The notes under the pieces: generated by a model
Database searches by the model: none
Told to the model about the DNA's origin: nothing
The model's input: only the letters and a program-made list of their open reading frames with translations
NCBI RefSeq assembly: GCF_041260155.1
Contig: NC_091938.1
Span: 15,553,719-15,617,718 of the forward strand
DNA length: 64,000 nucleotides
Reading direction: 5' to 3'
From: Ptychodera flava
Lineage: Eukaryota; Hemichordata; Enteropneusta; Ptychoderidae
Shown: in pieces, positions 1 to 64,000 of the stretch
Position numbering within the stretch: position 1 is the stretch's first letter
Layout: every line of letters starts with the position of its first letter
Program-made: the position numbers and the translations under genes

Positions 1-603
1 GCTTTTGTGGTTGGCCTAGGGAGTAAAATTCCAGGCCTTGCATTTTGCGGCCATACAGTTTAAAATTTATGTATCTAAAGCTCAGAGGCAGTATATGACA
101 CTACAATTTCAAATCTCATGCCAATTATATAATAAACGGAATCAGCGATGTTTTAATGATCTGATTTATACTCCCACTTGTCCAAAATTAGGTTTGGATG
201 GCTTCTAAATTCGACTTGCCGAGATCAACAATAATACTTTATCAATCACAAGTACATTACTGTTATTAGTTGATAGTACTCTATTCAGTAATATAATGTG
301 CTACCAATATTTGTATATTACTTTTACTTTGATCAATGTCAACTTTAAATTGTATATGTTCATTTTTACACAATGTTACATGATCTTATCGTATAGTGAA
401 CATTGAAAGTGTGATCAAATTTAGCATTTATTTGTAATTCATAACTTTCAGGAAATGAATAATTCAATATTCAAGTTTAGTAATGTCAACATTTTTATAG
501 CCTAAGTTTTAACTTTATCGCTGATCCATCAACTAGGAGATTAGCCATTTGTAAAAATCAAATTTTCAAAATTCTGTAAAATATTAGAATAGGTTGATAC
601 TGC
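1..603. repeat. Left outer arm of a nested palindrome
   Basis: This stretch reappears, inverted and with a few percent of differences, at 4544-5146. The pairing starts at base 1, so the arm probably continues beyond the left edge of the window. The inner end of the match is near base 603, where the left side continues into about 180 bases of AT-rich sequence (604-781) with no partner on the right. Long inverted arms around satellite arrays are typical of foldback-type DNA elements. No transposase is visible. Confidence 0.85.
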
Positions 604-781
604 TGTGAGGATGATACATTATGGTCGAAATTGTCTCTCTAACAAATTTAATCTTAATTATGGTTATTTCTCGATTTTCAATTTACATGAAGTAAAAAGT
701 CAATTATTCTGTCATAATTTTGTCTAGGCCTATAATCCCTTGACAAAAAGACCAACTGTAGTAAAATTATAGAAAAATATT

Positions 782-1806
782 TCGACTTGTGCACACAAGA
801 AAAGATAATAAGCAAATGATACACTATCTTGAGATCACACGAAATTATCTCGTGCGCAGAAGAAAAGATCTCGTGATCACAAGATCTTTTCTTGTGCGCA
901 CGAGATCCTTTCTTGTGATCACAAGATCTTTTCTCGTGCGCACGAGATCTTTTCTTGTGCGCACAAGATCTTTTCTTGTGATCACAAGATCTTTTCTTGT
1001 GATCACGAGAAACTATCTTGTGATCACAAGATCTTTTCTTGTGCGCACGAGATCTTTTCTTGTGATCACAAGATCTTTTCTTGTGCTCACGAGATCTTTT
1101 CTTGTGCTCACGAGATACTATCTCGTGAGCACAAGATCTTTTCTTGTGCTCTCAAGATCTTTTCTTGTGCTCTCAAGATCTTTTCTTGTGCTCACGAGAT
1201 CTTTTCTTGTGCTCATGAGAAACTATCTCGTGAGCACAAGATCTTTTCTTGTGCTCTCAAGATCTTTTCTTGTGCTCACGAGATAGTTTCTTGTGATCAC
1301 AAGATCTTTTCTTGTGCTCACAAGATCTTTTCTTGTGCTCACGAGATCTTTTGTTGTGCTCACGAGATACTATCTCGTGAGCACAAGATCTTTTCTTGTG
1401 CTCTCAAGATCTTTTCTTGTGCTCTCAAGATCTTTTCTTGTGCTCACGAGATCTTTTCTTGTGCTCATGAGAAACTATCTCGTGAGCACAAGATCTTTTC
1501 TTGTGCTCTCAAGATCTTTTCTTGTGCTCTCAAGATCTTTTCTTGTGCTCACAAGATCTTTTCTTGTGATCACAAGATCTTTTCTTGTGCTCACAAGATC
1601 TTTTCTTGTGCTCACGAGATCTTTTCTTGTGAGCACAAGATCTTTTCTTGTGCTCTCAAGATCTTTTCTTGTGCTCTCAAGATCTTTTCTTGTGCTCACG
1701 AGATCTTTTCTTGTGATCACAAGATCTTTTCTTGTGCTCTCAAGATCTTTTCTTGTGCTCACGAGATCTTTTCTTGTGCTCACGAGATCTTTTCTTGTGC
1801 TCACGA
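782..1806 (+). repeat. 21-bp palindrome-rich satellite array (left)
   Basis: About 48 tandem units of 21 bp. The common unit has the core AGATCTTTTCT between CAC(A/G)AG and CT(T/C)GTG arms, then a variable dinucleotide (AT, CG, CT or AG). Joined units therefore create palindromes such as GTGATCAC and GTGCGCAC. A second unit type has the core ACTAT between CACGAGA and TCTCGTG. Since 21 is a multiple of three, long open frames arise on both strands with a seven-residue repeat such as TRSFLVL. These are by-products of the repeat and not genes. Confidence 0.93.
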
Positions 1807-3870
1807 GAACTAAGACTGAGTTTATTATGCCATAGAGTGGAGCAAGAGGACCAAAGCACTGCGGCAAACACCAAAAGAAGTGACAGCTTCCAGTGTGCGA
1901 TGTCTGTTGGGATATTGGTCAATTATTGCTTTGTTTCACACCTTGCGTTGCACTGTACTGACAAACGAACATACGAAACGTGTACAAAAGTTAGAGTTCC
2001 GATTTTGTTGCAGATGTCAGTTTAATTTTCGTTTTCGTGCATTAACAGTAATCGCCAAACTTTCCAAGATATATAGTTTTCGTCTTCCGCCATTTTAATC
2101 TACAGCATACCGTGACCATGATAATAAATTCACTACTAAGGTGTCTACTATGGTCGCCTCAAATTATATCAAACCAAAAATAAATGCATGGGTTTCTTTC
2201 CGATCAGTTGATAGACTGTATCCTCTAAATAATTATTGCAAATGAATTAGTTCTTTGCCACTACGTAAACACATAAAACTCGTTCTTTATTTTAAAGAAA
2301 ACATGTGTTACAGTCAAGGCCATTATTCTTCGGTGGGGCAAGTTGGTAATTACCTACCAATTTAGCTAGGGATATTGCAATATACCAAGGAACTTCCTAA
2401 GCCAAACTCTGTTTTCCTATCTGCAGCAGCAAGATGAAATCTAAACAAACACAGCGGGTAACAAATTTACAGCCACCAATGGTGATCTGATACCGGGATG
2501 AACCATAATGTACTCCACTGTCCGCTTTATGTTTCAGTAATTTAGCTGGTCAGACGGAACTTTGGTAGTGATTTTGTATGTGTGGCTCAGTTCATCGTGT
2601 AGTATGTTGAACACTGTTCTGATTGCCGGCTGGTTAGGTACAGTACAAGTATTCTACTGAAAAAAGTATTTTGTCAATATTTTAACGGCTGCAATCAAAG
2701 GTTTCTTCACCCACAAAAAATTAAGCACCTAGTTGTGCAGGTCATGTCAAACTTTTTGATTGTGGCCTTCCAGGATGTTTTGGGCAATGGTACTGAGAAT
2801 GAGATGGGCGATGACATGCTGAAGTGCCGTCTGTGGTGCATTTATTCTCTGAGCGATATTTATCATAGTTTCAGCTTCATGTAGCTTCGTACAATTTTGT
2901 CATCCTGTCTCGAATTTCGATGAGCTTTCAAGACAGACTGTAAAGTTGAATTTTTTGAGTCGCTGATTGCTTTTGAATTAGACTCCTGTGAACCACACAG
3001 TAAAGACCAGCTTTTGAAAGATTAATGTACATGGGGTGATCTCAAACTTTTGTACAAAATACCATGTTTTGTAATGATGTTACTTCATGCAGCTTTTTCA
3101 AACCTAGTTATGTGCAATATATATCAAAAAGAAGACAAGGCACGATATGATCTCTTAGGATCATGTTTTATTCCTTGTAGTTTTCATTCCCCAATCCAGT
3201 CCCCTTTTAACGAACCTACATGAAAATGGTTCATCCCAGTTATCAGATCACCATTGCTGGCTGTAAAATCTCATTACCCGCTGTGTTTGTTTAGATCTCA
3301 TCTTGCCGCTCAGGATAGGAAACAGAGTTTGGCTTAGGAAGTTCCCTTGGTATATTGCAATATCCCTAGCTAAATTGGTAGGTAATTACCAACTTGCCCC
3401 ACCGAAGAATAATGGCACTAACTGTAAACGTAATATTACAATGTCAAAGTTGGAACCTTTCACACGGGGAACCACTGGACATTGTACACATATTTAAGAT
3501 ATGAAAGAGTAAAAATGTTTACTCTAGCAAATGTGTTAATTTCTTGTTTTGGGAAAATGCAACACATACTCAAATGTTATACTAAGGACAATAACATCAT
3601 ATCGCAAAGTCCAACAACCAGAACATTGTCATTGAATACTGTTAAATCTGGTAAAATCGAAGGTAAACAAAAAGAAATTATTGGCTTCATTGTTGGAGTT
3701 ATCGAAATAAAAAAGCTAAGTGCTGTAACACATGTCATCGTTTATAAATACTGACCATTGAAAGGTAACTGTGATCAAAAACAAACTTCTTTGGATAGCA
3801 TAACAAATAAGCAAACAAGACTAGCAAAGATTATCACTAGTAAATCTTTTGTTTGTAAAATGACAAATTT
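1807..3870. repeat. Centre of the foldback structure with an inner inverted repeat
   Basis: This is the spacer between the two facing satellite arrays. It holds a second inverted repeat, 2309-2505 against 3227-3428, with arms of about 200 bp that pair with scattered mismatches and contain a TTGCAATATA block in each arm. The loop (2506-3226) and the outer spacers (1807-2308 and 3429-3870) do not pair. No gene is recognisable, and the ORFs of 60-97 codons here look random. The structure may be one foldback element inserted inside another. Confidence 0.7.
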
Positions 3871-4543
3871 TAGAGCACAAGAAAAGATCTTGAGAGCACA
3901 AGGAAAGATCTTGAGAGCACGAGAATAGTTCTCGTGAGCACAAGAAAGATCTTGAGAGCACAAGAAAAGATCTTGAGATCACAAGAAAAGATCTTGTGCT
4001 CACGAGATAGTTTCTTGTGCGCACAAGAAAAGATCTTGAGAGCACAAGAAAAGATCTTGTGCTCACGAGATAGTTTCTCGTGAGCACAAGAAAAGATCTT
4101 GTGCGCACAAGAAAAGATCTTGTGCTCACAAGAAAAGATTTGTGTGAGCACAAGAAAAGATTTCGAGAGCACAAGAAAAGATCTTGAGAGCACAAGAAAA
4201 GATCTTGATGAGCACAAGAAAAGATCTTGAGAGCACAAGAAAAGATCTTGAGAGCACAAGAAAAGATCTTGTGCTCACGAGATAGTTTCTCGTGCGCACA
4301 AGAAAAGATCTTGAGAGCACAAGAAAAGATCTTGAGCTCACGAGATAGTTTCTCGTTATCACAGAAAAGATCTTGTGATCACAAGAAAAGATCTTGTGAT
4401 CACAAGAAAAGATCTTGTGCTCACGAGAGAGTTTCTCGTGGCCACAAGAAAAGATCATATGCGGACAAGAAAAGATCTTGTGATCACAAGATAGTTCCTC
4501 GTGATCACAAGAAAAGATCTTGTGCGCACAAGAAAAGATCTTG
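3871..4543 (-). repeat. 21-bp palindrome-rich satellite array (right, inverted)
   Basis: About 32 units of the same 21-bp satellite as at 782-1806, predominantly in the opposite orientation (AGAAAAGATCTTG on the plus strand). The two arrays therefore face each other inside the outer inverted arms. Both unit types are present, including the ACTAT/ATAGT core type. Open frames across it are repeat artefacts. Confidence 0.92.
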
Positions 4544-5146
4544 CAGTATCAACCTATTCTAATATTTTACAGAATTTTGAAAATTTGATTTTTAACAAAT
4601 AGCTAATCACCAAGTTGATGGATCAGGGATAAAGTTAAAACTTATGCCATGAAAATGTTGACAATTATAAATTTGAACATTGAATTATTCATCTCTTGAA
4701 AGTTATGGATTACAAATAAATGCTAAATTTGATCACACTTTCAATGTTCACTATACAATACGATCAGTTTACATTGTGTAAAAATGAACAAATACAATTG
4801 AAAGTTGACATTGATCAAAGTAATATACAAATACTGGTAGCACATTATATTAATGAATAGAGTACTGTCAACTAATAACAGTAAATGAACTTGACTGTGT
4901 GATTGATAAAGCATTATTGTTGATCTCGGCAGTCGAATTTAGAAGCCATTCAAACCTAATTTTGGACAAGTGAGAGTATAAATCAGATCATTAAAACATC
5001 GCTGATTCCGTTTATTATATAATTGGCATGAGATTTGAAATTGTAGTGTCATATACTGCCTCTGAGCTTTAGATACATAAATTTTAAACTGTATGGCCGC
5101 AAAATGCAAGGCCTGGAATTTTACTCCCTAGGCCAACCACGAAAGC
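4544..5146. repeat. Right outer arm of the nested palindrome
   Basis: Inverted copy of 1-603, starting at TTGCAGTATCAACC and ending at CCAACCACGAAAGC. Small indels and transitions separate the arms, so the palindrome is not newly formed or being perfectly homogenised. On its outer side it runs directly into more of the same satellite (5147-5530). Confidence 0.85.
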
Positions 5147-5530
5147 ACGATAAATTATCTTGTGCTCACAAGAAACTATCTTGTGCTCACGAGATAAGTT
5201 TCTCGTGATCACGAGATACTATCTTGTGCTCACGAGAAACTATCTCGTGATCACAAGATCTTTCTTGTGCTCACGAGATAGTTTCTCGTGCTCACGAGAA
5301 AGATCTCGTGCGCACAAGAAAAGATCTTGTGATCACAAGAAAAGATCTTGAGATCACAAGAAAAGATCTTGTGATCACAAGAAAAGATCTCGTGCGCACA
5401 AGAAAAGATCTTGTGATCACAAGAAAAGATCTCGTGCGCACAAGAAAAGATCTTGTGATCACAAGAAATATCTTGTGAGCACAAGAAAACATCTCGTGAT
5501 CACGAGATAGTTTCTCGTGAGCACAAGATA
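5147..5530. repeat. Outer block of the 21-bp satellite
   Basis: About 18 further units of the 21-bp satellite lie outside the right arm, with the ACTAT-core type at the left end and the AGATCT-core type to the right. The satellite thus lies on both sides of the arm. Either the element is larger than the arms suggest, or the arms were inserted into a pre-existing array. A T-rich stretch (5531-5605) separates it from the Penelope-like element. Confidence 0.88.
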
Positions 5531-5605
5531 ATTTTTTTATTTTTTGCCTTCAACATGTCCCATATGGGCTTTCATAGAATACCTAGCTTATAACTGAAAT
5601 GAAGT

Positions 5606-7703
5606 TCAAGCTGTTTTCTTATTATTTATCTGCTTTTGAATACACTTTGCAAAGACTAGAGAAACGAAATTATTGATGATGTGCCCGGGTTCATGAAAGT
5701 GGTGGGCTACTAGAGTATGTTTATGAGTTCTGATACTGTATAAATGTTCATTAATTCTAGTACGGAGTTCACGTTTCGTTTCGCCTGTATATAATTTGTT
5801 ACACTTATCACAAGTAATGACGTCGATGATATTGCGTGTATTACATGTTACATGTCCGACAAGAGGTTGAGATTTTCCAGTGAGTTGGTTGGTTATTGAA
5901 TTTTGTTTTGTTTTCAGCATGTGGGGACATGCTCTACATTTGTTGCAGGGTGTACAAGTACCTGGTTCTGTGTCGTTCTGTGTAGATGTTTTAGTCCGGG
6001 CTTTTACCAGCATTTTCTTTATGTTTGGTGGTTGTCGGAATGCTACTGCAACAACAGGTGGTTTGTCAAATGTAACTTTTGTCTCTTGATTTGATTGAAG
6101 GATAGGCCAATGTTTGTTGATTATGGAGGAGATGCTGGGTAGTGACGGGTGGTACGTCAGCACAAATTGAATCCTCGTAGGCTGGTCAGTGTGTCTATTT
6201 TTTGTGTACGTAATGAGTTTTTCCCGGGAATGATTTCTTGCTTTGTTGATTGCAGTGACGATTGATGATTGCTTGTAGTTTCTATCTGTAAGATGTCTAT
6301 GTAGGTTCTCAACTTCTTTATTGTATAGATCAGTGGATGAGCATATACGTCTATAGCGAAGGGCTTGACCTTGGGGAATTGATTTAAATATGTGACGAGG
6401 GTGACACGATGACGGCAAGAGGTAAGAGTGTTTGTCCGTTGGCTTGCTGTAAACCGTAGTGTGTATTTTATTTTCCCTGATCATCATCTTAGTGTCCAAG
6501 AAGGAGATTTCGGTGTCGCTGTATTCAATGGTGAATTTGAGTGATGGATGGATTGAATTACAATATTCGTGGAATTGAAGGAGTTCTTGTAGAGTTTTTA
6601 ACCACATGAAACGTATATCGTCGATGAATCGTCTCCATTGCAATGGTTTAGTGGGATAATTAGCGAGTATTTGTTTTTCAAGTTTACCCATTTTTATGTT
6701 CGCATAGGATGGAGCGACTTTACTTCCCATTGCTGTGACTTGTATTTGTAAAAAGTATTTGCCATCAAACTGAAAGTAATTTCTGGTGAAGATAAATTCT
6801 AGCATTTCTGGGATAAGCTGTTGGTTGGACGGTGATACATTGTTGTCAGCAAGTGCTTCACGTACGGCTTGAATTCCAAAATCATGGGGAATGTTGGTAT
6901 ACAAGGCTGTTATATCCATTGTGACAAGGATGGAATTATCTGGCGCAATGATGTCACGACTGTCTTTTAGATGGTGGGTAGTGTCTTTCAAGTATGACGG
7001 CAAAGATTTGACAATAGGTTGAAGAACATGGTCGACATATGCTGCTAGTGGTGATGTCAGGGCTTGGCATTGCGGCATTTCGGACGGAGTGGTGTGTTCT
7101 CTTTATGAATTTTCGGAAGGCCATAGAAATGTCCCGGTTTTGGTTCCCTTGGAATGAGTTTGGAGGCAATGTCACGAGAGATCCACTTATTCTTTTCCCA
7201 TTTTCTTACCTTATTTTCAAGTTCGCCGATGTATAGATCAGTGGGGTCGTGGTCGAGCTCTTTGTAAAATGACTGGTTTTGTAGATGATCATTGCATTTA
7301 TCGATGTACCATGAAGTGTCCATAACTACTATCCCACCTCCTTTATCTGCAGCTTTAATTGTCAGATCTTCTCTATTAGTGAGTTGTTGAAGAGCAATTC
7401 TTTCGTCTTTGCTGATGTTGTCATATGTCTTTTTCCAATTTTGGCTGTTCAGAACTTCATCTTCAACTGCATTGAGGAAAGCTTCCAGTGTTTGATTTTC
7501 ATTCGGAGGTGGATTGAATAAGAATTTTCCCTTTTAAAAGGACCAGGCGAGAGGTGTGATGTTGTTTGATTATTTTCATTGTCTCTGTACATATATCGAA
7601 GTCGGCATTTTCTTTTGAATTGAACAAACATCGACTGAATCTCTACGGCGCGAACACTGTAAACGTCGCGCCTGACCCTGGTTGCAATGCTTACGGAACT
7701 CAC
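5606..7703 (-). mobile_element. Penelope-like retroelement, reverse transcriptase plus GIY-YIG nuclease, broken
   Basis: The main open frame (490 codons, 5606-7078) encodes the core of a Penelope-like element protein. Visible RT marks are MDITALYTNIPH (residues 54-65, the first catalytic Asp), AMGSKVAPSYAN (116-127) and FIDDIRF (151-157, the DD pair). The C-terminal part carries a CDKCNKLYTGETKREL block of the GIY-YIG endonuclease type with a Cys-rich lead-in. Further N-terminal RT pieces lie upstream on the same strand, including ADKGGGIVVMD and YGLPKIHK, both characteristic of Penelope-like RTs. The element copies RNA into DNA and nicks the target with GIY-YIG instead of an APE nuclease. 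It is broken in about two or three places and therefore not autonomous. Moderate decay suggests an insertion of intermediate age. The ends are not resolved; the 3' side abuts the palindrome satellite. Confidence 0.88.
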
Positions 7704-8720
7704 GGTAACGCGACCAGCTTCGAGTTCGTTGTTTCCGCAAATTATTCACGTAATTCCTTCGGAATATACAGGCGGTACACTCTTGTGTTTATATTGTTCG
7801 GATTATTATTGTCGTAGTCTGTGAAAATATCGATTTCATTACATGACTTTTGGAGGCCTTGACACCGCACTTGACCCCCTTGTTGCAGTGGAAACCGTAT
7901 GTCTACCGCATGAGAGTACACAGTGCGTCGAAAGTTCAGGCGTCGGCGGGGTCTATACGAATACGAACCCCCATGCATATTGGCGACAAAACTAAAACAC
8001 GAGGGCTCAAAAATTTGCCTAGTTGATGTATTTTGTCAGACTCTAATAATCATGACTAATGTTTACGATATTTTCACGTCAGAAACATTTTGATCGTGGG
8101 AAAAATACCGGCCGCCATGTTGTTTGTTTACATTGAAGAGCACACCGAAGATCGACGCAAAAAAGGTCCGAGGCACCAAAATTGATGACATAGACGCGGG
8201 TTGTCGTGACGTAGAACGACCAGAGAATAAATCCGTATTTTTTGTTCGGAGACGACAAACTTGGCTTGTGCATGTTATAAAGCATTTTATGCACTTTGAT
8301 AGGGATTTCTCTTTAAAATATATCATGTGATATGATGCTAAGATGAGAGATACCATGATATAGTATATATTATTGCCTGAATACATGGGTTTATGTGCCC
8401 GAGAGGTGAAAATTTGCCCGACGCTAGGAGGGCAAATTGTCTCCTGCTGCAAGGGCAATAATATTTTTATTACATGCCTCTTCACAGTTAATGCTATATG
8501 ACATTTAGTTATATGCAGGGCATTTTCAAACAATTTTGCCATTATCAACCAGCATCAAACAGATTTTAACAAAAGTCAAAATAGCAGTGCGAGCATGGAT
8601 ATATAACATCTAGCGTTAAGCGTCTACTTTGACATCGAAAACGTCGAAAGGCATCACCACCGACCGGGTAACCATGGAAACCGGTCAGTATATCGTTCAC
8701 CGGCCCGCTGACATCCCGGG
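7704..8720. other. No gene seen
   Basis: The part next to the Penelope-like element (to about 7980) may be its 5' region, because a 78-codon minus-strand frame (7742-7978) ends close to it; I recognise no domain. From 7980 to 8720 there are only short overlapping frames on both strands. The stretch around 8400-8500 (GCCCGAGAGG, then GGGCAAATTG) looks like mobile-element-derived sequence, but no ends are visible. Confidence 0.4.
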
Positions 8721-8764
8721 TGTTCCTATTCAAATCATTTGAATTGTACATAGTTAATATATAT

Positions 8765-8844
<80 letters not shown>

Positions 8845-8872
8845 CCTATTCAAATCATTTGAATTGTACATA

Positions 8873-8942
<70 letters not shown>

Positions 8943-8955
8943 ATATATATATATT
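8721..8955. repeat. Twin (TA)n arrays with a duplicated 35-bp spacer
   Basis: Two long (TA)n tracts, 8757-8840 and 8877-8954, each follow an identical 35-bp unit (8721-8755 and 8841-8875). Inside the unit is a perfect 17-bp palindrome, ATTCAAATCATTTGAAT. The arrangement indicates that the unit plus its TA tail was duplicated as a block. Confidence 0.85.
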
Positions 8956-9018
8956 CTTCAGTCTTTACTGGCCCTCTCCTCGTTTATTCCTTCAAACCCT
9001 CAACCCTCAAGCTTGAGG

Positions 9019-9442
9019 TGCCTATGCCAGAGATATTCTAGTGTTTGACGGCAATTTTTGCAATACAATGGGAACCAGTTGCAGTGGGCCCATTGCCTAA
9101 CACTCCCCAATAACTTCCTAACAATCCCCAATAACATACAGCCAAAGAAATAGTTTGGCATCCGATCCGCAGCTTTTCAGTTTGTCTCCATCTTATTGCA
9201 CAAAATACCTGCAAAACACACAACACAAAGTACATGCGAGGCAAATTGCTGACGTTCCGATAAATTAAATTCAGCTTTCATTTTATAATCTTTCGAAAAC
9301 ACCAAAGAGACGGCGGAGAAAATAAGCACTGATTATACAAGCGACAACGACCAGACAGATGTACAAGAACGTTTATTTTAGTACAGAGCGACATTCGAAT
9401 AAATGGCTTCTTTGGAGTTTTGAATATCTCCTGGCATAGGCA
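9019..9442. mobile_element. Candidate MITE with short terminal inverted repeats
   Basis: TGCCTATGCCAGAGATATTC at 9019 is matched in inverse orientation by GAATATCTCCTGGCATAGGC ending at 9441-9442. The 424-bp body has no coding capacity. I see no clear target duplication, so the element class is open. Confidence 0.5.
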
Positions 9443-9768
9443 CGCGAGTTGGGGACACCAACCCTATCGCAAACACGGCACTGTCAAACGATGCCAGCAC
9501 TGACCAAGGTTTTTTTGACAGGCGACCCATGGAAGGAAATGAGATGGGCGACGTAACAACATGACAGTGACGTCGTACACCTATGGTCTACCTGCCATGT
9601 CGGACCAGTGTACAACACGTCTGTCTGAGTGTGAGCTGATGCCGGAATGGCTCTTGGGAAGTGCATGAGTCTCGATATGGCGATTGTCATTTAGCCTCGA
9701 CCTTGTCTTGGCATACCTATGGACCTGCCTCACAGGGAAGAGAGAGAAACCATTTTATACGACTTAAA
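9443..9768. other. No gene seen
   Basis: Single-copy-looking sequence between two mobile elements. Short frames on both strands only, with no domain, RNA or repeat that I can recognise. Confidence 0.5.
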
Positions 9769-10614
9769 GGCATGACGCCCGGGGGGGGGGGTACTCCCAT
9801 AGAAGGTAAACGGGTATGTGCCGCCCGAATGGGTCACTTTTTCGCGGAAAAAATCCCTAAATATGGGTCGATTTTCATTGGAAAAATCCCTAAACAGGGT
9901 CGGAAACAGCGAACGTCCCTAATTTTTTACATTGATTAGAATAACGGTATAAAATCCTCAAGACCCATCCCTCGGGACGGCCGCGCCGACCGTGATAGGC
10001 GATGCGCGTATGCGGTGATGTGGTGACGCGACTTTCGATTGGGAATCTTTTCTGCAATGATGTGGCCCAGGTTGACCCCACTGAAAGACTGTTACTTAGC
10101 AACCAATGTCGTCAGTTCCTGTGCGTCTGATCCTTGAAAGTCATCTGCCATGGCGGCTTTTGGTGCGGGAGGTGTTACTTGTTGCATTCACACATTTTGA
10201 GGTTAGGGTTCAAGTGTTTTTCAGAAAATCCCCATAGTTTAAGTTATCATAAACCCCCGGAAATAAACCTTGATCTTTTATTCAAATGTTACAAAACAGT
10301 ACGAAGGGGATTTGATTTCATTGATATGTTGTCGTCTGCATGGCTTCCTTGGCATGACTTTCAGTCACACATAGCCGGAAAGATGAAATGTGCTGTGCCG
10401 AGCGAGCTCAGAGGATATACTGTGCAGTTATTGTGATTTTGCATATTCTCAAAAATGATTCAGGCTACACAGTGAAAATCCATTTCTTTTTTTTGATGAC
10501 TGGTGGAAATGTGGGCTTATATAGCACAGTGGCAATAAAGACATTGCATGCATGATAATTAAGGGACTGGTCAGTTTCTTAGGCCTAGGGGGCGGGGGCC
10601 GGTGGATTCATAGG

Positions 10615-10735
10615 GGGTCACCCTGTTTTTGATTTGCATCGTCGTAAACCACGCGCCTCTTTACGGCAACAGCTTGAGTTTTGCGTAGGTCAGCGGAGCG
10701 GAAATTATTGCTCTGGCTCACAAAAATGTTGATTT
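10615..10735 (+). repeat. Dispersed repeat shared with 46838-46950
   Basis: The block CATCGTCGTAAACCACG, then CCTCTTTACGGCAACAGC, then GCGTAGGTCAGCGGAGCG and ATTATTGCTCTGGCTC occurs here and again near 46838-46950 with small changes. It is a fragment of an unidentified repeat family, nested in the poly-G-tipped transposon. Adjacent GGGGTCA...TGTTTTTG motifs repeat three times between 10615 and 10800. Confidence 0.65.
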
Positions 10736-10859
10736 GGTGATAGGGGTCACTATGTTTTTGAAATGCCAAATAGGGGTCAGTGTGTTTTTGGATTTTGCTA
10801 CGGACTCATAATTGCGTTAAATGCATCGCGTCAGCCACAAATTTCATAATTCAGTTGCA

Positions 10860-11345
10860 TTTTTCGGCACGCCCGTCGGGCGCGCAACTTTAATTATCAG
10901 ACATAATTTTCAGCACACCTAACTTAAAGATATCAGACATACATATATCAAAGATATGTCATATCTGTATGTTCAATATTTTTCAGTTGGCTCTTTAGGC
11001 GCATTACTTAATTAATATATCAGACATTTTTCAGCACGCCCTTCCGGTGCATGACTTTAATATATCAGACATAATTTCAGCACACCGAACTTAAATACTA
11101 GTATATCAGATATACATATATCAGAGATATGTCATATCTGTATGTTCAATATTTTTCAGTTGGCTCTTTAGGCGCATTACTTAATTAATATATCAGACAT
11201 TTTTCAGCACGCCCTTCCGGTGCATGACTTAAATATATCAGACATATATATCAGAGATATCAGGATGTTTCATATTTTTCAGTACGCCCTTCGGGCGTCG
11301 TACTTTAATAAATCTGAGATATATGTCTGCGATATCTTGATGTTT
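10860..11345. repeat. Tandem repeat, period about 168 bp
   Basis: About two and a half units of AT-rich sequence built from TATCAGACAT and TTTTCAGCACGCCC blocks. Two neighbouring full units are almost identical over GATATGTCATATCTGTATG and GTTGGCTCTTTAGGCGC. It lies inside the poly-G-tipped element. Each unit also contains smaller repeated ATATCAGA motifs. Confidence 0.75.
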
Positions 11346-12180
11346 GCTAGGTGAAAGTGTACCATTATGAAATCTGCAGTGCATATGAAAAGTATGACCA
11401 ATTCATGACAAATTCTTTTGTTTTGTTGTATGTGAGCCACGTCTAAGACACACAACAAAAGTACTGCTTCAGTCTCAGCTAAATGTCCAAGGAATTAGTG
11501 AAATGTCACCTCAGATGCCACCAGAGAACACCATTTCCAGTCAAAAATTTCATCTTTCGCCTTGCGAGAGGGGGACACCCCCCTCTCTCGCTCCCCCCCC
11601 CCTCGGTCGCTTCGCTCCCTCGCAGTCCACCCGTCCACTTTCTTAAATTACCTGGCTACTTTTAAATATAAGGACAACACTTTCTGAGTATAAGTTACAT
11701 GAACCTCTGAATGTGAGCACATATGTAAGTTTTAACCAGATAAATGATAAAGTGGTGCCACACGCAAATGTGGTCGCCCCATGTGAATTTCAAACAGACA
11801 GTGAAACCAGTGCATAAACCTATAAGAATTTTTACAACCAACATGATTCCATCCGATGGATCTCATGGGGCTTAATATACTTCACTGGGACAAGGTATTC
11901 TCGATTTTCAATGTAATATGTGAAGTATTGGAAAATTGTGGGAAATTTAAGATTAACTTAAACTATGTAAAAATTCCTGGCTGTTTGATAACAAATTATT
12001 GTTTTCATGACAATGCTAGGTAATATCACTTTGGTAGAAATAGAATAATATCTGAAATTATTGGAAATATTTGAACTTGAACAAATTCAATGACATTGCA
12101 GCCCACGGCCCTTTAATATTTTGTTTGCTAGTATTCTACTTGACAACTGGTCGGCTTATTTTGTTTTTTGCTCGCTGCAT
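11346..12180. other. Internal part of the transposon, no gene seen
   Basis: No coding sequence is recognised. A C-rich low-complexity patch (about 11575-11640: CCCCCCTCTCTCGCTCCC and CTTCGCTCCCTCG) is the only notable composition change. Confidence 0.4.
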
Positions 12181-12645
12181 TATTCCCTAACTATGGGTCT
12201 GATTTTGACAAAAAGTCCCTAACAATGGGTCTGTTTTTGACAATACACATGGGTAGATGTTTTAAACTTGGGCCGCACACCCCCCCCGTATGAAAATATT
12301 GAGAGTAACCCCCCCCCCCCGGGGCATGACGTGACGAAGAGATGCTCGTCCCAGCCCACACAGGCCTACGCCTGTGTTCTGTTCTTTGTGTAACTGGTGA
12401 CATTGATCCCTCAGGGTAAATCTTGCGTTTAATAAAACAAATTATGACTGCTACTTTGCTGGGCCAGCCTCGCAGGTGAAGGTGTGGAGTAGTGTGTTCT
12501 ACATGATTGACCCATAAGTTATGGTCGGAACGCACGTTCGCTGAATGATTTTGTCGTTTTCACAGCGCCCTCAACGGCATCACAATTTATACCCGGAAAC
12601 AATGTGCTGTTTTCGCGCGTAATTATTATAAGCTGTTTTATATCA

Positions 12646-12806
12646 AAGTGTAGCTGTGGAAACGCAGCTATCTGTTGGCGGGGTAGCGTACGTGCGTCGC
12701 TGAGTGGGTCATCAAAAGGTCCGTGGCAGGCCAAGGTGACCATTTGATGACCCGCATATAACGACGCACACTCTCCCGCCAACAGATAGCTGCGTTTCAA
12801 CAGTGA
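12646..12806. mobile_element. Short hairpin element (MITE-like)
   Basis: ACGCAGCTATCTGTTGGCGG at 12661 is perfectly matched in inverse by CCGCCAACAGATAGCTGCGT at 12776. Inner segments also pair with small mismatches (GGGTCATCAAAAGGT against ACCATTTGATGACCC). The whole folds into a hairpin of about 160 bp. No protein is encoded and no certain target duplication is visible. Confidence 0.65.
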
Positions 12807-13284
12807 ATTAAATAGCTGTCATCAGTACAACTAAAAATGAATTCTATCGAAAAGATTATATGTTTTTCTACACATAAATGATTTTTTATGCGAAAATGGC
12901 GATAATGTTGCCCATATTATAATTCTAATTTACTGACTTACGGTCACAGTAGATTGAAAGAAAATCGTTCTTCCGGTATTTTCTCAACTGCCGCATTTTA
13001 ATATAAAAATGAATTTTTTGCCTTTGGAAATGATTTGTGCAAAATTTGAACTATTTTGAAATAAAGTAGAAATTTTCGTTTGCTACCCCCAGAGGTCAGC
13101 GCGAAAATCGCCCCTGTTTTGCACCCGGTGAAACACGTCACATTCCACACAGCTGACTTTACTACGATGCATTGGTGACCGTCCGAGCGAGCCTGGCGCC
13201 TTACCACAGGGAGCTCTTCCTCCTTGTTTGTGCGTGTCTGTGTTTGTTTGTGTGTGAGTGTTTGTGTTTGTGTTTGTTTATTTG
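12807..13284. other. No gene seen
   Basis: AT-rich sequence with a short GC-richer patch near 13080-13240. It ends in a GTTTGTGT-rich low-complexity run. Frames here come from the low-complexity sequence. Confidence 0.4.
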
Positions 13285-14045
13285 TTATTTTTAATAAATA
13301 ATGGCGAAAAGCTGTTTTGTTTATATTTGTCAATAAAGAGCAGTTTATTTATTTATTTGTTTGTTTTTTTGTTTGTTTGTTTGTTTGTATTTCCAATGGT
13401 TAAGGTTAGGGTTAGGCTTAAGGTAATATGCACCTCGAAAGTGAAAGACTTAAACTTTTGCTCAAACTTTCCTCAGTGAAACTTTCAACCAGTCTCTTAC
13501 CAAAGCAAAAATAAAAATCAGGGGTCACCGTGCAAACTTTGGTACTAGAGAGACAAATAACTTGCGATTTCTCGATATTTGAAATTCAAAATGGCCGCCA
13601 TCCCTGTGTTAACTCTATGGGGTAAAAATAAAATTTTGGATTTTCGAAAAACTAAGACGGTGAAAACTTTCTTTGACCAAGAGCTTCAAAAATGAGCCCC
13701 CACAAGTGGTAGGTCAGAAGAAAATTGATAAAATTAGAAGGCCCGAATATCTGTCCCCGAGGTGCGTTCTACCTTAAGTTAGGATTAGGGTTAGGGTTAG
13801 GCTTAAGTCACTCCCTCTATATTACCAGACTGGTAATATAGAGGAGTGACTTAAATCTACCCTAGCCCTAACCCTCACTTAAGCCTAAGCCTCACCCTAA
13901 CCCTAAGCCTAAGCCTAATCCTAACCATCGGAAAAACATATAACAAACAAACAAACAAACAAACAAACAAATAAATAAATAAAAAGATAAACTGCTCTTT
14001 GTTGACAAATATAAACAAAACAGCTTTCCGCTGTTATTTTTGTTA
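13285..14045. repeat. Long inverted repeat with TTAGGG-like repeats and a central hairpin
   Basis: The left arm (about 13290-13420) reads GCTGTTTTGTTTATATTTG, a (TTTG)n run, then GGTTAGGGTTAGGC. The right arm (about 13855-14035) is its inverse: CCTAACCCTAAGCC runs, a (CAAA)n run, then CAAATATAAACAAAACAGC. At the centre (13801-13853) is a near-perfect hairpin, AGTCACTCCCTCTATATTAC paired with its complement around a GAC loop. TTAGGG-type repeats occur in both arms, facing each other. A TTAA MITE (13418-13777) has inserted into the left arm. The repeats are short and imperfect, so this is an interstitial telomere-like tract or a repeat family that resembles one, not a chromosome end. Confidence 0.75.
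13418..13777. mobile_element. TTAA MITE, copy 1
   Basis: One of five copies in the window of a family of about 355 bp flanked by TTAA (TTAA at 13418-13421 and 13774-13777). Ends here are TTAAGGTAATATGCACCTCG on the left and the inverse CGAGGTGCGTTCTACCTTAA on the right. The body holds family-wide landmarks: GGTCACCGTGCAAA, ATTCAAAATGGCCGCC, GAGTTAACACAGGG-like and CCCCCACAAGTGGTAG. The TTAA target matches the habits of piggyBac and Kolobok elements. It has no coding capacity. Confidence 0.85.
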
Positions 14046-14962
14046 TCTGTTATCTGTGGCCTTACTAGAACTGCAAATCGGTCACTTATCAATGTATTTG
14101 ACCATTCCACCGTTTTTGCAAGATCTCTGACTCAAGTTTCTTAGTTGTTGTTCTGTTATATTATATCTGTAGCCGAGATATTGAGATATATGAAGTTCAA
14201 TATCTAGAAGACATTACATATTAGATTCAATAAATTTAACAAACAGGAATCATACAATATTTGACAAACAATTTATGTGGACAGAGTCGGTTGGTTTCAT
14301 TTGAAAAATGTCAACAATACGCAGGGAGGAAATTTTAATTCCCGTGATAATATTTCAATATAAAACTTCCCAAATGCAAGTAAAATATATTCGTGCATTG
14401 CCAAGAATTTTCCATAACAGATGCATCTTTGAAGTTACGGTTACAGGTAATTAAATTTTTTCCTATATGCCCGTTGTGAAAAAATTGGCTGTATTTCGAG
14501 TCCTCGCATACTCCCCGACATTTTACTTTCAAAGACACTCCTTGCAGTAAATGTTTATTTGCTTTAATAACTGCCAATGTGATACTGTACAAGACACGGC
14601 ACAACAGCTGTGCGTGTGGCGATGCTTCAAACGGAATCCAGTGTACAGTATTATTTGCCCGATCAACACAGAAAAAAATATGCAAAACTTGCAACCTGAA
14701 GAAACAGCGACTGTATGTTCGGCCGTGTCGATTTGATAAAAGCAATTGTTTTCGCTATTAATATCGCGTTCTGCGAAAAAAAAACATCACGCAATAGAAG
14801 GAAAACAAAAGAAAAAAACAAAATCGTGGGGAGACAATACAGTTTTAAAGGTTGGAGTCCTAACAACGAATCAACATATTACTTCTTTACGGCGGAAAAG
14901 TCATAACGTTTCATAACAAACAAAGCAATTAAAAAGTCGTTAGGTTAGCGACTGTACCCCTA
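14046..14962. other. No certain gene; one unassigned 136-codon ORF
   Basis: A minus-strand frame at 14335-14745 encodes 136 residues with a CRGVC motif and several further Cys, which loosely recalls CxGxC cystine-knot modules. The spacing of the later Cys does not fit any family I know, and there is no convincing signal peptide. An overlapping plus-strand frame (14579-14761) is also Cys-rich. Either could be chance. No splice-site evidence decides it. Confidence 0.2.
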
Positions 14963-17900
14963 CACTGTAAAATAGCGGACGCCAGACGCGTCTTTACGCG
15001 TTCAAAATGTAGACGTCGGTGTTCAAATTTGAACTTCTAGTGTTCATATTGTGAACACTAGTGTTCATATTATTAACAGTGATGTTCTAAACCTGAACAC
15101 GGAGTGTTAACAACCATCTCCTTCAAGTGTTCAAAAACTCAGTAATACAGAAATTTTACAATACTACAAAACAATTGACAATCTTTAGTGTTTTTCACTT
15201 TACTATGGCAATATTAAATTTACTACTGCATTGTTGTCCGGCAAACGTACACTGATTTTGATGTAACGAATTTCCCACTTAGTGAAAAATATCTCCGGTC
15301 TAAAATTATTGAAAGTATGTTTGTTCTAAAAAAGGAAGTATACAAAATAATTTTACACGTTTATTACGGTTAAAATTTTGAAATTTTGAAAAGAAAATCA
15401 GATAACCACCCTGAACGCTTTAATTTTAACATCGGCGTGCAAGAGGCGTTCTACTTCTAAACACTTGGTGTTCAAGTTTGGTGCCTTTTCTTATCCCGTC
15501 ATGCATCAAAACGGAAGTTGCGACATTTTTCTTGTAAACGCACGCTGAAGTCGTGATCGTGCGGAAACTAGACCAGAAGGGTAAGTTTTCTCTCCAAAAT
15601 AGTAAAAGGTGTTAAATTTTGATGCATCTGTATTATTATCCTTTGAAATTATTTATAAAGTAATTTGGAATAGCTAAAATATGAAAATACGTGAAGAAAC
15701 CTGTTTTACTTCAGTGGCAGGTATACCATGCACTGGCTGTGAATACGCAGCGTTGTTTTGGGCGATGGCGTATCGATCGCACTCGGGTCAAGGGTCATCA
15801 CCACACAACTGTGTCGCGATCGATGATCCTTGATCCGAGAGCGATCGATATGCCACATTACCGCTGCGTAATCACAGCTAACACATGTCTTTTAGTAATC
15901 ACAATCGCATGTAAAACATTAGTTAAACATAGCAGAGTGTACACTCTATTGTTTCAGTATGTGAGAGTTCGCTTTAATTTTTACTTTTCATAAGTTGATA
16001 ACAAGAACAAGCCAATATTTTGTAACAGTATCGAAGAGAGGCACTGTATACCAAAGTCACCCCTTTCCTTAATCTAATAAGGCTACCTTGTCTTTTATTT
16101 AAAGTCTCATGTCGCCATATTACCTATTGTTGCATTATTTTCAGGATGTGAAAAGTTGGATTTACCTGGTAATCGAAGAAAACAAGCTTGAGAACCTCAG
16201 TTCATCTCTAATGTAGATTTAAACTTTCGAGGGTCAGTAACTGAATTTTGATAAGTTTCTGTATTTTTGTTCTGAATTTATCTAAGCTTTGGTAGAACGC
16301 TATGGTCAATTAAATGTTACCGGAGAATAAGCTTTCAAATACGTTAAGTCTTCTTCATCAGATGCAAGGTTGGAATGAAGAATTAAAGCTGCAAGCGACA
16401 GAAAATTCAGAGTGAAAATTTTCACTCTGACTTTTCTGTCGCTTTCTGCTTCAATTCTTCATTCCACCCTTGCATCTGATGAAGAAGACTTCACGTACTT
16501 TGAAGGCTTATGCTCTCGTAATATTTAGTTGATCATAGCCTACTACCAAATCTTACTTACTTTGTATTGTAGATCAACACGTCTTTTGTTCTCGATTTGT
16601 TACTGTTTTTTAGCTTTGCCGTTAGCGACGCGAAGAGCTTATCAAATAGATGAATGTGTGGCATCGTTCTCAAGTTTTACATCCCAAGCTTTTTCTTCAA
16701 AACCACCTTTGCGATTCCTCTAATATTTGGAGTACAGGTTCCCAGGGATTACCCTAATCATATATGTTCAAGTTATTATGAAATACGCAAAATTGTATTT
16801 TTGAGGCTAATTTTACTATTTTTTGGCAAAAATCTTCTTTTCCTTTACTGGTGGTTTGACGTCTTCAATATTTGGTAAACATGTCCCTAAGAATGTCCTT
16901 CGTCAAAGTTGTGCTAGTTGTGATGAAATATTCAAGTTTTTTTAATGGCAATTTTTGTTTTTGTCAAAAAATCTTTAACAATCTTCAAAACTGCTAATTG
17001 AACAGCTTTGATATTCGGGACATAAGTTTCTGCGTATAGCTTTTTTCAGATTGATCAAATTATGCAGAAATATTGCTATATTGGTGTTGGAATGGCTACT
17101 AGGTTGTTGCCATTGGTTTCAGACTGAAGTTTCCTTTTATAAGTGAATTTTAGTAAGGACTGAATTTTCCAGGTTCAACAGCAAATGCTTATTAACACAC
17201 AGAAAAACTTATCAAACGAAGTCAAAATTAGTTAATGTATTTTTAATTTCTGAGAAGTAGAGTTTTGAAATGTCACCCATTTATTTCAAGGTTTATTTAA
17301 AGATATTACAAACAAACAAACCTTTGTTTATGAAGGACTTTGTTGGACAAGGAAATAGTTTACCCTGCCAAGGACCCACTTTCCCCACTTTCTGCATGTT
17401 GTGCCCTACTGTGACACTTTGACAACTTGACATGTTGTGTTTACTTTAGTGTGGACAACTATATACCATGTGCACCAGAGAAGCCTTGACCAACTTCTTT
17501 TTCTTCAAAATTTACAATTGTCTATACAAGAGGAAATGTCTTTAAGAAACCATCTTACAAAATGGAGTATGCATTTCATACATATACATCTTTTCAACAC
17601 AATAGGTATGCCAAATTTTGAGCTTTTTCAGATGATTTTTGTACGTTTTAAACAAGTATGAACATAAAACGTAATCCACAATATGGTGATTTTTATTGCT
17701 TATGTTTTGATAGGAAGGTGTTGACACTATTGGTTTTTTTCCTCTGACAAACTTTACATACAAAGTTGCAATGTTTATTTGCCCATTTTACAGTAAATTA
17801 TTGTATTTTACTCTAGAAATATATCGTGTATTTTTAGAATAAAATAATTTTACTATATATCAATTGTCTGTAATGTTATTTCAAGGCTTGAACACCCCTG

Positions 17901-18256
17901 AACGCCCAAAATTAAAGGTGTTCAACAAGCGCGCATCATGTGTTCTAGCCTTTAACACACTTATCGTTGAACGGCGTCCATGCGTTCAAAAAGTGTTACA
18001 GCCCTTTGAACGCGTAAAAGCGTTCAAGTTTTTGAACATATTCCCTGTGCAACATAGTGTTCAGATATGGAACACCATGGTGTTCAATATACTGTCTGAT
18101 GAAAACGTAGCGTTCAAAATCTGCACACGTGTGTTCAAAAATTGAACGTTGGTTGAACACGTAGTGTTAAATTTCTGAACGTCTAGAGGCGTTCAAAAAG
18201 TGTTACAAAAAGGCGTTTAATTGGTGTTCTATCCTTGAACACTTAACTTTACAGTG
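14963..18256. mobile_element. CACTG-ended DNA transposon with subterminal GTTCAA motifs (CACTA/EnSpm-like)
   Basis: The ends CACTGTAAA (14963) and TTTACAGTG (ending 18256) are inverted and flanked by TA on both sides. Both subterminal regions are crowded with GTTCAA/TTGAAC motifs in direct and inverted orientation: about eight at 14995-15135 and about sixteen at 17884-18240, often as GTGTTCAA or GCGTTCAA. Dense subterminal motifs next to CACTN ends are a hallmark of CACTA/EnSpm elements, where the transposase binds them. No transposase frame is visible in the 3.3 kb, so it is probably non-autonomous. A long hairpin (16279-16556) is nested inside. A GAAGG|GTAAGT junction at 15580-15590 could be a splice donor of an internal transcript. 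Confidence 0.65.
16279..16556. repeat. Long hairpin nested in the CACTG element
   Basis: Arms of about 135 bp pair almost continuously around the perfect centre CAGAGTGAAAATTTTCACTC. The outer parts (CTATGGTCAATTAAATGTTA against TAATATTTAGTTGATCATAG) are more diverged than the centre. Each arm holds the block GCATCTGATGAAGAAGACTT or its inverse. It may be a separate MITE that inserted into the larger element. Confidence 0.75.
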
Positions 18257-18433
18257 TATGAGTTTACAAAAAAATAGCCATGTTCGAGAATAGTTTCCGA
18301 CAAACCAAAATACAATATGGCATACGTATGATAAGACATGAACGAATATTTCTGTGATACTTATCAGTATCGGCTTTTCAGTCAGTAGCTTACAGATGCA
18401 ATTCTAACTGGCCGTAAAATAAAATAAAAGATA

Positions 18434-18836
18434 AGAGTAGACCTAGCCCTGCGTACAGGTCTGTGTGTTCCCGGCGTTATACGGCCTCCACCACAGCCCT
18501 GCAACGGTCTATGGAGATAACTGGGGTCTCTGCGGCGAGATTCAAAATGGCGATCTCCATGGGTAAACAACTTGTCGAGTACGTTATGTTTCAGAAAACG
18601 AGCGGTTTTGGACGTTAGGAGAAGTTAATCGCATCTTTTCTGGGGTCGGTTAGGAGGTAAAGGTAGGGAGGGAAAGGATTTTGCCCCGATAGAGCAGAAT
18701 TTCGGCCAAAAAGACCGTTTTTTTCGTTGCGGTCCGGATCCGGACCGCAGAGACCCCAGTTATCTCCATAGAACATTGCAGGGCTGTAGTATAACGCCGG
18801 GAACACACAGACCTGTACGCAGGGCTAGAGTAGGCC
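18434..18836. mobile_element. MITE with about 95-bp terminal inverted repeats and 9-bp target duplication
   Basis: Element 18443-18827 begins TAGCCCTGCGTACAGGTCTG and ends with the inverse. The inverted arms run about 95 bp, down to GGAGATAACTGGGGTCTCTG. It is flanked by GAGTAGACC (18434-18442) and GAGTAGGCC (18828-18836), a 9-bp duplication with one change. A 9-bp duplication with long arms fits MULE-type elements, or hAT if the true duplication is 8 bp. Confidence 0.72.
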
Positions 18837-20660
18837 CTATTGCTTTCTCCTTTTTTCATAATTCTAATCTGGATTCATCTGAATGAGAAAGCTTCTAGTG
18901 GTTCGACTATGTTGAGATGATTTGGGTTCCTATATTACAATACAACCAAATGCAGTGTAGTCTATATTTGGCAAATAAATACGACAATATAATCGCTTTG
19001 TTAAGGTCAAACCTATTATTGTACGAAAGATTATATAATAAAATATAGATCATCAGGAATGAATCAAACATTGATTTCGGGGCAAATTTCTGCGATTTTT
19101 GTCCATTGTACCACGACTCTCTTGAATCGGAGAACACCAACAAGCGTCAAGTATTGAAGTCTGGCGTCTACAGTGACATGTAAAAATATTTTATATTTAT
19201 TACATTGTAAATGAGACTTGACAACCGGAAAACTAGTACCTGCAGAAGCCTTAAAAAGGAGTGTCGGAATATATAGGGATGTTGCAACATAGGGATGTCG
19301 CAACATGGGATGTTTGAGCTTAGGGCGGTCACCACACACTGCTAGTGTCGGTGATGGCGACCGCATTGGCAAAACGCGAGAGACTTTCAGAGACTTTCAC
19401 GTCTAACGTAATCACACAATCTTGGTGATGGAACTGGGGCATAATACCTTCAGCTCTGCGTGGGAGGCTGGGTGTAATCGACTATAGGCCACGGCCTCCC
19501 ACCACAGCCCCGTTTCGCTGCCGAAAACAACCGATTTTTAATCCAAAATCGTGTCGATCTCAGTTTTCGAGCACGCCCAACTATTCTAGACACGCGATGT
19601 GCTGAGCTGCACTTTTAAACTTACGCAAAGCAGCTTTTCTCTCTATGCGAGGGGACCGACTGTATCATCCGCCATTGTGAATCTCCATGCACAATGATTC
19701 TGGGTAGGGTTCAAATGCAGGTCAAATAATCATTACGGGAAAGCTCTTCTCCCTACTTCCCTACTTAGTTATCAGAGGATCAATTTCACAGACCTGCCTT
19801 TCCTATAATAGCACTACAATGGCACCAGCTGGATAAGATAAACATAACAATGGAATATTCACACCTTGGGGGATTAAAAGTCTTCTGTTTGTCACCCGAG
19901 TCGGTCAGCAAGGACCCGGGTTTCAGGTATCCCACGCAAGTTAATGCAGTTTTTCCCTAATGTGAGTTCAGATAATGAAGGAGGTCAAATAATTGAAAGG
20001 TAATTTCGTAATCATGACCAGATAATCGCATAATAAAGACCAAATAATGACATAAAAATGCCCAATATCACAAAATAATGGGACAATAATGACTAGATAA
20101 GTTTCAAATCAAGACATCAATGCCGAATAATGTCAAAACAACCGAATTACCAAATAAGTTCATAATCATGTCATAATAATATCCAAATAATGATCAAATA
20201 ATTGCATAACAGTGGCCAAATACTGACATAATTATCACCAAATCACCAAATAATGTAATAAAGATGAGCTATGTTTAAATAAAGATTTCAAGATAATTTT
20301 GGCGGTGTTCTCACCCCATAAACTATACTGAGGGTCAGTCACCACAGTCAGTCAGTCACCACAGATGCCATCTGTCAATTGAGAATGGCAACGCTACTGA
20401 TTAAGGTGGATTTATTACAAGGTTTACGATCGATGAAGCGCAACAAAACAGTGCTCGTCACACTTATGGTCTTAACCTTTCTATTTGCAGTTTGAGTACC
20501 ATGCGTTTTTTTTAAAAAAAAGACTTGAGTGATACTACTGGCTGAAAATAATTTATTAATACCAGCATGTTGGGATTTATTGTGGTATTTTTAATAGTAA
20601 ATCGAATCACTTAAATGTTTTATGTTAGAACTTTAATTTCTCAATTTCTCAGCCATCATA
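18837..20660. other. No gene seen; small hairpin and a degenerate AT-rich repeat
   Basis: A small hairpin lies at 19461-19502 (GTGGGAGGC against GCCTCCCAC), close to CCACAGCCC sequence like that in the MITE just upstream. From about 19970 to 20280 the sequence is a degenerate series of CCAAATAATG/CATAATAATG units without a fixed period. No coding sequence or RNA gene is recognised. Confidence 0.45.
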
Positions 20661-20818
20661 ATGTAAGCCGTCAACGAACTCGTACACTCAGGTTAAGGTC
20701 AAGGTCCAAATGATTAAATACCATGTGATCAAACAACCTATTACGAAATGCTAGTGATCACGCGAGATTTATTACGTGTAAGGGGATGAATCAGTAGCTC
20801 TCCGAGCTGGTATCTGGT
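20660..20818 (+). promoter_or_regulatory. Conserved upstream block of Ig gene A
   Basis: These 160 bases align with the sequence upstream of gene C (51829-51990, minus strand): GTCAACGAACTCGTA, ACTCAGGT-AAGGTCAAG, AAATGATTAAAT, TACGAAATGCTA-GTGATCA and ATCAGTAGCT-TCCGAGCTGG occur in the same order. Gene B keeps only the ATG-proximal part (GATCAGTAGCTGTTCGA). Conservation of the block next to the start codon in inverted paralogues marks it as 5' UTR plus core promoter. No obvious TATA box is visible. Confidence 0.65.
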
Positions 20819-20882
20819 ATGAGTCGCTTCGTCTACATCTTCCTATGTCTTTCTATTACGAGTTTCTGCAGCTCATTTGCAG
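20819..20882 (+). CDS. Gene A exon 1 (signal peptide)
   Basis: ATG at 20819 with 21 codons plus one base, ending GCTCATTTGCAG|GTATGT. The same ending (C/G-S/T-F-A, then gtatgt) marks exon 1 of genes B and C. The start is chosen because the upstream block and the ATG position agree between paralogues. Confidence 0.85.
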
Positions 20883-21595
20883 GTATGTCATATTATTTTT
20901 CGTTATGAAAAACGGAGACCATGTTTTTAATTTTCATAGACTGCCCATTCGAAAATAATAACACGCCCAAATTTTGCTAATGGTATGGAACTTGTAAATG
21001 AATATAAAAATGAGATGACTGATGTTTTGTCTAACTAGATCCTCAAAACAGTTAGATAGAAATTGAGAACATTCCTTTTTCTCTACTGGAGTAACTGGCG
21101 ATTCGCCTCGGTATCATTCGACAAAAATCGGGCTGCCGAATCCACTGGTCTGATATGGCAGGCGAGTTATAGAATGTTGTTTTCCTACAGCGGTCATGGG
21201 AAAAGAATTTGCTTACGAGAAAGAAATATCCCTTTTGACGAGATCTCGAATTTCAAGTTTGAAACAAAAATTTACGGGAAGATCGTACCAGTTTAATACG
21301 AAGAATCCTTCCAATAAGCCGTCGGCAATTCGTCATAATATTTTATTACTTTAGTTTGTCTGCGGTTAGCAACATGGCACAGTTACTTTGAGTGAGCTGC
21401 GTAGACAATCAATCGCGCAAATGCATGATGATAGGATTGTTAACATTAAACGGCTTACAAGCCTGGTTTCCGCGTGATTCACAGTATATATACATGATAT
21501 ACCGGGTTACAATATATATCTACACCAAACTTATGCCGATGTGTTTGGTATTGGACTTGTCATCGCAGCATGTATATATATATATATTTATATAT

Positions 21596-21663
<68 letters not shown>

Positions 21664-21801
21664 ACACACCACATGCTCATTCCGTGTCGCGATTCGCCAG
21701 AATCGCCTACGGCCTCGGGGAATAGCGATGTGTTTCTGGTAACACACGGCCCCTCGGGGTAATAGACGGGCGCTATAGCCCTCATGACCAGGCAATAGGT
21801 G

Positions 21802-21869
<68 letters not shown>

Positions 21870-24800
21870 AATTATATATATATTTATATATATAAGGAGA
21901 AGGAGGGAGACATCCATCTCGAGGTGTCTTCGGGGGAATTATTCTCGCTAGGCAATGCTCGAGGAACACGAAAACTTGAGCTGGACTATTTTGGGAAGGC
22001 GTACTCAAACTGACCAAGATATACAGTTGACGTGAACTTTGTCTATAACGATGAGACACTGGAAGTCTCTTGCTTTGCTACCCACTTGAAAACTAAAGTG
22101 AACTACTCTAACTACAGGAGTGATCCTCGATCTTCACGCCAGTCTTTTGCTTAAATTCTCTCCTATTTATCCAGTTTTGTGAATGTTTTAGCAAGGAGAT
22201 GGGGAATAATTAAAATTCCGATAATTAGCTTCTGGTCGTGGGAACGCATCATATCGGGGCGTTAGTCCATCATGCTGGTATGCATCTTAGCGGGTTAGGT
22301 GTCAAGATGATGTTAAGTAAGGGAAATGTGTGAATCTGAAGAATTTTCCCGCGTCATATGTCGAAATAGGAGAAGTAATGAGAATGGAATCATACCGGCA
22401 CGAGAGAAATGATCGAGATATGACAGTATCATATCGCCCGACCCATCGTCAACTAGCGCTTCTCTCACATGGCAGGCGGCCTGTAGATGCTGCAAGTGTT
22501 AATGTTTACTAGACAATGGTCGTTTGCCATTGCGGCATTGTCAAAAAAGCCTCAGAGATATAATAGGACAAAAATGAATGAATTTTTAGAGAAACGTATG
22601 CCTATATCCTCATGGTGATACTAGTAATATATATCTGAACCGCCTCGGTGAAACAGAAAAGACCCGTCAAGTTTACACTACGATGAAAAGTGAAAATATT
22701 TTATTTCATTTTAATTTTTTGAAAGACTCCTATGCTTGTTATCGTCAACGTTAATATGAAAAAATAATCTTTGTTTTTAATTTCTGAACTAAAGTGTTTC
22801 ATTAAGTCCTTTCTTTTGCGCGTTTGACCTGACTCTTCGTCCTAAAATTAGTTTCAGCGTACAACCAGAAGCCGTTGAGCATGTAAGTTAACGAGATATC
22901 ACAATGAATGGAAGTGTACAGCAAGCAACTGCTGTCTTCTGACGAACCTGTTGCTTAAACAAAGCACGACTCATTAGATCCAGTTCCACCATGTCAAGCC
23001 ACGTGAGTTGTATTAATTAGAAACTAATATTGTTGTTCGTAAAAACATACCAATATTTTCAAGCTTCAGCTCTATTTTTCGCAGACACTCCTGTGCGGAT
23101 ATTATGCTCTATGGAGAGGCAAGATCGGCGGTTCGTTTAGTCAGCGTTTTACATCTACAGTGCAATTGTCACTCATAAAACAAATAAATTAAGCTTATGT
23201 ATAGGCCAGTGTCTACACTGAACAGCGTAACAACCGACACATCTTTGTTCTTGCACCGTTACCGCAACCGAAACTCACCGGGCCGAAAACGTCATCGTGA
23301 CCTGAGCGCGACATGTCTCACTTTAAACTTGATCCCCAAAACTATTGGTGTGCAAGAAAGATGGTGGCACCATTGTACACAACTTAACAAATACATTATA
23401 TTGTCACGTAGCGTGGTTGTGATATAGCTATTGTCGGGGTACGTGCACTCTGTGGCTGAGAGCGGCAGGCAGAAGACACGGCAACGGGTACACAAAATAT
23501 ACTTTAAGTCGTAGCACTTTATTCAGCTGAGTAACGTAAGGTTACACGGTAAAACTTCTATGTTTCACACTAGTCTAGTACTTAGGCGTCTGTCTCGGTC
23601 AACGTCGTCTCGAGCGTCGCAACAGGTTCTGAACGGCTTCTACAGGTTCTCCAAAGACGTGGTCCACCACAGTCAAACAGACTGGGCTTCTCACTAAAGT
23701 CGGTACGTCAAAGTCTCAGAGCGTCTACATCTCTGTACAGGAATGCGTCAAGACGTGAAGTGAAGTGAAGTGAAGTGTCTCTCTGTCTAGAATGTGTAAA
23801 AAACGTCTCTAAATCTGCATATTGTCATGCCTTTGGTATGCATCTATAATTAACTAAAGAATTAACTAAAGACAGTCGGCATACGTGCAAAGGACAGGAA
23901 GGTCGCTGTCATCAGTACATCTGTCAACATAACGCAGGAGGTCCTGCTTAAGCGTCCGGTCGGTGTTAATGACTTAAGCTGTTGTTAAAACAATACGTTC
24001 ACTAAAGACGGATGAACGGTTACATCAAAGGTCACGAAAATAAACGAGGGAATCGTTCTCACGATGCACCACGTGCAGAAGGGTTACTATAGGTCAATGT
24101 CGGTCATTCATTGTCAGTCATACAAACTAAATTCAAGTCATAAAATATCATATAATATTAACTATCGAGTGGCTACGTCACACCTCCCAACCAAGATCGA
24201 AAGGCGTCCTCGCTCGATCTATAAATCAAAAATTAACAAAACATAAAACAAAACAAATTCAACAAAGTCCAAAATCATAAAAATACAACAGAAAGTAATC
24301 AATGAATACACGTGTTACAAAACACTGTGTACTAGAGTTCACTGAAGTTGCAATCATTTCTCAGAGTTCGTAAGAGTTCGATGTATATTCGCTTTCAAGT
24401 TCAATGTTGTCAATACTCTCAAATGATGATTCAAATTCAATATCACAGAGTCTGTTCGTAAACAATAACTACAGAGTCATTGATGATGGTTTCAGTGTCA
24501 TCATCGCTCATACGTACGCGGATTACATTCGCTTCTAACAGTTCACTGGCAAGCAAGTACTTACATAATACAGGAGTTGCATTGTCAAGTGGGTTAATTC
24601 TCGTATTGTCACCACAATATTACACATGTCCGTTTTCTTTTATCTTCGTCAATGTCCGTAAAAACGTCGTATCTCCTCGGCATTACAAATTACCTTCGGG
24701 TCAACGCCTCCTGTGGCCGGTTGACAGTAATAAGCCTCTGCCGGAACCTCGGTCTTCGTCCACTACAGACCGGAACGTGGGCTGATGATCGTCTCCGCGC

Positions 24801-27800
24801 GCTGGAATCATCACCCGGTTACTACTGCTACTGTCGTCTACTGCTACACGCGCCATAGTCGTCGTCGTCGTCGTCGGTAACAATGTCAATTACATCAACA
24901 GTTCCATAACAGGTTCACATTTACATCTCTTCGTAATAAGCACAAGTTCTCAGATCGTTCAATGTCCGTATTTCTGCTGCCATGAAATCATATCAGTCGT
25001 CCATTCCATCTTTTCAATGTTCTTCATCAAAAGATTCCATTCATTACAAAAGTTCAATCTGATCTCTGTCTTCGGGAATAACACATAACAAACGGTAGAA
25101 CAGCGAACAGCATACATACCGATGAAGCTATAACGGCGAAGGCTTCTGGCTTGAGTCGATCCCTTCCGCTGCTAACCAAATATGTCACGTAGCGTGGTTG
25201 TGATGTGGCTATCGTCGGGTACGTACACTGTGAACGGTGGGCAGTAGACACGGCGACGGGTACACAAATATACTCTAAGTCGTAGCACTTTATTCAGCTG
25301 AGTAACATAAAGTTACACGGTAAAACTTCTATGTCTCACACTAGTCTAGTACTTAGGCGTCTGTCTCGGTCAACGTCGTCTCGAGCGTCGCAACAGGTTC
25401 TGAACGGCTTCTACAGGTTCTACAGCTTCTACAGGTTCTCCCAAGACGTGGTCCACCACAGTCAAACAGACTGGGCTTCTCACTTAGGTCAGTACGTCAA
25501 AGTCTCAGAGCGTCTACATCTCTGTACAGGAATGCGTCAATACGTGAAGTGAAGTGAAGAAGTGTCTCTCTGTCTAGAATGTGTACAACTTAAATCGTCT
25601 CTAAATCTGCATATTGTCATGCCGTTGGTATGCATCAATAATTAACTAAAGAATTAACTAAAGACAGTCGGCATACGTGCAAAGGACAGGAAGGTCGCTG
25701 TCATTAGTACATCTGTCAACATAACGCAAGCGTCCGGTCGCTGTTAATGACTTAAGCTGTTGTTAAAACAATACGTTCACTAAAGACGGATGAACGGTTA
25801 CATCAAAGGTCACGAAAATAAACAAGGGAATCGTTCTCACGATGCACCACGTGCAGACGGGTTACTATAGGTCACTGTCGGTCATTCATTTGTCAGTCAT
25901 ACAAACTAAATTCAAGTCATAAAATATCATATAGTATTAACTATCGAGTGGCTACGTCACAATATAAATCACGGTCGACAATACATGTTAGTGTAAGAGT
26001 AAATGCCACACTGTAGTAATGGCTTTTGTCCAAGCAAATGTTTGACAGTCTAGCCAATTGAGATACTATGACGAATACCAATATGCCCGCTTGTGTACAT
26101 CGGTCGCAAATATGCAAAAAATAATTGAGTGTAGAGTCCGGAACTCCATCCTGATTTACTAATAGTACTATTTCGTCTTTTGCGGTAAATTAAAAGTGGA
26201 CGATTCGGCACTATGCCACTTCGGAACAAAATGTTTCTGTCCCTATTTCCAAATGACATAAAATTGTGTATATGTACTTAAACCCATATTTTAAAGAAAT
26301 TTCAGTGTACATTTTACAGGTCCTGAAGCTCGGAGTCTGTTATTGGCTGGGCCTCTGCCTCAGTGACAAGCACAAAGAGTCGTCTTATTAGTGCTGCTTG
26401 TTTGGTCACGTGAGACGCAGTGATCAGCGAAAGTCTGTTAACACATTCTGCAAGAGTCACAGATATAACCGGGAAAAAATGATCCCCAAATTCATTCAAT
26501 ATAATCCCTATATATGTGTATTTATGAACGTAATTCAAAATAGCTTTGCCCAATGGATTTGAAATGCATGGGTGCTTACTCCGTGCAGATGCTTCTTTAC
26601 GAATTTCAAAATAAACAACTCCATAGACAAATTCATCCACAACAAGTCTCTATTCAGAGTACCAATCGTTCGCGTGATCGAGTATAGACTGCATGTCCAA
26701 TGCAATACAATCACCAATTGTAGTTTGATGGAAGCGTATGCCAAACTGAGCCTCGAATCTTGATCAAGGTCTCTGACCTAAACAAATATCGTTATCCAGA
26801 ATCTCCGTAGTTTTTGTAAAAAAAACCAAACTTACCAAACCTAGGGAATACCCCTAAACTTACCAAAACTAGGGAGCAGTTCTAGATAAATATCACCAGA
26901 GTCAATCGGTTTTGAGGATTGTGTATCACTTATCACTTCTTCGAGTTTCCCCTGAATAACGATTTTTTCCTGTTTTCTAGAGAACGTGCCTGAATGGAGG
27001 ACAAATCCGGAAGATGTGACAGCAACTGCAGGCGATCCAGTACGTCTAGTATGTAGTTTCACACCTTTAGCCGACGATGACCCCAAACCGAGGTGGCTTC
27101 ACTTCAGTGTCACGATATCTAAGGGCGACACAGTGTATAGTCCACGTTTTGAGTTATCTGAGAACGTTTCAGCCGGAAACTATAGTCTGCTAATAAGAAA
27201 CGTGACGCTAGAAGATGAAGGGACGTGGAAATGCAGCCATATCCTAGCCCGACCACAAACACGGAGTGCCTACCTAACGGTGAAAGGTAATGTTGCTGTT
27301 GGAATGTTTGATACTGCATCCTTAGCGACTATCTCTGAGAATCTTTGGTTTGCGTAAAATGTTAGAATTAGTTTCTTTTCTCGCCAGCCAAAAATCTGCA
27401 TTCATAGCCGCTGAATGGAGGGAAAATATTGACACTATATAAAATGTGTGTTATTCGAAATCTTGTCAATGAGGTAGCAATAGAGAAAGAATGTAAATTG
27501 ATTGCATATTTTCTTTGAACTTTAACATTTCCTGCACGATAAAATGTTTGCTGTTTGAATCAGAGTTTTCCCGTGTAATGGGACTATTAGTATCCTTGTT
27601 CAACATGACGTTAAAAGAATCATCGAATTTTGCTTCGTTTTTCACATTACTGATGTTTTTTGCAACATGAATACATGACATCGGTTTCCTTTCCGTCCTT
27701 AACACTGTATTTAAGTTGACGTGGGACACACATTATTAGAAGCATGCAGTTTGTATCGCTTAATGGTCTCGGTGCAAAGGACATCCGTTTCTAAAGTGTG

Positions 27801-28083
27801 TATCTTTCTTCTGTCAAACGACAATCCAAGTTTAACGTAGTCTCATCGTATTTCAGATGCGAAGGGGGAAGATTCCAACGGCTCTGAGACTGCATCTTCG
27901 ACAATGAAAACCATCGTCACTTCAGATATGAAGGGAGGAGAATCAAGCGCTCATCTGATGGCATCTCCGAATATGAAAATCGTCGTCTTCAGCATTCTGT
28001 TTAGCTTAGCGATTCCACTACTACTTGCTTCACTAATGAGAAGTGTCTTCACCAATGTCACAGCATATGACCTTCATGAATAA
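20819..28083 (+). CDS. Ig gene A: signal peptide, one Ig domain, transmembrane segment (3 exons)
   Basis: Reconstructed from three exons: 20819-20882, 26981-27286 and 27857-28083, with GT-AG introns all in phase 1. The predicted protein has 198 residues. Residues 1-21 are a hydrophobic signal peptide (MSRFVYIFLCLSI..FA). An Ig domain follows with Cys in VRLVC and WKCSH, Trp in PRWLHF, and the motif DEGTWKC. A Ser/Thr-rich stalk, a transmembrane segment (IVVFSILFSLAIPLLLASL) and a tail of about 15 residues complete it. It should be a type I surface protein. The Ig fold resembles the first domain of nephrin/Kirrel-type proteins in general layout, but I cannot assign it. No ITIM is visible in the tail; a YDLH sequence is not a canonical motif. 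It lies tail to tail with gene B. Intron 1 (6.1 kb) has absorbed TA arrays and an LTR element. Confidence 0.82.
20883..21300. other. Start of gene A intron 1, shared with gene C
   Basis: Fragments of this intron recur in the matching intron of gene C around 51340-51560 in the same sense relative to the gene: GAGAACATTCCTT, AAGAAATATCCCTTTTGACG, AGATCTCGAATTTC-like. The copy is diverged. It supports descent of A, B and C from one gene with its first intron. Confidence 0.55.
21572..21893. repeat. Paired (TA)n arrays around a 145-bp unit
   Basis: (TA)n runs at 21572-21660 and 21805-21893 flank a GC-richer unit of about 145 bp. The unit contains GCGATTCGCCAGAATCGC (a short palindrome), CCTCGGGGAATAGCG and CCCCTCGGGGTAATAGACGG. 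Its abrupt edges against the TA arrays suggest a mobile unit that inserts into, or generates, TA microsatellites. It lies in intron 1 of gene A. Confidence 0.75.
21894..23401. other. Intron 1 of gene A, no feature seen
   Basis: Unique-looking sequence between the TA arrays and the LTR element. Several 60-76-codon frames occur on both strands, without recognisable domains or flanking splice sites of matching phase. Confidence 0.4.
23402..25961 (-). mobile_element. Small LTR retroelement fossil without gag-pol (TRIM/LARD type)
   Basis: Two direct repeats of about 780 bp, 23402-24182 and about 25183-25961, enclose about 1 kb. Read on the minus strand each begins TGTGACGTAGCC and ends ACGTGACA, the usual TG...CA form. 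Next to the 5' LTR (right side) is TTTGGTTAGCAGCGG, a likely primer-binding site. Next to the 3' LTR is a purine-rich TTGGGAGG tract. The element is flanked by ATAT on both sides, a 4-bp target duplication. The interior shows no gag or pol, so it was never self-sufficient and used another element's machinery. The LTRs differ by a few percent and small indels, so it is a fairly young to middle-aged insertion. The exact superfamily (Gypsy or BEL) is not decidable. It lies in intron 1 of gene A, antisense to it. Confidence 0.85.
26300..26780 (-). pseudogene. Unidentified protein-like reading frame with one internal stop
   Basis: A minus-strand frame running from about 26775 to 26314 reads like real protein over about 150 codons (for example FGIRFHQTTIGDCIALDMQ, then VVDEFVYGVVYFEIRKE, then ALIRRLFVLVTEAEAQPI), with a single TAG near 26638-26650. 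No methionine start or splice sites fit well. I do not recognise the family. It lies in intron 1 of gene A in antisense. It may be a fragment of a processed gene copy or of a transposon protein; chance is also possible. Confidence 0.35.
26981..27286 (+). CDS. Gene A exon 2 (Ig domain)
   Basis: Preceded by a pyrimidine tract and TTTTCTAG and followed by AAAG|GTAATG. It has 306 bases, phase 1 at both ends. It starts ENVPEWRTNPEDVTA and ends RSAYLTVKG. It lacks the extra Cys before the (G/S)N-F/V turn that the four B and C domains carry. Confidence 0.88.
27857..28083 (+). CDS. Gene A exon 3 (stalk, transmembrane segment, tail, stop)
   Basis: Acceptor CGTATTTCAG, then DAKGEDSNGSETASS, a Ser/Thr/Met stalk in which a TSDMKGG-like unit echoes the start, a 20-residue hydrophobic segment and a short tail ending TAYDLHE before TAA at 28081-28083. 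Confidence 0.8.
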
Positions 28084-28259
28084 TTACATTGATGACATTA
28101 ATTATAGATCATATTTACACAAATGTAACAGGTAGACAAATCACAGTTGGTACAGCACTTTAAGATCTTTCAGATAATTTAGCCATTTTCGCCTTTTTCC
28201 CTTCTCTAGTCACACCTTCCTATCCTTCTTCCTTTACCATGGTACGTAATTATAAGAAA

Positions 28260-29640
28260 TTTCAGATACAAGCCTTTGTGATGAGTTAAATTCGGAAGGA
28301 TGGGAAGATGTGCTACATTGTAAGGATGTTCAGCTGGCCTGCTCTCATTTCGTCAGTATTTTCCTCGCCATTTGTAACAAGCATGCTCCTTTAATACAAA
28401 GAAAGAATAAGTTTGAGAAGAAACTTGATCAGCCTTGGATTACAAGTGCAATCAAAATGTCGATCAGAAAAAATATAGGCTACTTCAGAAATTGCACGAA
28501 AATAGTTTAACAAGCAAGCATTTATTTATTACAGAAATTATAGGAATATCCTGACGAGTGTTCAAAGAAAGGCCATAAGGCAGTACTGATGCAGATTTAC
28601 TTGCAGAAATAATGGAAACGTGCTACCTGAAAGTTATAAATGATTTAATTAAGAAAGCCATACGTACAAAATGACACTTCCATCAGGCCGTTTGGAAGTT
28701 GATAGTATGGTCAAAACAGAGGTTCATTCAGACATCAATGAAGTTACAGAAGATTTTAATATTTTCTTTGTTCGCTTCGGGGAAAACAAAGCAAGTAAAA
28801 TTTCTCCTCAAAGCAGTGCTACCTTTTAATTTGGCCAGCGAATGGTTTTTTGGACACCAACTTACTAGAAATGAAATTGAGAATTAAATGTCTCAAATGT
28901 TCGCAAAGCAACAGGTTATAGGATAATATTCCCTGTAAACTTGTACAAGCAGCAAACACTTTCATCTCATATCCATGTCATAATTTTAATCTTTTCTTCA
29001 CTACTGGTGAATTTCCAAAACTCTTGAAGGTTGCACTTGTATTGCTTTTGTACAAAGGGAATGTTAATGGCATTGGAACTATAACCTATGGGCCGATTTT
29101 TTGTTCCTTTGAGTAAACTCTTCGAAAAATGTAAATAAATTCATTGTAAATTGTTTATATAAACAAGAACAACATTGGGCATGAGCGTTAAGGAGAAACA
29201 CAGTAGCAAAATCTCTGCTTTAAGTCACATTCAGTGCTTGCTCGACAATAAACATAGTGGGAACATTCGACACTACAACAATGGAACCACGATATCTTAT
29301 CATCTAAATTAGTACATTATGATGTAATTATGATGTAAGAGGGTTACATTTTTTTGTTTAGAAGCTATCTCAAATCAGGAAGCAAGTATGTCAGCCTTGA
29401 CAACATTGAACGGCAGAAGCAGGAGATCAAGCGTGTAGTCCCCAGGGCTCAATACTTGGCACTACACTTTTATTAATTTATATCGATGACATACCAAACT
29501 CCTTTTGTCTTTTTAGATTTTATGCTTTATGCAAATGATTCGAATCTGTTCCATTCTAAACACAATAGTTCAAATACCGTGCTCTTGCTAATGTACATTT
29601 AGATTTTCAGAAGAATTTTATTTGATGTGACAGTATACAA
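28260..29640 (+). mobile_element. Decayed LINE fragment, RT region (CR1/L2/Jockey-like)
   Basis: Pieces of a non-LTR retrotransposon ORF2 are readable in shifting frames. They include a linker with CNKHAPLIQRK and QPWITSAIKMS (28360-28480), then FPKLLKVALVLLLYKG (about 29009-29056), and the RT catalytic area with CSPQGSILG and LLLIYIDDIP (about 29435-29500), then YANDSNLF. The SPQGSILG and Y-I-D-D blocks are typical RT landmarks of this group. Stops and frame changes are frequent, so the copy is old and dead. The endonuclease domain is missing, as expected from 5' truncation. It lies just downstream of gene A and may supply part of its 3' region. Confidence 0.8.
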
Positions 29641-29715
29641 ACGCCCTCTATCATTTTTCTAGTGACCAGGTAACATAGTCTGAATTCCTTTGTTTTCTTT
29701 TGCTTATTTGCGTGA

Positions 29716-29718
<3 letters not shown>

Positions 29719-29784
<66 letters not shown>

Positions 29785-29847
29785 TGTATGTATGTATATA
29801 TATATATTGTGTGTGTGTGTGTGTGTGTGTGTGTACAATATATGTAC

Positions 29848-29889
<42 letters not shown>

Positions 29890-29890
29890 T
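29719..29890. repeat. Compound (TA)n / (GT)n microsatellite
   Basis: (TA)n at 29719-29780, a short TATG run, then (GT)n at 29807-29834 and 29856-29886 separated by ACAATATATGTACTATATAT. All frames across it are low-complexity artefacts. Confidence 0.92.
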
Positions 29891-32367
29891 ATATCTGATT
29901 CAAAGATACATATGTACATATATCTGATTAAAACAACATAGGCAATGATTGACGATAAAACAAACCAAATAATTTAGAAACAATAAAAGGTAACACGATG
30001 GATACAATTTTATTGCTCTGCCAAGAAGAAAGTGTACACGTTTAGAAGGTGAAAAGCAGAAAGTGAACAAACACATTAAAGATACTTTGCCAGGATCTAT
30101 TTCTCAGAAAGTCTAAAAGTAATTGAGATGCCAACTTCGGAACTTCACGATGTAAATTCAAGTTAATCGAAATGCGATTTGAATGAGCCGGCGATTACGT
30201 AAATTACCATCCTATAATCTCTATATATAATACGCCGCGGTACTTCTTCCTGTTTTAACTCTTTTTACTGTACTATAAAACACCTCTTTACATAAAAAAT
30301 GTATGAATCGTTAAAAAAGTATTCCAGTATGAATCGTTCCAAACTTCCAGTACATTAGTTCATATAAATCAAGGCTATGAGTTACTTTGAGTCACTTCTA
30401 CCTTTGGTGTAACCCATGTACGCTAAAATCTTGCTCTGCTCTTACACCCGGATTCTCCACCGTGAATAACAATTCAATGTCTCTCATTAGGAAATACTGC
30501 TAAGCGGCAAGAATATATGAAAAGAGAAAATAAAAGAAATCCATCTAATGCAAATTACCTCGTCACCAAAGGACATCAAATCGCTGTAATATTTTGTTAA
30601 ATCCAGCACCGTTAATTACAGTGTATTCGGTGATGGTATCATCAATATTACCGATATGAGCACCATCCCTACGACGGATAATAATTCAGTAGATTTTCGA
30701 TCAGATTCGGCACCTAGTTACCCTTCGAAGAGATCACAGTCAAAACCAATCGGCCAAATTCAGAAAATCCCAACCCTTAGCCCTAGCAAGTATGTGTTAC
30801 TAGTTTCATTTTACCAAGCAAAAACCTCGGTTTCCAAACCTATACGTAGAATTACTCCGTTCAGCAGATGCTAGCTGTACTCTAAAAGTTGCTTTCCCCA
30901 ATGCCAAAAACATTTCATAGTTTTTCGGTTTCCCTCAATTCCATTTTACATATTATCCTTGCACTTTTTACCAATAAGGACATAAGTGAACTGTTCATCT
31001 GCTGTGTTATGTAGCTGTCTGGCAAAATGTATAGCTAAGTAAATGACAATTTACGGATACCCTTCACTAAGCTTCGAACGTCTGTGCACTCAAAGTTTCA
31101 GGTTTATATGACAATGTTTTTTTGTATGAAAATGTTTGATATTTATGACCTGATCATCAACATAGAAAACCTTTGAAAACATATGTTCCGGTCTTACTAA
31201 TTGCCAACCATGAGGTATTACGATGAGGTCATTATCAATCGATGATAAGAAAACTTTAGACCAATAATCAAGGTCATGTTTACTATAATTTATGGTATCT
31301 ATTACTATAATTTATATATTATTTTAATCATTGCAAAATACATATCAATAGAAAACTTTGTAGACACCGTCATCAGAGTGACAGCGTAATGATTTCAGTA
31401 ATCAGGTAAAGTTGAAAGATTTCCTTGAAAGGCACTTTTACTATGAATACGAAGTGATGCAGTTGATATGTAAGTCTTTGGGATTTCACTCTGTGCACTT
31501 CGATAGATTTCATGAAGAAGAGCTTCAATTCAAGACATCAGCCAGAGAGGGACTAATTTTTTCACACAACAGTGTCTATTTTGACAGACTCGGTGTCAGA
31601 TCTCTAATAGTTTTTGTCAAATAGCTTAAAGTGTAAGTCTTCGGTATTCCAAACTAAAGTATCACGCACATATATGCCTTCACCAAGGCTGACGATTGTT
31701 CAAGATGTCTTTCTCCTGGAAACACAGGAAACACTTAGTTACTACCATGTTGGTAAACTCCTTTTGTTCCAATTTTTTAGAAAGTCTATCGTTTTTTGCC
31801 TTTGCTCTACAACTCTTGGAAACATTCATATACATCGATAGAAAATAGCGCCCTCTTTAGTCATGTTTGGTAATGTTGCACCCAGCTCACCTGTTCATGA
31901 TTACATGACCTTTTACAAGTTTTATAAATGTGCTTCAAATGTGGATTAAGATGTGCAAGTAGTTATTTTTTGCACTTACTAAAATGCCCAAAAACAGTTT
32001 TCCAAAGATATCTTTACATTCAACTTTTGACAGCGCGACCTTTGCTTGAATAATTTGATAAGGATGGGCTTCTTTCGCATGACTGAACAGTAGCTTAAAC
32101 AGAGGCAGTGAAACTTTTTTCTTAACGAGGGCGTCCAAATTTACCCTTTTCGGACATTTCGTGACTTGATAAGTAAAAGGGTTAACATACCGCTGCGATT
32201 TCGACCTGAGTTAACCACATATGTTCAGGCAAAAATTGTTTTTCAAACGTTACATTTTACGACATCATTTTGTAACCTTTTTCACAAACACGATAGTTTT
32301 GATGGTGAAGGCGCCTGTAAGCACTTTGAAAAACAGCCGGTTAACTTTGAGTGCCAACTTGTTACAC
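29891..32367. other. AT-rich intergenic DNA between genes A and B
   Basis: No gene recognised. Near 31878-31945 there is a diverged copy, in the same orientation, of the sequence that encodes the last codons of gene B (shared: CAGCTCACCTG-TCATGATTAC and TCAAATGTGG). This could be a small local duplication or two ends of one repeat family. Frames of 60-108 codons elsewhere lack any domain. Confidence 0.45.
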
Positions 32368-32540
32368 CTAGCTCACCTGCTCATGATTACGTGCCCTCAA
32401 ATGTGGTTGCTCTTGCGGGTTTCGTCTACAATATTTTGCTATGAAAACTATCAATATAACAATGCTACTTATCACTAAAAGAGAAACTATTACAATGACG
32501 ATGGTAGTTGTCTTGTCACTGGATTCTTCTCCCACAACCT
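32368..32540 (-). CDS. Gene B exon 4 (stalk, transmembrane segment, tail)
   Basis: Acceptor TTTTTATTTCAG, then EVVGEESSDKTTT, about 22 hydrophobic residues (IVIVIVSLLVISSIVILIVF), a basic KYCRR stop-transfer signal and about 17 further residues to TAG. The CAG|GTGAGC near the stop may be used as a donor. Confidence 0.82.
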
Positions 32541-35500
32541 CTGAAATAAAAAGAAAAAGACAATGATGTGAACCTTGAATTGTCTTTTGTCGGAATAAGG
32601 GTTAAACACCCGCCCGACAAACGCATTGTTGAATTGACGATGAATTACATGAAACTGTATGATCTCGCCATAATACATTTTCTACTTTGAGTCAAAGTCC
32701 TGCCAACGCTTAGTGAAGCAGTACATGGTCCTGAAACAACGTATTTTTCACAAAATATGGAATCTAAATAAGTCTTTCATTCGTTTCACATTTAAACTTG
32801 TCATCATATTTTTGATATATTCTCTCCATTCAAAGACTAACATTAACATTAACACAATAAAAGAAACTGAACAATACCTTTAACTGTCAAGAAACCACTT
32901 TGTGACCGTGGATTAGCTTGGTCATGGCTACATCTCCAAGTTCCTTCATCTTCTGACGTAACACTTTTTATCAGTAGGTTGTATTCGCCGATGGAGAAAT
33001 TGCCGAAGACCTGACAGTTTGGAAGGAATGCCTGGTCGCCCTCTGACACCGCATGTGTTTCCCCATTTCTTGTGTGTTCCCACCTCGGTTTTGGGTCGTC
33101 TTTATCCAGGCTTGTCAACCAACAGGATAGGCGTACTTCTCCACCTATTGTTGCATTAACATCTTCTGGAGAACTCTCCCATTCAGGACTGACTGTATGA
33201 AGTAATAAGCCACACATTGGTAATGTATAGTGTTATAGTTTAACATTTTCTAATTCTTTCGCAATTTTAGTTAATTAAAATTTAATAAGTCACTACACCT
33301 TTTGTCATGCAAACTTTTCAATAAACATGTTACATTTAATACCTGAACATACTTGTAAAGTATTTGAGCATATGGTGTTTTATCATGATAGTTAAGGCAA
33401 CCTTCTGAGGTTTATCTTAATATTTGTCATTTCCTCAATACGTGTCGTTGACATTATTGTAAATGATATTATAGCTTTGTCAATACAAGTGAAATTTGTG
33501 ACGTCATCCCCAAGATTATTATTGATAATGTATCCGATTATCAAGCATCTTGGCCCCAGATATTTTCTACATCTACAAATACACTGGCATCGCCAAAACT
33601 ATAAAATAATAGCAGTAATGTACCCCCTTCTGGCCCAAAATGGAATAAAGCAATCTTTGCACTCCATTATGTACTCAGTTTCGCCTCGTACGTTATGCTG
33701 TGCAAAGTTTGCGTTCGTCCATTACGGGTCAACAGGGAGTACATTATTGCTTAAATAAGATGGTTGGAATAGTAAATCTCCCTGATGAGCAGAGCTGAAA
33801 AAGGAGGGTACTCTTCAAGGTAAAAGTTAAGTTCATTGATTTTTGAATATAGTTTGCGATACCACTTTTGAAGAGAGCATCGAATATAGTCTTGCAGCAA
33901 GAAAATTAGAATGTTCCAAACAAAAGTTATCACGTAATCCTTTCGCACTCAATCATCAACTCTTTCTTGTTAATTTTTTCAGATGTTGCCCTGTTCACGA
34001 ACCCTTCAAGTTTGCCATTATCTAATACATCCGAAGTATGAACTTACATCATTGCTGAAAAGCAAAGTCATTTAAGTATTCCATTTTGGCAAAATCGGAC
34101 GTAGAGTTCAGAGTTCGCCTCACCCAATCTCTACGTCTCATAAAATAAGATTGAATTAAGAACTGTAATTACCAGATACTTTCAGAGTTGCACCGCGTAT
34201 CTGTGGGACAGCCTGGACATGGGTACACTGCCAAACTCCTTCATGTTTGTGCGTTATGTTCTGTATCAGAAGGTTGTACTCGCCGCTGTCGAAGTTGCCA
34301 TACACCTTACAGCATTCAGAAAATGATTCGCCACCAATTGAGATGATAGTTTTCAGCGTTCCATCGATTTTGTGTTCCCATCTCGGCAGAGGTCCATCCT
34401 CACTTAACCCGGTCAACCGACAGTGAAAACTAACATCTTCACCAACGTTTCCCTCCTTATCTTCTGGAACCACTGACCACACAGGATTATCTAAATATCA
34501 AGACACAATGCATCACTGGCACTGACTTTATGATTGCATTTTGATTCATTTGAGACCATTTCGGGTAAATTTGATGTATTGGGGACGGGGCTAACAAACT
34601 CAAAGTGTTCAAATTATTCTAATGTGCCTTACAAATTTGTGGTTGACAGAAAAAATACGATGTAGTAACAACGCTGTGTTTGGTGTGAAGCAAGATTTAC
34701 AGGGACTGTTATTGATAATGATCAGGATAACAAAAGTGTCCTGTAATCCAAAATGCCAAGTAGCTTATACATGTAGCACGGGTAATTTGAAAGTGGGCGC
34801 CAACTTCCAGGTAAGACTTTCGATATATTTCCACATCAACACGGCACATGTTCATAGGCTAGGCAGCGCGGTCGGGGTAGGGGCAGCTGGAGCGATCGCC
34901 CCGACTCCAGTTTTTCAAATCCCTGCACGTGCACACCTTCCCTCTAAAAGTAATAAAATATAATTTCTGGTTTTCATTTCGTCAAAAGATTGCGGCCCAA
35001 TGCGTCATCGTATCGCCACACGAGGAACAAACACTGTGTTAAACTGTGTCACTAGACGAACCACTGATATAGCTGTGCCAAGTTTGCAATGAACCAAATG
35101 CACCTTTGTATAAAGTTTTGTAAATTTGATTAAGTCAAATCAGATATATATCCCTCATTAGGAAAGTTCATTAAATATGCAAATCAGCAACTTTCTTTCA
35201 TGTTACCCTTAATGCCTCTCACAGCTGATATACCTTGATGTGATCAACATTTGTAGCAAATCTCATCAAATTCTGTGCAGTCGTTCTCAATGTATATCCG
35301 TTCTTTCTAAAATCACTAATTATGCAAATGAGCAAAAAGTAAGCAAGCCACACCCACCAAAAACTAATCAGATCTTGCCATTTGCAAACTGAATGTATGT
35401 ACCAGATTTGATTCTGATCTGACGAGCAATTTTGAGATATCTTGCGCACAGACAGACAGACAGACAGACATCGCTGCGACATTAGCCACGTGTATGAACA

Positions 35501-38500
35501 CGTGAGCTAAAAAACGAATATTTCTGTGTCCACTACACGAGGATATCAGAAGACCTATTTGCCTTTGAAATGGAGATTAAATGTACATAGAATAAGCTTA
35601 TTGAACATTTGTCTTCACAAAATGAATATACAGTCTGTCAACTACCATTGTATTTATTAAACACTTAAAAAGAAGAGAAGTTTACCAGATTTACCAAGAT
35701 TTTAGATTTATATATAACTCTATTTGTTTGTTTTGGATTTTTTCCTTAACTACATATTGTTAAAACACGATTTATTTGGAACTTTTGTACTTTCCATCAA
35801 ATTTAGTTATGGACATTGTCAAGCTAACTTTTGATTCTATTTCTGTAAAATTCTGTGCGAGAGGCTGAGGCCCACCACTGTTGAGATAAAGATTGACAGC
35901 GATTTTCAAACCGCCATCGCCATTTCTGGCGTAGTTTTTCGTAGTTTTTCGCCACCGTGACACGTTAATCTTTAAACAAATCTCCTAAAAGTCTGTCAGT
36001 TTCAACATGTAAGTGCATTTGCTGGAATGCGAGCCTGTGTGTAACCTTTTCAGCGTCCTCTTATACAGTGAATGCCGCCGTTGCCATGCCCCTTTTTATA
36101 GGGGAGTTGCGCCTGTGTTTGCAAACAACAAACGTCTCTATGACGTTGCTATTGTGCGCCAATCGCGCTGGACCTCACCCTAGAAACCATCAGCGGCGTT
36201 ACGGTATTATCATACCGTATTTCTTCGCGTCACCGCAGAGCAGAGCCAGAACATGTAAACGATGGGATGGGCAGTTTCCCGGGCAAACCACCTGCCAAAT
36301 TTCGCAAACATCTTGGCTAATTTGCATATTGTATTGTATTGCAGATCAGCCAAACGGTAAACGAGATCCATGTTGTTTACTCGGATATTTTAAAACAATA
36401 CTCAATATGTTTGTCCAGTAGTCGGAAATTTCAGCGTCAGGCAAAGCATACGATAGCCTGATAGTCTGTCCAAAGTTGATCTTTTTTTAGACTCTGATTA
36501 TTGCGGTGATAGCGAATGTTCTGCTGTAAAAGAGCCTTTACAAAGTGTTTCAAAAAACTTTACTGAAGTTGTAAGGCTTGTAAGTCGGTACAATGGTGAT
36601 ATAGAACTGACTGCCAACAAGATCGAAAAATAAGGCTATCGATATTGCGAAAACACATTCGGTCGTATACTTAGTATTTTCGAGGCTGATAATCAATACA
36701 GCGAAAGTCAATGGACGTGTTGCGCTTACATCGCGAGTACATCAAGTTCGTAGGTGTACTACTTGAATGTAGGTGTAGTTACGTTTATTCAGGAATTACA
36801 AAATATGATTGTCGTGGTGTTGTTGAGCTTGATTTACACTCCTCACTCTTATGTTTATATATTTTGGTGTCTGAGTGCTGGCTGTAAATAAGTCTATGCC
36901 CGTGCTATAATTATCTTGAAAAAATTATGGACAAGCGATGGCCAAACACAAATGAACTATTAACATAGATCGAGTTCAAGGAAGGTCAACACAATAATTC
37001 TACATGGCAAAGGTCAACTCAAGTCTACATGGCAAAGGTCAACACAATTAATTCTACACGGCGAAAAAAAACCGCACAAACTCGCTAGGCGCAGGCGTAC
37101 TCGCAACGGTACGAGCCAGTGTAACATCAATCCAAAGTAACAAAATATACTGTAGACGAGTTATCAGGAGGATTCAAAGTAAAGGGTACGATCTGTTTGT
37201 TAGCTTTAAACTTGAAGTTGTCTTAAAAACAAATTATTTCTTTCGTGTAAGCCATATTTTCCGATGACCGCGCTGTAGGAAACAAATTTATGACAACTCC
37301 AAAGAATCACCTGCCATGTCAATCCAGTGGATTCGGCGCCAATTTTTTGTCGAATAATATCGAGGCAAATCGGCAATAACGTACACTGTAGCAGAGAAGA
37401 AGGAACATTCTCAATTTCTATATCACTGTTACGAGATCTAGATCGAGAAACGTCAGTCTTCTGATTTTACATTCATGTACAAGTCGAATACCATCGGCAA
37501 AACTTGGGCGTGCTATATTTTCGAATGTTACCAATCTTTGAAAACTTAAAATACATGGAATATCGGCATCAGCTCTGTGATGGTCTCATTATTAAGTAAC
37601 GACAAAGAGTGGTACGGTAAATATTATACTGTATCTCTCCGCGTCACCGCCAAGCGATCAGAAGATGTAAACGATATAGTGGGCAGTTTCCCGGGCAACC
37701 ACCTACCAAATTTCGCAAACATCTCGCGTAATTTGCATATTGTAATTGTATTGCAGATCAGCGAAACGGTAAACAAGATCCATGTTGTTAACTCTTGATA
37801 TTTTAAAACAATATTTAGTCGGAAATTTCAGCGTCCGGCAAAGCATACGATAGCCTGATAGTCTGTCCAAAGTTGATCATTTTTTAAGACTCTGATTATT
37901 GCGGTGATAGCGAATGTTCTGCTGTAAAAGAGCCTTTACAAAGTGTTTCAAAAAACTTTACTGAAGTTGCAAGGCTTGTAAGTCGGTACAATGGTGATAT
38001 AGAACTGACTGCCAACAAGATCGAAAAATAAGGCTATCGATATTGCGAAAACACATTCGGTCGTATACTTAGTATTTTCGAGGCTGATAATCAATACAGC
38101 GAAAGTCAATGGACGTGTTGCGCTTACATCGCGAGTACATCAAGTTCGTAGGTGTACTACTTGAATGTAGGTGTAGTTACGTTTATTCAGGAATTACAAA
38201 ATATGATTGTCGTGGTGTTGTTGAGCTTGATTTACACTCCTCACTCTTATGTTTATATATTTTGGTGTCTGAGTGCTGGCTGTAAATAAGTCTATGCCCG
38301 TGCTATAATTATCTTGAAAAAATTATGGACAAGCGATGGCCAAACACAAATGAACTATTAACATAGATCGAGTTCAAGGAAGGTCAACACAATTAATTCT
38401 ACATGGCAAAGGTCAACACAATTAATTCTGACACAGGTCAAAAAAAAACCGCACAAAACTCGCTAGGCGCAGGCGTACTCGCAACGGTACGAGCCAGTGT

Positions 38501-41057
38501 AACATCAATCCAAAGTAACAAAATATACTGTAGACGAGTTATCAGGAGGATTCAAAGTAAAGGGTACGATCTGTTTGTTAGCTTTAAACTTGAAGTGGTG
38601 ATGTCTTAAAAACAAATTATTTCTCTCGTGTAAGCCATATTTCCGATGACCGCGCTGTAGGAAAACAAATTTTATGACAACTCCAAAGAATCACCTGCCA
38701 TGTCAATCCAGTGGATTCGGCGCCAATTTTTTGTCGAATAATATCGAGGCAAATCGGCAATAACGTACACTGTAGCAGAGAAGAAGGAACATTCTCAATT
38801 TCTATATCACTGTTACGAGATCTAGATCGAGAAATTTCAGTTTTCTGATTTTACATTCATGTACAAGTCGAATACCATCGGCAAAACTTGGGCGTGCTAT
38901 ATTTTCGAATGTTACCAATCTTTGAAAACTTAAAATACATGGAATATCGGCATCAGCTCTGTGATGGTCTCATTATTAAGTAACGACAAAGAGTGGTACG
39001 GTAAATATTAACTGTATCTCTCCGCGTCACCGCCAAGCGATCAGAAGATGTAAACGATATAGTGGGCAGTTGCCCGGGCAACCCCCTACCAAATTTCGCA
39101 AACATCTCGCGTAATTTGCATATTGTAATTGTATTGCAGATAAGCGAAACGGTAACAAGATCCATGTTGTTAACTCTTGATATTTTAAAATAATACTCAG
39201 TATGTTTGTCCAGTAGTCGGAAATTTCAGCGTCCGGCAAAGCATACGATAGCCTGATAGTCTGTCCAAAGTTGATCATTTTTTAAGACTCTGATTATTGC
39301 GGTGATAGCGAATGTTCTGCTGTAAAAGAGCCTTTACAAAGTGTTTCAAAAAACTTTACTGAAGTTGTAAGGCTTGTAAGTCGGTACAATGGTGATATAG
39401 AACTGACTGCCAACAAGATCGAAAAATAAGGCTATCGATATTGCGAAAACACATTCGGTCGTATACTTAGTATTTTCGAGGCTGATAATCAATACAGCGA
39501 AAGTCAATGGACGTGTTGCGCTTACATCGCGAGTACATCAAGTTCGTAGGTGTACTACTTGAATGTAGGTGTAGTTACGTTTATTCAGGAATTACAAAAT
39601 ATGATTGTCGTGGTGTTGTTGAGCTTGATTTACACTCCTCACTCTTATGTTTATATATTTTGGTGTCTGAGTGCTGGCTGTAAATAAGTCTATGCCGTGC
39701 TATAATTATCTTGAAAAAATTATGGACAAGCGATGGCCAAACACAAATGAACTATTAACATAGATCGAGTTCAAGGAAGGTCAACACAATTAATTCTACA
39801 TGGCAAAGGTCAACACAAGTCTACATGGCAAAGGTCAACACAATTAATTCTACACGGCAAAAAAACCGCACAAACTCGCTAGGCGCAGGCGTACTCGCAA
39901 CGGTACGAGCCAGTGTAACATCAATCCAAAGTAACAAAATATACTGTAGACGAGTTATCAGGAGGATTCAAAGTAAAGGGTACGATCTGTTTGTTAGCTT
40001 TAAACTTGAAGTTGTCTTAAAAACAAATTATTTCTTTCGTGTAAGCCATATTTCACGATGACCGCGCTGTAGGAAAACAAATTTTATGACAACTCCAAAG
40101 AATCACCTGCCATGTCAATCCAGTGGATTCGGCGCCAATTTTTTGTCGAATAATATCGAGGCAAATCGGCAATAACGTATACTGTAGCAGAGAAGAAGGA
40201 ACGTTCTCGAATTTCTATATCACTTTTACGAGATCTAGATCAAGAAACTTCAGTCTTCTGATTTTACAATCATGTACAAGTCGAATACCATCGGCAAAAC
40301 TTGGGCGTGCTATATTTTCGAATGTTACCAATCTTTGAAAACTTAAAATACATGGAATATCGGCATCAGCTCTGTGATGGTCTCATTATTAAGTAACGAC
40401 AAAGAGTGGTACGGTAAATATTATACTGTATCTCTCCGCGTCACCGCCAAGCGATCAGAAGATGTAAACGATATAGTGGGCAGTTTCCCGGGCAACCACC
40501 TACCAAATTTCGCAAACATCTCGCGTAATTTGCATATTGTAATTGTATTGCAGATAGGCGAAACGGTAAACAAGATCCATGTTGTTAAACTCTGGATATT
40601 TTCTCTTCACAAGAAATATTATTTTCATGTAAGCCACATTTTCCGATGGCCGCCGTGCAGGAAAACAATATTTTATGACAACTCCAAAGAATCGCTTCGC
40701 TCGGTGGATTCGGCGCCAATTTTTGTCGAATAATATCGAGGCAAATTGGCAGTAACGTATATGCAGCAGAGAAGAAGGAACGTTCTCAATTTCTATTAAG
40801 TGTTACGAGATCTAGATCGAGAAACATCAGTCTTCTGATTTTACATTCATGTACAAGTCGAATACCATCGGCAAAACTTTGGCGTGCTATTTTCGAATGT
40901 ACCAATCTTAAAAACATGGAATATCGACATGGGCTCTGTGATGGTCTCATTTTTAACGCAACGACAAATAGTATTACATACCTGCAAAAGTGCCAAAGAA
41001 AGTCATGGTAGATAAATAAACGAAGATGCAGCATGCGCGGGCGACCAGGCGACTCAT
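32368..41057 (-). CDS. Ig gene B: signal peptide, two Ig domains, transmembrane segment (4 exons)
   Basis: Four exons on the minus strand: 41057-40982, 34490-34173, 33192-32878 and 32540-32368, all phase-1 junctions with GT-AG ends. The predicted protein has 293 residues: a 25-residue signal peptide (MSRLVARACCIFVY..FA), Ig 1 (DNPVWSVVPEDKEG to ATLKVSG; HEGVWQC), Ig 2 (VSPEWESSPEDVNA to FLTVKG; DEGTWRC), a short acidic stalk, a transmembrane segment rich in Val/Ile, and a basic tail KYCRRNPQEQPHLRARNHEQVS. It should be a type I surface protein. The tail has no Tyr motif. The last codons contain CAG|GTGAGC, a good splice donor, so a longer tail from further exons is possible. Intron 1 (6.5 kb) carries a 1.4-kb tandem repeat. 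It is a paralogue of gene C, in tandem with it. Confidence 0.83.
32878..33192 (-). CDS. Gene B exon 3 (second Ig domain)
   Basis: It has 315 bases, phase 1 to 1, between CATACAG and GTATTG. Cys in VRLSC and WRCSH, Trp in PRWEH, plus an additional Cys in NCQVFGNF. Confidence 0.88.
33751..34035 (-). pseudogene. Possible decayed terminal exon between the two Ig exons of gene B
   Basis: After GGATGTATTAG a phase-1 frame reads DNGKLEGFVNRATSEK and stops at ERIT. In another frame directly afterwards comes the hydrophobic VITFVWNILIFLLQ followed by a basic tail (YRKLYSK). This is the layout of a terminal exon (stalk, membrane segment, tail) with one frame disruption. Its place matches a similar remnant in gene C (49372-49586). 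A chance hydrophobic frame cannot be excluded. Confidence 0.35.
34173..34490 (-). CDS. Gene B exon 2 (first Ig domain)
   Basis: It has 318 bases, phase 1 to 1, between ATATTTAG and GTAATT. Cys in VSFHC and WQCTH, Trp in PRWEH, and a Cys pair in ECCKVYGNF. It shows the family DGPLPRWEH block. Confidence 0.88.
34491..35100. other. Gene B intron 1, proximal part
   Basis: No feature recognised. A short GC-rich patch lies at 34860-34915. Confidence 0.4.
35100..35510. repeat. Dispersed-repeat-like unit ending in (CAGA)n
   Basis: AT-rich sequence with repeated ATGCAAAT-type blocks, then a (CAGA)n run at 35449-35470 and a CACGTGTATGAACACGTG palindrome followed by AGCTAAAA. The (CAGA)n tail and terminal palindrome are typical of repeat-family ends in invertebrates. 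The family is not identified and no second full copy is in the window. Confidence 0.4.
36190..40610. repeat. 1.4-kb tandem repeat inside intron 1 of gene B
   Basis: About 3.2 copies of a unit of about 1398 bp. The marker GTCGGAAATTTCAGCGTC occurs at 36421, 37818 and 39216. The copies differ by few substitutions and small indels. One unit contains the blocks TTTGCATATTGTA, GATTATTGCGGTGATAGCG and GGTGTACTACTTGAATGTAG. Diverged relatives of the same blocks sit in intron 1 of gene C (50340-50640), so the unit is ancestral intron sequence that was amplified only in gene B. The last partial copy passes into 40611-40980, which leads up to exon 1. ORFs inside are repeated by the amplification and look non-coding. 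Confidence 0.88.
40982..41057 (-). CDS. Gene B exon 1 (signal peptide)
   Basis: It has 76 bases: 25 codons and one base, ending CACTTTTGCAG|GTATGT. Hydrophobic core CCIFVYLSTMTFF. It aligns with exon 1 of gene C (MSRLVAR against MNRFIAR). Confidence 0.85.
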
Positions 41058-41260
41058 ACAGCAATCGGCTTCGAACAGCTACTGATCCATATCTCCTTAA
41101 AACACGTAACTCTCTTATCTGTGGAAATCCGGTCACGACCTGCGACAGTGATCTGCGATTCAAAACTGCGACCTATAATAAACTGCAACATGTCGCCCTC
41201 GTGCAGATATTAAGGGACTGATCGCCTGTTGTTGTAGAGTGTGAATATCAAACATCGGAT
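41058..41260 (-). promoter_or_regulatory. Upstream region of Ig gene B
   Basis: The first 60 bases upstream of the ATG (GGATCAGTAGCTGTTCGA and AAGAGAGTTACGTG) match gene C; farther out the sequence differs. The promoter of B has therefore diverged from A and C beyond the 5' UTR, which may mean different expression. Confidence 0.5.
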
Positions 41261-41572
41261 TTTACATGTAACGCCGTGCATTACACGGTCAGTTTATATT
41301 TGATGATGATAATGGAGAACTAAACGCGTATTGGCTCGAAATCCAGCACCATATGCATTGTTTGCGTGAAATAAATGAGAAAATGCAAAGAAAAGGCGCT
41401 TTACAATATGCTTGAAATAAATCGAATATCAAACTTTGGTGTAGAACAGGAAAGTTTCATATGTCTATTTTCATGTATGGTGTTGACCTTGAACTGGCGT
41501 CACAAGTCAGACGTCTATGCCAAACATAATTTCTCCATGTCATTTCTCCGTCGCTCACAGTACGCGCGACTT

Positions 41573-41728
41573 GCCCTTTTCCAATCTGATTAAAATCAGA
41601 TGTAGAGTACGGCTACGCCTTTACTTACGCGGTATTCTCTTGCTGTAGCCTGTCGACAGCAAGATAATACCGCGTAAGTAAAGACGTAGCCGTACTCTAC
41701 ATCTGATTTTAATCAGATTGGCCCTTTC
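41573..41728. mobile_element. 140-bp hairpin MITE with 8-bp target duplication
   Basis: CAATCTGATTAAAATCAGAT, then GTAGAGTACGGCTACG, then TTTACTTACGCGGTATT pair almost perfectly with the inverse sequence that ends at 41720; only a short CGACAG-containing loop remains. GCCCTTTT (41573-41580) and GCCCTTTC (41721-41728) are the likely target duplication, suggesting hAT. The near-perfect arms suggest a young copy. Confidence 0.82.
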
Positions 41729-41867
41729 AAACTATTTCTCAGCCTAATACGTCCAACTTTCACTCCTTTAGAACCTAAGTATCAAGACATTGTTTTTATC
41801 CATAAGCTGGACCAAGTTCTAGTACGCACCACAGACCCAGACGTTGGTGGTTGTTGTTGTTATTTGT

Positions 41868-42198
41868 ATTGTTGTTTATGTTTATATTAGTCGTGTTGTT
41901 GTTGGTAACCAATAAAACTCAACGAAAATAATTATTGTGTTGTTGTTGTTTCAAACATAATGTAGATATCATAAAAACACGACAAGGACACTATCATTAT
42001 TTGATCCAATGCAACTCTCTCTAAACGCACAGGCAGAGAGAGTACGTTGGGAGAGAGTTGCATTGAGTCAAATAATTATAGTGTCTCAGTACATCTACAT
42101 TACGTTTGAAACAACAACTGTTACACAATAGTTATATTCGTTGAATTTTATTGGTCAACAACAACAACACGACTAATATAAACATAACAACAACAACA
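41868..42198. repeat. Foldback repeat with CAA/TTG-rich ends
   Basis: Arms of about 150 bp pair in inverse order: ATATTAGTCGTGTTGTTG, CAATAAAA-T-CAACGAA, GTTTCAAACATAATGTAGAT and CAATGCAACTCTCTC each have a complementary partner. The loop is about 22 bp. It continues into a (CAA)n run to 42235. No target duplication was seen. Confidence 0.78.
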
Positions 42199-43072
42199 AC
42201 AACAACAAACAACAACAACAACAACAACAACACAATCAAACTTCTTGATCCCCTGTGATTGCACTGGCAACATGAAAGTCGAGTTAGGGCAGATACACGA
42301 CAAATGCCATGCTTAGCACAATATTTTCTCACGCTGCGCTCTGACAAGCATCCTGCGTCTGGATAAAGACTTTGGAAATAGCTGCTGATATAGTGATATA
42401 TCACATCTGTAACTTTTCCGGAATCAGGAAATGCCTTTATGTAAATATCATCGACTGACAGCAATTCTAGATCCATAGCTGTCCTTGTGCCAGACTTTCA
42501 GATCACTCCTGAATAAACAGTGTCTCAAATCAGTGGCACATTTGGGCCAACCAATCGACCAATTTGCACCTTCAAAAAAGAAAATCAAAATGGAGCTATT
42601 TTCAATTTTCAAATGGTTTAATTATCTGATTATTAACTTTTAGGCCTATTTTTGATTTAAAATCCTTAGGCTTGAAATCCATAACGAAATGCGCTTCAGA
42701 CATAATTTACCATGTCTTCAAGTTCTATAATTTCCAATCGAAATATGGTTGGCCTAAAAATGCCACGGATTTCTCATCTCGTCCTCGCGAAATTTTAATT
42801 TTCGAATTCGTTCACAAATTCACAACGATTTATGTAAAAATTGTTTCAAAACGTCATTTCCTTAAGCCCGAAATCCGTAACGAAATGCAATTTGGACATA
42901 CTTTTCTTTGTCTTTCTATGATTTTCATATATATATATACACACATACATACATCATACATACATCATACATACACACATAAATATTTATGACATTACGA
43001 ATTCTAGTAGTGAAATCAATAATGATATCACATTTAATGTTGTATATTTTTCAGTAAACAAGTATAAGCTTT
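42199..43072. other. No gene seen; (CAA)n and (CATA)n runs
   Basis: A (CAA)n run (42185-42235) and a (CATA)n run (42935-42985) bracket AT-rich sequence. A stretch with the repeated phrase GAAATCC-TAACGAAATGC (42676 and 42880) suggests a small internal duplication. Confidence 0.45.
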
Positions 43073-43076
43073 ATAT

Positions 43077-43146
<70 letters not shown>

Positions 43147-43520
43147 TTTCAATCCTCAACAATGTGTAACCGTACTCTCTGTGCCAAAGTTCAGAGGTTG
43201 CCATAAAGCCATTATGGTGATAACGGGAGGGCACATTGTATACATTTTGTGTATACTTATACACTGCTTAGCAGTTAGAGCACTTTGAGATTGTTGGGCA
43301 GCCTCTTGCGTAATATAAGGGCGTTCACTGTGGCACTATGCTTCGCTCATGGTACGTATTGCCGTTAGAGCACTCTGGTGAGTCCATATTTTCAATCTTC
43401 AACAATGTGTAACCGTACTCTGTGTGCCAAGTTCACAGGTTGCCATAAAGCCATTATGGTGATAACCGGGAGGGCACATTGTATACATTTTGTGTATTTT
43501 GCTCACTGCTTTAACAGTAG
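43073..43520. repeat. (TA)n array followed by a duplicated 250-bp unit with tRNA-like motif
   Basis: (TA)n at 43073-43146 leads into two copies of a unit of about 245 bp (from about 43147 and 43388) containing TTCAACAATGTGTAACCGTA, CATTATGGTGATAAC and GTTAGAGCACTCTGGTGAG. A third, partial relative lies at 46131-46316. GTGGTTAGAGCACTCTG resembles a tRNA D-arm/A-box, so a SINE is possible, but I find no clear B box. Confidence 0.6.
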
Positions 43521-46130
43521 TTAGAGCACGGGCATTCTGTTGTTCTTCAATGATGGTGTATAAGCGTGTAAACATGATTTCGTCTTTTAGTTTCCGTTTG
43601 CCGCTGGAGAACTTACATCGTGATTTAAAAACAAATAAAAGCCTAAAAAAAATGAGGTATTATTTAAATACAAAAGAAACAGTCGCATTCTGCTTGTTCA
43701 CCTAACTGATTATTCTTTCTCACGCCCGGTCTCTCTGCACCGCGGCATGCACGGCAGAGTTCTTACCAGCGCGTATTTACCGCAATCATGAAGCGCGTAG
43801 AATGACGACGGTACGTTGCTATGACTGCCGTGTACATGAGCGCGGTGACTGGAACGTGCACGCGCGCGACGACGACAGCTATGCACGCGAGCGTAGCTCT
43901 GAACTGTCGTGACTGCTGTCCCGGCCTCAGAGATGTATATATACACAAGGGTATGCTCATATGAACATGGAACCTGACGATGTGCGTTACCAAAAAGGGG
44001 GACAGGGGGGACAGATACTATTACCCTCTAAAACGTCCGCAAAAGGTAAACAAATTTTTTATTTTTGCAATGTAACTCACTGACGATAGAAAGTAAAATA
44101 CAGAATGGAAAAAAAGAAAAAAAATGTGAAAATGTAACCCTTGACCTCCAAGGCTTGTTCACGCTTAGTGCGACCAAAACAGACTGAGTGAAAAGAAATG
44201 CACATTTGAAATAATCTTTCGGGTTCTATCGAAAGGCTTTCACTAAAATTAAAAAAAAAATTTAAATGTTCTTCTTTGGAATATTATATTGGGAGGTTTT
44301 ACTACGAAGAGAAATAAAAAATATGTCCTTTCTTCTGCGCATGACGAAACCACAGAACGGCATTTGCTATATTAGCGTATTTTGCGACGTTCGAACATCC
44401 AAAGTCGCTACCGGATAACGGCAATTTGTAACGCACATAGTCAGGATTAGCGATGCATTTATTCTCGGTCATATTTCGAATATCTACTACATGTCAATCA
44501 TTTAATCGCGAGCGCAGCGAGAGCGGCCGAAGGCCGCTCGCGAAGCGAGCATTAAGACTAATGCGTGTACAAGAAATTTAGAATGGAATCTCTATATACC
44601 TACGAGTTTGAAAAGAGAGCACAGTTCCATGGAGGCGACCATTTTGAATACTTTTACACGGATTGCGTGAAATTAAAGATATCATCTACCACAAAAACTA
44701 CTCGACAATGTGTATTGCCGACAAAGGAATCTCTCTGTTCCAAAGAAAATGTGAAATTTGTTTCAAAATGACTATTTTCGATCACTTTTGAAGGCCCGGA
44801 TCGGTCATCACTAGGCGCCGCCATTTTGAAACAAGCCTACTCTCGCGAGAACGAACGGTCAACTAACGCGAGAATTAAAAATAGTGTGCTGAGAGCTAGC
44901 TACCGACGGGAATATCAAGTACGTGTTTTACATTAGACTGCCTCTGTTCCCGCCCCTGTTTAATATAATAAACTGATCGGAATCATATAATTTACCAGTT
45001 TTAAATAATTTTCGTTAGTGAACTTGGCATTTCCGAGTTAAATTGTTATAAACGTTATTCTCGAAAACAATTGACAACAATTAAACCTCAACGAGTCAAT
45101 GGCTTAGTTATGAATCATGCATCAAACACAGAAATTAGCATGCTATTGCCTGAAAACATCAATGACGATATACTACGCTGCGCTCGCTCTCAGGTCAGAC
45201 CTGTTATATATTAGCTGCTTTTTAATATGTAATACTAACCGAATACGTAATAACACAACCCTATAAGTAATAACACTAAACTGGGATATAATAGTCGCGC
45301 CAGCGGCTTACTGACTACGCATGCGCTTATTCATAATATACTATGCGAGTAACCGGAAGTGTACCCTTCTTTCGTGGGCGCCGCCATGTTTTTTTTTGAG
45401 TACTCGTAAATAAACAAATACGAAACAAATTACTATGATATAACATGCCTTTTATAAAATATACCTCTTTTATTAGCCAGTAAATGTTATTATACACCTT
45501 GTCGCTGATACAAAGTATCGTTGATATAGATAAACGGAGAAAACTGTCGTGCATATAACGGGGGGGGGCATACGCAAAGAATGCTGGGATTGAATTATAG
45601 AAGAGCGCCCCCTGTGTCAACATAGATTCAAAAATTGCAAGTTTTTAGACGGAACGCTATAGTTTTCAGCTTGCAAGTGGAAGTGTGGGCAGTGGCGGTT
45701 ACCATTCAATGATGTAACAATTACAGTTTATCATGAATCAATACAAACTAACATTGCCAATCTTAACCCCTGGCGCGACACACAAGGGCTGAGCCCAATA
45801 TAATATTATCGTCCAGAAAATGATTTGCATACCCTTGTGTATATATATCATAATGTGAAACGACACAGTGCAGGTCGCGCGCGTACCTATAGTACGCGTA
45901 TATATGCGTGCGTCGTTCCGCCGCGACGTTTAGCATCGAAAGAATACGGTCGATGTGGTCGCTTGTGACGTTCCCGTAGACACGTCCGACCTTGATCTGG
46001 TTTTGTAGCTAAATAGGCATTTCAATCTGAACGGCATTCTGTTATAAATTTCTTACACAGTTATCATCAAAGTTCGTATTTACATATAAGCAGCTTAGTT
46101 TATTCAGACTATCAATTCAGAACAACAGAG
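43521..46130. other. No gene seen
   Basis: No coding sequence is convincing. A small hairpin at about 44509-44552 (GAGCGGCCGAAGGCCGCTC with CGCGAGCG flanks) and a G run at 45560-45568 are the only marks. Confidence 0.4.
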
Positions 46131-46316
46131 TGCCCGTGGTTAGAGCACTCTGAGATTGTTGGGCAGCCTCTTGCGTAATATATAAAGGGGCGTTCACGTG
46201 CACTGTTGGCACTATGCTTCGCTCATGGTACGTATTGCCGTTAGAGCACTCTGGTGAGTCCATATTTCAATCCTCAACAATGTGTAACCGTTACTCTGTG
46301 TGCCCAAGTTCAGATA
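46131..46316 (+). repeat. Third copy of the 43-kb unit
   Basis: Shares AGAGCACTCTGAGATTGTTG, GGCAGCCTCTTGCGTAATAT, GGCACTATGCTTCGCTCATG and CAATCCTCAACAATGTGTAA with 43260-43430. It begins AGTGCCCGTGGTTAGAGCA, the most tRNA-like version. Confidence 0.7.
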
Positions 46317-47495
46317 CCTTTTTTTATTCTGTTGCGACTTTGAGTCATCTCATACAGTCAAGGAGTGATTTGTTCCTATAAACTGTGGCAGATTCTACAT
46401 GTGACCGCAAACGCTAACGTGTCGAAAGAATTGCCTGTTTTATTTGTTACGCCACAACGTAACCATAGGTTTGTTCATTTACAACATCTTTGGTAGCTTT
46501 AAAGTTTGTTTGAGTATAATTGGAATTCATTTGATCTGATTATTTCGTGTTATTAATATTTTCAAGACCTTGTTTTCACGATTGTTCACTTCAGAGATGC
46601 GATGTGTCCTTTCCGAGGAGACTAAGAGATCCCTGGTCATCTTCTTTTACGCCACTGTTGTCCAGTCTACAAATTTAAGTGATTTTCCTCTGTGACAATG
46701 TAAATTAAAGTTTGTTTTGTACCTTGAATTCTCTGCAATACCTTCTCTAACCGTGATAATGAATGTGGGAAATGAGTCACTTTTGATTGGTGAAGGCATT
46801 GCTCAAGCATCGATCGTTCTCATACATCGAAGCTTCATCGTCGTAAACCACGGGCCTCTTTACGGCAACAGCTTATAGCTAACCGTTAACCGTTGATTTT
46901 TGCGTAGGTCAGCGGAGCGAAAATTATTGCTCTGGCTCGCCAGAATGCGACTCTTTCGTTCCTCCATGTACTATTTGCATGGGAACCCCCCCCCCCCCTT
47001 ATCTCCACAACATCCAAACAGATCACTCTTCAACCAGCAATGAATATAATGCTTTCAACCGCCGCCCGTTTTCATAGACTGTTTTCCACACGAAGATAGA
47101 AAAGTTTAACTGTCAACAGCACAATACAGTATTGCCAAAGACGTTTCATACTACGATTACAAATGTCAATTGGTTGTTCTTCAATTTTTATAAAAGACGA
47201 AACGGGACAATAAATGGCACAGCATTGTATAGAAACATGTGAACAGACACTTTTGTATTCATTTTCCTGTGAAAAAATTGTGAACATTAATGTTTTCTCT
47301 AGTTAATGTATGGACAAGTGTAAACCCAATAAAAAAAACCATACCACAATATAAAATACATTAAACACAGATTACGACATATTGAGGTATGTCAATTCTA
47401 TTAGAAAAAAATTCTTGTTGTCTTTGTTGTTTTTACGTTTTTAGCTCTTGTCGAGATGATACAGTAATTCGTTAAAAGTGCACTTTATGGTACAA
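46317..47495. other. No gene seen; second copy of a dispersed repeat
   Basis: The segment 46838-46950 matches 10615-10735. A run of C (46987-47000) follows. The rest shows no gene. Confidence 0.45.
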
Positions 47496-47759
47496 TGTCA
47501 GGGGGTCACCGGGCAAAATTTGGTTCTAGAGAAACAAGGTACCTATAACATTTACCGATTTTTAAAATTCAAAATGGCCGCAATCCTTGTGTTGACTTTA
47601 TGGGAAAAATGAAATTTTCGATTCTATGAAACCCTAAGACGATAAAAAGTTGTCCCACTCCAAGAGCTTTGAAATAACCCCCACAAGTGATATTTAAGAA
47701 AAGAATTGTAAAACCTTGAGATTCCGAATATCTATCCCCGAGGCGCATTCTACCCTAAA
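47496..47759. mobile_element. TTAA MITE, copy 2 (truncated), at the 3' end of Ig gene C
   Basis: The family landmarks GGTCACCGGGCAAA, ATTCAAAATGGCCGC, CCCCCACAAGTG and ATCCCCGAGGCGCATTCTAC are present. The right end is CCCTAA where intact copies have CCTTAA. The left end is missing or too diverged. The right terminus coincides with the stop codon of gene C, so the MITE forms the beginning of its 3' UTR. Confidence 0.8.
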
Positions 47760-47864
47760 ACAGCATTTGGATCAGTTGAAGTATGAACGTGAGAATTACG
47801 CCAAAAATCCCTTCTAGAGTAGGATACACCGTCATCTGTCCACTCAGCTCCTTTCTATCCGAAT
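47755..47864 (-). CDS. Gene C exon 4 (spacer and hydrophobic C-terminus)
   Basis: Acceptor CTGTATTTCAG, phase 1, 36 codons to TAG at 47757-47755. The last 18 residues are hydrophobic. The stop codon overlaps TTAG, where other MITE copies have TTAA. Confidence 0.72.
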
Positions 47865-50800
47865 CTGAAATACAGGTAATAGACGACTATGTGCAGTTGG
47901 TTGTATAAACAGGCACCCAAACACTATACATAGTTTATTCTCCTGATTTTGCAAGATTATTAAAGTCCCTGAAAGTATCACGATATTGAATCTTGGTTAT
48001 GAAACTCATCTTGCTAGAGGTCAAAGAGTGTGCCTTTTCTACTTGCCACTCGCAAAATTATGAATCCTCGTAAGAAATCGTTCCGTAAAATATCAGTATC
48101 ATTCGTTATCATGTCATAAAGCCATCGTTTATCACAATCGTCAATTCATTATCATAACAATTTTTATCGAATATTGGATACCTGTCACAGTCAAGCTGGC
48201 ACCTCTTTTCTTTGGTTCTGCCAGAACATGGACGCACTTCCATTCTCCCTCCTCCTCTGACGTCACGGTTCGAATCTTGATATTGTACTCGCCACTCTTA
48301 AAGTCGCCGACTACTTCACAGCGGGGGCTGAAAGATACTTGACCCTTGGAAACGATGTGTGTTTCCCCACCGTACCGGAATTCCCATCTTGGAAGAGGGC
48401 CGTCTTCATCCAAATCTGTCAACTTACAGGGTAGTGTGACATCCTCCCCAATTGCCGCGATCAAATTCTGCGGAAATGACTTCCACCTAGGTTTCTCTGG
48501 AACAGTATAGTCAGTTACAATTTGTCAGTAATTTGGCAAGTATTATCGTAAATGCTTTCATGGGCAACCAACCAGGCTTTCAAGAATGCGTATACCCAGA
48601 AGTGTTTAAGTTTACATGGGTCACGAGCGAAAATTGAAGGAAAAAATAAAAGCTGTTCGCACCTTCCCTCCCGCTACGACTTGCAAAGTGGCCCCTCCTG
48701 TCCGCCAGCTTCACTTGCCCACACAGTCCCCTAGACAAGAGGCACCCTACGTGACTGCCCTTTTCCCGTCGTAAAGGTTCGCTGACGCAATCTTCTCGCT
48801 ACATGAATCATTTTTTATATCTGACACATGACAGCTTTGACAATGTTGAAAAATGTTTATTCTTGTTTATCAGTTACAAATGGTACATCCGGCCCTCGAA
48901 TGACGGACATTTAAAGCTTTTACCCCACAAAACAACATTCAACCCACAGCCTACCCGTTATTTTTTTTCATGTTGCTCAACATGAAACGCTCCCGCTCGA
49001 CGCGTACATAAGATAAAATGAGCCATTAAAATACCGATCACACTGATTTGCATGGAATTCAGCACGTGCAGAACAAAGTCAATCCCTTCGCCCACACACA
49101 GTGTATTGTCACCTGCCATATTGGACCAGTACACGATGCAACCGATATCATATTAATCTACAGAAGTTCGATAGCGAGTAAGTTCAAGGGTCATTGCCTC
49201 GAGCAATGTGATTAAAATTTGATGAACTAATGAACTCGGACGCCGTCAGCTCAATGTGTTGCATGTCCCTGTTGTAAAGGCGAGAACTGCTGAGTCTAGT
49301 GTCAATTGGAGATGTTACTATAGATATGATTTTTCTCCAATGTCGGACACCTATGCCGAAGAAGATTTAGCCTAATCAACAATATCTAAATTATCTAAAA
49401 AGTTCAAATGAGACTGTGTTGAAAACAGTTTGGGTCGGATCGGGTAATATCGATAGCGGAAGATTCTACACATTCGACGTAGATTCCGATGATGGATACC
49501 GTTGCCACAATATTGTAACGATGAATTATGAAATAAAGTTCCATAGAACATAGCCCCAGTTTCAGACCCGGGTAAGTTTCTAGAATCTGAAACTGTATAG
49601 TTAGGTTCTTGAGTAGCGATAAAGATTGCTTCCGAGTCAAGACTCTGGTTCAAATAAGTTTAGGTATATACCTGTCACAATTAACTTAGCGCTTCGTTTT
49701 TGTGGTTCGGCGAGAACGTGCGTACATTTCCATTCCCCTTCTTCCTCTGACGTGATAGCTGTAATATGAATGCTGTACTCTCCCTTCGTGAAGTCGCCAA
49801 TTATCTCACAGCATGGCATGAAGGAAAAAGTACCCTTTGAAATGATGCGAGTTTTCTCATCTATGCTGCGGTGTTCCCATCTCGGTAGAGGTCCGTCTTC
49901 GTCCAAACCAGTCAACTGGCAGGGAAAAATAACACTCTCACCGAATGTCGCTTTCAAATCACGCGGAACTGTCTCCCATTTGGGTTTTTCTGGAGAAATG
50001 ATCGTAAACAATGGCAGTTTAGATTGACGTGACTACTGATTGCATACCCGTGTATTATTGGCTACTCTCACGTAGTCACAATGCCACGTTCACCTTGAAA
50101 AGAAGGGGGGACAGGTTCTAACTTGTACGGATGTTTACTAGTAATTCATATTCAAGGCCGATAAACGAAAACTTATTTCCTTGGGACGTCTTGAACGTGG
50201 TGTAAATTCATTTTGTATTGTCTGGATAATTTAAGCCGTGCTCAGTAAGTTTTTCATTAGTCAGCAATTTCGAATTCCGTCAACACATACGATCATCGAG
50301 AGCCTGACAAGGTCGGGTCTCTATCTCAGGAGTTAATTATTTTTCCGTACTCTGGTTATTGCGGTGATAGCGATTCTACTTGTTTTGATGTCTCTGCTTT
50401 GCAATGTGTTGCAATAGTTTACTGAAGTTGTAAGGTTTGCAAAACGATGCAATGGTGATCTATAAGTGAAAAGTCAACAAGGTAGAAAATTGAAGTTATA
50501 GATAAGACGTTTTCACTTAGGCTCTTTCATTGTGAGTTCATCAAGCTCTAAGGTGTACTACTTTAATTTATATTTCGTCAAGTTTATTCAGAATTTCAAA
50601 ATATGATGGTCGTTGAGCTTGATTGACATATATCATTCTTATACTTATTTATTTTGGTGTCTGAGTGCTATAATATCAGGAGAAGGTTATGGATAAGCGA
50701 CGGCCAAACACAATTGGCATGTACTTTAACATACTTTAACATAAATCTAACTGAGAGAAGTCAAAACAACTAATTCTACGTGGCAAACAACAAGGTTGAG

Positions 50801-51828
50801 TCAGATAAACACTTTAAACGAGCCGTCGTAAAACTTCACAGAACAGAGAACAAAACAGATCTCACTTCAAATGCTACGTCACTTGATATGTTGAAATACA
50901 CAGTATTAAGTTTACCAACATGATGCACTGTGAAAAAATGCGATAATACTGTTGACAATTGAATTCTAGTACGGCCTACGAATTCAGCGGTCAACAGTAA
51001 AATTGGAAATTGCCCTCATGCATACTGCGTTTGCAAATTCACTACCATACACTGCGACATGGTCTTTGGAGTTGATGTAGTCTGTAATTCGTATTGTAAA
51101 TTATACGGAAACCTTCTGAGCTGTTTGGTGTTCATATTTGCTATCACGATACAGACGAAAATTGTGCGCAAGTGCTTATCGACGCAATCAAGGACACTCA
51201 CTCAAAAAATATTGTACATAATAGCTAAACGCAGACATGCTATCGAAGGTATACGAGCCGCCGTAACACCGCTCCAAAGAAGCAAACTATAAAATGACGG
51301 AATGTCGACGAGTTTTTAGAAGGAATTGAAATAAAGGGTACGGTTTTAGTTTGAAACTTCGCGATCTCGTCAAAGGAAACATTTCTTTCCTGTAGGCCTA
51401 AGCCAAATTTGCCTATGACTGTCGTAGGAAAACAATATGTACTCAAAAAACTTGCCTACCATGTACAAGCGGGTGGATTTTTGTTGAATGATACCAAGGC
51501 GAACCGGTAGTAACTGTAGCAGAGAAGAAGGAACGTTCTCAATTTCTATCTCACTGTTAAGATGATCTGGATCGAGAAAATATCAGTCGTCTGGTTTTAC
51601 ATTCATTCACAAGTTGTATGTACCATCGACAAAACTTGGGCGTGTCATTATTTTTGAATGCCCAGTCTAAAAAACTTTAAAACATGGAAGAGCGACATCA
51701 GCTGGTTTGATGGTCGTCGTTTCCAGCAACGACTAATGGTATTTTTACATACCTGCAAAAGAGCTACAGAAAATCGTTGTTTGAAACCATAGAAAGGTGT
51801 AGAATGTGCGGGCGATGAAGCGATTCAT
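47755..51828 (-). CDS. Ig gene C: signal peptide, two Ig domains, hydrophobic C-terminus (4 exons)
   Basis: Four minus-strand exons: 51828-51753, 49989-49672, 48496-48182 and 47864-47755, all phase-1 with GT-AG ends. The predicted protein has 272 residues: a signal peptide (MNRFIARTFYTFLW..FA), Ig 1 (EKPKWETVPRDLKA to AKLIVTG), Ig 2 (EKPRWKSFPQNLIA to ASLTVTG) and a last exon DSDRKELSGQ, then about ten spacer residues and a hydrophobic end GIFGVILTFILQLIQMLF directly at the stop. With no cytoplasmic residues and a small-residue SG site before the spacer, this is a plausible GPI-attachment signal; a tail-less membrane protein is the alternative. The Ig domains share DEDGPLPRWE and EEGEWKC. Stop codon TAG lies at the TTAA target of a MITE. 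Upstream sequence is shared with gene A. Confidence 0.83.
48182..48496 (-). CDS. Gene C exon 3 (second Ig domain)
   Basis: It has 315 bases, phase 1 to 1, between CTGTTCCAG and GTATCC. Cys in VTLPC and WKCVH, Trp in PRWEF, extra Cys in PRCEVVGDF. Confidence 0.88.
49372..49586 (-). pseudogene. Possible decayed terminal exon between the two Ig exons of gene C
   Basis: After ACTATACAGTTTCAG a phase-1 frame reads DSRNLPGSETGAMFYG, close to DSNGSETAS in the stalk exon of gene A. It then continues hydrophilic to a stop at 49372. A neighbouring frame over the same bases reads HRYNIVATVSIIGIYVEC, a potential membrane segment. A single frame change would explain this. As it stands, splicing to it would give a one-Ig secreted form with a basic tail. 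Confidence 0.42.
49672..49989 (-). CDS. Gene C exon 2 (first Ig domain)
   Basis: It has 318 bases, phase 1 to 1, between TTCTCCAG and GTATAT. Cys in VIFPC and WKCTH, Trp in PRWEH, and PCCEIIGDF with the extra Cys pair. Confidence 0.88.
49990..51752. other. Gene C intron 1
   Basis: It contains single, diverged copies of the blocks that are amplified in gene B (GGTTATTGCGGTGATAGCGA, AGTTTACTGAAGTTGTAAGG, GGTGTACTACTTTAATTTA at 50340-50580). Nearer exon 1 it holds blocks shared with gene A intron 1. No other feature is seen. Confidence 0.6.
51753..51828 (-). CDS. Gene C exon 1 (signal peptide)
   Basis: It has 76 bases, ending AGCTCTTTTGCAG|GTATGT. Start context GGTCGCTGGTATGAATCGC matches gene A (GGTATCTGGTATGAGTCGC). 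Confidence 0.85.
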
Positions 51829-51990
51829 ACCAGCGACCAGCTCGGACAGCTACTGATCAATATCCCGTAGCTCTCTTACCAGATCGCCTGATCACTTAGC
51901 ATTTCGCAATCAGCTGTGTAATCATATGTCATTTAATCATTTCGATCTTGACCCTTACCTGAGTTTACGAGTTCGTTGACTGCTTAGACT
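51829..51990 (-). promoter_or_regulatory. Conserved upstream block of Ig gene C
   Basis: Inverse of the gene A block at 20660-20818. Shared in order: GTCAACGAACTCGTA, CTCAGGTAAGGGTCAAG, AAATGATTAAATG, GCGAAATGCTAAGTGATCA and GATCAGTAGCTGTCCGAGCT. Two GATCA sites recur at the same places in both genes. Confidence 0.65.
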
Positions 51991-53689
51991 GTTAGGATTT
52001 ATTGTTCTACCATGATTGATGCCACTGACGCAGTCTCAGACATGTTTTCTTTGTGGGTCTGGGTAAAAAAAGCCCTGATTTCATCCGTATGTCTCCCAGT
52101 GGTTGACTTGTGCGCACCGGAGAACAGGAACTAGTGTACAGGCGCTCTTTAGGTCTTAGCGTATTAGCTGTTCTGAAATAATTAAATAATGGCTATAACA
52201 TTTCGCCAACCAATAAACCACGACCGTCAGAGACGTTATACGTTCGATCTGATATCATTTGTTTTGAACCGTTATCTTCGGAATATCAAAGCTACATTTC
52301 CGAACATTTAGGGAGGGGTCCCACGGTTGTCGCTGAGTCATACCTCAGTGCATATGTAAATATCTACCGCTTCCTGTTCTCATGCACTGATAATCAGAAA
52401 CTAGTCATGGTAACCGAATTCTCCACTAAATATTACATCGCATCGAGGAGACATGTTAGTCATGCTGGGTATGTCGGGATTCTACAACTAGAGTAACTAG
52501 ATTTAGTAGAGTTTGCCACTTCATTGCTTTAAACAAAGGCTTCAAGACAGTTCCTTTAAAATGTTCGCAGGAGATGAACGCAATATTTCTACAACCACAC
52601 AACTGCGGATATTTCACTCGGTTGTTTTATTACGATACTATCACGCACACATTACAACAGAATAATACACCCATTCACAAGACTCGACTGACATGACTGA
52701 AATCTTCGTTACATAATCGATTCAAATCTATAGACGATTTTCTAATCCTGTCTCCATGAGTTCAATTGTCCGATCTTCGTACACGCTCAGTAAAAGTGCT
52801 TTAATCAATTATTATATAATATTCTTCTCGTAAGCCATCCAGGACGACGATAAGCCCCCCCCCCTCGTTCGTTCATACGATCGAAACAAGACAGGTATAA
52901 GAAAATATTCAAACTCTGGTTGGCTTCTATCGACTGGTCTACCTTTTAACCCATTAATATATGTGATAACAAATGCACTGAAAAATGTCCTATGTACGCT
53001 AAAGATAGTACAACCTTTACGAAGAAAGGTTAAAAGTGCAAAAGTGTTGGATAAAAATTCGACAAGAGGAACCAGCATTTTGAAAGAAACACTAAAGATG
53101 AGTCTGAGAGCATGATAAAATTTTAATTCACTTCTTGTGGCGCTCTTTTATTCACCATTGGTTCAGTTCGTTTACGGTAATATGGTATTATACGTAACAC
53201 TCTAGATGACAATAAACCTTGCCGTATATAGCTGTGAAAACTAGGGCTAGGGTCAAGGTTCGGCTAAGTGCATACCAGGCCGTGACTACCCTATAACCGA
53301 CGAACAGAAACCGCTACCACTTCACGGTGTCGTGGTGTCCTTTATATACCTTTCAATCTAGGCATGCGCAATCACCTGGTCTCGGTCCGGCAGTGGTCAA
53401 AGAAAGCGATTCGAGGTGAAGCAATCGAATGTGTTGTCCTGCCTCCGTCCGATGGTAGAGGTAAGTTCCTCGTTCGGCTGGCACCCTGGAATCTTAATCA
53501 TTTTAACAATATTTGGACAAATGAAATATATACATAGGTTTTACTGAAATTTCGATAATGAAAAATTGACGAACACAAGACATTCGCTGTTTGATTCGCA
53601 AAGGTAAAACAACCTGTGGTCAGTCAACAAGAAAAACTACAATGAAAGGCATGCGCCTTATGTTTAGGGGTGACCTTGATTGATAGTTA
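51991..53689. other. No gene seen
   Basis: A minus-strand 88-codon frame (52812-53078) has a hydrophobic stretch but no known domain. A GGTAGAG|GTAAGTTCC on the plus strand at about 53455-53468 looks like a splice donor without a visible coding exon. Confidence 0.35.
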
Positions 53690-54281
53690 TTGAGGCTAGG
53701 CTGAACCCGCGAGACAGGCTTTCATTTTTTGTTGTCCCGCTTCCATAAGCACAGAAGGACGGGACCGTAAGTTGAGCAACTTAAGAACCCCACTCCGAAC
53801 GAAATATACATGTGCATTTTAAGCCAGAATTGTACATCAGTTGACGAGTCTCGATGTAGCTTTCCCTTGTATTCGGTACGGTAAAAGTCCGTGAAAGGTA
53901 AGCCGTTGTTTAGAGACCGCAGAACGAAAAATTCGAGAGTAGGTCGGCTACCATAAGTCACAACATAACACACTTAGACTCCCGAGGAGCGATACTGCTT
54001 TGAACGTTGACATCAAACAAACATTGGGTGTCAAAAGATCTGCTAAGAAAAGGGGACAAGCTGTGGCAAGCAAAGAAAAAGTCACTGGCGGACTAGTTTA
54101 GTAAAAAGCCCGGCTTAATCCGCTACAACATGCGGTCAAAGACTGGTTTCAAACACTGTTTCGTAACATTCGACTCGTAAAATTTGTGATATTTGCTGTG
54201 CTTGTGAGCATGCAGCTGAGACTAGTAGCGGTTTATTTACCACAAATATACGGTTAAGCGAAATCATTTCGTTGAACTTAC

Positions 54282-54329
54282 AAGCAGACCAAATATAAGA
54301 ATGAAAATCAGTCGTGGTATCAGCATCAT
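54282..54329 (-). CDS. Possible signal-peptide exon (duplicated)
   Basis: ATGATG then a hydrophobic run of 16 codons before CTT|GTAAGT, phase 0. The copy in the second duplicate is identical in protein. A candidate next exon (53780-53965: YGSRPTLEF and NNGLPFTDFY) needs another phase, so the link is unproven. Confidence 0.25.
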
Positions 54330-54883
54330 GATATGTTTGTGTCGAATTTTTGCGATTGTCGCGAAAGTGAACTGGTCTTCGTATCCTTAAAGATCGAGCA
54401 AGAACAGCTTTTACATCCAACATCTCGTCCCATCCTTTCATGATGAAACCTTCCATTACGGTAACGATCTAGGACATGCGGCTCATAGTGTGTACGCACT
54501 TTACATCTCAGTGTTGTATATGAAGAGTCAATGGTGAATGGAATGGTCCTCCTCTCTTGGAGACGCTCTATTGACACCCAACAATAGCCAGTATTTGCAC
54601 AGTTATACAACTCTTAGTGTATAAAAACGACTTAGGTCACAGGCGGCGTGAAGAAACTCTTTTGACATGTCCTTGCCGTTTGTTAGATCGGAATTTGATG
54701 TCTTCATGACACTTTGTAAACGGTGGCTCTGACCCCGAACACTCAAATGACAAACGCGCGTCAAACAACCTACATTATCACCATGTCATTTTCTTAGTCC
54801 AGTTAAAATACGCTAAAAATGTTATATATAATAGCATTCTTTGTGTCTTTACGCACCCGTATTGAAGGATACATTTAGTGGTG

Positions 54884-55240
54884 TTAAGGTAGAATGCGCC
54901 TCGGGGACAGACATTCGGATTCTCAAACTTTTACAATTCTTTTCTGATCTACCACTTGTGGGGGTTCATTTTAAAGCTCTTAGTGTGACAAAACTTTTCA
55001 GGTCTTAGTTTTCGTAAACTCGAAATTTTATTTTTCTCCGTAGAGTTAACACAGGGACCACGACTATTTTGAATTTCAAATATCTGTAAATCTTGGGTAA
55101 TTTGTTTCACTAGTACCAACATTTGCACGGTGACCCCGATTCTTATTGTTGATTAAGAAAGAGAACGGTTGATATGTTCTTCGAGGAAAGTTTGAGCAAA
55201 CATTTTAAGTCTTTCACTTTCGAGGCGCATACTACCTTAA
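54884..55240. mobile_element. TTAA MITE, copy 3 (complete)
   Basis: The best-preserved copy together with copy 4: TTAAGGTAGAATGCGCCTCG on the left, CGAGGCGCATACTACCTTAA on the right, TTAA at both ends, 357 bp including both TTAA. No coding sequence. Confidence 0.9.
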
Positions 55241-57439
55241 ATAGACCCTTGTGGCTGTCTTGTACGGTGTTTCAAACTGGCTTAAAAATGGACGCATTAA
55301 CTTCTGTCAAACCATGTATAAAGTGGAATGCCCTAACACCTCAGGCAAGTCATGTTGTGATCTTGTTCGAAGTTTAGATGTTTCCTTCAGACGGATTCTT
55401 ATATGTGATGTTGTGACCCGCAGCTACTAAACGACATCAAATACGATTGGAACTATTTTGGATGATTGAAGGGGTGGAAGGAGCTGTGATCGTTTATTAG
55501 TTTGCAAACATATTTTATGGCACTGCTAAAGTGATGATTATAATCAACATTTTCATCACGACGTAGAAACGGAGAAAATGTTAACCGTGTAGTTTCTTTC
55601 ATGATCTTTGATCGTATCACCAAATAATACCGACCCTGTGTAAGTACTGAAATGCTTTTCTGTTTCTCCGTGATTGGTGGTTAATGTTCTTGCAATACTC
55701 GTGTAAACTTTTAGTAAAACCATGATTTGTTGTTGTGTCTAATGTTTAAACACATCCATAGGCTTTGTGTGAAATAACGAGCAATTTCCCCTTTAAACTC
55801 ATATCCCACAGGCTAGCGCCCAATTACAGGATGAGGTACTCAATGCCCATCCCCCAATAAAGCAATACTATAAACTGATCCTGTTTGTTCACGGTGCCTA
55901 CTTTACCCAAAATTACTCTCTACAAGCGAGAGTTTCACAAAACAAATGGCGTACGAAGAGAAAAAGTGTAACGAAGCGACATAAACTGATTAAACGATTA
56001 TGTTGTTATCGAAAGAAAAGGGTAAATACGCGGACATTACATATATGTGTAAAGAGTTCAACCATACAATTAGCCTGGCCAACTGAGTTTGCAGATGTCT
56101 TTGTGCACTGTTTTCAGCATAAAATTTAGAGCAGCGTTTGTGTCTGTAATCTGTGAACCTATCTCGAATATATTCTGCAACTTATCATACGTAAGATGAA
56201 CATTTGTGATGGAAAGTGGAAGCCTGTCCCATGGGTTCAGCCTTGAGGCTAGGCTGAACCCATGAGACAGGCTTCCATATTTTGTTGTCCCGCTTCCATA
56301 AGCACAGAAGGACAGGATCATGAAGTTGAGCAACTTAAGAGAACCCCACTCCGAACGAAACTTACATGTGCTTTTTAACCCAGAATTGTACGTCAGTTGA
56401 CGAGTCTCGATGTACCTTTCCCTTGTATTTGGTACTGTAAAAGTCCGTGAAAGGCAAGCCGTTGTTGAAAGACCGCAGAACTAAAAACTCGAGAGTAGGT
56501 CGGCTACCATAAGTCATAACACAACACACTTAGACTCCCAAGGAGCGATACTGCTTTTTAATGTTGACATCAAACAAACACTGAGTGTCAAAAGATCTGC
56601 TCAAAAAAGGGGACAAGCTGTGGCAAGCAAAGAAAAAGTCACTGGCGGACTAGTTTAGTAAAAAGCCCGGCTTAATCCGCTACAACATGCGGTCACAGAC
56701 TGGTTTCAAACACTGTTTCGTTACATTCGAATCGTAAAATTTGTGATATTTGCTGTGCTTTTGAGCATGCAGCTGAGACTAGTAGCGGTATATTTACCAC
56801 AAATATACGGTTAAGCGAAATTATTTCGTTAAACTTACAAGCAGACCAAATATAAGAATGAAAATCAGTCGTGGTATTAGCATCATGTTTGTGTCGAATT
56901 TTTGCGATTGTCGCGAAAGTGAACTGGTCTTCGTATCCTTAAAGATCAAGTAAGAACAGCTTTTACATCCAACATCTCGTCCCATCCTTTCATGAAACCT
57001 TCCATTACGGTAACGATCTATATAGGACATGCGGTCCATAGTGTGTACGCACTTTACATCTCAGTGCTGTATATGAAGAGTCAATAGTGAATGGAATGGT
57101 CCCTCTCTCTTGGAGACGCTCTATTGACACCCAACAATAGCCACTATTTGCAGAGTTATACAACTTTTAGTGTACAAAAACGACTTAGGTCACAGGCGGC
57201 GTGAAGAAACTCTTTTGACATGTCCTTGCCGTTTGTTAGATCGGAATTTGATGTCTCCATGACACTTTGTAAACGGTGGCTCTGACCCCGAACACTCAAA
57301 ATGACAAAACACGCCGTCAAACAACCTACATTATCACCCTGTTATTTTCTTAGTCCAGTTACAATACGCTAAAAATGGTATATATAATAGCATTCTTTGT
57401 GTCTTTACGCACCCGTATCGAAGGATACATTTAGTGGTG

Positions 57440-57796
57440 TTAAGGTAGAATGCGCCTCGGGGACAGACATTCGGATTCTCAAACTTTTACAATTCTTTTC
57501 TGATCTACCACTTGTGGGGGTTCATTTTAAAGCTCTTAGTGTGACAAAACTTTTCAGGTCTTAGTTTTCGTAAACTCGAAATTTTATTTTTCTCCGTAGA
57601 GTTAACACAGGGACCGCGACTATTTTGAATTTCAAATATCTGTAAATCTTGGGTAATTTGTTTCACTAGTACCAACATTTGCACGGTGACCCCGATTCTT
57701 ATTGTTGATTAAGAAAGAGAACGGTTGATATATTCGTTGAGGAAAGTTAGAGCAAAAGTTTTAAGTCTTTCACTTTCGAGAAGCATACTACCTTAA
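57440..57796. mobile_element. TTAA MITE, copy 4 (duplicate of copy 3)
   Basis: Nearly identical to copy 3 and exactly one period (about 2553 bp) away, so it came from the tandem duplication and not from a new insertion. The right end has GAGAAGCATACTACC instead of GAGGCGCATACTACC. Confidence 0.9.
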
Positions 57797-58614
57797 GTAG
57801 ACCCTTGTGGCTGTCTTGTACAGTGTTTCAAACTGGCTTAAAATGGACGCATAAATAACTGTGTAAACCATGTAGAAAGTGGAATTCCCTAACACCTCAG
57901 GCAAGTCATGTTGTGATCTTGTTCGAAGTTCAGATGTTTCCTTCATGTGTGATGTTGTGACCCGCAGCTACTAAACGACATCAAATACGATTGGAACTAT
58001 TTTGGATGATTGAAGGGGTGGAAGGAGCTGTGATCGTTTATTAGTTTGCAAACATATTTTATGGCACTGCTAAAGTGATGATTATAATCAACATTTTCAT
58101 CACGACGTAGAAACGGAGAAAATGTTAACCGTGTAGTTTCTTTCATGATCTTTGATCGTATCACCAAATAATACCGACCCTGTGTAAGTACTGAAATGCT
58201 TTTCCGTTTCTCCGTGATTGGTTGGTTAATTTTCTTGCAATACTCGTGTAAACTTTTAGTAAAACCATGATTTGTTGTTGTGTCTAATTTCTAAACACAT
58301 CCATAGGCTGTTGAGAAATAACGAGCATTTTTCCCTTTAAACCCATTATCCCACAGGTTGGCGCCCAATTACAGGATGAGGTACTCAATGCCCATCCCCC
58401 AATAAAGCAATACTATAAACTGATCCTGTTTGTTCACGGTGCCTACTTTACCCAAAATTACTCTCTACAAGCGAGAGTTTCACAAAACAAATGGCGTACG
58501 AAGAGAAAAAGTGTAACGAAGCGACCATAACTGATTAAACGATTATGTTGTTATCGAAAGAAAAGGGTAAATACGCGGACATTACATATATGTGTAAAGA
58601 GTTCAACCATACAA

Positions 58615-59004
58615 TTAGCCTGGCCAACTGAGTTTGCAGATGTCTTTGTGCACTGTTTTCAGCATAAAATTTAGAGCAGCGTTCGTGCCTGTAATCTGTG
58701 AACATATCTCGAAAATAGTCAGCAACTTATCGTACGTAAGATGAGCATTTGTGATGGAAAGTGGCCACACTAAGTCTAGATGTACAGTGGGTCTATAATC
58801 TACACCATTGACCCGACAGGACGAGATGTTCACTGAAGGTTTCTCGCGTGAAATGTTGTGAAAGTTACTCATGGAGTACCATTTTGTCAGTAAGATCTGC
58901 CAAGATATGGCCATGGATAATTGTAGATGATCGACCGTGACAGAAAGCCGTGTATTCAGTGAGCAAGAGAACTCATCGGTGAAATTTGTTCGTAGTATGA
59001 CCAT
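58615..59004 (-). CDS. Unrecognised 130-codon ORF
   Basis: An open minus-strand frame reading TNFTDEFSCSLNTRLSV, then SVNISSCRVNGVDYRPTV, then a C-terminal part that is also open in the first duplicate (56070-56220: LSITNVHLTYDKL to CKLSWPG). Between copies most differences change the residue, which argues against strong constraint. No domain, signal peptide or splice support. It could be a terminal exon or chance. Confidence 0.25.
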   Translation of the reverse strand: MVILRTNFTDEFSCSLNTRLSVTVDHLQLSMAISWQILLTKWYSMSNFHNISREKPSVNISSCRVNGVDYRPTVHLDLVWPLSITNAHLTYDKLLTIFEICSQITGTNAALNFMLKTVHKDICKLSWPG

Positions 59005-59202
59005 TTCCCACAGGCCTATCGTTTTTTTTCAAAAGCTGTATGGCAGCACATTGTTCCATGCCTTCCATTATAGAATGGTGTCACGTTTGTATACCCCGAG
59101 GGTGTCACCTTAAAAGAGAAAATGGTAAACTCAGAGTGGACATATACACTGTGTCAAGAATCAACAAATATTGACTCTGACTTTGACTCTGTCTCTCTCT
59201 GT

Positions 59203-59213
59203 CTCTCTCCCTC

Positions 59214-59278
<65 letters not shown>

Positions 59279-59297
59279 TTCTCTCTCACACACATAG
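59203..59297 (+). promoter_or_regulatory. (CT)n tract acting as a probable 3' splice site
   Basis: A run of about 80 bases of CT repeats ends in CACACACATAG| followed by GTGTCGACACC. Pyrimidine tract plus AG is an ideal acceptor, so the coding exon of the sulfotransferase probably begins at 59298 after an upstream non-coding exon. An ATG at 59312 opens a 13-codon frame that overlaps the main ATG (59326) and could lower translation. Confidence 0.55.
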
Positions 59298-59325
59298 GTG
59301 TCGACACCGGGATGCACACGCAACC

Positions 59326-59459
59326 ATGGCACATTACAACAGAAGGAAGATAATCACTTTACTAATAGTCGTCGTCATATTTGCTGTGATTACGTCATAC
59401 ATATTGCAACCGAGGGGGCACATTGTAAACCAAACTGTCGATTCAAATCCAGGACAAGG
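59326..59459 (+). CDS. Sulfotransferase exon 1 (signal anchor)
   Basis: It encodes 44 residues plus two bases, ending GGACAAGG|GTAAGT. It includes the membrane anchor and one N-glycosylation site (N35-Q-T). Confidence 0.85.
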
Positions 59460-60872
59460 GTAAGTACCAACACCGTTTAGAGCAACTTGAAAGGAATGTA
59501 ACCGCTATTGGCAAATTTAATAGAGTTGGTCTCATCATATTGATGGAATCGTTAATTTAATGATGCCGGTGTCGAGAAATAGACCCACACTGCTCACTGA
59601 CACGTTCGTCTGCGAGTTCGTTTCCCGGCGCGGTACTTTCGTACGACAGATATGCCACTTTGTAATTCTACCAGTTAAGGTCGGGTAATCAACCAGAAGA
59701 CACATACGTTACCCACACAAATTCTACTGAATTGACCTCGGGTAACACACAATACAGTCTGTCCGCATTGCTAAGGGCAGTATGTTGACAGGTTAAGGCG
59801 TGACTGATCTAGTAGAACACGGAGTAAATCAACCCCTACTATAGGAATATTCAGAAGAAAAGCTGGCCACCCCTGCCAGATACATCCCAATTGGCCATAG
59901 ATGACAACAATTGACAGGCTAAATCATATGTATGGATTCGAAAGATAGTGTTTCACGGCCATTGTTATCTTATGTACGGTCAGCCTTTTACTTGTCAACA
60001 TGTTTCATCGCTCACTCAGAGTTTTGCTAAATATTTCTAGTCGGGGAATGTCATTTTGTCCCACAAGAGATCTCGCATACAAAATTCGGGAGGCAACTTT
60101 CAAACATCTGAGAGTACCTACGCCGTGCCATAAATCGTGCGCACAGTCAGATGAGAACAAACAAAACTCTCGCTACATAAACTCCTGATATTCCCTCTTG
60201 AGGGCGACTTGACGCCAGCGGGTGCAGCTCGATCAGTGTTTTCACGTTCTCTCATGTGAGAGAGTCCTGTTCTGGTGTAATTCTCCGCGTAACTTCAAAG
60301 GTCACCGGGGGGGGGGATTTCAGGTAAAATATGCCCTACACTCTAAAGCGCCCTCATTGAGCATCATTCAGACAATCTGTTCAGAATGTCAATAGCAATG
60401 TTCATACTGTATGTTTTGGAAATTCAAGCTCTACAGCGCAGACATTAAAGGACAATAGCGATAGCTACGGATGGATATTACAAGTAGATTTATTGTTCTT
60501 GTTCAGTTCATATTGAAATCAAAACATTGGCCATGATCGTAACACACCATATCTTGTACAATATGTGATGTCGTTGGCTATCCAGGTATTCTTGGCGGGA
60601 CTGAAATTCAGTTGTTAACAGCAACATCAGATATCTCACACATAGGTTGGCAAGCTGAATAATTAGCATCTTGACACGGTTATTGAGGATGTATAGAAAA
60701 CAGTATTTGTGTAGCAGAAAACACATTGGGAAATACATCGACAGGTCTAGATAATGGACCGTAAATTTTCAAAGTGACAATACGATTCATTGATTTGTTA
60801 CAACACCACCACCACCATCATCAGCAGCAACAAACAACAACAACAACAACAACAAACAACAACAACAACAAC

Positions 60873-60903
<31 letters not shown>

Positions 60904-60945
60904 TAATATGATAATAATGATAATAAGATGATGATATAATGTTGG

Positions 60946-60999
<54 letters not shown>

Positions 61000-62797
61000 G
61001 ATCATTGTGATAATGTTGACGACGATGATGATGATATTTGTTCTTGCTATTATTTTTATCATTATTTTGCTTAATACTTCAAAAAATTGAAATTCCCGTC
61101 TTCAATGTACGCGTTAGACCAACAGCTTAAAGTTTAGAATTTTACACTCTCTCCTTAACAGTCATGAAACCCCATTGAGAAGCGAAAACCCGACATCACT
61201 CCCCGCCAACAATGCAGAGAAACCGGTACAAAGAGTGTCAAACCAAGGCAAAACGTCACTTCCAGCAGAAGTTAAGCCAGTGAATGTGGCAGCTAGACCA
61301 GCGAATGTGGTTGTCAACCAAAATATAAAAACAGACCAGTCTGCTCGTCTTATAAGTGGATCAGGGAATATTGTGGCCCTGCCAGTCAACAATGTGGCCC
61401 AACCAGTGAATGTGGCACCCCAGCAAGTGATCATGGCGCCAAAGCAAGCTGATATTGGAGCCAAGCCAATAATCGCAGATACCTTCGCACAGAAGATGGC
61501 AGGCGAACAAGTTAATAAGGTTGGACAACCAGTGAATATGATGGCTCCGTCAGGGCAATTGGCCCAACCAGCGAACGTTGCAGTCCAAACGATAAATGCG
61601 GAAGCTGAGCAAGATCTTGAGCCAGCCAACCGAGGTAACATTGTTGCTCTACCAGCAAACGCCGCAGTTGTTTCGGTGGCAAAACCAGCCGACATGATCA
61701 AAACTGACCATGGCGTTAAAGAAGCAAATGGAAAGACACATGAAAACGTGATGGACAATCACCAAGGTGTGATGGCGAACCTTCTCCACAGTAACAACAG
61801 TGGGCGGATAACGACAGAGAGAAATATACCGCCCAGATATAGAAAACTAATTGAGAAATTTCCATGGCTGTTCAAGCAAAATTTCCTTTCGAATTTTTAC
61901 ACCAAGAAAGGCCAAACATCGGTTGAACAATATGTCTCAGGAAATATTGTATTTGTCCATAACCAAAAATCTGGTGGTACAACATTGAAGTTTTGCATGG
62001 AAAATATCGCTAAGCAGTATCATTTTGACCAACCATTTGTAATATGTGATGCGAGTTCGGGTGATTATTACGAAGCAATGTGGAATTCGCCGAATCGAAT
62101 CTTTCACAAGTTATACGCCGGGGGCCACACCTTTGGCAATTGCGACGTGATGCCGACAGAGTGTTCCTACATCACGGTGTTAAAGGATCCCTACGAGAGG
62201 CTCATCTCGTCATATGAGTACTGCAAAGCGAGAAATGAATACCATTGCAGAATAAAAGACGCGAATAAAGTTTCTCTGAGAGAATGGGCGATATTTCAAG
62301 GGAGTTTCTTCTTCCGACAACTTCTATACAACCCGCAATATTGCACCCGCCATTACAACCACGTGATTGACGAACTTCGCAAGGGAAGGGGGTTATCCGA
62401 ACAGCCTGATATGATACCCTGTTGGTACAGAAACGAACTCATGTTCGAGTCTGTCATGAGCCGGTCTGATAAACATGAAATTTTGCAGTACGTGCTCGAG
62501 AACCTCGAAGACTGGTTCGCTGTGATTGGAATGAACAGCGATTACGCGACCACACTGCGACTGTTAGAGGGCGCTTTTCAATTGCCATTCGCGAAGTGTT
62601 CCACTCAAGCGTGGAACTACCATGCATATATAGCCGAAGGCGAAGTGACGGGTCGCAACAGAACAACGATCGTAAGAGAATTGAAAGAGACTCTAGTATC
62701 GGATCCAGACGTTTCAGAAGCTTTGCATTTTGATTTACAAATTTACCAAAAAGCCAAAGACATATTTGAACGACAAAAACGCAATATAAGTCCATGA
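59326..62797 (+). CDS. Golgi sulfotransferase, type II membrane protein (2 exons)
   Basis: Exons 59326-59459 and 61162-62797 join in phase 2 (GG|T), giving about 589 residues. Residues 1-8 are a short basic cytosolic tail; 9-27 form a signal anchor (IITLLIVVVIFAVITSYIL). A stem of about 230 residues holds degenerate repeats of QPVNVA/KPANVA and GNIVALP type. The catalytic domain has a 5'-phosphosulfate loop HNQKSGGTT (about 311-319) and a 3'-phosphate motif KDPYERLISS (about 386-395), as in the carbohydrate sulfotransferase family that includes heparan 2-O- and 6-O- and uronyl 2-O-sulfotransferases. It should transfer sulfate from PAPS to a glycan in the Golgi lumen. Lys stands where those enzymes usually have Arg in RDP. 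The acceptor glycan cannot be told. ATG 59326 has a strong ACCATGG context. Confidence 0.9.
59460..61161. other. Sulfotransferase intron with (CAA)n/(AAT)n/(ATT)n microsatellites
   Basis: Microsatellites at about 60806-61000 change from CAA through AAT to ATT repeats and could fold back on themselves. A G run lies at 60308-60316. No other feature is seen. The acceptor is CTCTCTCCTTAACAG. Confidence 0.75.
61162..62797 (+). CDS. Sulfotransferase exon 2 (stem and catalytic domain)
   Basis: Open over 545 codons to TGA at 62795-62797. The first half is low in Cys and rich in Ala, Pro, Val, Asn and Gln; the second half is the folded catalytic domain with many Cys and aromatic residues. The last residues are RQKRNISP. 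Confidence 0.9.
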
Positions 62798-63657
62798 AGG
62801 GCGATTTTGGTCAAAATATACATTTTCATGAAATTAAGAACGCAGAATTCACATACTCATTGACTTTTCAACGGCAAAGAGTTTGCTTCGCCTATTATGA
62901 ATTGACGATGAAGTGCATCTGTGATACAAGAATACAAATAATCGTATTCACGAATTACCAGCCTTATGAAATAGATAAAATTACAATACCGGAAAAACGG
63001 CAGATAAAAACACTGGGTGTAGAGGATTAAAAACAGGGTTCAACGCTTCGTCAGTGGCTAAAAAACACACTAGCAGTCTTGCCAGTCCTTCCAGGAAGAA
63101 GTCACCCAGTAACCAACTCGGACCATTGCGGAACATTTATTGCAGTTTAGAGTATTGCCTCTCATAGAGGCCGTCAGAATTATTTCGTCGCAATTTACAA
63201 GTCACTTTGAAATTTTTCTACTGCATAGCCTGTTACTTTTGTTGAAAAAAATTCAGGGCCGATTCAGGTGCGCGTCACTCAATACCTCATCTCCTTTTCA
63301 CTTTACCCGATAGAAGACTAAACAGGTGCTTATTGATTCAACCTTGATGTGCAGTTTTATCAACTTTATGCTCGAATGAATATTTCAAGATCTGATTACA
63401 TCAAGCTACTTTCACTTACATGAACTTTATTACAAGGCTTTCTATATTTTAAAACAATCGTATTCTGATTACCGTACAGGCAACTGGTCACTGGCGGAAT
63501 GTCAACCTATGTCATTCACTCGCCCATCTGTCTGGAAACGAAACATTTTTTTCAGACTCATACATAATTATGCATTTCTTTCACAAAGGAATGGTTCGAA
63601 GTTTGAAGATAGCTTTATTTTAACTTATAATACTTTAATGCACGTAAAGCAATTGTT
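62798..63657. other. Probable 3' UTR and intergenic DNA
   Basis: No second gene. A 78-codon frame right after the stop looks random. AATAAA-like signals are not obvious. Confidence 0.4.
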
Positions 63658-63945
63658 TTTAATACGGGAGAATGTCTATCAGGGGCAGATATTCGGACTC
63701 TCAAACTTTTCCAACACATTTCTGGTCTACCGCTCATGAGGCCCATTTTAAAGCTCTTGGAGTAAGAAAAAAATTTCACCATCTTATTTTTTTGGAAAAT
63801 CCGAAATTTCACTCCCCACAGAGTTAACATAAGGATGGAGGCTATTTTGAATTTCTGGAAATTTGTTTCTCAAGTTCCAAACTTTGCACAGTGACCTCAT
63901 GTTTATTCTTGATGAAAGTTTGCCGCAAGAATCGTTGAAAGTTCC
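63658..63945. mobile_element. TTAA MITE, copy 5 (diverged)
   Basis: Family landmarks are present in order: GGGGCAGATATTCGGACTCT, CTGGTCTACCGCTCATGAGG, CATTTTAAAGCTCTTGGAGT, CACAGAGTTAACATAAGGAT and TTTGCACAGTGACC. Both termini are eroded. It is the most diverged copy and probably the oldest insertion. Confidence 0.78.
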
Positions 63946-64000
63946 GTTATCCGAAGTCATCTCCCATTGAACTACATAAAATCAAAAGAGTTGTAGGCAG

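Follow-up and report, generated by a model that had tools for sequence, protein, structure and literature searches.

Gene organization of the cluster

The window, a 64,000-nucleotide stretch of DNA analysed over its whole length, contains a cluster of three gene models joined in frame: gene A, on the forward strand, with one immunoglobulin (Ig) domain, and genes B and C, on the reverse strand, with two each. Each consists of a matching signal exon, Ig domains that occupy one exon apiece, and a hydrophobic C-terminus. The predicted proteins are 198 (A), 302 (B) and 272 (C) amino acids long, and inner stops are absent from all three translations. An earlier note on this DNA had placed the cluster at 20819..51828, which is correct, as these are the first bases of the ATG codons of A and C, respectively. 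Its description of three genes with matching signal exons, five Ig exons of 102-106 codons and hydrophobic ends also agrees with the in-frame models.

Gene A (+) begins with an exon at 20819..20882 that encodes the signal peptide MSRFVYIFLCLSITSFCSSFA and ends in phase 1. Exon 2 (26981..27286) encodes a single V-like Ig domain of 102 codons (Pfam V-set, E 1.5e-10), and exon 3 (27857..28083) encodes a stalk, a hydrophobic segment (aa 165-183) and 15 further residues before the stop. Gene B (-) has its signal peptide exon at 40982..41057, followed by exon 2 (34173..34490; Ig domain 1, 106 codons, with an extra Cys-Cys), exon 3 (32878..33192; Ig domain 2, 105 codons, with one extra Cys) and exon 4 (32377..32540), which carries a hydrophobic segment (aa 250-268) and the start of the tail. 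The last 11 tail residues and the stop were assigned to exon 5 (31680..31715), which is entered through a phase-0 junction; this exon is a guess and the least certain of the set. Gene C (-) is similarly arranged, with a signal peptide exon at 51753..51828, Ig domain 1 in exon 2 (49672..49989; 106 codons, extra Cys-Cys), Ig domain 2 in exon 3 (48182..48496; 105 codons, one extra Cys) and a hydrophobic, GPI-like C-terminal tail in exon 4 (47755..47864).

The Ig exons measure 306, 318, 315, 318 and 315 nt (102, 106, 105, 106 and 105 codons), and every one of them is preceded by AG and followed by GT. Eight of the nine junctions in the three models are in phase 1. The statement in the earlier note that all are in phase 1 thus fails at the ninth, the phase-0 junction into the small last exon of B. 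The signal exons were located by reading and homology; a scan with a hydropathy cutoff recovered none of the three and returned one repeat artefact.

A 5' cassette alike in the three genes

The three genes have in common a 5' cassette, absent from the earlier note, that consists of an initiator-like motif, the signal exon and the start of intron 1. In gene A the cassette spans 20664..21352 (+), including 155 nt of upstream sequence, and aligns with 51986-51276 of gene C at 69% over 748 columns. The A-B alignment, at 69% over 521 columns, reaches no further upstream than 47 nt from the ATG (20772 in A, 41109 in B). The motif TCAGTAGCT lies at 20791..20799 (+), 28 nt before the ATG of A, and recurs at the same distance in B and C; it is a putative start-site element. 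Between genes, the signal exons are 70-78% identical and the first 332-435 aligned bases of intron 1 are 74-78% identical, against a mean of 45% and a maximum of 53% in forced alignments of unrelated stretches (n=30). None of 15 stretches drawn from the other introns, the 3' flanks and the terminal exons gave a between-gene alignment at E 0.05. Mismatches in the B-C cassette are clustered (variance test, 0 of 1000 permutations; longest run, P 0.007). Those of the A-C and A-B cassettes are weakly clustered (P 0.042 and 0.047), with longest runs that are not significant (P 0.46 and 0.58).

Intron 1 of gene B (36200..40977, -) contains four head-to-tail copies of an intron-1 unit, one shortened and three of about 1.4 kb, and these are the only recent copies. 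The unit begins 3' of the signal exon, and no extra signal exons were found in the tandem units. We rejected a coding role for the unit: none of six copies has an open frame from end to end, the longest stop-free run being 101 codons, and two ORFs taken from it have no Pfam match. The introns also contain repeats and transposon-like stretches. No Rfam match to a structured RNA reached the gathering score in the window, and no tRNA was found.

Relationships of the Ig domains

The five Ig exons are 39-63% identical to one another in protein sequence, and a tblastn search with any one of them recovers the remaining four at E values no higher than 6e-21. Outside them, the 64 kb yielded just two short tblastn matches at E up to 1 (E 0.63 and 0.92), so no sixth Ig exon was found, although a very decayed copy could escape such a search. 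Pfam Ig models match all five exons (E 1.5e-10 to 8e-4), of which A and B2, the second domain of B, alone pass the gathering score. Cys23, Trp37 and Cys87 are invariant in the five domains, corresponding to the core cysteines of the B and F strands and the C-strand tryptophan of V/I-set domains. The extra Cys-Cys of B domain 1 would fall in the D strand, as we read the sequence. A, B and C are thus members of the Ig superfamily, an already known kind of protein.

Placement within the superfamily is less direct. The earlier note recognised no named family, and this was borne out: the best match among solved chains changes from domain to domain, being OBCAM, an IgLON, for A (E 2.4e-6), antibody light chains for B1 (E 5.3e-4), Kirrel2 for B2 (E 1.9e-5), SIRP-alpha for C1 (E 1.4e-4) and SYG-1 for C2 (E 2.8e-4). 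The Kirrel-family matches of B2 and C2, two of the five domains, and the IgLON match of A raise the possibility that these are shortened Kirrel/nephrin/SYG-1 or IgLON-type adhesion proteins in ordinary developmental use; the V/I-type domain itself resembles the first Ig domain of the Kirrel group. However, Kirrel and nephrin ectodomains contain five or more Ig domains and IgLONs contain three together with a GPI anchor, whereas the models have one (A) or two (B, C), the window holds no further Ig exon, and a GPI-like tail occurs in C only. The best matches of A, B1 and C1 lie outside the Kirrel family, and a joint profile ranks pIgR, NEGR1, LRIG1, JAML and SIRP-alpha above Kirrel2, a ranking in which summing favours multi-Ig chains. 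We consider a Kirrel or IgLON origin of this kind quite improbable.

Searches for relatives of the cluster gave 24 pattern matches in viral contigs and 35 in prokaryote contigs, none of which was confirmed. Among the open-access literature matches listed, searched without the organism name, no description of such a cluster was found, which does not prove that it is unpublished.

Sequence divergence

For all 10 pairs of Ig exons dN is lower than dS (dN 0.25-0.57, dS 1.16-4.51, by NG86), although dS is rough at such distances (YN00 gave no result for 8 of the 10 pairs and 0.72 for C1-C2) and a pairwise comparison would overlook selection confined to a few sites. Given this excess of silent change and the 39-63% identity, A, B and C look like working genes. 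It is highly improbable that they are decaying or unexpressed duplicates, as the repeats and transposon-like stretches of their introns might suggest, since all five Ig frames are open, the splice sites are intact and dN is below dS.

Identity at fourfold-degenerate sites is 0.20-0.45 in the eight between-gene pairs (20-27 sites each), compared with 0.26 expected by chance. This suggests that the Ig exons of A, B and C separated long ago or that their silent sites also change fast. The earlier note had called the family rapidly duplicating; with between-gene silent sites near chance and recent copies confined to intron 1 of B, that description finds no support. Positive selection as the sole cause of the mismatch between a conserved leader and a diverged body was ruled out, because dS is high too.

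Predicted C-termini and putative functions

The best 19-residue membrane segments of A and B contain no charged residues and are followed by 15 and 34 residues, respectively; both C-termini are likely membrane segments. In C a single residue follows, and its hydrophobic stretch scores lowest among the three genes (1.93); its signal peptide is also only weakly hydrophobic (best 9-mer, 1.27). Because the C tail ends in a hydrophobic stretch, it appears GPI-like and the product may be GPI-anchored; no good omega/omega+2 pair is evident by eye. The three C-termini were searched for six tail motifs, and none was present.

In each model, then, the sequence encodes a start resembling a signal peptide, V-like Ig domains (one in A, two each in B and C) and, at the C-terminal end, a hydrophobic segment. 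The models, the Ig homology and the C-terminal segments together support the earlier proposal of clustered paralogous Ig surface proteins with differing C-termini. We think it probable that A, B and C derive from one Ig-superfamily gene, as clustered paralogues that separated long ago. Their products are most likely adhesion or recognition proteins of that superfamily, in which a common leader is joined to binding domains that have diverged; they may serve in cell recognition. They would be extracellular, A and B spanning the membrane once and C held by a GPI anchor, and their Ig domains would bind a partner, whether carried by another cell or present in the surroundings. Since the A and B membrane segments lack charge and the tail motifs are absent, signalling would require a partner protein; adhesion, co-receptor and ligand or decoy roles would fit best. 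The likeness of the leader, the preceding motif and the start of intron 1, set against diverged Ig domains and C-termini, leads us to guess that the three genes may be co-expressed with different binding properties.

In a narrower form of this reading, A, B and C would be the three members within the window of a lineage-specific receptor family that serves immunity or allorecognition, much as Hydractinia Alr or mammalian CEACAM proteins are used. Clustering of paralogues in both orientations with differing C-termini would be in keeping with this, but the tail motifs are missing, dN is below dS in every pair, and silent sites are too diverged for a recent burst. We found no evidence for the immune role that the earlier note inferred, and regard it as a tentative possibility. 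Taken alone, the three genes form a well-supported Ig-superfamily cluster whose function is putative. Should the family prove large and polymorphic genome-wide, this animal would have in it a candidate system of recognition, and the mismatch of leader and body would offer a way into the question of how families of this type diversify.

Comparison with known systems

The VCBPs of amphioxus and Ciona resemble B and C in having two tandem V-type domains. VCBPs are described as having a chitin-binding domain, frame-0 splicing and V domains spread over several exons (PMC2632668), whereas the models of A, B and C use phase-1 junctions and one exon per domain and end in a hydrophobic segment, a departure from the VCBP plan.

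The immune or allorecognition reading draws on two systems. Hydractinia Alr genes are likewise clustered, and Alr1 and Alr2 are reported as single-pass membrane proteins (PMC11067881); the likeness drawn here is one of description. Both Alr1 and Alr2 show high polymorphism and govern allorecognition, whereas A, B and C are known here from one sequence. CEACAMs are also clustered Ig paralogues that differ in anchor: their products are described as secreted, as GPI-anchored or as transmembrane, and in the dog a pair is recorded that has leader, first intron and upstream DNA in common (PMC2832619). The variety of anchors bears on how A, B and C might work rather than on membership. A CEACAM is never the best solved match of the five domains, one appearing low in the list for A. 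In the same account, the part most alike in paired receptors is mostly the binding-domain exon, not the leader and start of intron 1 as here, and ITIM, ITSM or ITAM motifs occur in long-tailed members though not in every member (PMC2832619); the present genes have none of the six motifs searched for at their C-termini.

The 5' cassette invites a further comparison. In conotoxin genes the signal exon is described as conserved and the introns of a superfamily as resembling one another, while Dn and Ds are far higher in the body exon; for one superfamily, the same paper describes introns 1 and 2 as poorly conserved (PMC3862624). Conotoxins are unrelated secreted peptides, and dN stays below dS in all pairs here. 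An Ig receptor family could nonetheless be built in this manner, its cassette kept alike and its Ig exons near silent-site saturation, as if faster-mutating or exchanged; we hold this to be rather unlikely. Constraint or repeated conversion would then maintain the likeness of the motif, the signal exon and the first part of intron 1, and such a cassette would give genes with different ectodomains and anchors one expression programme in common. The likeness to conotoxins is one of evolutionary pattern only, a conserved leader and intron joined to a diverged body.

Gene models and encoded proteins

Gene models derived from the sequence comprise, for gene A (+ strand, 198 aa), a signal exon (20819-20882), an Ig exon (26981-27286) and a terminal exon (27857-28083); for gene B (- strand, 302 aa), exons at 41057-40982, 34490-34173, 33192-32878, 32540-32377 and 31715-31680; and for gene C (- strand, 272 aa), exons at 51828-51753, 49989-49672, 48496-48182 and 47864-47755. 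AG/GT is present at all nine junctions, and eight are in phase 1, with phase 0 only before the small last exon of gene B. These results confirm the cluster of Ig-superfamily surface-protein genes described in the earlier note, whose coordinates, exon sizes and phases are correct.

Each Ig exon (A, from gene A; B1, B2, C1 and C2, the first and second domains of genes B and C) retrieves the other four from the 64 kb at E <=6e-21 with 39-63% identity; a homology search with all five found no sixth Ig exon in the 64-kb window. Pfam Ig models match all five, above a gathering score in two. For the 10 Ig-exon pairs, NG86 estimates of dN are 0.25-0.57 and of dS 1.16-4.51, dS values of this size being rough. 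YN00, which failed in 8 of the 10 pairs, gave dN/dS of 0.50/1.54 for B1-B2 and 0.31/0.72 for C1-C2. The protein is kept relative to silent change in every pair, rough though dS is.

The core Cys pair and core Trp are invariant in the five domains, all of which have Trp two residues before the second core Cys, a position usually occupied by tyrosine. Genes B and C encode extra cysteines, two adjacent in domain 1 and one in domain 2, in a stretch that we read as the D strand; gene A has none. The best 19-residue hydrophobic segment is followed by 15 residues in A, 34 in B and one in C, whose C-terminus is predicted to be a GPI signal. None of six patterns sought in the C-termini (ITIM, YxxL, ITSM, YxxM, NPxY and PDZ) was found. 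N-glycosylation sequons number three in B, none in C and five in A, of which one lies C-terminal to the membrane segment.

Family placement and predicted role

Solved chains were searched with single sequences and with a joint profile, the best 60 matches being listed. Among these, the top single-sequence matches were OBCAM for A (E 2.4e-6), Kirrel2 for B2 (E 1.9e-5), SIRP-alpha for C1 (E 1.4e-4), SYG-1 for C2 (E 2.8e-4) and an antibody light chain for B1 (E 5.3e-4). The joint profile placed pIgR first (E 1e-11, a sum over five domains of which none is significant alone), followed among its best 60 by NEGR1, LRIG1, JAML, SIRP-alpha and Kirrel2. Because the top matches scatter over several families, the domains appear to be generic V-like Ig domains, their orthology not settled by solved chains; an orthologue may still exist. 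Recognition or adhesion is the most probable function of the products, which have none of the six signalling or scaffold patterns sought, and a putative immune or allorecognition role is possible.

Other features of the window

The window is probably animal DNA, to judge by its spliced Ig genes. GC content is 34-41% in 4-kb steps, and microsatellites, tandem arrays and one reverse transcriptase are present. The latter (5606-7533, - strand; Pfam RVT_1, E 1.6e-7) also has a weak, sub-cutoff GIY-YIG match and, given the two matches together, is perhaps Penelope-like. In its vicinity, arrays with a 21-base unit occupy 869-1808, 3873-4543 and 5152-5532. A tandem duplication of ~2.5 kb, 94.8% identical, occupies 53690-58764. 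A possible membrane-bound sulfotransferase candidate lies at 59074-62797 (+ strand), where the ORF at 61118-62797 matches Sulfotransfer_2 slightly under the gathering score (E 4.6e-4) and the ORF 5' of it has a hydrophobic stretch but matches nothing in Pfam above cutoff. A ~780-base direct repeat (23402-24182 and 25183-25961, 90% identical, 1 kb between) lies within the first intron of gene A, and its two copies may be the termini of a mobile element.

The shared 5' cassette

The three genes share an upstream motif, the signal exon and the start of intron 1. The motif, TCAGTAGCT, lies exactly 28 nt 5' of the ATG in all three, and the signal exons are 70-78% identical. Over its first 332-435 aligned bases intron 1 shows 74-78% identity between genes (95% intervals within 0.68-0.83), declining to 0.65-0.73 over the first 700 bases (577-604 aligned). 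Identity over the upstream 419 bases is just 0.46-0.55, with likeness reaching ~155 nt for A-C and ~36-52 nt for B with A and C. B-C similarity spans ~1.14 kb of the 1.76-kb intron 1 of gene C, in blocks of 70% and 62%. A unit found once there forms four head-to-tail copies in intron 1 of gene B (36200-40977), one shortened and three full copies of ~1.4 kb that are 98-99% identical (~530 aligned bases).

History of the Ig exons

Trees of the five domains (200 bootstrap replicates) separate A and B2 from B1, C1 and C2 with bootstrap values of 96 (protein) and 100 (nucleotide). They pair C1 with C2 (78 and 99), and the domains of C are therefore nearer each other than their positional partners in B; despite this pairing, B1 and C1 have in common the Cys-Cys and one extra residue. 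One explanation is exchange between the two Ig exons within a gene. This is favored by B1-B2, which share 26 of 42 conserved-residue codons and 12 of 20 fourfold sites, more than any between-gene pair; C1-C2 speak against it, their 33 of 63 and 12 of 29 falling within the between-gene range. Third-position identity is 0.37-0.47 in the eight between-gene pairs, 0.56 within B and 0.52 within C. Between genes, fourfold-site identity is 0.20-0.45 versus 0.26 by chance (20-27 sites per pair), and conserved-residue codons are identical at 0.33-0.54 versus 0.33-0.37 expected. Silent sites of the Ig exons are thus near chance, yet above it in most pairs. The earlier description of these genes as rapidly duplicating finds no support in such divergence, the exception being the recent tandem copies in the gene B intron.

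Contrast between leader and body

A forward-strand comparison, with low-complexity filtering, of 15 stretches taken from the terminal exons, the 3' flanks and the rest of the introns gave no alignment between genes at E 0.05. Unrelated 440-base stretches that were forced to align had a mean identity of 0.45 and a maximum of 0.53 (n=30). Outside the cassette, likeness between the gene regions is limited to a microsatellite (A-B) and to a repeat beyond the genes (B-C). The intron tract was picked because it could be aligned, which biases the comparison in its favor; even allowing for this selection, Ig-exon silent sites are far more diverged than the intron-1 tract. The contrast could reflect constraint on the cassette, its exchange between genes later than the divergence of the Ig exons, or faster change of the Ig exons at all sites. 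Cassette mismatches are clustered, clearly for B-C and weakly for A-B and A-C, a pattern that fits both constraint and patchy conversion.

Conotoxin genes show a comparable contrast between leader and body (PMC3862624), and one dog CEACAM pair is reported to have leader, first intron and upstream region in common (PMC2832619).
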